From assembly GCF_947623445.1 (NCBI RefSeq), contig NC_135246.1, positions 16,723,856 through 16,787,855 of the forward strand: a DNA stretch of 64,000 bases. The letters run 5' to 3'. This document shows, in pieces, positions 1 to 64,000 of the stretch. The notes below the pieces were generated by a model that worked only from the letters and a program-made list of their open reading frames with translations, searched no databases and was not told the origin of the DNA. How positions within the stretch are numbered: the stretch's first letter is position 1; each line of letters starts with the position of its first letter. This DNA comes from Clavelina lepadiformis (Eukaryota; Chordata; Ascidiacea; Aplousobranchia; Clavelinidae). A program made the translations under genes and the position numbers.

Positions 1-104
1 TGATTGAACGTCACTGTTGGAGGAAAAAGGTGAAAAAATTTAGATGCACTTAACTGTGACGAATACTTGTAGGCTTCACTGATCTTAAAAAGCATCTTCT
101 CTTT

Positions 105-435
105 CAGGGTTTTTCAACCGGGGGCCAGTTTCTCCACCCCCTTCCCCGCCGTGGAGTCATGAAAGTGTTCTCCGGTAGTGACAAACATATGCTTCACTAA
201 CTAACTATAATATAGTGGTTGTTAAAGTCGATGCATACCGGTTCACAAATTTCTCAGATTTTTTTGCTTTTGCTTGCTGTGAAAAATTATCGACCCAAAG
301 GCTACTGTACACGCAGTAGTGAAGTAAAAAGAGCTTTGCAATCAACAATCTACATTTTTTTTGATGAACAGGGAGAAACGGACTTTTAAGGTCACTGTAA
401 GAGGGCCACGAACCATGAAAGTTTAAGAACCACTC
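105..435. mobile_element. Degraded hAT-like DNA transposon remnant (MITE-like)
   Basis: The left end reads CAGGGTTTTTCAACC, followed by a G/C-rich stretch. The right end reads GTTTAAGAACCACTC, which is its imperfect inverse (about 9 of 15 positions match). This is the end style of many hAT elements (CAG...AACC / GGTT...CTG). Flanking 8-mers at 97-104 and 436-443 are T-rich but do not match well, so no target-site duplication is proved. No transposase reading frame is visible. It could be an old non-autonomous copy. Confidence 0.45.
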
Positions 436-1058
436 TTTTATCCAGTATTGATAGAGATCTGTGGTAAGCCTTTGTTAAAATCGTTGTTAGATTTCTATGC
501 TGTTTTAATGGATGGCGAAGAGCCGACAGGAACAAGCAGACAAGTCTTGCTATTCTTTAGTACTTTAGTCAGTTACGCCTGGTTTTATTTGGAGTTTTAT
601 TTCTGGCTGTTCGCTTCTTTTAGCAGTTTAAGCGAATATAATTATAGCCAGGTTTTTTATTGAAAATGGTAGATGTGTGATGTCTGCTAGGCTATAGGTA
701 ATTCGGTTCAAGTGCCGAAGTACACAACCAGATGACGTCACAATTTGAGTAACTGCAGCCCCATATACAAAAGCACCTCGTGATTTAGTACTTCTGCACT
801 AGAACCCATAATTCAGTAATTCTGCCTTTCGGCCCTCTGTCATCTGGTCATATCACTGTATGCTTTATTTTCGGTATACAACGGTATATTATGTATTTTC
901 TAATAAACTATAAATCTTGAAGTCTATAGCCTATTAGGCTATACCATACAGTTATATACAGTGTTTTTGTGGAATATTTTTAAAGCATATTTAGCCTACG
1001 TTGGTGGCAATAGACCTAACAAATTATTAGCCTAGACTGCTTAGTGTAAAATCAGAAA
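436..1058. other. Intergenic, upstream of the THUMPD1 homologue
   Basis: AT-rich sequence with no convincing exon. The reading frame at 448-663 lacks recognisable features. An AG at 1054-1055 (atcag) lies 3 nt before the THUMPD1 ATG and could be a spliced-leader acceptor, as is common in tunicates; this is inference only. No TATA box is obvious. Confidence 0.5.
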
Positions 1059-2018
1059 ATGGGTAAACGGAGAAAGAAGTTTCATAGTTCTAACTGGCAA
1101 CAAAAGCGTGCGAAGTATGAAGGTTATGGAGGCAAATTAGAGATTGGAACCTGTGGCATTCTCATCACTCATGATCGTGGGAAAGAAAATTTTTGTCGAA
1201 ATGATGCTTTTCGCTTGTTTAATTACTTTGCGGATGAATGGTATGGACCTGAACATAAAGATGAGACCAACAAAAATGTTCCTTTCAAGGATGGAGGTTT
1301 AAAAACAGAGGATGATGAAAATGAAAATGAGGAAGTAGAAGATAATGAAGATGATTGTGATGACGTCCACGCTGCTTTGTTAAAAGAAGTCGATGTAATT
1401 AAAGACATGTCATCCGTCAATAACAAAGAAACACGCAGATTTAACAGTGTCAAAAGTGGTTGCAACAACATAGTGTTTATTAAAACTCATGGACTTAAGC
1501 CAAGTGAGTTTGTTCAAAATGTAATTGAGACCATTGAGGAAGACAAAAAGACACTTGCTGTTGCACGGAATGTTTTGAGAGTTCATCCCGCCGATACAAG
1601 TTGCAAAGCTCATCTCGCTGATATCAAACAGCAAGCTGAAATTTATTTGCCTGAAGCTTTTGAAAAATTCTTGACAAAAAAGTCAACGGATAACCAAGCC
1701 AACGTCCCAAAGCAATTTAACATCGTATACAGAGGTCGTAACAATGAACATTTGCATATGCATGATGTCATTGATGCCATTAGTTCTGCTGCACAGGACG
1801 CCTGTCCCATGTGGCGATATAATTGTCGTTTTGAGGGACTGCATCTGCTGGTTGATGTCATAAAGAATGTATGCACAATGGGACTTGCAGAAAACTATAC
1901 CAAGCATAAGAAATTTAATGTACGGGAATTATTTTTTCCAAAAGATCCATCCCCTGCTGTAAGTGAAAAATTGTGCCAGACAGAAAAGACTCAAACACTT
2001 ACAGAAACCGACAAATAA
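1059..2018 (+). CDS. THUMPD1: THUMP domain-containing protein 1 homologue (tRNA acetylation adaptor)
   Basis: A single-exon gene for 319 residues, close to the roughly 350 of the human protein. The N-terminus is basic (MGKRRKKF), followed by the family stretch GILITHDRGKE near residue 33 and FADEWYGPE near 57. An acidic linker covers about 83-102. From RFNSVKSG (about residue 127) through NNIVFIKTHGL, the THUMP core follows, with VLRVHPADTSCKAH, FNIVYRGRNN and LLVDVIKNVCTMGL, ending at the family-typical KFNVRELFFPKDPS. In yeast (Tan1) and mammals this protein binds tRNA and works with the acetyltransferase NAT10/Kre33 to make N4-acetylcytidine at position 12 of tRNA-Ser and tRNA-Leu. It lies 164 bp upstream of the caspase gene on the same strand, and may be co-transcribed with it. 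The start is the first ATG of the frame and matches the family N-terminus. Confidence 0.95.
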   Translation: MGKRRKKFHSSNWQQKRAKYEGYGGKLEIGTCGILITHDRGKENFCRNDAFRLFNYFADEWYGPEHKDETNKNVPFKDGGLKTEDDENENEEVEDNEDDCDDVHAALLKEVDVIKDMSSVNNKETRRFNSVKSGCNNIVFIKTHGLKPSEFVQNVIETIEEDKKTLAVARNVLRVHPADTSCKAHLADIKQQAEIYLPEAFEKFLTKKSTDNQANVPKQFNIVYRGRNNEHLHMHDVIDAISSAAQDACPMWRYNCRFEGLHLLVDVIKNVCTMGLAENYTKHKKFNVRELFFPKDPSPAVSEKLCQTEKTQTLTETDK

Positions 2019-2182
2019 TAACTTTTAATTTTGGTGAATTGTTTCATTTATTTGAACATGTGTTTGTTGAAACTGTAGAATTTGGTGAATTTTCATGACT
2101 AACTGGTTTGATTTTCTTAATAGGTTATTGTTACAGTTATTGTAAATAACTTTGCATACCTGTTTATTTGATAAAGACAAAA
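2019..2182 (+). other. Short intercistronic spacer with candidate trans-splice acceptors
   Basis: The 164 bp between the THUMPD1 stop and the caspase ATG contain no AATAAA. There are two pyrimidine-preceded AG sites, attttcttaatag (AG at 2122-2123) and ttgttacag (AG at 2135-2136), either of which could accept a spliced leader. No TATA element is visible. This fits an operon spacer but is not proof. Confidence 0.4.
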
Positions 2183-4514
2183 ATGAGTGACAAAGCAAGT
2201 TTTTCGTCTGACCAAACCAAACCGCAAAAATCGGCTGGTGAAATGTTGACTTCTGACATTCCTACACTTTCAAATAACACTAATAACAACACTACTGATG
2301 AAAGTGCAGTACACAACACGGACACGGACACATTGCCAGAATATAATGACCGGGTCATATATGAACTAAAGCCTACTGGCAGAAAACACACTCCTCTTTT
2401 AGATAATTACAATATGAATGGACCAAAACGTGGGCATGCTGTAATCATCAATAATGAAAGTTTTCATTGGACCACAGGTATGCTGTCTCAGTTTTCTGTA
2501 CAGTGGTACAATTTCTTGAAATTACAGTCTTTTATAAATTATACAGTATTTCTGTTTAGTGGTATTACTGATTTTAGGCCATATATATATGCATTTGCCT
2601 TCAATGTATATCGACCCATAAAATGTTCTTTAGGAATGAATAAACGAGTCGGAACGGATGTTGATGCTCAGAATCTGAAGAGGACTTTCACAAAACTTGG
2701 CTTTAAAGTCCACAAGCACAAGGATACTTCTTGCATAGATCTGCTGGAGGTTTGTATTCGTTATCAACCAAACCATATATACATGTAATATTTATAATAT
2801 TCTGTACAGAAAAACATCAAGTTTAGGGTCAATGGTCATAATAGTGTTAGCTATGCTAGCTGAGGCTAAGTAAGTTTTCTGCGCACATTAGATTCTTCAA
2901 GACATGGCCGCTAAAGACCACACCGGCAGTGACTGCTTCGTGTGTGCCATCTTGAGCCATGGCGATGATGGTTGTGTTTACGGCACTGATGGAATAATCA
3001 AAATAAGGAAGCTTGTTGACATGTTTCGTGGTGACATATGCCCTTCGTTGGCTGGCAAACCAAAGATTTTTATATTTCAAGTGAGTTCTTTGCATGAAAT
3101 GTGTTTGTGAACAGCAATGGGTGCTGAATGCCACTATGTAAAAACACTATTTTTATCAGCTTTATGACCTCAACAATGGTTTCAGTAACATGTCTACAAA
3201 ATATGCTCATTAACACTTAATATATGTATGTGTAATTAAAAAGTGATGCAATGCGCCAGCACTGCACAATAATTGTTTGTAATTAATCACATGTGCTTCG
3301 GAATTGCACCATCAGCGGAAATTGGAATGGGATAGAAATTTATCACTTGTTTTTGTTTATCGTGTTTAATTTGTACTGTAAATTGTTATTCAACAAGCAT
3401 TGTGTAGGCCCTGAGAGGCTGACTCACTCTCTAAAGAAATGTTTAAAAGGAAGGCATCGGCAGTTCTAGTTAATGTTTAACAATCTATGATGAAATTTAT
3501 ATGTTTTCCTTCAAATCAACAGTCAGTACTTTCCGTTAACTATTTGTTCTTTCGCCAAGCAAATATAGTTTATTACTTAACGTGTTTGTTATTTGTGAGA
3601 AAATTAAGTTCTTGGCATGCAAATCATTATATATAAAGTGCTTGAACCTGAAGTGTAATCAACTGAAATCCATCATAGCTTGCAATAGCAAAAGTATGCC
3701 AAATTAAATTCAGATATAGCTATATACAAACCTTCTATGCTGCATTGTAAACTGCAGTAAGTCAATTAAAACATAAGCGATAAGCATCACCCTAAATATA
3801 ACGTGTTTCCAAGAAACCTGAAAGCAAATAAATGACAATTTTTTAGGCATGCCGGGGTACTAAGCATGAAATTCCAGTTCCTCCAGCCCAAGACGTAGTT
3901 GATGGACCAATGGCAGACGGAGATGACAAGTATCACACAGTTGTTGTCGATAGTGGTCCTATGCCCACCCTTCCTTCGGCGTCTGACTTCCTGTTCTGCT
4001 ATTCAGTTGCAGAAGGTGAGAATAAAGCAAAAGAAAAAAGCCACTGCCAAGTTTGGGTTCATCGTCTGCTTTTAGACTGTCGTCGTGAGTTATTAAAAAT
4101 ATTCTCAAAGTCTTGTTGTTGTTAGGTTACTATTCACATCGCGACACATTGTATGGGTCGTGGTATGTCCAGGATTTTACGAGTGTAATGAACAGCCTGG
4201 TATTTAAGGAAGGTAGGTAGCATGTGAGCTACATACGGGTCCTTGTTCAACTAGGTAGAAGTAGTAGCAGCAAATAAAAGATAATATTCACAGAATTGCT
4301 TGTTTGTCTTTATGGTACGTTAACAATTCAGAGCTTTATATTTGTAGGCTCGGAATCTGTGGACTTCCTAGATGTACTAACAGCAGTTCACAGAAGGGTG
4401 TCAGAACGGCGCGTTGAAAGAACAATGTCTCAGTCGGCACTTGGAAAGAAGCAAATGCCTTGCTTCTTATCAATGCTCACGAAGAAACTCTACTTCTCAA
4501 AGAAGGCTAAATGA
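2183..4514 (+). CDS. Executioner (caspase-3/7-like) cysteine protease
   Basis: Six exons: 2183-2477, 2634-2749, 2892-3080, 3847-4015, 4126-4212 and 4348-4514. They total 1023 nt (340 residues) with all GT-AG junctions in frame. The first about 75 residues are polar, without a CARD or DED. The p20 domain starts with RGHAVIINNESF, then GMNKRVGTDVDAQNL (exon 1/2 junction). The catalytic His is His160 in LSHGDDG, and the catalytic Cys is Cys202 in FQACRG, formed exactly at the exon 3/4 junction. The p10 half shows ASDFLFCYSVAEGYYSHRD, GSWYVQDF and CFLSMLTKKLYF, the usual executioner signature. Asp-rich sequence between the halves (VDGPMADGDD) offers activation sites. It cleaves after aspartate in the cytosol during apoptosis. 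The initiator is the first in-frame ATG. Caspases 3, 6 and 7 are not separable by eye. Confidence 0.95.
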
Positions 4515-7500
4515 CAGAAATGTAGTTTAATTTAGTCTGCTGTCTATCAGCATGTGATATGACTGATGTTTTGTATCTTGAGTGTTTTTGCCAATTGCAC
4601 CTAAATGAAATATTGCTTCCCGGACAAGTTTCATAATTTTGCTATTGTGATGTTTTGGTTTTTTGTTTTAGTTATGTGAACATTTCTGATACGTATTATG
4701 CTATGTGACAATATATCTTTTCTGATATTTTAGGTTGTTTTGCTCTTGAAAACCTGTCGTATATTTGCTTTGACAATATGAGAGCAACTGTAGTGATTCC
4801 AACACTGCATCAAAATAATTGAACAGCATCTCTCATTACATTGTCAACTAACTAGATTTTTGTACATCTTTCTTAAAACAATTTTCCAGAGTAGTTTTTG
4901 AGCTGTGCAGATCCAATTGGTCATCTGTCATTTTACTTTAACGCCTGATATCCGGTTGACCGGTTAAAGCTAAAACAATTTTTTTCTTTAAACAGAAATT
5001 CTTTTTTGTGTTAAATAACTTGGTTTGGGTAAACGGTTAGCACTTGCAGTATACCTTGGCATGTCACAGTATAACACCAACGTGCAATCCTCATCTTTTG
5101 GGTTAACTACGGTAGCAGATATGATATATAAAGAATTTCATATTTTCCCTGTACATCTGTATAACGTTATCACAAAATTGCCGTTTGTTAAGGTTTTGTA
5201 TTTTTTTTGTAGTTGAGTAGAAAATTTGGTTTAAGTTTCAACACAAACTGTGAATTTTGAAAATTTTTCAGTAATTGATATTGCATTGCGTTCTACATAC
5301 CCCGGACTTCATATTTTAATGCTTCTATGTTTGTTTATATATTCTTTTAAGCGTGGAGCTTAGTCCAAAAATGCATTTGAAATCTTTTGTACCGTTTTCT
5401 GTGTTTGTAGTTATAGCTTGTACATAGCTTATTTTGGTTAAAGCATATTTTGTGAATATGAGCAGAATATAATACTGCCAGATAAGTTTATTGTGGCGTA
5501 GTCTAAGTTGACTACATTATTCATAACATTGTTCTAATCGTTTAATTTTTGTTGCTGCAGCATCAATAAGGTACCAATTTACAGACTTGTCACACAGCAT
5601 TGAACTAGAAATCATTTTTTGTGGCATTCCGTAACCGTACATTAAAATATTGAAGAAAAACTTCCTCTCTAGTTATTAAGTGTGTCATGACAACCAAATG
5701 TTTTGTTACTGCGGTCAACATTCATTGTATTACGTCGCAGCGGAAATCGAGGCGTTTAAAACCCACAGCCAGATGTCGCACTGGGTTTTTAAAACCTTAT
5801 GTCGTATTCATGAGATAACAACCGCACGATTGAGAAAAAGCAAGTTGGCGCAGCGATCCTTTCTCGATGCTTACCACCGTCTTTGCAAACTGAGGCGGCT
5901 GTTTCTTGCGAGAGTGATAGTTGCTGGAAAAGATATTTCTTAAACGCTGATAGCTGCTTTATTATTTGTACGGATTTTTGTTATTTGTTTATAATTTTTT
6001 CGACCCTAATACAAGATTCCACATCGATCAACATTTAAAAAAAAATCTGTTGCAACTTGTTTCTTGAAAAACCGGTGCGTTGTTATTGATCATTCATTCG
6101 CACACTTTACGTCACATAATCAATATTAAACTTTACCGTTTTGCAAAACAAATGAGCTTGGAAAACTCATGATGATCAAAAACATGTTTTTGCGTTTTTG
6201 GAAATCTTAATTAGCCTACACATGAAAGGTTAAAGAAACAGCCACCGAAATAACTTGATCAATATTATTTTAAGCTAACTAGTATTTAAATTAGAATGTT
6301 TGCTCAGACTGTGCGCTTCTAAATGCTAAAATATTTTCTTGGGCCGGGATAAAGCAAAACTATTTAATAAAATGCAGATTGCTCTTGGCGATAAATTCCA
6401 CGGGATTAAAGGATCATTCACAGCAAGTAATAAACAACACATTCTGTCGTTAAACGGAAAACTTATGCACGTTTAGCGAACTTTCTTGCCCAGAATAAAC
6501 TGTCTAACCAACTTGCGTAAAATACTTGTGAGACGAATACGAGCAGCTTGACAGGTTGCATTTGCATTTTGAGTGGCTTAACAGGGGAAAAGTGGCGGTG
6601 AACTCGGAACACATAATAACGTACTGCCGAAACATATGAAGCAAAATATCAAAGTTTTATGAAACAACCTGAATCGAAAAATCTGGTTCAGTGCAACAAC
6701 GAAGATATCGGCCCAAACTCAAGTAGCAGTGATTATGCAGAAGCGAATTTACATTAAAAGAATGCTGCCTTGTCAGTAACACACCCCCATAATTGGTCGT
6801 GATTGAAAATGAAATGATGTAGAAGGTGCGTACCATGTATAACTGAAGGCAAATTGAACTAAAAATGCAACATTTCTCTCCTACGTACAAGGTATTCAAC
6901 GCGTAGATTCCAAACACGCAAAGTGATCAGCAAAACACGACACAATACTACACTGTGGCAATATCAATTAGGCAAAATTTAGAGTTACAAAAGCCGTACG
7001 TGCCAACGCACTGGCACAAACAACTGCCGAAAAAATGCAATTTAAGCGGAATTCAGTAATTACAAGCTACCAGCCGCGAAAATAAGAAGTATATTGCCAT
7101 TAATGGAAGGAAAAGAAATTCCTTGGTGGTACTGTACATATTTTTAGTTTAAGCAATCCACTACCCACGGAATTGCCTGAGTTGTAATTAGATATAAATG
7201 TGAATCGTCTCTCAGACATAACGACAGACGATTTTTAGCAACTGATGAAATTAAATTCGATCATTTAACTTATATGTCGTTAAAACATACCAAAGGAAGT
7301 GTGACGTAACCTTGTTTGAGACCTATTATCGCGGTCTAATTAGAAGGAAATATGACTTGATTCTATGTTGTAACTTCTCTGTTGCAAATCTTAAACTTAT
7401 AGTAGGCTTATTATTGTGCGGCGGTGATTGGATTTGGAATCTACACCAGAACAATCTTAGCTACTGCTGCCACAATTTATATTTTTATATTTTATTTCGT

Positions 7501-9071
7501 ATTCACGACCCATTAATGGCTTCCATATTTGTAAGCATTTTCCATTTTTTCTTACTAAAGCTATTGCACCATAGCCACGAAGAGGTGCTTAAATATAGTT
7601 GCCATTTTTACGCATCGTGATATATTGCACGTATACATAGCTTCGTCCAACGATTATAATGGTCAACAATGAATTTTACGCAACATTATTCGTAGAATTT
7701 GATGAATTGAATTGCATTACGCTTAATACCACAAGATTTTGTTCGTTGAAATGTCACACGGCCTGCGCAATGATGCCTTAACTGGCTAAATTTACCCAAT
7801 TTGAAATGTACTGTTAATTGTGGGTATTTAAATAGGGCACGAGATCATGTTTTTCATTTTCTTCTCAGCAAAGTTTTCCTTAAATATAGGTGACGTCACA
7901 CGAAACGAAAAAGCTGATTCACGGGGCGATTTAATTAAAAGACCGGCCATGGCGCTAATGATGGGCGTATAGATAAATTCCAACATCTAACTGGTGATTT
8001 TCCTTAAAACAAAGTTCCCATGAAGCAACACTGAAATACCAAACTCAAAGCTAAAAAACATCAAACCAATTTGTTAGGCATAATGTGTTCTTATTCAAGT
8101 CTTAAAGTAATAACTTACATTATATATGCACAGAAATATACATGAGCAACAACTTAAAATTCCTGCACAAACGAGTTAAGTAAGCGTAAATGTAGGACCA
8201 CTTAAAGAATAACTATTTTTCAGAGTATAACAACAACTTCAAATTATATAGTTCATACTTTGTCAACATCAGCAATTACAACTTTGACGAGTGCGCAGCT
8301 AATTTCAACCGATATCATATAAACAATCTGTCCAATTAATCGCAGTGAAATGGGCTGATAAACAAAACATAGCAAATCCTAATGATGGAAATCCCTTTTG
8401 TACAAAAATAAAAAACAAATGACACGATAGAAATTCATCTTGTATAGCATGATTGTAACCTTTGAATGTATCACGCTGTTACCAGGAATCAGTGTGGGCC
8501 TTGTGCAAAAAACTTAAGAATAAATTGCCGTTTGCAAATGGTTCCAAGGCGAATTTCACGAATTCTGTAAATATTAAAGTCGAAAGGCTTGCTAAATTAG
8601 AATCTAGAAATATGTTTACGGCTCAGCTCAGCTTAGCTAAGTTTAATTTTAGACAACCACCTTCACGTAATCTTCAAAAATTTCTATTTGTGTATGTGTG
8701 GGCGCCACAAAAACATCCAGCCCAGGCCAACAGGTTTTCTGTGCTCACTCAGCAGGGATTTTCCGGCAACTATTTGAACCGTATTCATGACCACGTGAAT
8801 GTACTCAGCATTCCGTTAACGCGAAACTATTTCTTTTTAATGCGTTGTTGTATATTATCCAAATACGGATGCTAATTACACAAACTCACTGGTGCCTACA
8901 GCTCCATTCCGTAAAAGCAAGCGATATCGTGACAATAGGTCAGAAAAAGATATTTAGAAAAAATGCTGGTTCAAACATTGTGATATTTTTTCGAGAAAAT
9001 CTAACAAACAGAAATCTTGTGAGTTGGAAAAAGCGCATATTTTATGTACGTCATGTAATTTATTCGTACTA
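4515..9071. other. Long gene-poor interval between caspase and EGF gene A
   Basis: About 4.5 kb of AT-rich DNA. Apart from one compositionally odd open frame at 5680-5943, I see no exon with family features. The 137-codon frame at 8462-8875 has no recognisable domain and starts from a non-conserved context. No tRNA, array or transposon ends were found by eye. Confidence 0.5.
5680..5943 (+). other. Possible orphan exon or small ORF of unknown function
   Basis: An open frame of about 87 codons, ending in TAA at 5941-5943. Its second half is noticeably more GC-rich than the surroundings and reads as basic, helix-like sequence (RLRKSKLAQRSFLDAYHRL, then CKLRRLFLARV). A pyrimidine-rich acceptor-like tract (cttcctctctag) lies just upstream at about 5662-5673, so it could be a last exon. 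No ATG begins the frame near its start; an internal ATG follows at 5698. I do not recognise the product. It could be chance. Confidence 0.2.
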
Positions 9072-9073
9072 GT

Positions 9074-9096
9074 CACGTGACCAGCAAGTATAAATA
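9074..9096 (+). promoter_or_regulatory. Core promoter of EGF gene A: CACGTG box plus TATA box
   Basis: The palindrome GTCACGTGAC (core CACGTG at 9074-9079) is followed by TATAAATA at 9089-9096, about 89 nt before the ATG. The same pairing of CACGTGAC and TATA occurs before gene B, which supports function. Confidence 0.55.
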
Positions 9097-9184
9097 AGAC
9101 GATGCGGGGTGATTTAAATTTCAGTTCGGTGTGATCGACGAAGGAGTGGTTTGTCACGAAGAATAATTATTGCGCCTTACAATC

Positions 9185-12100
9185 ATGTCTCTTCCGAAAC
9201 AATTAGCTTTGCTTCTGCTCTTCGTTCTACAGGCATCGGCAAGTGATCCATGTAAGTATTATGATGAAAGAGTAATTGAAACGTATCAGTTCAGTTTGAT
9301 AGCTTATAGCATGTGCACGTAACGTATACTTCATAATTCTACAAAAATGTTTTGCGGTATGTTTGTGTATTTACTGCTACCACAATCTGTAAGCAAAAAA
9401 ATCGTACAACAAAGAATTTTCAAGTTATTGTTATTAGTTACTAGTTATTATTATTTTTTAGTTTGTTTATGCTTTGAATCCTACAGCTATCAATCCTTGT
9501 GTGGTACCGGACCAATTTCCTTGTGATCGAAACGCGAAATGTTCCAATACTGCTCCCAACGAATTCTTTTGCACATGCAAAGAGGGCTACACAGGAGACG
9601 GGCAAACATGTTCACGTATGCGTGTATTTCTGTGTCTACAATCTACGCCTACAGCTAATGCAATCTACCGTATTTCGCATAACTGTAATATCCCGATGCA
9701 GAGTAATAAGTTTCAAAGTTTTGTAGATATCTTTCAAATTTATGCAGCAAAAATATCAACAGAGATTTCAATGTTTTTCAGCTTATTTTCAGCAGCCCCC
9801 GACGCCCCCGTTCAACCCATGTGACCTGATTGAGTGCAATCAATACGCGACATGTGTAATACAAGATAACGAGGTGACTTGCATTTGCAATCCTGGTTTC
9901 ATTGGTGACGGTGATACCTGTATAGGTAAGAAAATGATTTAACTTAGGCTGTTTTTTTTTGTGTCCAAGCTCACAATGCTTTAACTCACATTCACACAGC
10001 ATACACTCAAATAGTAGTTTATAATATCCGATATGTTTTTATTGAAAACAATGACGTTTTTTCAGTATATATCAATTTTAAATGAACAATGCTTGTTGTT
10101 CAGCTGAGCCTCCACCAAATCCATGCGAGCCGGACCCTTGTCACGAATTTGCTACATGCTTTGTACAAGACAATGAGGCAGGCTGCATTTGCAATCCAGG
10201 CTACGTTGGTAACGGCTTAATTTGTACAGGTTAGTTATCGCCAAACTTTATTTTAAATCTAAATTACAAAAAACCTGGTTAATCAAAGTTTTGCACGCAT
10301 ATCCATCCTATATAACTCTAAAGAATGATAAAATAGGCTATACTTCTTTAAGTAGTAAATATAACTGACCAAATACGCTACATGCTCCTTGCAACGTAAA
10401 GGTACATTTAAAATCAAGTCGTTTATTTCAGCTGAACCTCCGCCTGATCCATGTGATCCGAATCCCTGCCATCGATTCGCAGCATGCACACCTGAGAATG
10501 ACGCACCTCGGTGCACTTGCAATCCGGGTTACGTTGGCAACGGTGTAGATTGTCAAGGTATAAAAAATCGCTATAGTGCCATTGTTCTGAAACACCTTGC
10601 AAAACAAGAGATCAATAATATGGTTTCTTTCTGTCTCCATAGTCTTTAATCCATGCTCTACGGTGCGATGCGGTCCCAATTCGTTTTGCGTTCAAGGTCA
10701 ATGTAGATGTGTCGAAAATTACGAGCCAGATGCCAACGACAATTGCGTCCGTAAGTGAAAAATTTATTTGGTGCTTAGATTTGCAGATTTGCAAATTTCG
10801 ACGATATATAATATAAAATTTGTTGAGTTATTAAATCAACTTATTATATAATTTTTGAGTATAATTTAATTATAATTTTTACTTCAAGTCATTCCACCAC
10901 CAAATCCATGCGATCCAAGCCCATGCCATCACCTTGCAACATGCACGCCACAGGAAAATAACGTTGCACGGTGCATTTGCAACCCCGGTTACGACGGAGA
11001 TGGATTGAATTGCATACGTATGTCCACGTAGCATTACGTTACGTTATGCATTTCCAACTAGATATTTCAAAGGAAAAATCAAAGCAAAATTCGTCTAACG
11101 CGTCTTACGTGTTTGCAGTGCAAAATCCTTGCGCCGCAGTGCAATGCGGTCCGAATTCTGCATGCGTGCAAGGCAAATGCAGATGCGTGGAAAATTATCA
11201 ACCAGACGCCAACGGACATTGTGTTCGTAAGTTTGACGCATCCTACGATTTAACTACTACAGCTGCATGAATAAATTATCTTACGTTATTTTCCAATGAA
11301 GATGGTTTTTTTTTTTCAATACAAATACGATTATGTTGTATTAGGACGCGACGTGTGCAGTCCTAATCCCTGTCCTAGCCACTCCGTGTGTAAATCCCAC
11401 TACGGAACCTATCGTTGCAAATGCTACACCGGGTACTATGGCAGGAAAGGAAAGTGCTATCGTAAGTAGGCTATACAAACCTCGTGCTTCAAATAGTTCA
11501 TGTCATTAGGTAAGAGCTAATAAGCTTAAACCTGTACAGCAAGGGATCCTTGCGCTCATAATCCATGCCATGCAAACGCAAGATGTTCTCGATGGGGATC
11601 TGGACACAGATGCACCTGTAATACCGGCTACATCGGAGACGGAACTAATTGCGCCGGTAAGCATGTTTATTATGTGTGGAAAAATATTTTACGTCAACTT
11701 ACCAAGCATTACTAAAATCCTAACATCTGGTTTATGGTAGTGCTTGATCCCTGTAACTCCAGTCCATGTCATCATTACGCTACGTGTTCTGCATGGGGAA
11801 GAGGACATAAGTGCTCCTGCAACGAGGGCTATGTTGGAGACGGTACAAATTGCAGACGTGAGTATTGTACACCACCCTTTATTAAGAAAACGTATAATTC
11901 ATTTGAATTGAGGAGACTTGTTCTAATTAGGGGTCTAATTGTCACTTGCGTTTGTTTTCAGTTTTTGACCCATGATTATAAATGTGTTTCAGTGTGATCA
12001 TAAATCAGATCATAAATGTGTTTCTTGCAAATATTGGAATTTAACCATTACTTTTTCTGCAGTTTATAACCCATGTAGTTCCAACCCCTGCCACCAATAC

Positions 12101-14269
12101 GCATCATGCTCTCAACAGGGTGCCGGCTACCGTTGCACTTGTAACGCCGGATACGTCGGTGATGGTTCCAACTGTGCCGGTATAAGCTTTAACCCGATAT
12201 TCTTGTTTAATATTCTTTGACATCGACTTGCCAGCTGTAAATTAAAACTGTCGTTTCTGTTGATTTGTAGTGTTTGACCCATGTAGTACCAACCCTTGCG
12301 GTCAGTACGCCACATGCAGCCGACAGGGACACCGACATCGCTGTGCTTGTAACAGGGGATATGTTGGAGATGGAACAAATTGCAGAGGTAACTTAAATAT
12401 ACATCTGGACTCAATGCAACGGCTATTGTCCTTTATCTCACCACGGTAGAATCTGTCACGTTTTATTAGCGAATTTCGAAACTCATATTTCAATCTGTTA
12501 TCTATTGATATAAGCTTAAAAAGCATTACACGATTCATACTTAAATCAAGCTATTTTGGGCAAATCTGGCTGCGCACAAAACGCATGTTTACCGTTTTTT
12601 TCGTGTGTCTATCAAAGTATCACAAAACCAAATAACTAAATGTTGAAACAGTATATTTTACGTAGCGCCTTTTGTGACCAGTGCGTTTTCCATGTAGTTT
12701 TTGACCCATGCAGCAACTCCCGATGCCACAAAGACTCGAACTGTGTCACGTATGGTGGCAAGCCAAAATGCACATGCAAAGTCGGTTACATTGGAAATGG
12801 ATATCATTGCAAACGTAAGTAAAATCAGATGTACGGTGTAATGTAACTTAATCAAAGCAGCATGTTTGCAAAATCTCGGTAAGATCGGTGTCGCTTGCCT
12901 AATCCGTAAGTGTTACAAAGGAAACTGCGCTTGATTAAACTGTTTTTATATCGTACAGGCCGAAGCCCTTGCTATCAAAACAAATGCAGCCGGTACGCAA
13001 CTTGCAGACCACACGGCACTAGCTATACTTGCACGTGCAATCTTAATTATGTAGGAGATGGTAAAACTTGTGCAGGTAACAAACTACGTATGCAGTAAAT
13101 AGCTTGTCAAAACAAGAAAGACAAATTCTGATATTTGTTTCACGTACATGTGGAAAGACTTCTTTTCAAGTATCTTTTTATAGTTTTCGATCCCTGCCAA
13201 AATGCGCCCTGCCACCGAGACGCCACTTGCTCAAACTTCTTCGGTCGACACAAGTGCACCTGTAAACGGGGATATGTCGGCAATGGTGTCACTTGTTCTC
13301 GTAAGTAAAAGAAAACAAAGGCACAACCGGCACCAAAGCCAGTCTTAACCTTAACTGGAAGTCTGCCTAAGCATGAAAACGTGTTTTCTTTTCTTGCAGA
13401 TCCTTCTCCATGCTCCACTAACTACAATCCTTGCAGTCACTACGCCACATGCACGCCGAAAGGCGACAAAGCTTGGTGCGAATGCAAGCCTGGTTACAGG
13501 GGCAACGGAATACGTTGTCACCGTAAGTATAGTTTGTCTACATTCAATGTAACGGGGCTTTTGAGTCGAATAATCACAGTAGCTGCGTTGTTTAGGTGAC
13601 TATTGCCATAACCATCTGTGTCACGCAAATGCTCGATGTGTTCCTAAACTTTTTGGGGGTTACAGTTGTCAATGTAATAGGGGTTATCAAGGAAACGGTC
13701 GGCAGTGTGCAGGTAAGCAAGCGGTAGACGTATAATGGAAATTCAATTAAATTACAACTTGCTTTGACTCAGTATCCGATCACATTTCAAAACACTTAAC
13801 TTTGCGCAGTTTTCGATCCATGTCTAAACGCACCCTGCCACAGAGACGCCACCTGTACGTCATCTCAAGGGAGTTATCAATGCACTTGTAAAGCAAATTA
13901 CGAAGGCAATGGAAGATATTGCTATAGTAAGTAGTATAGACAATAAATAAATTATGTATTTAAAACAAAGCCCATAATATTAAATAAGTTTTTAATGCTT
14001 TCTTTCACTTTCTAAAGAGTCATGCCAGTATAGATGTGGTAACACGTACGATCGACACCACACTTGCCAATGCGACCAGTATTGTAAAAAGCACAATAAC
14101 TGCTGCCCGGATTTCTCTAAGTATTGTAAGTGTTGCCAAACATTGATTTTCCACTAAACGTGCATTTACCAATGTTTTTGGTAAAGTATTACTTATCATG
14201 TCTTATTTTCTACGTGCAGGCTATAAACGACACTCATACGCAAGGCCTTCTCAACACAGATCTTGGTAA
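9185..14269 (+). CDS. EGF gene A: secreted protein with 18 EGF-like modules and a C-terminal somatomedin B domain
   Basis: I assembled 21 exons: 9185-9251, 9487-9615, 9782-9925, 10104-10229, 10432-10557, 10643-10750, 10889-11017, 11119-11226, 11345-11461, 11540-11656, 11741-11857, 12063-12179, 12271-12387, 12698-12814, 12959-13075, 13184-13300, 13400-13522, 13596-13712, 13810-13926, 14018-14125 and 14220-14269. All introns are phase 1, and the product is 795 residues. Exon 1 is a signal peptide (LALLLLFVLQASA). Exons 2-19 each give one six-Cys EGF module, typically DPCxxxPCHxYATC...CxCxxGYxGDGxxC, the non-calcium-binding EGF_3 style. The modules in exons 6 and 8 are a shorter variant of 36 residues (CGPNSxCVQGxCRCVENYxPDA). 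Exon 20 is an eight-Cys somatomedin B domain (CQCDQYC, NNCCPDF) whose last Cys codon is split by the intron. The tail is basic and ends RSW. Likely an extracellular or matrix protein; function unknown. Confidence 0.88.
11962..11975 (+). pseudogene. Relic start of a lost EGF exon inside an intron of gene A
   Basis: Within the intron between exons 11 and 12, an acceptor (ttttcag) is followed by TTTTTGACCCATG, identical to the start of the real exon at 12698. After that the sequence becomes a small repeat (ataaatgtgtttc occurs twice) with no Cys pattern. It reads as a truncated, non-coding copy of an EGF exon. Confidence 0.5.
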
Positions 14270-14635
14270 AATTAGCTGAAAGAAGCTACAACATATTCTA
14301 CAAGGTTTTTAGACGAAATATTCCGCGTTTTGTTATGAATTTTATCTTTTTGTTCGGTTTTCCTTGTTTGTCTTTTTACTTTGTTTCTTCCACATCTTTT
14401 TGAGCTGCTGCTACCTGATTGCCTTGGTAACATTGGTCGAATTATCACTTGCTTAATAAGCGTAAGTTAACGTTTTATTTTTGTTCTTGCCTCAGATACT
14501 GTATATCTCAACTTTTGACATCATGTATATCATATGATCATATAAGCTCTTCTAAACAGTACAAAATTGCAGTCGCAGAAATGTGATCCTTTTTGTTCCT
14601 ATTACTTGAAATTTGGCATTTTTTGCAATTTTCTC

Positions 14636-14641
14636 AATAAA
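14636..14641 (+). terminator. Poly(A) signal of EGF gene A
   Basis: AATAAA lies about 370 nt after the stop codon of gene A and is the first canonical hexamer there. Confidence 0.55.
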
Positions 14642-17600
14642 CGGAAAGTAAACTATTTTTTGTCATTTACCCTACATATACATGTATGAACTATAACGAA
14701 AGAATCAAGAAATGAAAAATGCAAAACAAACCAAACCAACCCATCTGCTAACAAAAGATCGTTGCATGATGTTTTCGCAGCATCAGAGTAAACAATAATT
14801 TGATATAAATGCAACAGTCTGGCCACATGAAGAAACCTTGAGCAATAGTCGCACGGCATTTCGAAGCACTGCACTTCTTTCGTGATGTTTTTAAGGAAAT
14901 AATGAAAGTGAAAATGTTTTGTCTCTTTGTTTAAACGCATATTATAAGCACACCCTGGATTTCCCGGCAAACAAAGTGCATTGTTAACAAAGTAAACTAA
15001 ACTAACCGACAAATAACTTAACTAGTTCCATTTTAGAAACATTCTGTAGAAGAGACCACTTTCCTTAGCTTAAAAACTCGGACCCTGCTGTATAAACGAT
15101 TATAAACTCCGCTTTTTAATCGATCTGGTCAACCATAGTTATCACATAATCAACGTTATGGGTTTAACTTAAACTTGTTAGTTTAATTCTAAATGGAAAG
15201 CTTTAGTCTTAGTATAGGCCTAGATCTTTTTTTAATTTTATAGTTTTCGCGTAAACGAGTATAAAATGAAATTGTGTAAACGCATCCATTGCATACGAAC
15301 TGACCCTATGATGTACTTCACATGGAATGTATTCAAAATCGAAATCCAGTTTATTTAGCCTAACCCAATAGCTAGCACAGAGCCCTGGTAGAGAAATGAT
15401 TTTATTGCACGTATAACAAATAAATCCGGAGTAATAATCAACTTTAATTAATTAATTAAATCCAAAAATATTTAATTAACCGAAACGTGTTTAATGATTT
15501 TTCTCCAGTTTCTTAAAATCACGCAACACACACGCTTGCGTACGTGTACACTTGCATGCAGCAATTAGACGGAGCTGATAGGCAATATATCGTCGTGGAG
15601 AACATCTGAATGTCACAACTAAACCCACATCTCAAACCCCAGGGTGTGTCTTGCCATCATAAAGCTTTTTGCAGAAAATATTTTGGTGGATAGAAATATA
15701 CGGGTGAACGAAAGGGGTAGATATCGACGATTGCTTGTGGGGTAAAACGACAATATTAAAAACGTCGTAACTGTCACGAAATCTTACTCCTTATGCCGGT
15801 ATCGAAAGGTGGGTGTACACATTGCACGTAAACACTTGCACTGTCAACAAAACAGCGTGGCTTGTTTTTTGGGTCCTTTTAAATTCAATGCTGCACGTTC
15901 ATACAATCCTTGCAGTATCTATGAAGCCACATGGAGGTCGAAGGTACACATCATACATAACTTGATGCAAATGCGAGCAACAGAACTCACTGGTACCATG
16001 TAAGTAGTGGCGGATCGTTTATCAACATCGAATTTAGAAGCGATTTCGAATTAACTAATCATGTTTTCTATGCTGTGCGAGTAACTACTGTCACATATAA
16101 TTGCGTCTTACAAACGTGTTATAAGTCGTCCGATTTTTCGATTGTTTCGCTTTTGCCATCTTGCGAAATCCCCAAAATATTTTTCATCATCTCTTTTAGG
16201 TTTGAAACGACACGCTAAAGTTAATCAATGCTGAAATAACGATTAGGAAAACCTATACTGGAGCAACACAAAAACTATTTTGCTAACATTACTAAAATAA
16301 AACTATACATTTTGCGCATTTATCTTAACCACACATTTACTCAAGTAGATTTTGTCATTTGAAATTTGTCATGACTTAAATTATTATCAGTCATTGTGGT
16401 AGTTCTGTAGTTATTAAAAGTAATTGCAGACTCTGTATTGAGCAAATCATTTCTTATTTTTGTTGTTTTCCCATCCATGTATGACGCTTAGACTTGTTGT
16501 AAGTTTCGAAACAGGGGCAGTCCCCTAATTCTGAAATATAACGGGTTTCTATCAATTATGTCAATTTTTGCGTTATGCTTGAAATGTTTTTCGATTTTAA
16601 GCGCAAAATATGATAGTTGTCATATCACTAGTTAAAACGTTTCCGAAAAGTTTAAAATTGTAATGAATCAAAATGAGTATGCTTACATACAATCCAAAAG
16701 TTCATTTGGGCTAATTTGAGAATGGTGCTTCCCCATATGTTCTAAGCATCGAAACAATAACTGAATAGGATGTATGGGCAAATATTTAATAAAATTAGGG
16801 CAAATATTTTTCAAATGAAAGAGACTAGATCAGAAGATATTTTAAATTACTTCTAGATTCGTACTTTCAAGGGCTCATGAAATGCTTTAAAATATGTTTC
16901 GTAAACGTCAGTAAAGCACAATATAGTGCATATGTCGCCATCACTCAATTCTCACGGGTTTTATTGATAAAGATAGAAACAATCAATTCTCTTGTTTGAA
17001 AACCAAAAATAATGCTGCGTAAAAAACACGATAATTTTAACCCATGCTGTGATGATGAAAAATGTCAATTGTTATTAAAAACGCATCATAATGTTTAAGT
17101 AAAAACGTTTGTGGATGTTTAACGCAAAACGCAAACACTTCTAACGCAACGCAACTCTTCATAACGCAAACACTTCTGCAATGTTCAGCTTGTTATATTG
17201 CGGGATAAATAGCACAAAATTCTAGCATAAAACAGTTAATAGTGGTTAATTAGTTACATTAATAAACAAAAATCACGTAAGCAAAAAATAAAAAAAAATT
17301 TCAACTCATCCAAACTTTACACCAAGTCACCATGCCAATTGAATACATTGCACATTTCATACATACGTTGATACAAATAACATATTTGTGGATAATTATG
17401 ATGGTTAAACGCAAGTAAACCAACACCTTTATAATCACAAGGTTCTGAATTATAACATCGAGCACAAAAAACGCACGACAAATTATGACGCAAGTGTTCC
17501 AATATTAGTTTTACTGCTTTTGTCTCCTCGTGAAATTACTCAAATGATCCCACGATCATCTGACATATATTTGCATTCTGGCCGAACTGTATAGGGCTGC

Positions 17601-18215
17601 TATTTGGAAAAATATTCCAAATACATTTTTAGCTAAAATCATGCATTTGTGCTAGGTTTAAGGGTTGCGTTGATCTAAATGTAAATTCATTTCGGTCTTT
17701 TTCAAGTTGTCCGTGTTGTATTGATGGTAGGAGTTCTTCGAACGTTAATTTAAATTCAAGTATTTCAACCAGTTCACACGCCATTGTGTCCCGTTACGGT
17801 CACGCTCACTGTAAAAGTTTGCTAATTCAAGTCAAAATGCTAAGACGCTTGGACGTTTTCTAATTTTAAAATTTGGCTTTGTTTCGTGAACCGAAGCATT
17901 AAAGCAGCGAACTTTGCAACAAAATTCTATACAAAACGCTTTATTTTTGTTATTTGGCGCAAAGCAGAATATACAATATTACGGAATACCGAACCATAAA
18001 TGTTTCTTTGTTGCGAAATAACAATACAAAATGCAAATTTCATTATGCGTGCTTTCGTAGAAAAAATCATGCCTTGTCCAGCAAATGGAATCTTCAGTTC
18101 CATATTTTCGTCATTTTCGCCAGCATCCAGCTAAAATGGACGAGCTTTGATCACGGTTTTGCAAATGCATGAGCAAGAATGGAAGAACTCAACGTCATTG
18201 GTTGATGATGGATAC
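14642..18215. other. Intergenic region between EGF genes A and B
   Basis: AT-rich non-coding DNA. The one notable item is a decayed EGF exon at about 15898-15999, listed separately. I see no transposon ends or RNA genes. Confidence 0.5.
15898..15999 (+). pseudogene. Decayed EGF exon between genes A and B
   Basis: The stretch tacaatccttgcag followed by a degenerate copy of tacGCCACATG closely resembles gene A exon 17 (TACAATCCTTGCAGTCACTA). It continues through an atgcaaatgcgagc stretch, like a CxC motif, and ends at a donor-like gtaagt at 16000. Reading frame and several cysteines are gone, and no signal peptide or neighbouring exon accompanies it. It is probably a leftover module from an ancient gene copy. 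Confidence 0.45.
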
Positions 18216-18240
18216 CACGTGACTATCGTATGTATAAGTA
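18216..18240 (+). promoter_or_regulatory. Core promoter of EGF gene B: CACGTG box plus TATA box
   Basis: CACGTGAC starts at 18216 and TATAAGTA is at 18233-18240, a spacing within 2 nt of that before gene A. An inverted CCAAT (ATTGG) lies just upstream near 18198. Confidence 0.5.
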
Positions 18241-18367
18241 CAAGGGCAATACAAAGCGTTGTCATATTTTGTTGTTAACACAAGACAAGTTGTCGAGATT
18301 AAGCGGAAGGAAGAGATTAGACACTTCAAAGAACCAACCGCAACTTTTTCGAAGCAAAGAAACTGCG

Positions 18368-21300
18368 ATGACCACTAAAGGAGCGATTTTTGCTCTCGCG
18401 CTGATCTATTTTCTCGGCGTAGCTCAATGCACTTACAGAGGTGGAAGGAAAATATAATTTTTTTGTAAAAAAGAAAACTTACCGTTAGCAAAGATTGCAA
18501 TAAAATACTTTCTTTAATATCTTGACATGAAAAGTAATGTTTACGTAATGTATATGACAATCCTGTATCTGCAAAGCAATGTTGAATAGAAACGATATTA
18601 AAATCGAAAAAATAATGTTTTTATCCTTAAACTTTTCAACACCAATTTCAACTCAAACCGCTAAACGATGGTTTCTCATGCAGTCCAGCACACGTGCAGC
18701 TACTGCGACAAAAACGCAGTATGTCGACGACATTACAACGGCTACGTTTGTATTTGCAAAGACGGATATTATGGATCGGGAGAGTGGTGCAAAGGTAAGC
18801 AAAAAAACACCTTTTTGGAAGCAAATTCGTCACAAAACCAATGTGTTTTCTGAATCCTTTAAAACCCTCTTTAGTTATCAATCCATGCCACAGTAATGCC
18901 TGTCATAGAGACGCACATTGCGTGCCAAACGGAGAACGTTACAGTTGTCGTTGTAAAGACGGATATGAAGGGGATGGATACGGATGTTCTGGTGGGTTTT
19001 CACGGCCAATTTAAAATATATAATATATAACAACTGACTGTACAAGAGTTGTACAACGAATTGTATTTAAAATATGTATGGAAAGTTATTTGGGCTATAG
19101 TGTACTTAAGAGTAGTGTTTATAATGGTGTAATGGTATAGTATAGTAATGGTGTTTATGGAAAAAAACTTATGTGAGAATGCCCAGCTACAATAACAGTT
19201 ATTAAACTTGTCCTGCCAAAAACATAAATAAAACTGCAATTCCAATAAAAATAAACAACCATCGAAAAACGTGAAACTAAAAATGACGATTTCGTGATTA
19301 AAAGTTTCTTGTGCGACTACGGGTCTAAACAGTTAATACGTGCTTTCGCAGTTTGCAGAATGTTTCTGCGTACGGTTTTGAGTCACGAATCCGATTTAGA
19401 CGGGTCCAAAATTTTCTGTATGTGCTAATGTCATATGTGTGTTGGCACAAACTTCAAATCGCGTTTTTGTTATTGTCGAATTTTTGTCGTAATCATAACT
19501 TTGTCAAACGAAAACTTTTTACTTTGTCTGCATCCCCACACTTAAAATGTTATTTTAACAAAATGCAGCACTATCAAACTTATCATAGGTTATTTGTGAG
19601 GTCGTAAGCATTTTCATTTTTAGTCGCCGACCCATGTCGATCGAATCCATGTCATCAACACGCAAGTTGTCGAAAAGGAATTGACTGGGACTACACCTGC
19701 GTTTGTAAACGGGGCTACAGAGGCGATGGACGATTTTGCGCAGGTTAGAATTGATGTCTAACGCACAAGTTGTAAATGATGAGTATACAAATAGGACTTA
19801 AATGAAACATATCATGGTATTATGAATCTATAAAAAGCTCGCTTAATCGCGGCCACGTACACTACTACATACGTATATACGATATACGTTTAGCCACAAT
19901 GGATCTAACAGATAAAATAAATCGTAATCTTACGAGAACATGTCAAACCTACAGTATATACATGTTTGAACATCACGTTATAATATATTGCACGCGATAA
20001 ATCACTCACTAAAACGTCACCAACATTACAAAACAACCTAATCACGTTAGTTTGATGAATTCTGCTGAATGTGAATTGAAATTGATGAATGAACAGTATA
20101 CGACCCATGTCAAGACGCACCGTGCCATAAAGACGCAACATGCACCAGCCATGGAGAATCCTACACATGTGCATGCAAAGATGGATACACAGGCAATGGA
20201 CAGTATTGTGACGGTGAGTAGCATTTTGTCCGCTATGAATCGTGCCAACAGTAACTTAATGTAAGTTTTTATTTGATATAAGATCTTATTAATAATAATG
20301 TCGATATAATAAAGGTCTTGTTGCTCATAAGAAGGTCTTATAATAATATTATAAAATACTGTAAAAGTTTTGATATAACAAAAGTAATATACTTGATATA
20401 AGGTCTCTGTAAACAAGTCCTAGAACACGAAATACCGACCAAATCATGACTTGGATTGAGAATGAAAGTTATTTAAAACATTTTTAAACGACTTTCGGCT
20501 ATATTAATAGTTACTTGGAAATACGACCGTTTCGTAGCTTCGGTGGTTTTAAGAAAAACAATCAGCGTTAAACTTAGTTTTCTTAGTAAGAAGAATAAAA
20601 ATAACTTTTGGTTAGAAGTTTAATATCCAACGAACATCGCGGAACGAAAATCTACGATCATCAATCTTATATTGGCTTAAGGGTCGGTACTTAATCTGTT
20701 TTCGTTTAGTTCATAGAAAAACGTGACTGTCTGCGTTTGCAAAATATTAATACAATAAAATCTACATAAACGATATAAATTTACACATAACCCGTTCCTA
20801 TGGTTTTTGCTCGTTGGCGCCAAAAACACAAAAACAAATTCTTCCTTGAGTCTGTTAATAAGAACTGCATGCTTATGTTTGTAGGCTTATTTCTTTCAGC
20901 TTCTCTTAAATAAATTTACATTTCTAACTGAGTTACAGTATCTTATTGCAAACTGTTCTTTTTAAATTGTTTTGTTCGACAAAAAACACTTTTCCTTTTA
21001 CAGTGCTAGATCCATGTAGATCGAATCCATGTCACCAACACGCAAGTTGTCAAAGAGGAATTGACTGGGACTACACCTGCGTTTGTAATCCGGGCTACAG
21101 AGGCGATGGACGATTTTGCGCAGGTTAGAATTGATGCCTTACAAATAACAGTAAAGCAATTTATGGTTTTTACTGCAATGGATTCCCTTTAACACTTCCG
21201 TATGTCGCAATGCATAAATAAGAAAAGATCTATGGTAATTCTCAATCCAAACGACATGTCAAACATGCTCTGCTATAAGCAAAATAACAGCATGCTCGAA

Positions 21301-24300
21301 TCACTACCAATTTCACGTTAAAAACTGTTAAATTATAATCACATGTGACCAAAACTCAAACAACAACACTTATGAACCATGTAAATTGTTCAGTATACGA
21401 CCCATGTCAAGACGCACCGTGCCATAAAGACGCAACTTGCACCAGCCATGGAGAATCCTACACATGTGCATGCAAGGATGGATACACAGGCGATGGACAG
21501 TATTGTGATGGTGAGCACCACTTTGCACGCTTATGAATCGTGACAGCACAAACTAAATATAAAGGTCACTGGGACCTGGAATACTAAAATACCTACAGAT
21601 ACTAGAAATTTAACAGACTTACCATCACAATCTTACCTTGTAGTCATGAACTCATGTGACCCTCATCCATGCCACAAATACGCCACTTGCACCAAAGGAG
21701 CGGAATACCAGTATCAATGCGACTGTAACGATGGGTACACGGGAGACGGAAGGTTCTGTGTAGGTACGAACAAACGTGATAACCGAAACTATATTGACAA
21801 TTTTTACAGCAAATTTTGGCACAACGCTATGGCACATTTATCTAAATCTTTCATTTGTTCGAATATTTATTTTGAAAAGGTACAATTACAAAAGCTTTAA
21901 TCTAAGATACCAGCATTTAAATATAATTGTATGGTTAATTGCATGACGGCAATTGTTAAAATCGTTACTAGACGAGCGTGATAACATTGAGATAATAAAT
22001 TAAAATATGTTTCCTTATAAACTTTCTGCAGAGCTTGATCCATGCCAGTCCAGTCCGTGTCACGACTACGCAACTTGCCACGCCACTTATGGTGGTCAAT
22101 ACACTTGCACGTGTAATAGCGGTTACGCCGGAGATGGAAGTTATTGCGAGGGTAAAATTTTATTTCTTTATTATAGATTACAATATAACATGTAATACCG
22201 CAAACGTCTTCATATAAAGTATTTAAAGTCCATAACGCGTGCAAAGAGTTATAGGGTCTATGCTAAGTGACAAACCTTATTAAGTATCATCTTTTCATGC
22301 AGAGATTAATCCTTGCCATCCAAACCCATGTCACCACTACGCGACGTGCAAACGTGCCTACGGTGGCAGACATACTTGCACATGTAATAGCGGATACACT
22401 GGCGATGGTGGCCACTGCGAAGGTAAACAAAAACACGTTTAACTCTGTATTTTTGACGAAAAGGAATTAAGCAAAGTCACCGGAAGACGTCTAAAATAAA
22501 AAATTTATTCTTGAATGTTTAACATTAAGTGACTTGTAAATTGACAGCAAGACATTTGTCATAACTTAAAACCTTTCCGAAGAAATCTGACAGATTTTCA
22601 AAGCAATTACTTTTCGTGTTCGTCACGTTTTTTGTAATCAATGTCACGTTTTCAGAGTTAGACCCATGCCATTCAAGTCCATGCCACCATTATGCTACAT
22701 GTGAACGAGCCTATGGCGGAAGATACATCTGTACATGTAATAATGGTTATGCTGGTGATGGAAAGTACTGTGAAGGTATAGCAACCGCAAATATTTTCCT
22801 GCTAAAAGTTTAAATAACTTATTTTTCGACAGAACCGCCAAAAAACTATGCTCTATAAAAAAAATACAAAAACACATTTTGATAGTGCGATTTGCAAAGA
22901 GAGTGCAATAATGCAAAAACGTGCGTATTTGGTTGCAGTGTTAGACCCTTGCCATACAAACCCTTGTCACCGATACGCCACTTGCACTCGTGGTTACGGC
23001 AGCCAGTACACATGCAGTTGTAACAAAGGCTACGTGGGCAATGGACGCCGTTGTAAAGGTATATGTGTACACCAGAGAGTTGGTGAATTCATGTCCAACT
23101 TCTTTGCTTAAAAAGACGATTTGAATTTCTGCATTCAGTGTTCGACCCGTGTGAAAATGCCAAGTGTCATAAGCACGCCAAATGCAATCGGTTCGGAAGG
23201 TTCTACAAATGTACTTGTAAAACAGGATACAAGGGAAACGGGAAAAAGTGTCGACGTAAGTGTTTGAAATGTCAGGGCGTAGGCTGAGAGGACGGTTTTG
23301 GGAATGGTCTTCCATTACTTTTTCACACCTTTTGCATCTATACTAGTTAATTTAGTCTATTTTAAAAAGGAAAAAACCCATGCAGTGGCTACCAATGCAG
23401 TCGTTACGCCAAATGTGTGGTGGAAGGTTACAAAGCCGTCTGCAAATGCCAACCTGGTTACCATGGCAACGGGAAGGTCTGCCGAGGTGTGAGAGTTTGT
23501 CGATGCAGTTTTTTGCAGGCCACCGTTACTCAGCCCGTGTTGTTTTTTAAAGTCTTATTGCACCATTTTTAATGTAACGTGTGTAATTTATTCGGCAGTG
23601 GACAAATGCTACAATCATAAATGTCCTGTCCATTCCACATGCTACCCGAACGTGCTGAAAGGACGCGTATGCCGTTGCAACGATCCTTACTACGGAAATG
23701 GAGGCGTGTGCTACTGTGAGTTGTAATCACAAGAATAATAATTACGGTACAATTAGCGAAAAAGTTATAATGAGCTTATTAAAATTGAGTTATTTGCGGG
23801 AAACCACCAATTAAACTTATTTTAGTATTTTGTGGCTATGTAATGCCAATTACGTAAAGCTCAAGCTATGCTTTTAATTACGTCAATTACGTTGCTAAGC
23901 AACGCTCACATGTGCTGTAAATAATCGGTGCGCCCATAATATCCAAGGACATTTCACCAGAATTAATCACATAATGGCAATTCGACTTCAGTGCTGCTAT
24001 AGTAGCTTAAGTGTCATTAAAAACACACTTTTATCCCACGGTGATTCAGTTGCATCGGTGATTCAGTTGCATTAAACTTAAATCGCATTTGTTCAAAAAA
24101 TTAAAACAAATTTTATCACGCAAAAATGGCAACTATTCCAAAACAGAAAAACAAAACTGAAGTTTACTCTTCTAGATTTGTACTCTACGAAAACACACAG
24201 CTAGGAATGTTTGAAGATAACTCTGTGGTTGTAAAAAACGTGACCGACGAAAGGTCTCTGCTGACCGAAATACCACAAGCATTCCCTGGGGAAGCTATTT

Positions 24301-25600
24301 TAGCAACAACCTAATCATGAATGTGATATTTTTAGTTAATGCTAACACGTTCAGAATTATCAAATTGCATTTTCAAGCTCTAATTGACGCACAAAACACT
24401 CCCTCTCCAGCTATTTTCCTTTGCTCAGCAATCATATAAGCAATCCAAAGTGATGACGATCGTTCTTAATGATGACGTTCTGCTTCGAAGCTAGTCACAG
24501 CTCATAAGTGACACACGTCTCGGCCACTAAATGATTTTTCATGAAAGTTACAAATCATTTTTGAATTTTAGGAACAAACTAGGTTTCATTTGAGACTTTG
24601 CATTCTTAGATGTATACTATAACATAAGCTTTCCTTAAAATTGCTGTTGCAGCGTAAACGTCTTACTCAAAAATATAATATCAACGAAACGATCTGAAAA
24701 GTTAGTTTATACTCTTGTTAGAGATAAACAGCGATTTATCCAGAACAATGGGACAGCGATGTTATAATATTTGTGGCCTGAGTTATGTTGAGAGCGATGT
24801 CACTTATTTTTAGTAAGTGTTTCATGAAAAAATAAACTTCATATTGGAATTTCACGATAGGAGTCCTTTGAATGCTGTATTAAATTATTTTAAAAACAAA
24901 CGTATCATTGGTATAGCCATCATGCGAAAACGTATATGTGAGTTATCATAGCCCTAATTTTCAAATGTGTTAAATTACATGGAAAGAAAAGAAACCAACA
25001 GTCTAAAACTCTAATTGCAACTTCTCAAAAATAACTTAAAAATGCGAAAAAAGGTGTTTTTCAAGAGATACAGCAACTTTGGTCGAGGGCCTGACCATCA
25101 AAACAAACAATTAAATCTGAAAACATACTTAATTAGCATGAAAGAATGATAATTCCACTCGAGCTAAGGTATGCCTTTAAATGTTTACATTCCATAAAAT
25201 ATGCTTGTAGTTGCGATGACATGACAACATGTAATTTAGCATGCACGCATCAACATCAAACCGCTTTCTAAACGCCACACAGGTAACGGTCCTTCAAAAG
25301 ATAAGATTCTAAACAAGATTGACTTGTTACATTTAGCTAAATACTCTTGCCAAGCCCGATGTGGAACATACAAGAAAAAATTTCCGTGCCAGTGTAACAC
25401 TTACTGCAAAAAGTACAACAACTGTTGCAGAGATTTCAAAGAAGAATGTAAGTAACTTATGCTTGTAACCAAGGTTATTTCTTTATACTTTGAAACGGAC
25501 CATTAGTTCAAGGTTTTTAGCATCTGCATTCGGTTTTGTTTAATTTTTCTTCTATACTTTGTCCGCAGGCATACGACCTCGTCGATATGGGCGTCACTGA
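18368..25600 (+). CDS. EGF gene B: secreted protein with 14 EGF-like modules and a C-terminal somatomedin B domain
   Basis: Seventeen exons: 18368-18440, 18684-18794, 18875-18991, 19624-19743, 20097-20213, 21004-21123, 21394-21510, 21644-21763, 22032-22151, 22303-22422, 22656-22775, 22939-23058, 23139-23255, 23370-23486, 23599-23715, 25337-25447 and 25569-25600. They total 1869 nt (622 residues), every intron in phase 1. Exon 1 encodes a signal peptide ([15 protein letters not shown]); its donor gtggaa is weak. Exons 2-15 each encode an EGF module, several with the run DPCxSxPCHxYATC, CTCNxGYxGDGxYCE. Exon 16 is a somatomedin B domain with eight Cys (CQCNTYC, NNCCRDF), and its last Cys codon is split as in gene A. 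The tail is [10 protein letters not shown]. The acceptor of exon 5 (gaatgaacag) is weak. Exons 4-5 and 6-7 are a tandem duplication. Gene A is the closest relative in domain order. Confidence 0.88.
19624..21510 (+). repeat. Tandem duplication of an EGF exon pair in gene B
   Basis: Exon 4 (19624-19743) and exon 6 (21004-21123) are nearly identical, and the match runs on into the donor side of the intron (gttagaattgatg). Exon 5 (20097-20213) and exon 7 (21394-21510) differ at only about three bases. The introns between them have diverged much more than the exons. The unit length is about 1.3-1.4 kb. Confidence 0.85.
20268..20410. repeat. Degenerate short repeats in a gene B intron
   Basis: Variants of a gatataa unit (at about 20275, 20301, 20373 and 20396) and of ggtctt recur over some 140 bp of very AT-rich sequence. 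It looks like a decayed low-complexity tandem repeat. No known family recognised. Confidence 0.35.
23716..25336. other. Large 1.6-kb intron of gene B before the somatomedin B exon
   Basis: This intron is unusually long for the locus. The open frame at 24126-24314 shows no domain or splice context. In both A and B, short introns separate the EGF exons, so the long intron may mark where the somatomedin B exon was joined or where modules were lost. Confidence 0.4.
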
Positions 25601-25635
25601 AGATGTAAGGAAACCTAAAACCAACGACAATCCAC

Positions 25636-25641
25636 AATAAA
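25636..25641 (+). terminator. Poly(A) signal of EGF gene B
   Basis: AATAAA lies 36 nt after the gene B stop codon, a tight and typical position. Confidence 0.65.
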
Positions 25642-25929
25642 ACGTTTTAGTTTTATTATTAATGGCTGTCATTTAATATACGTGAAACTATTTTGCTTTG
25701 TACAAAAATATATAAAATTAATTATTGTTTTAGTGTTGATTCTATATTATGACGCTGAATGTTAATAAAATCGTTCAAAGTTGCAATTTTAATATCGTTC
25801 ATAAATAAAAGAATACGTTTGCAATTTGAAGAAAATTTGCAGGAAAAAGTGCAGCAATAAGAGTGAAAAAATACGAAAACTGCGATTAGTGTTAGATGGT
25901 TTTATCTACACTTATAACTGAAGTGATAG

Positions 25930-27600
25930 CCATTGCCTTTACATTGGTAAGTGTCACAGTTATGCTTAATATGTGTTAAATTTAACAAGAAAAATTTAAT
26001 AAGTTTTGCCTTAAGCTTAAACCTTAAGCTTCGATAAACCATTATACTGTACCATCAAGTATACAAAGTTGCTGTACCAGGCACGTACGCGGTACGAGCC
26101 CAATTTGTACATTATACACTGAATATGCTTGCATCACAGCGCTGACCATGCTAATCAACTTGTGTCACAAACCTCGACACAATAAACGTATATGTGTAGC
26201 TAGGTAGCTATTATAACTTATTAGTTAATATATAGATATATATATATTATTCTTTTTGTTAATAAAAGATAGCACTTCTTTACAGAAAGCTTATACTGTG
26301 TGCTGTCACAACTGGTCAAATGGTGTTATTACACAAGAAAATTACCGAGCGTTTTCATTGATGTCTTTAAATTGTTACTTGGCGCCAACTAACGAAGATT
26401 TAGCTAGAACCATAAAAACACCAGCTGTCTCAAGTAAGTATACTCTAAGCACTTTAATCAAACAAAATTAGCAAGACTACCTCCATAGACGAAGAACACA
26501 TATTACGCGTTTGTTTTTGTTTTCAAAATCGCGTTTTGAAAACGACAACGCGTTGATCATTAAATTCGGGAGTTAAGTTAGGTAAGTAATGTTGGACGAA
26601 TAATAACATAGCTGGGAATACAAATCACTCTAAAACACACACTAACTTATTCGTATATGATGACGTTCGATAATGATGCTTTTAGTACACAGACCATACA
26701 ACTTATAAAAACATCATTTTTTTAACAACACTTCATTTTAGTACAAAATCAAACAAGATATTATACAATTATTTTCTCAGGTGTCGTAAAAGATCTTATA
26801 GTTTAAAAAATGGTTTCTGGCTTTATATATCATATAGCCTTAGATACTGAAGACGTTATGCATAAAATGAAATAAACTAATTGTGATAAAAGAACTTTCT
26901 CAAAAAAGGGTTAATCGACTTATAAATAATTTCAAATTAGAAACGAAATCAAGGCACGATTAAAAGAAATGCTGTCACGGTAATTTACCAATGTGCATAA
27001 CTATATACTTTCGGAAAACCCCACAAATATAGCTTTGCTACGATTACCGATGAATAAATTCGCTAAAGATATTGATAACTAACAAAATCCAAACTAGCGT
27101 GACAACGAGAAATGGTAACACAAATTAAATTTAGGACAACTTCTGGCTTATACACAACAACATATCGACACGTTCCTGAAGAAAATAGAAAACTCAAACG
27201 CAAAGAAATACAGAAAAAGCTAACATCATCAACGTTTGAATCACTATGACTTAAACTATATTTATTAGATGATTGACTTCCAAGAATTTAACACGTTTTT
27301 TAAACCGCACACAATCACTGGAAAGACAAATTAACTGCAAGCAAACGTGATAGATGAAGTCGTTTGCATTTTTAATGTTCACACTGTTTCTAAATAAAGA
27401 CACCGATTGTGATAAAGGTTGGAAAAATAACAAATTTTCGTCAATCTCATTCTGCAACGAACGGAAACACCAAACTGAGAAACATGGCAAAAAGTTTGGG
27501 ATTTCTGGTCATGGTCGCCTTCAAGTTTCATCGTTCTTTCAAAAGCTGCAAGATATAAGCCAAGTATGCAAAAAGATATTGCAGAAATTAGATGTTAAGT
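25930..27600. repeat. 5' flank of gene C, duplicated at 30360-31530
   Basis: Several blocks here recur downstream in the same order. The block around 26045-26150 (aagtata...gctgta, cgcggtacg, aatttgtac) matches 30400-30490. The block with gtagctagaac/tagctagaacc near 26400 matches 30600. The block near 27095-27175 (gcgtgac, aaatgg, aacaactTctggctt, tcg.cac) matches 31380-31450. No coding exon is certain. A short frame with ATG at 27354 and a possible phase-1 donor after 27417 is a weak candidate signal-peptide exon for gene C. Confidence 0.55.
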
Positions 27601-27784
27601 CCACCTAAAGTTCATTGGAATGTTTTTATAACAGCATTTAATGAAAACGGTTCCTTTGTCAAATCTTACTGAAAAATTTAGATAATTAGTATTCCGTTTC
27701 AAGTATGTTAAAAACAAGTGTTTTTGTCAAATGTATGTAATATTATGCATCATTTTCCTATAAGCTGCATTGTTTCATTTTCAG

Positions 27785-28763
27785 AAGACCACTGCCATGG
27801 AAGCTGCGAATACCCGCAAGTGTGTGAATATCATCATGGAAGCTATAAATGTGTTTGTGCGCCGGGATACCATCAGCATGGATATTCATGCAAACACACA
27901 ATCGGTAGGATATACAACCTTAGTGGAAATGCAGCACTATATAAACAAGCAAGATATGTATAGCAACGTATGATTATGCTTAAATAACGCCTTTGCATCA
28001 ACCTATTCATGCAAGTAATGCATTTCTAGAGTAGGTTGTAGGTATGGTTACAATGCTTATCAAAAATTGATAAATTTGCAGAAGATCCCTGCTCCTATTG
28101 CCATCCTCAGGCGACATGCAAATCTTTCAAGATAGGACATGGTCGCTACTGCGCTTGCCTTCCTGGCTGGAGAGGAAACGGGAAAAGATGTTACCGTATG
28201 TTTTGTTTTTTTTATCGCGCAAAATTCGTTTTATTGTCTTTCATTTTCACTCATTATGTACATTAAGCCAACTTTAAAAAACGTGTTGCGCCTTTGGTTT
28301 CGCTGTTTTTACAAATTCTTGTCTTGATATCAGCGGACAACTGTTATCAAAACAAATGCCCTAAGAACAGCAAATGCTTTCCGAAATACAACGGCTATGG
28401 ATACTCTTGTCGTTGCAAGCATGGACATTACGATTATAAATGTCATTTCGGTAAGATATCGGATGGATGTTTGTGTTGAACATGTCTTTGATACTATTCC
28501 TAAACGGTTTATTGATTTTTCTTAGATGTTAGATGTTACCGAAGGGAGAATTGCCATCATTACGTCCGTAAGTCTGAATTAAAAAAAAAAACTTCTGTGA
28601 AATAGATTTACATCTTCTTTGCATTTTATTTCTACAACTAGATATAGATACTAAATTCAATAATTCTGTAAGTAATGCAGAACAATAGAAACTAGATTTT
28701 TTCGTAAACATGGTTTTTAGTAATATAAACAATTTTTACGCAGACTACCACCATCGACGTTAA
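27785..28763 (+). CDS. EGF gene C: secreted protein with at least three EGF-like modules (5' end not fixed)
   Basis: Five exons are clear: 27785-27904, 28082-28195, 28334-28450, 28526-28567 and 28744-28763, all phase 1 and ending at TAA. The first three each give a divergent EGF module: EDHCHGSCEYPQVC, then DPCSYCHPQATC, then DNCYQNKCPKNSKC. The fourth is a 14-codon Cys-bearing linker (RCYRRENCHHYV). The last adds a His/Arg tail (HYHHRR). The signal exon is uncertain. The best candidate is ATG 27354 to 27417, which would keep the frame (158 residues in all) and start MKSFAFLMFTLFL, but its donor gttgga is poor. Thus the gene could be 5'-incomplete or decaying. It is related in style to genes D and E, with GHGRY and GNG motifs. 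Function unknown. Confidence 0.68.
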
Positions 28764-28992
28764 ACAACTGAAAAGACACAGTCTCCAGAAACTACAACAA
28801 CGACCTGGATTATTCAATATTCCTATTCGTATAAGATTATTTAATGTATTGTAATTACTTTTCTTCTTTTAGTTATTTCATCACCGTTTACTTTTTTTCG
28901 AGCATTTTGTAAACTAGAATACATGTCAGTGGCAATATTTCATCATTGCTTGGTTTGGTTTCCTGTATGTAATCATGCTTACAAACAATACA

Positions 28993-28998
28993 AATAAA
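28993..28998 (+). terminator. Poly(A) signal of EGF gene C
   Basis: AATAAA about 230 nt after the gene C stop codon. Confidence 0.5.
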
Positions 28999-30359
28999 TT
29001 GTTAGATTAATTATTTATTATTAAGATTGTCGAAGCGCACGTGCCCTCGCCAACTTTTTTAGACTGTACGTTTTCAATTTTAGAAGTCTTTTTAAAACGT
29101 TTTGGCTTGCCAGGATATTATAAATTAATATGCAGCTTAATTAGCAGCACTGACGTATAAGAGCTTATCAAAATAATTTTTGTGTTGGACATGAATCAAG
29201 AAATTGGAGAAATTAAAATTTCTCCAAATGAAATTAAGACTTAAGAATACGTCTCCATTAGTATATAAATAAGCAAAAATTGGCTTGCTCGATCTACACA
29301 AACAAGTTGTCATAGTCTCAGTTATTGTTTTACAAAATATGTTACTATGAGAAGGGATATGCAAAAAATTCTTTAAACACAAGATAAACTTGCGGAAAGA
29401 CACAAGACGTCGGCGAATAACAATTATCAAAAACTAGCACACCAATCGTCCCAAAGTTAAAAGACAAAAGGAAAGCATAAAAACGTTGGTCCAATATTTT
29501 AAAACTCAAAAAATAACTACAAATAAACGTAAAATCGGCCAAACATTAAGTCAGCAGCACAGACTTGATGAAGACAATTGAACAATTGGTGATTGACAAT
29601 ACAATAGTGTTGGTTTTGTGCTGCGAGGGCATTGCAGGGTGTGTGTGTGTATGGCAACAAAAAAAATTGGTTTTTTTCCGTTGTTGTTGAACTAATGGTC
29701 AACTGAAAATTTCAGAATTAATATTAATAACCAGTAAAATATAGAATTTAAAAACCGTTTTTCTTTAGAAGTTAAACTTTAAAAAACACTTATAAAATTT
29801 CACATTTACCTAACACACGTTGAACAAACGTGTCAAAATTTTTCATAAGTGGGATCCTACAGTACACTATTTCTTTTTATTAAACTGGAGCTAATATTGT
29901 TCTTCGTGGCTCCACCTAAAACGTTAACTTTAATGTGTTTCGGAATTAACGATATTGATCTTCCTGGAATTTTCATCCGTTTTTCGTCACAAAGGCTGGT
30001 TTAATTTCAAAACATTTCTGCTGAAAATAAAGTACTTTGTTTGTTCGTTTTTTTAAGGTTTAGTTTGTAGCCTACCAATCTATTTCGTTACCCGATATAA
30101 ACTACCTGGTCAATGGTCAACGAAAATGCGTACTTTTAGATTTATCATTACTAGTTGCAGTTAAGACGTATGAATAAATATGAATAAATTCTATGTTTTG
30201 TATTATAGATTATAATTTATCATAAATGGTGATTAAACAGTAAATGCTAAATGTTTTTAAAATTGTGTTTTGATAAAACAACAATGATTTTATATTTCGA
30301 AAGGCGAAAAAAAAGATAACGTTATTAAAAAAACACCAATGATGTAATATTTGCGTTTC
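28999..30359. other. Intergenic region downstream of gene C
   Basis: AT-rich, non-coding. A short TG run at about 29639-29650 and scattered A tracts are the only low-complexity items. Nothing else supported. Confidence 0.45.
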
Positions 30360-31720
30360 TACTTGAAATGTTGGCTATTGCCTTTATAATACTACTTTAA
30401 GTATAAAAGCTGTATCAGTGTGCGGTACGTGAAATAGAGCATGGCCCAAGTGCATAATTTGTACGTTACATGTTTGCACCACAATAGTCAACAAACATTC
30501 GGTAAACAAAACATTGTACTATAATCTTCAACACTTATGATCAGGCTATGTTAGTTTTTATTCTATCTGCTTGTTGGAAATTATAGCGACCCAAAGGCAA
30601 TGTAGCTAGAACGATCAATTCTCACATGGTGTCTCCAGCAAAATAGCCGTTTGAATGAAAAAAAAGGTATTTCGGCCAGCTCTGTTGATATATTATGTAA
30701 CTTTATTCTCTATCAAACGTAAACCATTTCTAGCAGCGATCTGTAAACGTGCAAATATCGACATGCAAAAATGCATGTCATTCGTTTGCGGACGTTCTGT
30801 TTTAAATCGTTTTTCTTTCCTCAAAACATGTTGCCAACCTCAAGCCACAAACAACAGGTTTAGATATTATAAGTGTATACTGTATGGTAAGGAAAATGTA
30901 ACAAAAAACCCTAGCATTGGGACCTATAAGAATTTAAAAAAACAGTATAATAAAAGCTATATGTAGATAGTATACCCGTTGTAATTACAACGCTGAAATT
31001 AAAAATTGCTGTGGAAATTGATTATGGCAAATTTAAAACATTCTTTTTTCCTTGAAACTCTATTCTTGTAACAGCTAAAAAAACGCAAACTTTTTCGTTC
31101 ATGTTGCAAAGTATATCAAGTCAAAGTTTCATGCCAAAAACTCTGAAAACGTTTAAAAGAAAAAAAAGAGGTCGTGATCAGAAAACGTGTTCAAAAAATT
31201 GCACGTCAACTGACTACAAATAAATTCGAAATAATACTTAAGCCAAGATATGTTTTCAAGTAACGCCTCCGCAGTGTGACGTATTTGCAGAATGACATCA
31301 CCACTCATGGAAAATCAAACTTACATCGCTGCAATAAATATGTACGTCAAGGATATAAATAATTTCAGAAACCCGAGCTGGCGTGAGCATGACAAATGGC
31401 AACAAAAATTAATTTTACAACAACTGGCTTGAAAAAAAACATGTCGGCACCTATTTTTAAGAATTTAAAAACATTTTGCAAAATCGCCCGCAACCATAGG
31501 AAAGACAAAGTAATAAATCAATACGTGAAAAAGTAAGTTGGGAGCATTTTTTTCGAGTGTGACCGCATAAACGTTTCTCTGTTATACAACTATTATCACA
31601 ACGATGATCAGCATCATGGGAAAGAACATTATAAACATTTGAAAGGGAAATGACGTCAAAATGCACAGAAACTACAACAACAAACTGAAATTTTCGTTCT
31701 TTCTAAATGCACGGCTTCGG
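30360..31720 (+). pseudogene. Decayed tandem copy of the gene C locus
   Basis: Blocks matching the flank of gene C occur here in order. 30400-30490 matches 26045-26150, 30590-30640 matches about 26390-26430, and 31375-31500 matches 27090-27330. Finally cagaaactacaacaac near 31661 matches the sequence just after the gene C stop (about 28787-28803). The EGF exons that should lie between the last two blocks are absent, and no Cys-rich frame remains. I read this as a duplicate of gene C whose coding centre was deleted. Confidence 0.5.
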
Positions 31721-33299
31721 TGATTTTTTAACCTAATATTTCAGTTTCATTTTTCAATTGTTTTTTTTTCCTGAACATCATATAAAATGCATTTCATGTC
31801 ATGTTTAGTAGCCGGAATATAACCGAAACGCGGATATTCTGATGTTGCTGCTTAACAATCCTTCAAATTGTAACGAAAATTTATCAACAATACATATTTC
31901 AGAAGTCGATGAATAGTTTCGCTTGTCTGGGCAATAACTTGTCTATTATTAATTTCAAAATAAATTAGTTCTGATCAACTGTAGCAGGAGACAAATCACT
32001 TTACCTAATGAACTTCTTTCATTTATTTTTGAGACATTAAAATATTGTTATAAATCATATATAAAAGTATGAATTGCCAAAAACATTAATAAATATATAT
32101 CAATTCATAAAACACGACGTTTTCGTAATTATGTAGTAGCCGTTTTTCTTGCTTACCGAACAACGTTTGTTCTACACCAAATTCTGCACTTGCATTCAAA
32201 CTTAAACTAATTAAAGCTACAATTTTAAATTTTACTGTATGCAATATATTTATAACTTGACAACACCATGTTAGTTTATTCTGCAGATGCAGATAAGGTT
32301 TGTTATTGTGGGATTTATGGAAGCAGCATAAAATTTCGAATTACTTTGACAAACTGTCCACAATACCTTAATGTGTAAGCAAACAGCTGCCGACACGTCG
32401 CGGTAAAAACAAACCATAAACTAAGTTATTACAGTCATGGCCGTCTATCGACCGTTGTAGGGGCATTCCCATAACAGCGCTTTAAAAACAAGCAAGGCAA
32501 AAAATAATGCAAACGTACAATGAAAAAATAAACTAAATGTGGTGGACTTTCTGAAAGAGCAAGGCATAGATCTTTAAAGAAACACCGGCACTTACAATTT
32601 AACGACGGCACTAATTGGGAAGTTTATTCAACACTCAAGCCAATCAAGTTGATTGCGGTACAAACCCGGCACTGCACGGAGGAATGCCGGGCATGACAGC
32701 GCAATCTCGCCAATAATCTTCAATGCAAATTAGAGTTGCGGAAAACTTTTGCAAAAATTTAAACACTTAAGCACAATCTCCAATGACGTATAAAACCGTT
32801 GACTTTGCTGAAGAAAAAAATATTGTTGATCAAGAAAATGCAAGATTAAAATATATGTTTACGGTATGTGTTGTCAAGCAATCGATGAAGTATGTTTCTA
32901 TGCAAATGTGAATCTGAACCAGAAAATCACCGCACTTCTGAAAATAGCATTATGTACACTACAGTTATACATATATGATTGTATACTGTCGCGAGAATAC
33001 TGCAGTTGGACCACTAAGTCAAAGTTGTGAACTGGTCTCGCTCGAATCAAATGTCATGTACGTAGAGGAACTTGAAAGTGTTAACAGTATTGTCGTCGCT
33101 ATATCGGCGTGTTCAAATTCACGAAAAAACAAAAAATAACAAAATTGAGCAAATGTTCTGCATGCAGGAAGAAATCAATGCAAAGTTGAACGTACAATCA
33201 CGTAAAATCGTGATATATTTTTAAACCGAGGACGAATTCCCGTTTGGCAACCATGGCTCTGAAACTTGATTGCGCGTGACTTGGAGGAAATGGAAAACA
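31721..33299. other. Intergenic region upstream of gene D
   Basis: Non-coding and AT-rich. The stretch at about 33080-33220 resembles the region upstream of gene E at about 36985-37080 (shared pieces near ttctgca.gc.g, caatgc/taatgc, cgtaaaa and cgt.atga), consistent with tandem duplication of the D/E locus. Confidence 0.45.
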
Positions 33300-33308
33300 T
33301 ATTAAAAG
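33300..33308 (+). promoter_or_regulatory. TATA-like element of gene D
   Basis: TATTAAAAG lies 73 nt before the gene D ATG. Gene E has TATTTAAAAA at 37161, 79 nt before its ATG. The matched spacing supports a core-promoter role. Confidence 0.4.
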
Positions 33309-33372
33309 CAAAGCGCCTGTTGTTTAAGTTATTTGTTTTTGAATTTGCAAGAAGCAAATAAGAAAGCAAAAT

Positions 33373-34625
33373 ATGACTTTGGTGAGAATACTCGCAATTT
33401 TTCTGCTGCTAGCTGTCTTCGCCGTATCTGCGGACTTTGGTGAGATGTTTCTACGATTTTAATTTTTATTGCACGTTGTTTTTTGCTTTTGCTAATTAGT
33501 GGAAACCACCATTCAATATACGGAGATTTAAAACTATTTAGTATAAGTTTAATAATTTTTATTCAGTATCGAAATTTAAAGTTACACTTGAACAGATTGT
33601 TACAAATGCAAGTACTCGGGCGGCAAATGTGTTACGAAGACGTCATACAAATGTATCTATAAAAGTAAGAATAGAATTGTTGGTGAAGATTGCATCATGC
33701 TCTATGTCTACATGTGTCTACACACAAGTTTATTGTATTACAAAATTTCTCGTAAATCAAACATTTATAAAATTATAAAATATTATATGTTTGTGATAAG
33801 AAAAAAGCCATGACTACTGCTATGGAAAATGCCACAAGCACGCCACTTGCAAACGTTCGTACTGGCGCTACAAGTGTGAATGCAACCACGGCTACCACGG
33901 AAATGGACATTATTGTAAGCAAAACCTCTATTTGAAATAACCAGCATTCCACAGTCAAAACAAAAATGAATTTATTTTACGAAGGCAATGATTATTGCCA
34001 CGGACGTTGCCATAAGGATGCAAAGTGCGTGAGAAGTCACTACGGACAATACAAATGTGAATGCAACTCTGGATATTCAGGACACGGACATGACTGTAAG
34101 CAAATTTAGATTTATAGTTACTTTATGATAAATAGTTTATCATAAAACAAACATTTTGTCGAATGAAAGAAAGTACTATAAACTAATAATTTTAATTATC
34201 AATAAAAAGTCTTTGTTTATTTTCAAATAAATCTGGTCGCCCAGGCAAAAGTCCATGCGGGTATTGTCCTAAGCACTCCAAATGCGTTGCAAACAAGAAA
34301 CAAGAATGTAAATGTGGTTATGGCTACGAACAATACGGAAAATATTGCCAACGCAAAAGTAAGTTGTAGGAATAGCTGACGCCTTAATAAATAAGTCATA
34401 ATTTACAGTATATTATAAAATTAGAATTAGAATAAAAATAAATTATAAATACAAAATTAAATAAATGAACTAAGAAAAATTTTACAACTTGCGCGGAAAG
34501 AGACCGGAATTATTCACTTTTTAAGAAAAAACTGTGACTAATCAAACACGATGATTTGATAATGTCTTGTTACAGAACGAGGTTATGGAAACGGGTACGG
34601 ACGTCGAAACAGATATCCGTGGTAA
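33373..34625 (+). CDS. EGF gene D: small secreted protein with three EGF modules plus one reduced module
   Basis: Six exons: 33373-33439, 33596-33664, 33801-33914, 33985-34095, 34245-34358 and 34576-34625. They sum to 525 nt (174 residues), phase 1 throughout. The signal peptide is MTLVRILAIFLLLAVFAVSA. Exon 2 is only 23 codons with four Cys; its paralogue in gene E is 32 codons with six. In D the fifth Cys codon has become Tyr, and a donor inside the module (gtaagaat) removes the remainder. Exons 3-5 are full modules (DYCYGKCHKHATC; DYCHGRCHKDAKC; SPCGYCPKHSKC). The last exon gives a basic Gly/Arg/Tyr tail ending RYPW. The acceptor of exon 3 is the weak gataag, required by frame. Function unknown. 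Confidence 0.82.
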
Positions 34626-34864
34626 TTGCTGAAACGACGACAAAAATCGGTAATTAGCGAGCTCCAGAATTAATAATTATCACTTAGAATAGCGTTTAGC
34701 AGTTTATCTTATTTTTAACAATTTTTTCATAGGATCTGGCTGCTATATTTGCCAACTTGTGTTCTAATATGACAAAACGTTCCACGAAATCTTTAAAAGA
34801 TAAAGACTTACACGTTATAAATTTTGCATGAGTTAACGTCATCATGGACAATATCTTACTTTAT

Positions 34865-34870
34865 AATAAA
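34865..34870 (+). terminator. Poly(A) signal of EGF gene D
   Basis: AATAAA about 240 nt after the gene D stop codon. Confidence 0.5.
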
Positions 34871-37160
34871 ATGTAATTTTTGAAAATTGATTTACTGTTA
34901 AGAATTGATAAAAGTTTCTTCACGTGAAACGTGTTTTCATTTGTTTTTTTTTCATTTTTGCATTATAAATAAAAGTAGCATGGCAGCACATAAAACCAAC
35001 TGAGCAACATATCATTTGCAATGGCAAAACAAGTCAGTTCAAAGGTCAACAATTATAAGGTAAAGCATATTTTGCAGAAAAGTTTAGGACAATTTCCATT
35101 AAGAATTCATTACCACTGATAGAAATAAATTAATTTGGAATTATTTTGCTTTCGAAAATCAGCTTAATGCTCTTTATGAAAACTTGCCTCGGTTTTTCTC
35201 GAAAACTCGATTATTTTAACATTATAATCTGCAAATACCAGAGTCTGCACAGATCTAGAGCGTAAACTTCAGAAAAGTATGCAGAAGCAAAGTATCCGTT
35301 GAAAATGAATCAGCATAGTGCTAATGATTAAAACAGAATATTTTTCGCCAAGTAAGCAATATTTTGAAACTAATTACGTTTGTAACCTGACTTGATACAT
35401 TCCAAACATGATTATTTTTATCAAAAACACGAAAAAACCCAAGATCTCCTGCGCCACCAAGCGTATTGTTGTAAAACTTATAAGTAGCGCGAAATGCTAC
35501 AAAAGTGGATTTTCATTTGCTGCATGACTGAGCATTGCGGCAAGTCATAAGTGTTGTTACCTGAAGTTGGGAGAAGCAGGAAAAGCGAAAATATTAAAGA
35601 ACATTTATGAATATTAAAAAGTATTCAATACAATAAAAAATCCAAGAATATGGTGGAATTTCAATCTTTAAATATTATGCTGCCTATTCTGCATTGTAAC
35701 GTTATAACATTTTCTATTGCATTGTAATTGGCGTTGTAATGCAATTTCTGTTTTTCATTTTCGTTCATCTTGTAAGATCCTTTTCGAAACATCATATCAC
35801 TTCAAATGCGCGTCATGGACCATTATTTATTCCTTATTGTTTTGGCTCACGTCAAATAACAAGCAACGCGCCAACAAGAGTTATTATTGCAACAGACGAT
35901 TAACATATTAGGAAGGTCGATGCGCACGATGATGCTGTAAACAAAGTTGGGCTTTGATGAACGCAACTTAATTAAAAATTTGGGAAAGCATTTCACAAAG
36001 TTTTTCTTGTCAGGCCAAAATATTTTCGTCGCGCTAATTTTAGAACGCGTTTAATAAATCGGCTCTGACGTACCTTCTGGAACTGTTTCAATAATTTGAA
36101 GATGTTACAATTTTTCACAATGTCACGCCTTCAAAATAAAAATTGCCAAAGATATAAATAAAGAAAAATTAATTCCCTAAATACGATGTTCGTATATTTA
36201 TAGCGGCAGTTTTAATTTCCATGAAATAGCATATGGCATGTGCGGGTATAACGATGATGGGATACGAATCAAATCAAAAAATATTTAAAAAAGAAATATA
36301 AATAACTGTTGTGCGTAGGCTAATGGCCAATCTGCTGGGAGCAAAACGTAAGCTGATTCGTGACTAATGAGTAATGACCAATCTGCTGATCCGCAGTGAT
36401 CGCGATCAAAGTATTGCAGCAAAACAACTTAGTGGGAACACAACTGGCGGAGACTCACAAAACCAAAAGCTTTAAATTAGCAACAGTAAGATCATATATC
36501 CACAAAACACAACCCATATCGTCCACGGTAACCGCAGTTTGGGAACTCATACATGCTTACGCCCACTTAATCGATTGCAGCGGAAACTTTGCCATACGAA
36601 GGAGAATATCATAAATGACGCTGCTGTGCAATAATCTTTCATGTAAACTTCGGTTTCCGGAAAAATTTTACAAACACTTACCACATAAACGTATCCCCTA
36701 AATGCAGGAAACCATATTCAGAACATCCTTGTCAGATAATTACGTCGTCTACTTCTTGTATATTAAATAGATCATATTAATTACCAAAACCAATAAGCAT
36801 AAGAAGTATATACATCAGCAAAGGCAGAAATGAAATCTATAGCCAACTTATCAATATGAAGACAATGACATAAAAATTAAGTTAACTAATTATTTAAATC
36901 GCTACAAATGTCAAATGTGTTTATAGCACGTATGAAACAATCCATTAAAATGTACGATGGAGTACTTAACTGTTCGTGGTATTCCAATATACGAAAATAT
37001 TCAATTCCTAATTGGGACAACATTTCTGCACGCGGCAACAAATTAATGCGAGACTGACGTAAAACTCGTCATGATTCATTTCCCGTGGGGGACAAGCTCC
37101 TGTTTGACAGTTTTTTTTCGTCTCCTTTTGGCACGTTATTTGTCAAAAAAACGGAAAGCC
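34871..37160. other. Intergenic region between genes D and E
   Basis: About 2.3 kb, AT-rich. The open frames at 35717-35911 and 36396-36614 show no domain or splice context. The 3' part is similar to the region upstream of gene D. Nothing else supported. Confidence 0.45.
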
Positions 37161-37170
37161 TATTTAAAAA
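37161..37170 (+). promoter_or_regulatory. TATA-like element of gene E
   Basis: TATTTAAAAA, 79 nt before the gene E ATG, parallel to the element before gene D. Confidence 0.4.
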
Positions 37171-37239
37171 GCAGTTGCTCGGTGTGTGTATGTGTTACTT
37201 ATTTTCAAAAACGTGTGGTGTAAAACAACAAAGGAAAGT

Positions 37240-38896
37240 ATGGCTTCAGTGAGAATACTTGTTACACTTCTCCTTCTAGCCGTCGTCGTTGTATCTGCTG
37301 ATTTTGGTGAGATATTTTCCACGTAACGTTATTCCTTGTTGATCAACAGAAAACTAATATTTAATACATAGACTTGAATACTTAATTGAAATTATTAAAA
37401 ATAGTTGACTAAATTTCATACTAATTCTTTCTGCTAACGTACTTGAACTTCAGTTTTATCCATTTTACAGATTGCAAAAAATGCAAGTACTCTGGCGGCA
37501 AGTGTGTTTCGAAGTCGTCATACACATGCGAGTGCAAGAAAGGTTATGGCTTGTGGGGTAACAAATGTAAGGAAACAATTTTTCGTTTTTCACAGCATGC
37601 TAAAGCACTGTTAAACAATTTTCAGAAGGTTTTGGGAAATAAAATACTTTTTCTGCATTATAAGTTTCAAGTGGATTCATTTGTGTTTATTAACAGGCAC
37701 TGACTATTGCAACGGAATATGCCACAAAAATGAAAAGTGTGTGAATGTCTACGGCAAGTACAAGTGCAAGTGCAAAGATGGATACCGCAGATATGGAAAG
37801 AAATGTATGTTAAAGTCATTCGAATTGTAAAATGTAAACTATATTTGAAAATCATCTATTTTAACCAAACTGATTGCCGTAGAAATTCATCTCTAATATT
37901 AGATGTTTTTGATGCACCTGACATTAAAAGCTCAATTTAATAAGCGCAGCCATCTTTGAGCAAAATCTACGTCAATTTCTTTATTATTATTACTCTTTTG
38001 GCTGAACAGGCAAACCATATTGCAAAAAAGATTGCCACAAGTATGCAACTTGCAAGCGTTCCAGGTTCTTTTTCTTATGGCGGTACAAATGCGAATGCGA
38101 CGACGGCTACTACGGAAACGGATATTACTGTAAGTAAGATTATTAGCATTAATAAACACACAACAATAAACTAAGGTGCTTATTTTTACTAAGGTACTGA
38201 TCATTGTTATGGACGTTGCCACAAGGATGCAAAATGCGTCAGACACTACGGACAGTACAGATGCCAATGCAAATCGGGTTATTCTGGAGATGGATATGAT
38301 TGTAATTAGAACGTTCACTATTCGTACAGTTATACTCAACTAATAAACATGCGATAGTAGATTAAGTAATTAAATAGATATAATTGCTGTGTACTCAAAA
38401 ATACACAATTGTTATGTTTACCATAAAAGATTATATATACATTAATTATATAGATTATGAAGTATCACAATAAAGGTGTACATACGCGTCAAAAAACAAT
38501 CATTACTAATATACGAAAATTCCTAAATAAACCCTATTACATAGGTAAAACGCCATGCGGGTATTGCCCTAAGCATGCAAAATGCGTTGAAAAGAAGGAA
38601 AAACAATGCAAGTGCGGCTATGGTTACAAACAACATGGAAAATATTGCAGAAGTAAGTTGTAAACGTATATAGCTAAGCCGGTAATTGCAGAAATTGTAA
38701 ATGCAGAATAGTTGAAATAACATTTTGCGACTGCTACAATCTAATTTAATATTTTTAGTAGCAAATAGTATTTATGGATTATAAATTTGCTTAAATTGAT
38801 GAAAGAGTTTCAATATAATCATAAAAACTATTTCTTGAACACAAGGAAAACTAAAAATTCTTCTTTACAGGACCCAGACAGAGGTACCCTTGGTAA
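37240..38896 (+). CDS. EGF gene E: secreted protein with five EGF-like modules
   Basis: Seven exons: 37240-37306, 37471-37566, 37697-37804, 38010-38129, 38194-38301, 38545-38652 and 38871-38896. They total 633 nt (210 residues), phase 1. The signal peptide is MASVRILVTLLLLAVVVVSA, clearly homologous to D. Modules: CKKCKYSGGKC; DYCNGICHKNEKC; PYCKKDCHKYATC with a longer loop; DHCYGRCHKDAKC; TPCGYCPKHAKC. The sixth Cys of several modules is split by the intron (T|GC). The tail is RPRQRYPW. The donor after exon 5 is the poor gtaatt. Reading through it gives Cys-Asn-stop (TAG at 38307-38309), so a four-module isoform is possible. D and E are tandem paralogues. Confidence 0.82.
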
Positions 38897-39109
38897 ATGG
38901 TTACAGCAATGATAAAATACGAATCGGTAAGCGAAGTGCGGTTGTTAAAACTCACTTCCACCAATAACTTGAACTTTACTATATTTTTTTACAGGATCTG
39001 ACAACAGTTCCGACCATTTTTCAAATCAATGTTACTTTCAAGCCATTATGAAATGCTATACTCGTAAAATGCCTCATCATCTCTTTTTTCCAGATTTGTT
39101 TAAATTGCA

Positions 39110-39115
39110 AATAAA
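39110..39115 (+). terminator. Poly(A) signal of EGF gene E
   Basis: AATAAA about 214 nt after the gene E stop codon. Confidence 0.5.
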
Positions 39116-41097
39116 ATTGCTATTGCAGTAAACCAAGTACCAAGTTTTAAAAATTACCAAAATGTTACAAACATACCATGCATTACACTATAATCTTGAG
39201 ACACACGAGTGCCTGCCTCAAATATATTTTGTAACAGCAGTTATCAGCATTCAGTAGATATTGGAAAGCTAGTAATAGATGGATTCCGAAAGACAATAAA
39301 TCAGCGTTTATTTTCACAAATGTATGTTAATTAAAAGAATAAATGAAACCATATCAAAAATCAAACTTCCAACTGTCCGAGATATACAGTAATACTTCAG
39401 CAGAACATGCACTTCATACTTTATGTCGGAGGTCATTTGAGCTAGAACAACTTTGACTACCAAAGCAATGCTTAACCGAACAACCAATTTAAGCTAGCTA
39501 TAAACTAACCCCTAATTTTTCCGATTGATTCAACTTGTGGGTCTTAATTGTCTCAAAAATTCTGTTCGGATTTCAAGTTGTTTGAGATTAAGGGCGTTAG
39601 AGTAAAATAATACTGAAGTTAAATATTGTAGCATGAAGTTTATAACATTTGGGCAATCAATTCTGATTATCGTAATACTGAAACAATTAACGTTAACCAG
39701 TTGTATTTAAATAGAAATTTTAGATTTCAGCAAGTTCTAGGCACTTCGGTTATAGAACTTTAACGAGATTTAATCTTTGGTATAAATAAACAATATGATC
39801 AGCCGAGCAAAGAAAGTTTCATACTACACAGAAGTATGGTATACCTATACTGGCGCTCACATCAAAGAAACAAGATCTATCAGAATGGTAATTAAACATA
39901 ATATTTTAACTGAAGTATATACGTGCAAGGTGAAAGCTTATTCGAAAAGCATTTTCAAAGCACAGAACAGCAAAGTCAAAGCTAATGTTGATCGCACACT
40001 TTACTTACAAGATAAAGATGATTGATAAAGATAATAAACCTCTATAGAGGTTTAAAAAAGATTCAAAATGGAATTCGTGGTGATTCTACGCTTGGTAAAT
40101 TTGCAGGTCGCGAACCGTCCAGGTATGCTTGCGGTAAAGCTGGAATAAACTCAGCAATCATAAACAACAGGATGTATTGCGCCATCACTTACTTCATGGG
40201 TAATAAAGTTTGGGACCGCTACCTGCTGATAAAAATTGCGTCAAAATTTTCACTGGGTTTCAACCACTAATAAATCAGTTTCTATTGTTACCAAACGATG
40301 CCGACAAAAGAAGACATCACGCCAAACAGAGAAACTAAGGCGCGTTCTTGTTGGTTTACCAGGCTTCCAGGCATGTGTAAAAAGATCACCAAAAATAAGT
40401 TACATAGACGAGGCTGCCGTAATTCATCACATGTTACATGAAAACTAACATAATCCGATTTTACTTACATGACCATGGAATGGCAATTTTAAAATTACAA
40501 AGTAACTGAAATTCTGTTTACGTTGTGTACGTGCGCTACAGTATTATACAAAGTGCATCAATAAAATAACTTGCTTTTTAAATCCCCTCCAATGGCTCAG
40601 CGGCAATTTGGCGAACCGTAAACACCACTAACAAAAACGATTACAGCTGAAAATAATTACATGGTACTCGACAAACACTATTAATAACTATTACAACACC
40701 ATAGACCAAGTCACTATTTCGGCCAAATGTCCTGCAAAAGTGGTCCCTGAAACTTCTATGACAAATGCTTTGGTTGATGCAAGTATTATTAACAAGGACC
40801 GGGCTTGTTTTTACCAGGTTCTAAAGTAGATAAAAACAAGATGCTCATTTATATGGTGGCTTAAACAAACCAGAGGAACGTTCGCCTAAGATAAAAAATG
40901 TGAGCATTGAAAATTGGAAGGTGTTTTCCAAACCGCGAATTGTCTTAACGCCAAAAAAAGACAAACAAGTAAATAAATCTCAAGCATTTTAAAATAAAAA
41001 CACCAACTTTATCTCACTGAGCGTTATTCTCGAAATGCGTTAATACTGTAAGGTAGAGCAATAGTGTATACCAGCGGTTTGTTTCAAAGTGCATATA
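39116..41097. other. Intergenic region between genes E and F
   Basis: AT-rich, with several short frames (39795-40025, 40022-40270, 40236-40448) that lack domains, Cys patterns or splice signals. No TATA box with clear spacing precedes gene F. Confidence 0.45.
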
Positions 41098-44000
41098 ATG
41101 CGTGTATTAAGTGTGTTAGTTTTTCTGTTTTGTTGCGCAGGTGGGATCGGAAATGAAATAACAGGTATTTTATGGTTATCGTAAACATATTTCAGTAAAC
41201 CAACTTACTGTATGGAAGTTATATTGTATGCGATCAAACAACAGCGCACCGCTTGTTATTTCTAGAGATTATTTTCTATCTGGTTCGTATCAATTTCAGA
41301 GAGACTGCGAAACTTATGCTCTAGTCATCCATGTCATCACTTTGCTATATGCACTAATAACGGAAGAGATTTTACCTGCAAATGCAAGGAAGGCTATTAT
41401 GGGGATGGGTACTTTTGTGGCCGTAAGTGAATTTAATAACACCTAAACTACGTGGGCTGTAACATAATAAACAGCAACGTAGCGCAAAAATAGGCAGTTT
41501 AATTAAATCATTAGGCCTACCATAAACAAATAAAGCAAAAACATGGTAAAAAACTTGCAAATACTTTTTGCTCTGTCAAGGTATCAACCACTGCGATGGA
41601 CGTTGTCACCAACAAGCTAAGTGCTTGATGCGACATGGAAGACACAGATGTGTCTGCAACGACGGATATGTTGGATCGGGATTTGGTTGTAAAAGTGAGT
41701 TTCAGAATAACTGAAATAACTTTTATTCTTTAATCCCAACGCCAGAATATTCCAAAATCCGTGATAAGAATCTCAATTAAAAAAGATTGACAAATTCTTC
41801 ATTTTTGCTTCAACCCAAACTCTGAAAGTTATCTAAAAACCTAGCAAATATCGACAATTAAATTTATATTTTTACGGCTCTATCTTCTATGTGATGCAAA
41901 ATTATTCTGGTAGAAGTATATCAATGTGCCACCAATATATTAAAAGTTCATGAAAACAGTTCTGTGTTCAACGCTAATGATTGATGACAGACACAGCATA
42001 TTTTCAAACAACATAAACTGTTTAACTTAACGTTGGACTGATTTTATTTCTAGAAGAATCGTTAGTCTGCCAGAGGCATCTCTGTCACGCACAAGCAGAT
42101 TGCGACGCGAGTAAACAGCGCAAGTGTTCTTGTAAACCTGGTTATTGTGGCGACGGACGATTCTGTTCCAGTAAGTTGTATTTCATGGGTGGTGAAAAAC
42201 GCGGTAATGAGAATTGGACTTACTATATCCTATGGCCTAACAAAAAGTCTCCCGCGAAATAGACAATCCGTATTTTCAGGAGACAAATGTTTCCAAAATA
42301 GCTGTCATGGAGAAGCTATATGTATACCTCATGAAAATGGATGTGGCTACGAATGTCGATGCAAACCCGGATTTACGGGAGGCGGATTAGATTGCACCAC
42401 AGGTAAGCCCGAAGTGCTGAAGCGATTAATACAGTTGCCAATAACGAATATATTAGTTTTGTTACATTGTTTTAGAAGAAGTTAGCCAATATCAGTACTG
42501 AAACCAAATTTAACTAAAACACTTTTTAGATTTTACACATAACAGCTGCGAGGTCAATGACTGTCACTCGATGGCTACTTGCTACTCGGACCTCTTCGGA
42601 GGTTATTCGTGTCGCTGTAAAGACGGATTTTGTGGCAACGGAAAATATTGTACAAGTAAAAAAAGCATTTGAAACCCAGCCTTACTCTTTTGCAATTACA
42701 CTGGTTTATTCATAGAAACATTTTAGTCAGTAAGGAAAAGCATGAATAGAAAAATTTATCTTTGGTTGCAGAAGACAAATGTCGGTTCCATAACTGCCAC
42801 CCCAATGCAATGTGTCATCCGGAGCAAAGTAGATGCGGATTTTATTGTCGCTGTAACGAAGGTTACAATGGAGACGGAAGAACATGCACAAGTACGTTAT
42901 GGAATGTTTTAGAATCTAAATTCTTACAAAACAATGAGAAAACTTTATGGCGGCTCTTTGCGATTTAAAGTTCAATCGTGGTACCACCATCCCTCTAGCG
43001 ACGAAGAAAATCTGTGTACGCTTTTGCTTATGTTTTATTTTGCTAGATGACCAAGTATACTACTTCATATCATTGTAGCGTACAGTAAACAAAAATAACA
43101 TATAACGAACAAGTCGCCGATTACATGCGAGTTGACTAGTTTCATCAAAATATAGCAACAGCATTTGACATGAATTAAGAATTAAAAGTTATCACAAACC
43201 CGCCTTTCTACGTGTTCAACGCAAAAGTAGGCGACATTACAATAGGTAATGTTCAGAAACCACATTACATTAGCAAAGATGAATTTTCTTCACTTAACAT
43301 GCAAGTAACACCAAAAATAAACGTAGTATTTCTTTCTGATAAAAAAATGTTTGATTACTTTAATCAACCGTTTCACTTCTTTATACAGGAGACAAATGCC
43401 ATGGCAATCGCTGCCATAGAGATGCCATTTGCCAGCCTCATGACTACGACGATGGATACTCTTGTACATGTAACAAAGGGTACAACGGAAATGGATACCA
43501 ATGCATTCCAATAGTTAGTGCGCCCCGTGAGCTACCCCGCCATTTATGCGAAACATGCCACAAGTACGCTACATGTTTTGTTGCCTATGACGAAAACAGC
43601 TACTCTTGCCGTTGTAAAGAGGGCTACTGTGGAAATGGCAATGTTTGCCGCAGCGAAACTAGTCAGTAATCTAACATTTAAACACTTTTTTTCTGAACCT
43701 GATGAGACCTATACAACACGAATGTATATCTTAAAGATTCTAATATTATACAAGCCAGACAAATCACAGTATTTACAAAAGTAATTACTGATTAAAAAGC
43801 TTTGTTACCACCACAGAAATGTGCAGTTATCCTCGGTGCCCTGTCTATGCTGAATGTGTTGTGAACAAGCTTACTTGCATACCAAGATGCAAATGCACCG
43901 CGACCTACATTGGTGATGGATGTGGTAAATAAACTTTTATCTATAAGCAGAACATTCTCTATTGTGCATGAACTGTCACCCAGAGATTTCAATAAATTCC

Positions 44001-44131
44001 GAGTATAAATGTTTGCTCAAACTGATAACTTGATTTGCGCTTGTAACCTGTTGCAGTACCAGTATGTTGTAAAGTGTCGGAGGACATTGGAACCAAAAAT
44101 AATGATATTTTTGCGTCTTTTTACAGATTGA
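41098..44131 (+). CDS. EGF gene F: secreted protein with eight EGF-like modules and a partial ninth
   Basis: Ten exons: 41098-41164, 41300-41422, 41581-41694, 42054-42170, 42280-42402, 42530-42655, 42772-42891, 43389-43661, 43817-43924 and 44127-44131. They sum to 1176 nt (391 residues), phase 1. The signal peptide is MRVLSVLVFLFCCAGG. Exons 2-7 carry one module each (for example NHCDGRCHQQAKC; LVCQRHLCHAQADC; DKCFQNSCHGEAIC). Exon 8 is 273 nt and holds two modules with no intron between them. Exon 9 is a half-EGF-like Cys cluster (MCSYPRCP...CIPRCKC). The last exon adds only Asp and the stop. If the exon 9 donor (gtaaat) is not used, translation ends almost at once (GKstop), so the true 3' exon is uncertain. 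Genes G and H share this module order. Confidence 0.85.
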
Positions 44132-44297
44132 TTTTGAAATACGAAGCTAGAGGCTTATTTTGAAGACAGAAACATTGATGGGCCTTAAATAACATTTTTG
44201 CACTTTCTTTGTCATATTTCTTTTGGCAAATTTGTTGTGTATTGTTTTGATTGCATAATTTCTTGTCTTTGCAAATCACTGCTGTTGTTGCTTTTGA

Positions 44298-44303
44298 AAT
44301 AAA
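44298..44303 (+). terminator. Poly(A) signal of EGF gene F
   Basis: AATAAA about 170 nt after the gene F stop codon. Confidence 0.5.
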
Positions 44304-47300
44304 AGTTCCTCATCCCGCCGGTAATAGTAAATTTAACATGAAGCTGTAGAGAAGCAGGTTATCTAGAAACACCCAACACCATATCGAAATGTTAACTGTA
44401 TAATTGCCATGGCACTGACTATACAGCATAAACATATAGCTTTTTGGAATCATGCAATAAGATACCGGATTGAAAATGTTTCCGTCAACTTCCATGGATC
44501 AGAAATTGTGTTCAGATTAAGAGGATAGAATTGGTGGAGAGAAAAATTCAACGTACAGTAGCCACATAGACAAGCGAACTTTTTCGGGATTCAAGATGGT
44601 AGCGGAGACTGAAAAACTAATTTTTGTTTGGTGATTCAGCATTGACATCTGTGTAGGGATGAGGAGAAAAATTCAAAATTCAATATATAAACAATATATT
44701 TTTGAATCAAGAAGATATCGGGATTGAATTTATATCAAGTATTCATATTTATATTTGTTAACACTGAAGGCCAATATACAGTTTCCTGAATAAATAGCTT
44801 TTCGGGAAATAAACTAACTACTAAGTAGACAGTTTTTAAAACAATTTCAGCACACAGAGCTGACCTGATTTCAACTGAAAAATATTTGCATATTTTTCTG
44901 AAAACAACGAGTCAGCAAACGAATTCTTAAATTATTGTGCGATTGCTAATAAGAAACTTAAGCACGTCACAAGGACGTTCCCACGCAAACAGCCAGCCAA
45001 TGAAATTGCAACACATTTTTTGACAAAGTTCACCAAAAACGAAAACACTGAAGTATTTACGCAGGAAAATTAAGCCGAAGAGAAACTATTTTCGATTATT
45101 TCTCACTCCTATTCAGCCCAAGGCAAAAGCCTTTTTTTCTGTTTCAAGTTAGGCAATTAAGCATACCGCAGGAAACATGCACTGGTACAAGCTAATTCAA
45201 ATGATACTGTAATTGATTTCAGATACTTAATGGAGAATAAAATCTAATAGTAGGCCTATACTATTATAGTGCGAAGCCTGAACTATCCGAAGTACTTTCA
45301 CACAATACGTCTTCCTTGCCAACGTAACACGTATTACACAAAACGTCTCCAAACATCCCCCTGAAGGTGTGTATAGTTAGTGAAACTAATTAGCCAAATT
45401 CTAGAATTGTCACTGAATAAGTGCAGTTTCGAGACGTCACATCAGCGAATAACGTTGCTGAATATTGATCCACTCATGTGAGTGTTTATGATTTTCGTGG
45501 AATTGCTGTACATGCAGTAATGTAGTCACTCGAAACTAGACAATTTAATCATGCGTTATAAGCTTAATATACCAACAGCACGTACAACACCTGCCTTGAT
45601 CAATCAACTGTACGCATTCTGAGGTTACTTCGCATGACATGCTGCATACCGGAAGTAAGAATTACGGTTTGAAGTGGACTACCAGGATACCTAATTGCGT
45701 AAGGTTGTGCCTCTACGATAGCAAACCCGGAACCAGACGATTCTCTTTTCCAGAATTATTGCAAACGACTGATAACAAAAAGCACTACTATAAATTAAAC
45801 TAAGTGTTAGTTATGAAAGGTATAAAAGATATGGGCCATGTATTAAAATTAATGTTGAGATTATCCCGAGCACAGTGAGTTTTCTGCCTTTCATGTTCTC
45901 CATAACCTGTATGCGAAATCTGTTTTTTTAACATTTTCCTTTCTGGAAACCACCATCATAAAAAAACGATTAATTTTGGCAGCATGCACCTGAACTGCGT
46001 CGTATAAAAAACTGTTGGAGACAGAATTTTAGTATGTAAATCCGCACGAATTTTCAAAGGACGTAAATATAGGCCTAAGGAAACGAAGTATAGAAACATT
46101 TTCGGCAATCTTTGGAAACAAGCCCATCAAGGTATCGGCTCAAAAACAACACAAAACACGAGTTTAAATGTCAGAATCTTTCAATTAACCTAATAATAAT
46201 TCTAGAATAACCTGAGTTGATCTTTTCGCGGTTAACCAAAATTACCGCAATTACAGCGCTTCTGTACAAGTAATTAAAGTACTGCGCGAAAGATGTCATA
46301 GTATAAACATAACAATCAATCAAAACCGACTGATTACAAAACACAAATATATTTCAGTGCGTAAAGTAGCAGCATTACAGGCATATTATAAACACAAAAG
46401 AACAAGAGAATATCATATAATTATAATTAACAATTATATTGCTACAGTACCTGTATCTAATATGTCAATAACAGTGGGTATTTAGAGTCAAAGCCAAGTC
46501 AACAGTATAGTAAGGATCATGTTATGCTTGTATATGTCGTTAAGTCACAACCTTCTTTTTTACAAAAAGGAAATATTAAAAAATGTACCAATAAAAATCA
46601 TTGCGTGCTTTTATCTGTTTTTGAGCAAGGAAATTTTTACTTCTAACGGTACGATGGAAAGTTGCCGGTGGATCAAGCAGCACGTAAGAAAAACGCAAAT
46701 GGAAAATGTTTTGTCGATACCTTTGGTCTCAGCATTAAGAACGTGCTATAGATAAGTCTGAGAAAAGCCTTATTTTTCATTTTTTAATGACGCATCAGCA
46801 AATACAGTAAAGGCAGGAAGGCTTTTAAACAGGAAAAGCTTATGTGTACATTTTCGAGTGGGGCTTTTTTAATTTATTAATTTAACTTATTTTACCTCAA
46901 ACAAAAATTTAAAAATCACGCCAAAAATTGGCTTTTGGCTATAAGCAAAAATTGGTTAATTTTCAAAGTTTTACAGCTTTTTAAGAAAATCATCTTCTTA
47001 CAGCAACTAAATTTACATGTGGGATCCAAACCTACTCTCGGCTTGAAGACTTGCGTTATTTGAAGCACACTGGAGAATTAAATCACTTTATTCCATTTTG
47101 GTGAAAAATAATTATAAATCTGCCGTTGTCTTCAAATACATATATAAGTCACTTTATCAATAGTTATAGAACATGCCACATTAGGACGATGCTGTGGCTT
47201 ACTTAAACACTGTTTTCGGTTGGATAATCCAAATTACATGAAATGCATTGCTAAACTACATTTAATAAAAATCTCTTTTATAATTAGAGGTTGTGAAATA

Positions 47301-48412
47301 TTTTTATCCTACAATTAAATAACCGAAGTCCACTTATGTTGTGTAATTGCGATGTAGATAAATACAAATTGCATTAATGCACTTGTTTGTTTTCTCGTGT
47401 TTTCTCCGACTCTAACTGCAGTTTAACTAATTAATACGCACTCCACAAAATAGACAGAACCAGCGCCAACAACAACGTTCACGCAACGTAACAATTATTA
47501 CACTTACCCGGCAGATATATACGATAGAAGTATGAAAAGTAATGAGCTAAATAATAAAACTTAAATACAGAGTTTAACAAGATGTAGTTTTATTTTTCAA
47601 TCTATCATGATTATTCTCGTGCATTTTAACCCTAAGGAGAGTTTGCGTATTAGTTTTGCAAAGTTTTTTTTTTATTAGATTAACGTAGAGTCGTAGACCA
47701 ACAAAGTGTCCTTGACCGATGCTGCAGCAAAAAATGATCACCTTCACCCACCATTTCCAGCAGACTTGATTCCCAGAATTGTGAAGTCCTTAGGGTAGTG
47801 TAAATTCTTTGGGTTTCAAAATAAATCATTTTCAGTGATTTTCTAGCGAGATGCAAAAACTCAAGCACCGCTAGAGCAAATGTGTTTTTATTCAAGTTTC
47901 TTGGTGACTCATTACTTTTCATATCATTACCATTTAATACAAGCCAATGAGCCATGATTAATGGCAGCCACTCTTTTCGATACATCGTTTTGCAAAGGTG
48001 GTTGTTGTGCGGTCTGTTACAAAGTGCTACATTCGATACGTCATTCTTGTTTTCATTATCAGAGCGATCCGAGTATAGTTTCACCAACTTGTCTGTATGA
48101 CAATTCGCTTTCTATTGGTGCTATATGGTTTCCTTGAGCTCTTGTTTTTGCAACGATGGTGATTAACAATTATCTTTACTACGTTCCTACGTAAATTACA
48201 ACAACATACCGTTGGTCAAAAAAGTAAACATTCAGCAAAGAGGTGAAATAAAAATGTGAAGAAAAAAAAAGGAAAACACAAAATTATTTACGGTAATTGA
48301 TAATAGAAATTAATATTATGCGGTTGGAATTAAGTGTTTTCCAAACGTCATGCTGTCTCACCAACAAACCAAGTTCTAAGTAAAAGTTTACGTGTCTGAA
48401 GTTATAAAAGCT
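44304..48412. other. Intergenic region between genes F and G
   Basis: About 4.1 kb, AT-rich. It contains a block at about 44960-45150 repeated downstream of gene G, and a TATAAAAG at 45821-45828 with no exon after it, perhaps a dead promoter. The open frame on the - strand at 47680-48087 has no ATG at its start and no recognisable domain. Confidence 0.45.
44960..45150. repeat. Block downstream of gene F, repeated downstream of gene G
   Basis: The phrase gttcccacgcaaacagccag near 44980 matches gttcccacgcaaacagccaa near 51536. Further matches follow: tattcagc..aaggcaa near 45112 versus 51664. The order is kept over about 190 bp. This supports duplication of whole gene-plus-flank units (F and G). 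Confidence 0.55.
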
Positions 48413-48420
48413 TTAAACCT
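48413..48420 (+). promoter_or_regulatory. TATA box of EGF gene G
   Basis: TATAAAAG, 94 nt before the gene G ATG, a spacing like those of genes A, D, E and I. Confidence 0.5.
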
Positions 48421-48506
48421 GTCTTTATCAGATTTATTCCAAACTTACACCAGCGCTGGGTAGATTTAGAGATTACAGCTCGAGGTTTGCTTGGTGAAAG
48501 CTAAAA

Positions 48507-50359
48507 ATGCGTGAATTTAATTTTCTTGCTTTCTTAATCTGTTATACAGTAGTGATTGCAACCGAAACGGAAGGTACGGTTATCATTATAATACTTTTAG
48601 TGTGTGTGAACAATATACCTGAAAAACTGTCATTACGTAAATGTTTTTAAGTAATTACGAAATCAAAGAAATTCATTCTTTAGTATATTCAAGTTCCGTA
48701 TTTCAGCTGATTTGAATAAATTTCAGGGATGACTCCAAACCCTTGCGCAAGACACCCCTGTCATCACTTTGCTGGATGCAAACCTAACGGGAGAGACTTC
48801 ACGTGCAAATGCCTCGAAGGCTACTTTGGCGATGGATACTCATGCGGTCGTAAGTTGATTCGTCTTTATTTAAATTTTCAAAATTGCAATATGATGCTCA
48901 TGTAGGCAGTAGGAAAACCTGTGTATTGATTTAGCACGATTAGCCGAGTGAAGAAGATACGAGATAAATATAGCAAAATGTTCATCTTGCCAAAGGTATC
49001 AATCATTGCGATAATCGTTGCCACCAACGCGCCAAGTGCTCGATACGAGACGGAGAATACCGATGCGTCTGTGACGATGGATTCGTTGGATCGGGATTCG
49101 GCTGCAAAAGTGAGGTTGATCGAGAAAACAAAAAATAGCTTTGCGTTCACCATCTATCGCTCATGGCAACCAAACCAACAAAATAGTACAGCACATTAAC
49201 TAATACTTTAATTGTTTTCGTTTTAGAAGAGTCGTTAGTTTGCCAGAGGCATCTTTGCAACGCACAAGCAAATTGCGACGCAAGTAAACATCGCAAGTGT
49301 TCTTGTAAGCCTGGTTTCTGCGGCAACGGACGCTTCTGCTCAAGTAAGTTGAAATACGAAAACAAAATTGTTCCAGGTCGTAAATGGGACAAAAAAAATA
49401 GAAATTTACTTAGACTAACAAAACGATCCCGGGTAATTGCGCGCAATTCAATATTTCAGGAGATAAATGCAACCACAACATTTGCCACGATGAGGCTGAT
49501 TGTATACCTGGTGAACACGGATGTGCTTACGATTGTGTATGCAAAACGGGGTTTACAGGAAACGGTTTAACTTGTACAGCAAGTACGTGAAGGTCTAGAT
49601 TTATGTTACCACTGTTACAACGATAATGGTAAAACATGCATGTGAGCATGAACAGCCGAATCCAATTGAACAACACCACTCTTTAATTAATGCGCATTTA
49701 CGTATGTGCCCATTCCAATCGATTGACTTGTTCTACCATTTATCAATGCACCCAAGTAGCTGGCACACCTCGTGGGCAACCTCGCCATATATGTGGAACT
49801 TGTCATAAATATGCAACATGCATTGTTGCTGGTGATGGAACAAGATACTCGTGCAGATGCAAGGATGGTTACTGCGGAACTGGAAGCGTTTGTCGGGAAG
49901 AAGAAAGTGAGCAAATCGTTTAATATGTTTGCCGAAACGGTGGTAAAATAGATTTTAGATAATAGCTATAGTTTGTTCGGTATTTGACGTACGTTAACGA
50001 CAGTTGCAAGGGAAATCACCATGTTTAAACCGTTGTTTTTACTCATATATATTTTGTTTCCATTACAGGAATGTGTGATTACCCCCGTTGTCCGGCCCAT
50101 GCAAAATGTGTTGTCAATAAACATACCTGCATACCAAGATGCAAATGTTCCACTACACATAACAATGAAGGATGCGGTAAGGAAACTTGTATACCTTCAT
50201 ACAGTTTGTTAAATATTATATCGCGAGCATCATCAACCAAGAACAGAGCAACGCTTACTTTTTCTAACAATTGTTCCTTCTATACACCCTTGAATTGTCT
50301 ATGGTTGTTTTGTGAAATGAACTCATCATATTTGCGTTTTCTTCGCAGATCAATCTTGA
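48507..50359 (+). CDS. EGF gene G: secreted protein with five EGF-like modules and a partial sixth
   Basis: Eight exons: 48507-48573, 48727-48849, 48996-49109, 49227-49343, 49460-49582, 49757-49906, 50069-50176 and 50349-50359. They total 813 nt (270 residues), phase 1. The signal peptide is MREFNFLAFLICYTVVIA. Exons 2-5 match F exons 2-5 one for one. F exons 6 and 7 have no counterpart. Exon 6 (150 nt) corresponds only to the second half of the two-module exon of F and H (HICGTCHKYATC). It begins at a weak acceptor, cccaag, and the DNA just before it keeps traces of the lost first half. Exon 7 is the partial Cys module (MCDYPRCPAHAKC, CIPRCKC), and the end is DQS. No canonical AATAAA follows closely; AGTAAA at 50473 is possible. 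Confidence 0.83.
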
Positions 50360-50822
50360 TACATCAGCCTACGAAACGAAGACAAGATTGCTATTGGTTG
50401 AAAGCAACGCTTTCACATTCTTTCATTTGTTTTATTGTACCATTGTTTTTGTATATTTTCACATTCGCATACAGTAAAAGTTTGTTAACTGGACTTCGCT
50501 TATATTGAAACTTTGGTCAACTTGCGTTAATTTAGTTGTTGCAATTTCAGTAATGACTTCACATTTGATCGCTGAATACATCAAACTGTACAAAAGTCAC
50601 CCGGTAAAAAGTAAAATTACTTACATGCACAATAGCTCCTATAATACAAGTAAAAGAAAATGTAAAGCCATACAGGTGAAACAAGACCACAAACAAGATT
50701 TTCGGAGAAAGACATTTGTGAGTTGAGTGAGAGAATGTTTTGGTCAAGCCGAGAACATACAATTCGCATTTAAGTAAAACAATTTTGAAAGAAGACAAAC
50801 AACGAAAAGTAATATATCGAGC

Positions 50823-50984
50823 CATAGGCGTAGCCAGGGGGGGCGAAAGGGCCTTCCCCAAATTTTTGTGTCTATAGGCTTCTACATCAGGTGGCGGTGT
50901 CTTAAAACAAACACTTTGTAGTTCCCTGGAACTCATGAAATATTTGCACCCTCCCCCCCAATTTGTTTTCTGGCTACGCAACTG
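50823..50984. mobile_element. Non-autonomous hAT-like MITE, 162 bp
   Basis: The left end CATAGGCGTAGCCAG and the right end CTGGCTACGCAACTG are inverted repeats (12 of 15 positions match). They are flanked by an exact 8-bp target duplication, tatcgagc, at 50815-50822 and 50985-50992. The 8-bp duplication and the GCGTAGCCAG-type end are hAT hallmarks. There is no transposase, so it must have been moved in trans. Confidence 0.78.
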
Positions 50985-51529
50985 TATCGAGCATAATTCT
51001 TTCATTCTCCGCAAAATTCCGTCTAATTTACGGCAGCTTATGCATGCATTTCGAGAAAAAATTTACAAAAATTAATTGTGCTTGCCAAATTAAAATTAGT
51101 GTTGGATTAAGATTATTGCGCAACAACTGACACATGACGTTGGCTGCACTGAGAGGTGAACCGAGTACAAACTCATCTGCTAAACAACATACAATCTGAA
51201 GAACATAAGGACTTGTACATAATATAGGCCTATAAGTTTACATGATGTTTAATTGTCATTGTTTTGTTGGGACTGATATATTTCTGTGAATTCTCAGCCA
51301 CAAATAACAAATGCTTTTTCTACTAGAAGATCTTTAATCGGCTCTAAGAAATATTCCCGTATAATACATAAGTTATAACCTATATCTTTTAATATTGTAT
51401 ACGGTAATATTGCACAGAAAATAGCATATTCGTATTTTTGGAAAACAACGGCGATACAGAAGTATTTTTAAAATGTCTTTGGTTGTGCGCAACAAAATCG
51501 AGCATTTCGAGTTTAAAAAGAACACAAGA

Positions 51530-51700
51530 CAGAGAAGTTCCCACGCAAACAGCCAATTAAACTGCTAGAAATCCACCCACGATATTAAATAAGATACAAA
51601 AACGCATAACTATAGATCTGGAAAAAAACATTGGATGAAAACCTATTTACGGCTCTTCGGTTTTATTCAGCTTAAGGCAACAACCGTTTCCCATGCCTGA
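51530..51700. repeat. Block downstream of gene G, matching the one after gene F
   Basis: Partner of the block at 44960-45150, sharing cccacgcaaacagcca and tattcagc-t-aaggcaa in the same order. Confidence 0.5.
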
Positions 51701-52239
51701 GAAATCGCACGAAACTCGTGTAATTAAAACTATAACTATTAATCGCCACACACCATGACTGGCTGCGAATCACAATTGCCGTAACAGTTTGTGCAGCAAC
51801 CTTGAAACCAAGCAATTTGTTTGACAATCTACTACAAGATTGCTAGTGCATGCCTGTTCACAGTGAATACTTCCTGAATGCAATAGATTCGCTAAGACAA
51901 TTTGAGGAAACAATATCAAGTTACGTAGCGTGACAAGCAACTTCCAGGTTTGTGGAAAATTAGCGCCAGAGAGCTGTTCATATAGCTCACCACAGTTATT
52001 GCAAAAGATGTAAAATATTTGCATTTCGACGAAAAGCAAAAAGACAATTGCAACAGCGGAAATTACGAAAACGGATGCATTTGTATGAAACTTTAAAAAC
52101 CTTAATAATATGTTAGAGAAGTTTTAGTCCTTCATGGCAGATTTTGATCTACGTCATGAATCCGCCTTGCATCCCGGACCATTGATGATGTTGGTCAATC
52201 CTGGGCCTTGCCCGGATCAGCACAGATAATGTTCCGTAA

Positions 52240-55200
52240 TTGATTAAGAAAACGTTTGGGCAATTTAAATTCACGACAAACGAATAACAAGAAAGTGGTG
52301 TAATTGCTGCTTGGGTTTTGAGATCATTCGTTTTTATTACAAAACCAGAAAAAAGTTTTTAATTACTGTATGATAATTCTAATTACACAGCACAACCGTG
52401 GAAAGTTTTCGGCAGTTTTTCAGCTACAATTTCGTGCATTAAGTTATTATTTATCAATCAAGTAAATCCAGTTTATCAAGCTAACAACAATAATGCTTAC
52501 AACATAATAATTACAGATAAGTTTATCAACATATTTAGTATCTTCTGGAACCAGAATATCCTACACAGATGAAATCGTCAGAATTTTGAACAAATGTGTT
52601 CACAAAAGCTGTTCTATGGCGCGCAACTAATTTTTATTATCAGAGTAATCCAGGTATAGTTAGAAATCTACCACCTTGGTACCTGTTTTATATAGTTGCG
52701 GTTGTAATACGAAAAGGAATTTTTGCTATTACTCACTAAAAGGAACACGAAAATTTTACGCGATAAATAAATGTTTCAGCCAGGTTTTTGGCGTCTCTTC
52801 CTGCGAACCGCCGTGCCACATTCACATCTGAGTGTTGGTGATATATGTATATATTTAAAAGCAACACACAATAGACGTTGAATTAATTATAGTTAGCGCT
52901 CACAGTAAGAGTAAAGAAAACAAAAACGTCCTGTCACCACTTAACAACCGACCTGATTTTTCTTAAACCCGTGAACTAAAAAAGCGGGAGAATTTAGCAA
53001 TGAGCAGGGGAAGCCCCGGCGGCACAGTTGCGGTGCGGGTGACAAACGTGACCGACACAAAACTCAATGATCGATTTTTAAAAAAACCAAAGCAAACACT
53101 GTATTTAAGAAATACAGCAAAATAAACAAATTGTGACACAAAGGTACAAAACAAATGTAACCGACAAACAAGTAAACAGCTCATCTCATCATGTCAAAGA
53201 AACACAAAAAATTAATGAGCTACAAGCTATAAACAACTATAGGACAAATCAACGTGTGCTCGAGCAAAACTGAATCTTTTGTGAGATGTTGTCTCATTAG
53301 TTACAAAACGGAAAACTGTAAATAATACCAAGTTATTTAAAGTGTATTAATTAAGAAGCTGGTTTATTTCCGGATAAGTCAGAACAGATTTCAATAAATG
53401 AGGGGGTTTACAAATGTATAACAAAATTCAACTTACAGATTCGCCTTTACTGTTAACGGTCCACGACCAGCGAAATTTCAGTCGACAAAAGTAACGTATA
53501 ACATTGCATTGTGTTGCTCGTTAATCAAACATAAAGACAAAAGTTCCAAACGGACTTTTAACAAGCCACGATAAAATCGTCACGTCTAAAATGAATGGAC
53601 GCGTGCTACACATTTACAAGAAATGTCCTCATTCTAAGCTTGTCCATCTAAAATAACTGAAGGCTTAATGAAGGTCGCCAATCAGAAAGAGACCAGTCAC
53701 GCCAACACAGTGCATAAACAACGCCTGTGAGGAATTGAACAGAAACGGATGGATGAATGGAATAGAAAAGTGCAATGATCTACAATGGGTTATGGAAACG
53801 TTAGGCTTTGTGTTTTTTATTTGGGCGAATTAAATACACGACAAACAAATAACATGAAAATGATGTCATATTTTAATTGCTGATTGTGTTTTAAAATAAT
53901 CCGTTTTTAATTACATTACCAAGGAACGCTAGTCTTTAACTTAATAAATATATGATGCGTCGGTTGATATAATCAAATTTATTCCATAAGAACATATGTG
54001 AAAAACGTGCAGTTTATGAACGAATACAAAGGGAGCTAAAATTTTCCGCTTTTTATCAGCTGCAATCTCGCTGATTAATAAAATATCCAGCAAAACAAAC
54101 TACCAACAGTAATGCCTAAAACCTGACAATATATACGCGCAAGTCTACAAACATACTTAGTATTTACAAGTATGAGCATTTCTTGTAATTAGATGATAAA
54201 GGTCAGTATTTCGGACAAAACCTGTTTGCAAAAGCTGTTGATGTGAGTTTATCGAAACTATGAGATTTTTGTTAGCAACATGATCCTGGTAGTTGGAAAT
54301 AAACCACGTTGCTTTGTGTTAAGTATACCATTGCTTAATAAACCTATAATTATACATCGCCATAACACGAAAAGGAACTGCTAAACATCATGCTCCTACG
54401 CAAATGAAAACATTAATTCTCGCTTACATTGCGTCACACAGCATGCTTAAATCTTACTTATAAGAACAGCAAAGTTAAGTTATTTTAAGTGCAATATTAA
54501 ATAGACGGATTTACGAATAAGGAACAAGATACGAAACTATGGTAGAAATAGATATTAATAAATGTGGGCGCGGCGGGGCGTTTCTCAATTGCCAGCGATG
54601 TATGGCGTAATCAAAAAAAGATTAGAAACTTTTAACGCCACAAAAATATCATAAGCTCGCCTACAGGTCACAATTAGCGATGAAAGATTCCATCACTGTT
54701 TCATTATTTATAGGCACTTACATAGCCCATAGAAATCAGTATGAAAGATACAAAGAATTTGCATTTTCACAAACCACAAAGCAAACAGTGAAAATCATGG
54801 GAGCGTATGCAACGGTATGACAATTTAAAAACCCTCAAAATACAAGTTCTAAATCCTTGATAAACGATTTAAGTTATCTCTAAACTACAGCATTAGTAAA
54901 CATACCTAAGCAAACATATGTTACAAAACAAACACAAGATAGTAAGGTTTTAGTTGAAAATAGTGCAGGTTATATTACACCTAAATTTCATTTTTCAAGA
55001 TATAGCCTATGCGTGGGAAAACTTGTCTATATTGCCGGTATCGTAACCTTCCAGATATGGTTAGTTGTGTTATTACACTAATTCTCGGCAAGTGAACTGC
55101 AAAAATACGATTTACCGCGACATCGAGTGTATTACCGAAAATGCAATTAGGTACCGCTAAGAGCTGAAAGAATTGACAACGAAAAGTAAATGATGTCTAA

Positions 55201-55950
55201 ATAGACTTCAAGGCATCAGAGTTATTACATTCACTGTTCGACAATTGATTATGAATTCGTTCTAGCAAATTAAATTCAGTCAACCATACCATAAAAGTGA
55301 TGTGATTGATGTATTAGCATTGCCAAATGAGATTGAAATAAAACAGTTTCAAGTATACATTAAAAGAACGTTAATCTTAGACTTGACAAATAAATGATAA
55401 GGTGATTAATAACGTGAACGTGAGGAAAAAACGTACACAAAGTGCTTCATTTTAAAAGCTTGAACTAAAAGATATCTTTAGTTTTTCCAAGTTTGTTTAC
55501 TGCAATTTTGCTGTTTATCATCCATCCAGCAAATCGATCCCCAAGCTCACATCATAATAATAATGATTACGCTTGATGGTGACTAAACTGTGCCAAGCCA
55601 CGGGGGTAAAATTAAAAAGGCAGAGTGTACGATAGCACCCCAAAGGTTAAATTTTAATTAATCAACACGAGCATTTTGCAAGCTTGAGCCTGCTTCATAA
55701 GTGTGCTATTTTTGCTGACATTACGACTTCTCTGACATCTTGAAAATTTCATTAGCAGAATATTTCAGATAGCTGGAAATATACCATCTGGTTATACGTT
55801 TAGTATATGCCGCTGCTTAATATGTAAATCCATAATTTTGTAGTCAAATACGAGCTACTATAACAACCGGGTTCCTAAAAGTAAATGAAATTAAGTGAAA
55901 TAAAAATTACAATGTAATTTTCATAGTGACGCATATACCTAAATATTGCA
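52240..55950. repeat. Three diverged tandem copies of a ~1.5-kb non-coding unit
   Basis: The unit recurs at about 52250-53800, 53810-55240 and 55255 onward. Landmark pieces in order: aa(t)tcacgacaaac/acacgacaaac with a following gtgatgt-attgctg stretch (52270, 53830, 55265); tttt.cagctgcaat/tactgcaattt then atcca(gca)aa (52420, 54055, 55500); catacttagtatt-like text (52535, 54150); acaaaagctgttc/aaaagctgttg (52605, 54230); and ggtagttggaaata/agctggaaatataccat (54288, 55770). No Cys-rich exon survives in any copy. The unit probably derives from the flank of an EGF gene. Confidence 0.5.
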
Positions 55951-56248
55951 TACACTAGAGGAATAGAAAAACGAATTTATTTAAAATAGGATATTCAACA
56001 AAAGAAGTTATTTATACAAAAGCTCGAACCAATATGGATATTTGTGGACATGGAAAAGGGGAAGGATTTTCCCGATAAAAAAGTTTTTTTTCTCACCACC
56101 AAAGTAACTTCCCACAACTTCGAACATCTCTCAATAAATGCGCCAACTTTATCCTTATCGACGTTATTTTAAAAGTTCAACGGAGCTGGATAGAAGCAGA
56201 AAAGGTATTGAGCTTACAAAGATTTTTTACTTTCAAAGAAACAAAACA

Positions 56249-58162
56249 ATGCGAGAATTCATTTTCTTCGTTTCTGTATTCATTTACTCTGCGGCGACTG
56301 CAAATGAGATAACAGGTACGGTGATGTAACTTATTGACATTAAAAGTCAACCAAAACTATGTTTGGTAACAAATGTTTTAAAAAAGCTTTTATGACAATT
56401 ATCGAGTCAAACTAAATTTGTAATGCTTATAAAAGTAAGACAAATAAATAAAACTCGTTTTCATTGTTATCAGGAAGACTGCAAGATTTATGCACTAGCC
56501 ATCCATGTCATCATTTCGCAACCTGTACTTCCGACGGACAAGATTACACGTGCACCTGCCAGGATGGCTTCTTTGGTGACGGATTTCTTTGCGGTCGTAA
56601 GTTGATTAATCACTAACCACTTTTATAGCTATAATTGCAACAAATAGATGTCAAGTTCAGCCAAAACTTCTAACACTCTTAAGGTATAAACCATTGCGAT
56701 GGACGTTGTCACCAACAAGCTAAGTGCGAGGAACAAGACGGAAGACACAGATGCGTCTGTAACGAAGGATTTGTTGGATCAGGGTTTGGTTGTAAAAGTG
56801 AGTTCCAAAATATATTTTTTTTTAATTTTCTTATGCGTTCAATAAACAAATTTGTGCTAACATCAACAACATTGCCAGAAAATCTCAATGAATATGTTGG
56901 TTAACTTCGTTTTTAGGAGAATCGTTAGTCTGCCAGAGGCATCTCTGTCACGCACAAGCAGATTGCGACGCGAGTAAAGATCGCAAGTGTTCTTGTAAAC
57001 CTGGTTATTGCGGCGACGGACGATTTTGTACCAGTAAGTTGGAAAACAAAACAAACCGTTTGTAGGTCATCAAAACTGCGGCAGTAAAATTTTATTTATT
57101 CTAATTAATAAGTCAGATGTAACAAATGGACGGTTGTTCATTTCCAGGAAATAAATGCTACAGCAATAACTGCCACAAAGATGCCGTATGTATACCTCAT
57201 GAACAAGGCTGTAACTATGAGTGTCGATGCAAACCTGGGTTTACAGGAAATGGTGTAACTTGCGCGGCAGCAGGTATGACCAAAAGTGTTTAAATAACGT
57301 ACATGTTGCAGTCGAAATGTTAATGGTACGCAGAATGTACAAACATGCGATATGGAATGCTTTACAAGACATAATTCGCATAATACTCGGCAATATTATC
57401 ACCTAAGCCTGGAGCGGCTTTCCAAAGAGACACAACGCTATTTCAAACGCATTACGAGGCTGTCTCGATTTGTTTTTCAGAAAATAAATGCCTCAACAGC
57501 CGTTGCCATAGAGATGCCACGTGCCAACCACATGACAACGACAACGGATACTCTTGTACATGTAACAAAGGATACTACGGCGATGGGTACCAATGCCGGC
57601 GAGTAGTTACTAAATCTCTTAGCTTACCTCGCCATCTATGCAGAACTTGCCACAAACACGCAACTTGCTTTATTGGCCGTGATCAAAATAAGTACTCTTG
57701 CCGTTGCAAAAAAGGCTACTGTGGAACTGGAGATATTTGCCGAGACAAAAAAAGTAAGTTGAGTAAATAACCTTTAACTTTTACGAAACCAAACTGAGGT
57801 GTTTGTTTGTTGGAAATTCTGTTAACCTATTTATACATGCCATAGGAAAATGACGGTATTTAAATAGCTATAATCATGTTGGAAATTGATTTCTTTTCAG
57901 AAATGTGCGGTTACCTTACGTGCCCTTCCCAAGCGAAATGTGTAGTTCACGAAATCAGCTGCCTTCCCAGATGCAACTGTAAGAAAATTTGGTTCTTTAT
58001 ATTTGTAAGGTTATTTTTCGCAGTAACTCTCACAAAAAGTCACAACCTATTATAATTATTGGTCATTTTATTTTATTAACTTTTGCTCTAGATTTGCTAG
58101 GCGTTATAGCATAGTTGAAAATTTAGCGTATGTTTTGTCCTTCCTTTACAGATCGGCTTTGA
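56249..58162 (+). CDS. EGF gene H: secreted protein with six EGF-like modules and a truncated last one
   Basis: Eight exons: 56249-56315, 56474-56596, 56684-56797, 56917-57033, 57148-57273, 57481-57753, 57901-57978 and 58152-58162. They total 909 nt (302 residues), phase 1. The signal peptide is MREFIFFVSVFIYSAATA; an in-frame upstream ATG at 56138 exists, but the alignment to G and the hydrophobic core favour 56249. Exons 2-5 match those of F and G, and exon 4 is almost identical to F exon 4. Exon 6 holds two modules, as in F. Exon 7 is cut short (78 nt against 108) at RCN, and the final exon adds YRL. F exons 6 and 7 have no counterpart. Extracellular protein of unknown role. Confidence 0.84.
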
Positions 58163-58283
58163 TAACATACCATAGCATCCAAAGAGGAATGCCACGAGCT
58201 TCTGGCAAAACTTCGTATTTTTATTCTCTTTTTTACAACCGTTCTTGTATATTCGTGTGATTGTAGACAATTCTTGTATTTCC

Positions 58284-58289
58284 AATAAA
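58284..58289 (+). terminator. Poly(A) signal of EGF gene H
   Basis: AATAAA about 120 nt after the gene H stop codon. Confidence 0.55.
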
Positions 58290-60174
58290 AGTTTCACGTT
58301 TTAGCAAACATGAAAAACGTTTCAGTTGTTATTACTGAACAAGTAAAGCGGCCAAAACTACAACAACTGTAGCTAAAAGCAAAACAACATTGAACAAGAT
58401 TATCCAAAGAAAACAATGCGAGTGAGAGGATTTTTTTGTCAAATTAAACCGGACTAATTCGAATTTAATTAAAGTAGTAATGAAAAACAACAAGCAATGA
58501 AACCTAAAAATACGAAATCATTCTTTCGTTAACCACAAGCTTGAAACCAACAAGTAATTATAATAACCACACTGTACGCTATGCGTTTTGCGAGAAAAAA
58601 GATTTTGAATTGTTTCGTGTTGTTTTCTGCACAAAAAGATAAGTCGCCTTTAGTCATCATGCCCAGAATGCACGTACGAGTAAAATAACAACAAACACGC
58701 TAAAAAATTAAGAAAATGAAATGTAGAAGATGAAAAACATTGTTTTTTTCTTCACAACTTCATCCAACGCAATAAATTTTTCAATATCATCAAAGGCAAG
58801 GTCAGTCGGAAATAAGGAAAAGGTGTTTGCATAAAACCTTTGTCGAAACATTCCCGTAACAACACAAATAAAGTCGTGTAGTCCAAATAATATGTTCAAC
58901 ACCCCTGAAATGCTTTGATTTTAGAAGATTCTTGCAGAGTAGGTTTCACGAATCCCTTTCGTGGCGAGTACACTGATGGCATTCAATAGCCTAAAACCGT
59001 GCGTTGAAATGTATATTGTATAAAATGTATAAACCACTGCACGGGCGATTACGACTTTTCATTGAACTGAGCGGTATATAGCAAGAGATTTCCGAGTTTA
59101 TGCCATAAGTTGCATTTTTTGAACAATTAAATTAATCCAACTCATACGCTAATATCGACCAATAGGATATGGTGCCAATTCTTCCCAAACCTTCTATCAT
59201 AATAAGCAAAGATTACGCTATACTGTATACTATAAAAAACCACTGATTGCAAAATAGAATTCGGGAAATTTCGATCCTCATCCAAACAAAAGCGAACTAT
59301 ACAAAACATACCGCGTACGTTAACATGAGCCGCCAAAGAAAGTTTAAAGAGGACCTAATTCGCAAATGTTTCGCCTAAAGCCGATTTAATTTACGCGACG
59401 CGAGCGCAGTAAACATCATGCATTACTAAATATAAATGCTCAAGTTTTAATGCCGTTATTCTTCCAGAGATTGCCCAGGGCTCAGTTTTTCCGTTTTAAA
59501 AAGTGATTTGAGTTATGCTATATACAAACATACACAAACTTCGACCGGGAATACTATTCGGAAGAAAAAACCTAAATTTCCCACGCGCAATAATAGGGAG
59601 TGTCGGCTAAAAATACTCCCCAACAAGCAGTTTATGATGTAATATCAGTCATATGGTAGCCCAAAATATAATCCTCTTTTCAGTGAAGTGAAGATTGACA
59701 CTTAACTATCGGTACAGCAACAGTTCATGAGACCAGTGAATTGCTTAGTAATCAACTAATCATTAATAATAAAAAACAACAATACCAATATTATTATTTA
59801 TGCCAAAAGGTTCTCTTAAATTTCGTTTTGTAATTGCTTTTTACTGCATTTAGCGTAAATTGTTTACAACTGGGCTCAACTCTAAACAATTAAAAATATT
59901 TTAATGATGATCCTGATTCTATATTACGGGTCATTCATGAGTGTTTTTTGGCACGAATTTTGAACGAACTCATGCTACGTTGCCTCTGGATATGTTTATC
60001 TGCTTTCAGCTAAGCAATGACTGGCCAACTTGCAACACGTTTTAGACAAAAATAGACTTTTAATTTTCGTTCCCGTTCTCAATCCAAATATTTGCCGAGT
60101 TTTAAGAACGTGAAGTATAACTGCTGGAAGGCATGGAAAATAACATCTAGGCACGTTCTCCCTGCTGTCTTTTT
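58290..60174. other. Intergenic region between genes H and I
   Basis: AT-rich non-coding DNA, with no exon, repeat or RNA gene that I can support. Confidence 0.45.
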
Positions 60175-60180
60175 TATAAA
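60175..60180 (+). promoter_or_regulatory. TATA box of EGF gene I
   Basis: TATAAA inside ttttttataaacac, 97 nt before the gene I ATG. Confidence 0.45.
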
Positions 60181-60271
60181 CACTCCGGCGGTCTGGTTCC
60201 ATTTCACAATTAGTTTGCCAAGTTTGCAAGTAAAAACTTTGTGTTTTTGAAACCAACGATCCTCTACAACC

Positions 60272-61240
60272 ATGTCTCGACTTATCACTTTGTTTCTGTT
60301 GGTCTCTTCGGTGGCGCTAGCTTATGGAAGTTATGGTTATGGTTATGGTGAGTTTAATAGAGTGTCGTTTAGTATATTAAAAGAATTTTAAAAAAAACTG
60401 TATCTTACGCTACTACTCCGAGCTTTAGCTATTCATTTGTTGCTTTCAGATCATTGCTATAATAAGGTTTACCACAAAACGTGCCACCCAAATGCTGTGT
60501 GCAAGAAATGGTTTTTCAGCTATAGATGCGTGTGCAAGAAAGGTTTTGTTGGAAACGGATACCACTGCCAGCGTAAGTAAATTTTCAAATTTCTAAATTT
60601 TAGAAAAATATGCGACACATGAACGAACCAACATGTTTGACCTTCATAAACAAGACAATTTTCTGTCTCCAGCAATTTGCCAATGTCCTCCATATTCCAA
60701 ATGTTTCTACAACATACTGAAAGGGTATTTTTGCAAATGCAATCCAGGTTTAATCAGACGTGGAAACAGTTGTGTCGGTAAGATACAGAACGACGTTAGC
60801 CGCTGTGTAAAGTTAATAGAATATTTTTGAAACGTAACTATACGTTTCCAAAGTTTCAAGGCTCTCAGTGAAGGAAATTAGAAATTAAATGTAAAGATAA
60901 ACAAATAAACACTTCTTTTGTTTCAGATCCCTGTTACAGCAAACACTACCAGCATGGTTGCCACAAACATGCCGTGTGCAAAAGGTGGGGTCTTTCCTAC
61001 AGATGTTCGTGCAAATACGGATACCACGGAAATGGTTACGACTGCAAAGGTATGTAGCAGTGTATGATCATTTATTAAAAGGATTACATTATGACATTAT
61101 CTTGCTGTTTCCATGTTGAAGTTTTTAAAGAATTTTAATAGATTTGTTTTACTTAAAAGTATTAAATTGTATTTACGATAATTAATTCCACACTTGGCTG
61201 TTTACATATACGTCATATACCTATAGGCCATGCTTATTAA
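60272..61240 (+). CDS. EGF gene I: small secreted protein with three EGF-like modules
   Basis: Five exons: 60272-60347, 60450-60572, 60673-60777, 60927-61049 and 61227-61240. They total 441 nt (146 residues), phase 1. The signal peptide is MSRLITLFLLVSSVALA, followed by a short Gly/Tyr run (YGSYGYGYG) unlike the other genes. Modules 1 and 3 are related to each other (DHCYNKVYHKTCHPNAVC; DPCYSKHYQHGCHKHAVC, each with YRCxCKxGFxGNGYxC). Module 2 is divergent (ICQCPPYSKC). The last exon is inferred from an acceptor ctatag followed by GHAY and TAA. It is short, and its acceptor is only moderate, but an AATAAA soon after supports it. Confidence 0.8.
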
Positions 61241-61331
61241 GGAAAATCCTGAAGTTGACAAGAAGAAAGAAAGAAAAGTTTTACCGTAAAATTCTCGAAT
61301 CTGATTTGCCTCGTTTACCGTCTATTATTGT

Positions 61332-61337
61332 AATAAA
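61332..61337 (+). terminator. Poly(A) signal of EGF gene I
   Basis: AATAAA about 90 nt after the inferred stop codon of gene I. Confidence 0.5.
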
Positions 61338-62456
61338 ATGAATTTTGTGAACATATCATTTGTATATTAATTGCAGTAAGCCAATTTAAGCTGTTTTTAA
61401 AAGTAAGCGCTTCTGTATGTGCATGTAATAACTTTGAAAAAAAATCAACAGTTGATTCCAGCGTATACCTTTTGAAGAAAAAAAGATTATAATATAAAAC
61501 ATGTGAAAGTGAAAATTAAAAAAACATGAAAGTTTAACCTTGAAACGCCTTTGTCGGTCTCTAGTGACTCGAGTTGTCTTTTCTTTTCCCATATCTCTTT
61601 GGGCGTCTATCAGCAGCGTGTGTGACTTCCAGTATTCTGAAAGCATTTAATCTTCTCCCATTTCACTTTTATTGTTTTAAAAATATTCCACTAGTAAAAC
61701 AGTGACTGAAGTTTTAGAAGAAAAAACCTATAGTGCCTCCAGAGACCCAAGTTAGGTGAAAGTGTAACTTTTTTCGAATAGTAACTTTTTTTTTCTAAAG
61801 TAACTTTGGAAGTACAGGAAATATTAATCATTAGGAAACCACGAGCCTATAAGCGCTATGATATTGCTGTCACACAATTCAACGATCTACAAAACGCTTC
61901 AAGTAATAATTTGTGGTTAACCGTTTGTTGTTATTAGTTTTACTTATATTATACCTAAATTAACATCATTTACCAAACTTCATCAAAATTCAAAGAAAAC
62001 AACATAACAAATATTTGTTAGGCGGTCTGACCGACAAAAGAGAGATAACAGTCCACTCAGAGTAAAGCAAAACCGCTACGATTACTATTTAGCTACATGC
62101 GCATATAATATAACTAAGAAATTATGCTTTTTGACATGTAGGCAAATTTTGTTGCAATGAATAACACAGCCTATGTCTGAAACAACAAACCAAGTGTAAC
62201 AACAGCCTTGCCGCATAGAGTAGTTGCTAAATATGCAAACAAATGTAACACCTTCAACAAAAATCTTTAACGGCTTACCTTAAAATTCAGGACATTGTAA
62301 AAGGCATGGTTGACTGATCGTCCATCCATCCGGAAAAAACCAAAACTATGATGCCTAGTTGAGTTGCCATCGACAAATTAGCTATGTTTTAGCGAAACGT
62401 ACCAAGTTGTAGCAGCATGCTCTTGGTCAGATCGGTCAACAAGTAAGATAATAACG
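61338..62456. other. Intergenic region downstream of gene I
   Basis: AT-rich. The frame on the - strand at 61386-61646 lacks recognisable features. Nothing else supported. Confidence 0.45.
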
Positions 62457-62464
62457 CCTATAGG

Positions 62465-62807
62465 CAGGGTTGCCATCAGTCTCAACTCAAAAATAAGGAC
62501 GACTAGAAAATGAACGAGGAATACCACCTTAAACAGTGTACAACAAGAGAAAGCAACCAATGTTCCTAAAAAAAAAAAAAAAAAAACAAGACACTATCTG
62601 CATGTTCATAATTTTGGTATCTCTTTGGTACAAAATGGTATCGTAAAGGTGACAAAATAAGGACAAAAGTGCCCACCTCCGCCCTAAAAATAAGGACGAA
62701 AGTGAAAATAAGGACATTTCTTAGAAATAAGGACAAACATATTTTCTAAGACACGGACCTTTAAAATAAGGACAAATCTTATAAATAAGGACGGTATGGC
62801 AACCCTG
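62465..62807. mobile_element. Non-autonomous hAT-like MITE, 343 bp, with an internal AAATAAGGAC repeat
   Basis: Perfect 12-bp terminal inverted repeats (CAGGGTTGCCAT at 62465-62476 and its complement at 62796-62807) are flanked by identical 8-bp target duplications, cctatagg (62457-62464 and 62808-62815). The CAGGG...CCCTG ends and the 8-bp duplication mark the hAT superfamily. Inside, aaataaggac occurs seven times: 62491, 62655, 62688, 62706, 62725, 62764 and 62783. There is also an A tract near 62567-62586. It encodes no transposase. The intact ends suggest a fairly recent insertion. Confidence 0.85.
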
Positions 62808-62815
62808 CCTATAGG

Positions 62816-63715
62816 CCTATACATTTAATTAACGAAATGAAACTAATCGCAAAAATAATCGTCAGGTTAGTCAAAATGTGAACTAATTGCCCCAATGTAA
62901 GAAACGCAATTGTTTATATAAAGTACTTTATAGTAATCAACTTAAATGAGAACTTAAAGAAAATAGGTAAGAGGCAAGGGGTTTGCCGCCAAAGTTTCAA
63001 CAGGAATTGTTTTGAAAATTGATAAGTTTGTTGCATGTCTGAGGAAAATTGTCTGAAAATCGGGTTAAATTTTAAATAAGCAGTCAAATTGTAAAATACG
63101 AGCCTGCTCATTACTTTAGGATACAACAAGATACTTAACATTCGTGATGCCTCAAACAACGCGTCACGTTTTTAAAAAGAAAGCCTTGTTGCCATATCAT
63201 GTGCAGTAAGTTTTGTAGCTGCAGTTTTTAGTACAGTAGTTTAGTCTTTTAAAGTTTTGAACATTCCAATGAATAATTAGTTGGACCAATTGAATAGATT
63301 AACTTATATACAAGGTCACTGACATGGAAGTATACGGCTATACGTCATTCATATTGGTCGTTCTATGGAAAGGTAAGACTTAGGCAGGGTAACGTTGTCT
63401 TCATATTATCTCGAGGGATAAGCAAAGCACCCTAAGCGATAGCTTATTTGATAGCTAAGCTGGAACCTTACACAGGTCAAAAGAAAGTCTTGGTTTTAAT
63501 AGAAATGTTGTCATAAACAAGAGGTTTCATCAACTTTTGTTCGTACTTCAAGTAGATGTGCAGAAAAAGTTTTGCCTTCAGTAAAAATCTTGCAACCGAA
63601 GGGCATGAGTCGTACATCAAGATACTATCAAACGCATTTGGATAAAATAAAATTATTTTGTAGCTTTTATGCAAGTCAACAATAATTTGATTAAAACATT
63701 AAGCAAAGCTGCATC
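62816..63715. other. Region upstream of the sulfotransferase start
   Basis: Mostly non-coding. One signal-like exon candidate occurs: ATG 63324 to 63372 (MEVYGYTSFILVVLWK), with a good phase-1 donor gtaagact. No AG in the remaining 340 bp joins it in frame to the ATG at 63716. So it is either a leader or untranslated exon, part of another gene, or chance. Confidence 0.3.
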
Positions 63716-64000
63716 ATGAAGGTCATTGTGGCGGGATTTTCGAAAACCGGAACGAAGTCACTTAACGCAGCACTGACCCAACTTGGGTACAAAGTTTATG
63801 ACTTTCCAGAGCACTTTTGGTTTGCGAACGCGGAATGGGAAAAGATGATGACGTTTGGAGGTTCTCCAGAGAAAATTCGACAATTGCACGAAGATGTAGA
63901 CGCGTGTTGTGACTTGCCTGCCGCTTATTTTTGGGATGAATTGCTGAAACTGTTTCCTCAAGCTAAGGTTGCGTGTTGTAGAGTTGTGTTTATTATGTTA
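63716..64000 (+). CDS. P-loop sulfotransferase-like protein (Sulfotransfer_4 type), partial, runs off the window
   Basis: The ATG at 63716 begins MKVIVAGFSKTGTKSL, then LTQLGYKVYDFPEHF. The GxxKTGTKSL loop is the PAPS-binding 5'-phosphosulfate loop of this family, and the following LGYxVYDFPEH is typical of the branch abundant in tunicates and other marine animals, often mislabelled as NAD-dependent epimerase. Further text (CCDLPAAYFWDELLKLFPQAK) matches the segment before the 3'-phosphate motif. A possible donor at AAG|gttgcg (about 63968) may end the first exon, because the sequence after it no longer resembles the family. Only about 85-95 of the usual 220-280 residues are in the window. 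Substrate unknown. Confidence 0.82.
   Translation, partial: MKVIVAGFSKTGTKSLNAALTQLGYKVYDFPEHFWFANAEWEKMMTFGGSPEKIRQLHEDVDACCDLPAAYFWDELLKLFPQAKVACCRVVFIML

What the first reader, a model, noticed from the sequence alone, without database searches (positions are those of the whole stretch)
9185..61240. A nine-gene, single-strand cluster of secreted EGF-module proteins
About 52 kb holds nine head-to-tail genes that each consist of a signal exon, phase-1 EGF exons and a tiny basic terminal exon. The number of modules ranges from 3 to 18. I know of no described system with this exact organisation. It may be the undescribed system in this window: a rapidly evolving extracellular repertoire.
Basis: partly seen in the sequence, partly recalled or inferred. 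Interest (0 to 1): 0.8.

Follow-up and report, generated by a model that had tools for sequence, protein, structure and literature searches.

The report
Sea-squirt cluster of calcium-free EGF proteins
A sea squirt carries nine neighbouring genes for predicted secreted chains of small disulfide-locked EGF beads that lack the usual calcium-binding signature, and three of them may staple neighbouring beads together, which makes them candidates for glue, tunic or other matrix proteins.

Summary
The cluster is real. The window matches chromosome 7 of Clavelina lepadiformis. Nine same-strand models (9185-61240) give complete spliced frames with only GT-AG, phase-1 introns and 67 intact EGF modules (3-18 per gene) plus two truncated ones. 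'Rapidly evolving' is not supported: dN/dS between paralogous modules is 0.05-0.31 where defined, with module gain/loss.

Two features stand out. (1) 0 of 67 modules match a calcium-binding EGF pattern, against 159 of 190 modules in 17 other fetched loci of this genome; they are more cationic and, in most genes, richer in Tyr and His. (2) In genes 6-8, seven-cysteine modules come as adjacent pairs, the extra cysteine in the C5-C6 loop of one and the C3-C4 loop of the next, suggesting inter-module disulfide staples. Genome searches with one module of each type gave strong matches only here.

Best reading: calcium-independent structural or adhesive matrix proteins, working like mussel Mfp-2/Pvfp-5 or octopus octovafibrin, without shown kinship. 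Function is inferred; expression is untested.

The parts
9185..14269 (+). G1: 795 aa, 21 exons: signal exon 9185-9251, 18 EGF exons, Somatomedin B exon, basic tail exon
14018..14125 (+).
   Evidence: Pfam PF01033 38.8 bits, E 1.1e-9, 37.5 bits in the spliced protein; PDB matches to an endoribonuclease SMB E 1.3e-9 and vitronectin E 0.0035
14220..14269 (+). G1 terminal exon, basic tail
18368..25600 (+). G2: 622 aa, 17 exons: signal exon 18368-18440, 14 EGF exons, Somatomedin B exon, basic tail exon 25569-25600
19611..21531 (+). internal two-module repeat in G2 (e3,e4 and e5,e6), dS 0.10
25337..25447 (+).
   Evidence: Pfam PF01033 34.3 bits, E 3e-8, 30.5 bits in the spliced protein
27354..28763 (+). 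G3: 158 aa: signal exon, 3 EGF exons, short Cys/His/Arg exon 28526-28567, basic tail 28744-28763; weakest signal exon and weakest EGF match of the nine
33373..34625 (+). G4: 174 aa: signal exon, one truncated EGF exon 33596-33664, 3 EGF exons, basic tail 34576-34625
37240..38896 (+). G5: 210 aa: signal exon, 5 EGF exons, basic tail 38871-38896; 17.9% Lys and 13.2% Tyr after residue 20
41098..44131 (+). G6: 391 aa: signal exon, 9 EGF modules (e7 and e8 share exon 43389-43661), terminal exon adds one residue
48507..50359 (+). G7: 270 aa: signal exon, 6 EGF modules, terminal residues DQS
56249..58162 (+). G8: 302 aa: signal exon, 6 EGF modules plus a truncated seventh (57901-57978), terminal residues YRL
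60272..61240 (+). G9: 146 aa: signal exon, 3 EGF exons, terminal residues GHAY; 13.5% Tyr and 11.1% Lys after residue 20
42068..42395 (+). G6 e3-e4, odd-cysteine pair (extra Cys in the C5-C6 loop of e3 and in the C3-C4 loop of e4): predicted inter-module disulfide
   Evidence: genome search with e3
42547..42887 (+). G6 e5-e6, second odd-cysteine pair; both modules absent from the G7 and G8 models
43547..43923 (+). G6 e8-e9, third odd-cysteine pair
   Evidence: genome search with e9
49241..49575 (+). G7 e3-e4 odd-cysteine pair
49792..50175 (+). G7 e5-e6 odd-cysteine pair
56931..57263 (+). G8 e3-e4 odd-cysteine pair
57639..57978 (+). G8 e6 with the truncated e7, counterpart of G6 e8-e9; e7 keeps the extra Cys but lacks the last two Cys of an EGF (read by eye; the script counts e6 only)
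42047..42178 (+). G6e3 exon with a few flanking bases, 95% identical to 56910-57041 (G8e3); dS 0.11 against 0.74 pooled: local gene conversion, or local constraint

Best explanation
Shown from sequence: nine tandem genes encode predicted secreted proteins made almost only of EGF modules (Pfam EGF_3/EGF type); none of the 67 intact modules carries the calcium-binding pattern that most EGFs of the other fetched loci carry, and as a group they are cationic and richer in Tyr and His. Inferred: they are calcium-independent structural or adhesive matrix proteins. The EGF beads are held by disulfides and expose basic and aromatic side chains that bind surfaces, polysaccharide (tunic cellulose) or each other by cation-pi contacts, and possibly by Tyr oxidation. 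The long members (G1, G2) add a C-terminal Somatomedin B domain and, like G3-G5, a basic tail as assembly or docking ends. In G6-G8 adjacent modules are predicted to be covalently stapled by an extra inter-module disulfide, which would replace the rigidity that calcium gives ordinary EGF rods. The likely place of use is adhesive secretion, tunic or stolon matrix; the data do not tell which.
For: Secretion: a hydrophobic signal exon before each of nine groups; after residue 25 the best 19-residue hydropathy is 0.77 or less in all nine, so no membrane span; Pfam finds EGF-type families and, in G1 and G2, Somatomedin B, besides a match to the EGF-like ADGRF3_N family in G1 and G2 of which no single stretch passes. 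No ZP match in the window. Calcium: 0 of 67 cluster modules against 159 of 190 modules in loci L012-L028, 16 of the 17 having modules; EGF_CA reaches its Pfam cut-off in none of nine. Charge and composition per gene against per locus (9 against 16): net charge per module P 0.0008, Tyr P 0.002, His P 0.0017, Lys+Arg P 0.0006. pI 8.1-9.3 in all nine after removing 20 residues. Odd cysteines: of seven A-type modules six are directly followed by a B-type module by script and the seventh by the truncated module of G8; no A- or B-type match in the non-window loci held. Precedents, read as passages: Mfp2, Sfp1 and Sbp9 use EGF repeats and ascidians are listed among animals with EGF-containing adhesives (PMC13348336); Pvfp-5beta has two EGF modules with exposed Lys and Tyr and coacervates without DOPA (PMC9314366); octovafibrin has 29 tandem EGFs, none calcium binding by PROSITE, and is the load-bearing thread (PMC10336842). 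Purifying selection fits a structural role better than a recognition arms race.
Against: No expression, proteomic or localisation data. Tyr enrichment is uneven: G7 and G8 modules (3.6 and 4.5%) are at control level and G1 (5.9%) is within the control range, so the glue-like composition fits G2-G5 and G9 best. The control loci were fetched by similarity to one cluster module, and two of them (L015, L016) are near-copies, so they are neither random nor fully independent. Three control loci have a positive net charge (L012 +1.56, L022 +0.5, L028 +2.5), above G6 and G8 (0.22, 0.17), and L028 has 9.1% Tyr. The profile of 29 cluster modules hits Notch 1 and uromodulin EGFs first in the PDB and Pvfp-5 only weakly (E 0.0012), so there is no sign of kinship with mussel proteins. 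A review states that DOPA-forming enzymes could not be localised to ascidian adhesive organs (PMC4275875, passage). The staple is inferred from sequence only, and the three paralogues that show it are not independent.
Confidence: 0.45

Rival explanations
1. Egg-coat (vitelline coat) proteins for sperm binding and self/non-self recognition, like HrVC70 of Halocynthia.
For: HrVC70 is a secreted ascidian product with 12 EGF-like repeats, a candidate for self-recognition by polymorphism, and a sister species has a duplicated module (PMC9265791, passages). Module number differs among the nine genes.
Against: HrVC120 and CiVC57 carry a ZP domain; none of the 57 ZP matches of the genome lies in the window, and one (C1:23901039) lies beside EGF exons at C1:23899496. 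The review says that HrVC70 has two Lys residues; the nine proteins are Lys richer (3.5-17.9%). dN/dS 0.05-0.31 where defined gives no sign of diversifying selection between paralogues.
Confidence: 0.12
2. Blood-cell or mucus defence proteins: cationic EGF chains that bind microbes or are cross-linked in clotting and tunic wound repair.
For: Cationic and predicted secreted; ascidian blood cells make DOPA/TOPA polypeptides (PMC4275875) and a phenol oxidase thought to end in the tunic (PMC9395347), both read as passages.
Against: Pfam finds no lectin or protease domain in any of the nine; purifying selection between paralogues.
Confidence: 0.15
3. General extracellular-matrix EGF proteins with no special material role, derived from a Sushi-EGF-Somatomedin B gene.
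For: A gene at C7:448.5-451.8 kb has signal, Sushi, six EGF, Sushi and Somatomedin B, with a second copy beside it; the nine EGF modules of this locus are the best outside match for 22 of 67 cluster modules while being 9 of 181 unique control modules.
Against: The cluster has no Sushi domain and no calcium pattern; the Somatomedin B domains of G1 and G2 score closer to each other and to domains on C1 and C8 than to that of L012, so descent from this gene is not shown.
Confidence: 0.2
4. The odd cysteines of G6-G8 make inter-chain links (covalent dimers or networks), as recalled for the odd-cysteine EGFs of teneurins, not intra-chain staples.
For: Odd-cysteine EGFs are known to dimerise chains (recalled, no call); scallop Sbp9 keeps free thiols that drive assembly (PMC13348336, passages).
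Against: The extra cysteines occur in directly adjacent modules, always in the same order and in the two loops that (recalled from fibrillin EGF pairs) face each other; e5 and e6 are both missing from G7 and G8.
Confidence: 0.3
5. Some of the nine are not separate genes: exons are joined across the proposed boundaries by alternative splicing.
For: All introns are phase 1, so exons of different units could be joined without breaking the frame.
Against: Each unit has its own signal exon, stop and an AATAAA (eight units) or AGTAAA (G7) within 366 bases (weak evidence in AT-rich DNA).
Confidence: 0.08

Closest known systems
Mussel foot protein 2 (Mfp-2) and Pvfp-5beta
   Same: Secreted tandem EGF modules in a byssus, with exposed Lys and Tyr shown for Pvfp-5beta (passages of PMC9314366 and PMC13348336)
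   Different: Mollusc; no Somatomedin B and no such cluster known to me (recalled); no special sequence kinship
Octovafibrin (octopus egg tether)
   Same: Long run of non-calcium EGF modules as the main material of a load-bearing extracellular thread (passages of PMC10336842)
   Different: C-type lectin ends instead of Somatomedin B; a single protein; no odd-cysteine pairs mentioned in the passages read
HrVC70/HrVC120 and CiVC57 (ascidian egg coat)
   Same: Ascidian secreted tandem EGF, module duplication between species
   Different: ZP domain there, none here; HrVC70 has two Lys residues
Sushi-EGF-Sushi-Somatomedin B gene at C7:448.5-451.8 kb of the same genome (L012)
   Same: Signal, EGF_3-like basic modules, C-terminal Somatomedin B, same chromosome
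   Different: Two Sushi domains, calcium pattern in 7 of 9 modules of the locus, Pro-rich insert in the Somatomedin B domain
Oikopleura house proteins (oikosins) with EGF domains
   Same: Tunicate extracellular matrix proteins with EGF modules and duplicated families (passages of PMC3390340)
   Different: EGF and calcium EGF domains mixed with lectin, CCP and other domains in the passages read

Membership tests
EGF-like domain (Pfam EGF / EGF_3) | Six cysteines in EGF spacing; match over the curated cut-off | tested here: met
   8 of 9 spliced proteins over the EGF_3 cut-off, G3 below it (23.4 against 28.5); of four single modules scanned two were over the EGF_3 cut-off, one just below (28.0), one at the EGF cut-off (21.5); 67 modules fit the spacing, 13 of them with one extra Cys
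Calcium-binding EGF (EGF_CA) | Acidic/amide residues before Cys1 and C-x-D/N-x4-F/Y-x-C (pattern recalled from PROSITE) | tested here: not met
   0 of 67 in the cluster, 159 of 190 in control loci; Pfam EGF_CA over its cut-off in 0 of 9 proteins
Somatomedin B | Eight-cysteine pattern over the Pfam cut-off (23.1 bits) | tested here: met
   G1 and G2 only: 38.8 and 34.3 bits, 37.5 and 30.5 in the spliced proteins; not found in G3-G9
Ascidian vitelline-coat EGF/ZP proteins (HrVC70 type) | C-terminal ZP domain | tested here: not met
   PF00100 over the whole genome: 57 matches at E 0.01, none in C7:16723856-16787855; none in the nine proteins
Ascidian vitelline-coat EGF/ZP proteins (HrVC70 type) | Gonad expression and polymorphism between individuals | not testable with these tools
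   No RNA-seq or second haplotype on hand
Mussel Mfp-2 type adhesive EGF protein (as a way of working) | Secreted tandem EGF, basic, Tyr/Lys rich | tested here: inconclusive
   All nine basic, pI 8.1-9.3; Tyr 12-14% and Lys 9-18% in G3, G4, G5, G9; G2 9.6% Tyr; G1, G6, G7, G8 3-6% Tyr
Mussel Mfp-2 type adhesive EGF protein (as kinship) | Sequence kinship closer than to other EGFs | tested here: not met
   Notch 1 and uromodulin rank first; Pvfp-5 (7qab) is near the end of the 60 listed of 86
Mussel Mfp-2 type adhesive EGF protein (as a way of working) | Presence in an adhesive secretion, DOPA | not testable with these tools
   Needs proteomics
Rapidly evolving recognition repertoire | dN/dS above 1 or excess replacement | tested here: not met
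   0.05-0.31 where defined; G9e1-e3 and G6e1-G8e1 undefined by saturation; loops were not tested apart and variation within the species was not tested

The most novel reading that the evidence does not exclude
G6-G8 represent a calcium-independent way of building a stiff EGF rod: consecutive modules are joined by a disulfide between the C5-C6 loop of one module and the C3-C4 hairpin of the next, and the two-module unit is what is gained and lost in evolution. The whole cluster would then be a lineage-specific kit of tunicate glue or matrix proteins in which calcium-dependent EGF chemistry was replaced by disulfide staples and cationic/aromatic surfaces.
Probability: 0.3. Interest if true: 0.65.

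Novelty: new variant of a known kind. Interest (0 to 1): 0.47.

Why it matters
The protein basis of tunicate glue is largely open; [quoted passage not shown] A compact cluster with a clean chemical signature gives named genes to test for glue, tunic and stolon matrix in a chordate. If the inter-module staple is real, it is a simple way to stiffen EGF chains without calcium, and it would link loss of the calcium site to gain of a covalent joint in one gene family.

Tried and rejected
Rejected: chance (0.23 patterns per resample, 60 found); tRNA and Rfam content (0 and 0); ZP egg-coat membership; membrane anchoring; kinship to mussel adhesives; diversifying selection between paralogues. Descent of the Somatomedin B domains of G1/G2 from the L012 gene is not favoured by pairwise scores, for which only nine loci supplied candidates.

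Weak leads kept apart: a CACGT core lies 70-180 bases before the start codon in 6 of 9 genes against 17% of random 110-base stretches (binomial P 0.0013), but the word was chosen after looking at the upstream stretches and four overlapping words were tried, so it is only a hint of shared regulation. TATA-like sites at about -100 in 3 of 9.

Not run: structure prediction (the odd-cysteine pairs lie in separate exons, so the spliced pairs do not read letter for letter from the DNA), fold searches, scans of viral, metagenome or prokaryote collections (no bearing on an animal gene family).

Papers: only passages found by term were read, in PMC10884593, PMC9395347, PMC13348336, PMC8849226, PMC9265791, PMC3390340, PMC4275875, PMC9314366, PMC10336842, PMC10794152, PMC3439447 and PMC10962819; all others were seen as listings. 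The ascidian adhesive paper cited there (Cheng et al. 2022, Marine Biology) was not read.
Full report
What and where. The window is contig 7 (16,723,856-16,787,855) of an assembly of 209.06 Mb in 95 contigs. Contig lengths 28.78, 25.73, 24.62, 20.77 and 20.45 Mb for C1, C3, C5, C6 and C7 agree to 0.01 Mb with chromosomes 1, 3, 5, 6 and 7 of Clavelina lepadiformis (28.79, 25.74, 24.62, 20.77, 20.45 Mb; total 210.1 Mb in 102 scaffolds; PMC10884593, passage).

Gene models. A strict EGF pattern occurs 60 times, only on the + strand and only between 9498 and 61045; Markov resamples gave at most 1. A scan for signal exons gave a candidate close before each group, and five other ATGs elsewhere in the intergenic stretches. 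With acceptors and donors chosen by score in phase 1 and terminal exons read from the sequence, nine spliced frames end in a single stop, all introns are GT-AG and phase 1, and all products are basic after removal of 20 residues (pI 8.1-9.3). In G4 and G5, 6 of 8 intact EGF exons end inside the last Cys codon. Intact modules: 67. G4 starts with a four-Cys truncated module and G8 ends with a truncated one. No stretch after residue 25 reaches a 19-residue hydropathy above 0.77. Pfam on the nine proteins gives EGF-type families, Somatomedin B in G1 and G2, and a match to the EGF-like ADGRF3_N family in G1 and G2 of which no single stretch passes.

The exons at 14018-14125 and 25337-25447 are Somatomedin B domains; 27 matches to that family occur in the genome at E 0.01 or better, these two included. 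They are 62% identical to each other. The tails of G1-G5 are basic, those of G6-G9 are not. One EGF per short frame is ordinary: most EGF loci fetched from elsewhere look the same, except arrays such as those on C3.

Chemical signature. A calcium-binding EGF pattern (recalled from PROSITE) fits 0 of 67 cluster modules and 159 of 190 modules of loci L012-L028, of which L013 gave none. Per gene against per locus, net charge, Tyr, His and Lys+Arg are higher in the cluster (P 0.0006 to 0.002). Limits: the control loci were fetched by similarity to one cluster module; L015 and L016 are near-copies; three control loci are positively charged; G7 and G8 are not rich in Tyr.

Odd cysteines. In G6, G7 and G8 some modules have seven cysteines. 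Type A has the extra Cys in the C5-C6 loop (G-Y/F-C-G), type B in the C3-C4 loop. The order is ..ABAB.AB in G6..ABAB in G7, and ..AB.A in G8, where the last A is followed by the truncated module that keeps the B-type cysteine but lacks the last two of an EGF (read by eye). So 6 of 7 A-type modules are followed by a B-type module by script and the seventh by this remnant. No A- or B-type match was found in the non-window loci held, which gave 223 six-Cys matches (overlapping loci counted more than once). The paralogues share ancestry, so they are not independent; within G6 alone the chance of the arrangement is 0.012. If the cysteines of the signal part are left out (two, one and none), G6, G7 and G8 keep 60, 40 and 44. 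From established knowledge of calcium-binding EGF pairs (recalled), the C5-C6 region of one module packs on the C3-C4 hairpin of the next, so a disulfide there is plausible; it was not modelled or measured.

Singularity and origin. Genome searches with G6e3 (A-type), G6e9 (B-type) and G5e5 gave strong matches only in the cluster (three, three with one weak, and two); for G6e3 twelve weak matches follow, some of them in the cluster (E 3.9e-4 and worse). Searches with G9e3, G8e1 and G5e4 rank cluster modules first but then run into ordinary EGFs, from the third place on. Of 67 modules, 28 are closest to a module of their own gene, 35 to another cluster gene and 4 to one of 194 control modules; a module of another cluster gene beats the best control in 55 of 67. 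The best outside locus is L012 for 22 of 67, although it supplies 9 of 181 unique control modules. L012 holds a Sushi-EGF-Sushi-Somatomedin B gene and part of a second copy whose Sushi domains were not looked at. This suggests, but does not prove, descent from such a gene; the Somatomedin B scores do not favour it.

Evolution. Between paralogues dN/dS is 0.10-0.30 in five pooled comparisons; G1e5-e7 gives 0.05 and G9e1-e3 is undefined. dS is 0.7-1.5 for G6/G7/G8 and G4/G5, so these are old copies, and blastn at E 0.001 aligns little of the non-exonic sequence of G6, G7 and G8 outside the e2-e4 block. Exceptions are the two-module repeat in G2 (dS 0.10) and G6e3/G8e3 (dS 0.11; 95% over 132 bases), the latter looking like gene conversion although it is only 33 codons. 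So module number changes while module sequence is conserved; 'rapidly evolving' does not hold at the amino-acid level between paralogues. Variation within the species was not testable.

Function. The combination predicted secreted, calcium-free, disulfide-dense, cationic and in part Tyr/His-rich resembles in kind mussel Mfp-2/Pvfp-5beta and octopus octovafibrin (passages), and one paper lists ascidians among animals whose adhesives contain EGF-like domains (PMC13348336). [quoted passage not shown] I therefore favour structural or adhesive matrix proteins, with adhesive, tunic or stolon use undecided, over egg-coat recognition (no ZP domain) and defence. Predicted secretion, lack of the calcium pattern and charge rest on sequence; surface binding, tanning, assembly through Somatomedin B and basic tails, and inter-module staples are inferred.

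Novelty. The listings of searches showed no description of such a cluster in a tunicate, and those of one search no inter-EGF disulfide staple; the two papers opened for that question report no interdomain bonds in PfRIPR and cite an agrin link between other domains (passages). Subscription literature is mostly not held. I rate it a new variant of a known kind.

Noticed in passing
G000:C3:6781669-6792573 (minus strand); L021 5444-9973: Matches in one open frame of 3,817 aa made of tandem EGF repeats at 123-base spacing, and a frame of at least 1,523 aa of the same kind of repeats about 30 kb away in L021: long, uninterrupted, very similar EGF arrays.
   Followed up: no
L012 2522-5780 and 9123-9818, L013 1701 (C7:448-458 kb): Sushi-EGF-Sushi-Somatomedin B gene with a second copy beside it that has very similar EGF modules and a Somatomedin B-like exon; Sushi domains of the second copy not checked.
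   Followed up: partly
L015 and L016 (C5:17.71 and 17.74 Mb): Two nearly identical multi-EGF gene copies about 24 kb apart, a recent duplication or an assembly duplicate.
   Followed up: no
G000:C1:22.944-22.978 Mb and C8:16.681-16.688 Mb: Groups of Somatomedin B exons.
   Followed up: no
G000:C1:23899496-23901179: EGF exons beside a ZP match, a candidate vitelline-coat type gene of this species.
   Followed up: no
G000:C4:23.98-24.96 Mb: Several ZP matches with in-frame stops, probably a family of ZP gene copies read across an intron or decayed.
   Followed up: no
window 1050-2018 and 2150-2788: A THUMP-domain frame and a caspase-domain frame left of the cluster, unrelated to it.
   Followed up: no
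window, upstream of G1, G2, G4, G5, G7, G9: CACGT core 70-180 bases before the start codon in 6 of 9 genes; found after looking, so only a hint of shared regulation.
   Followed up: partly
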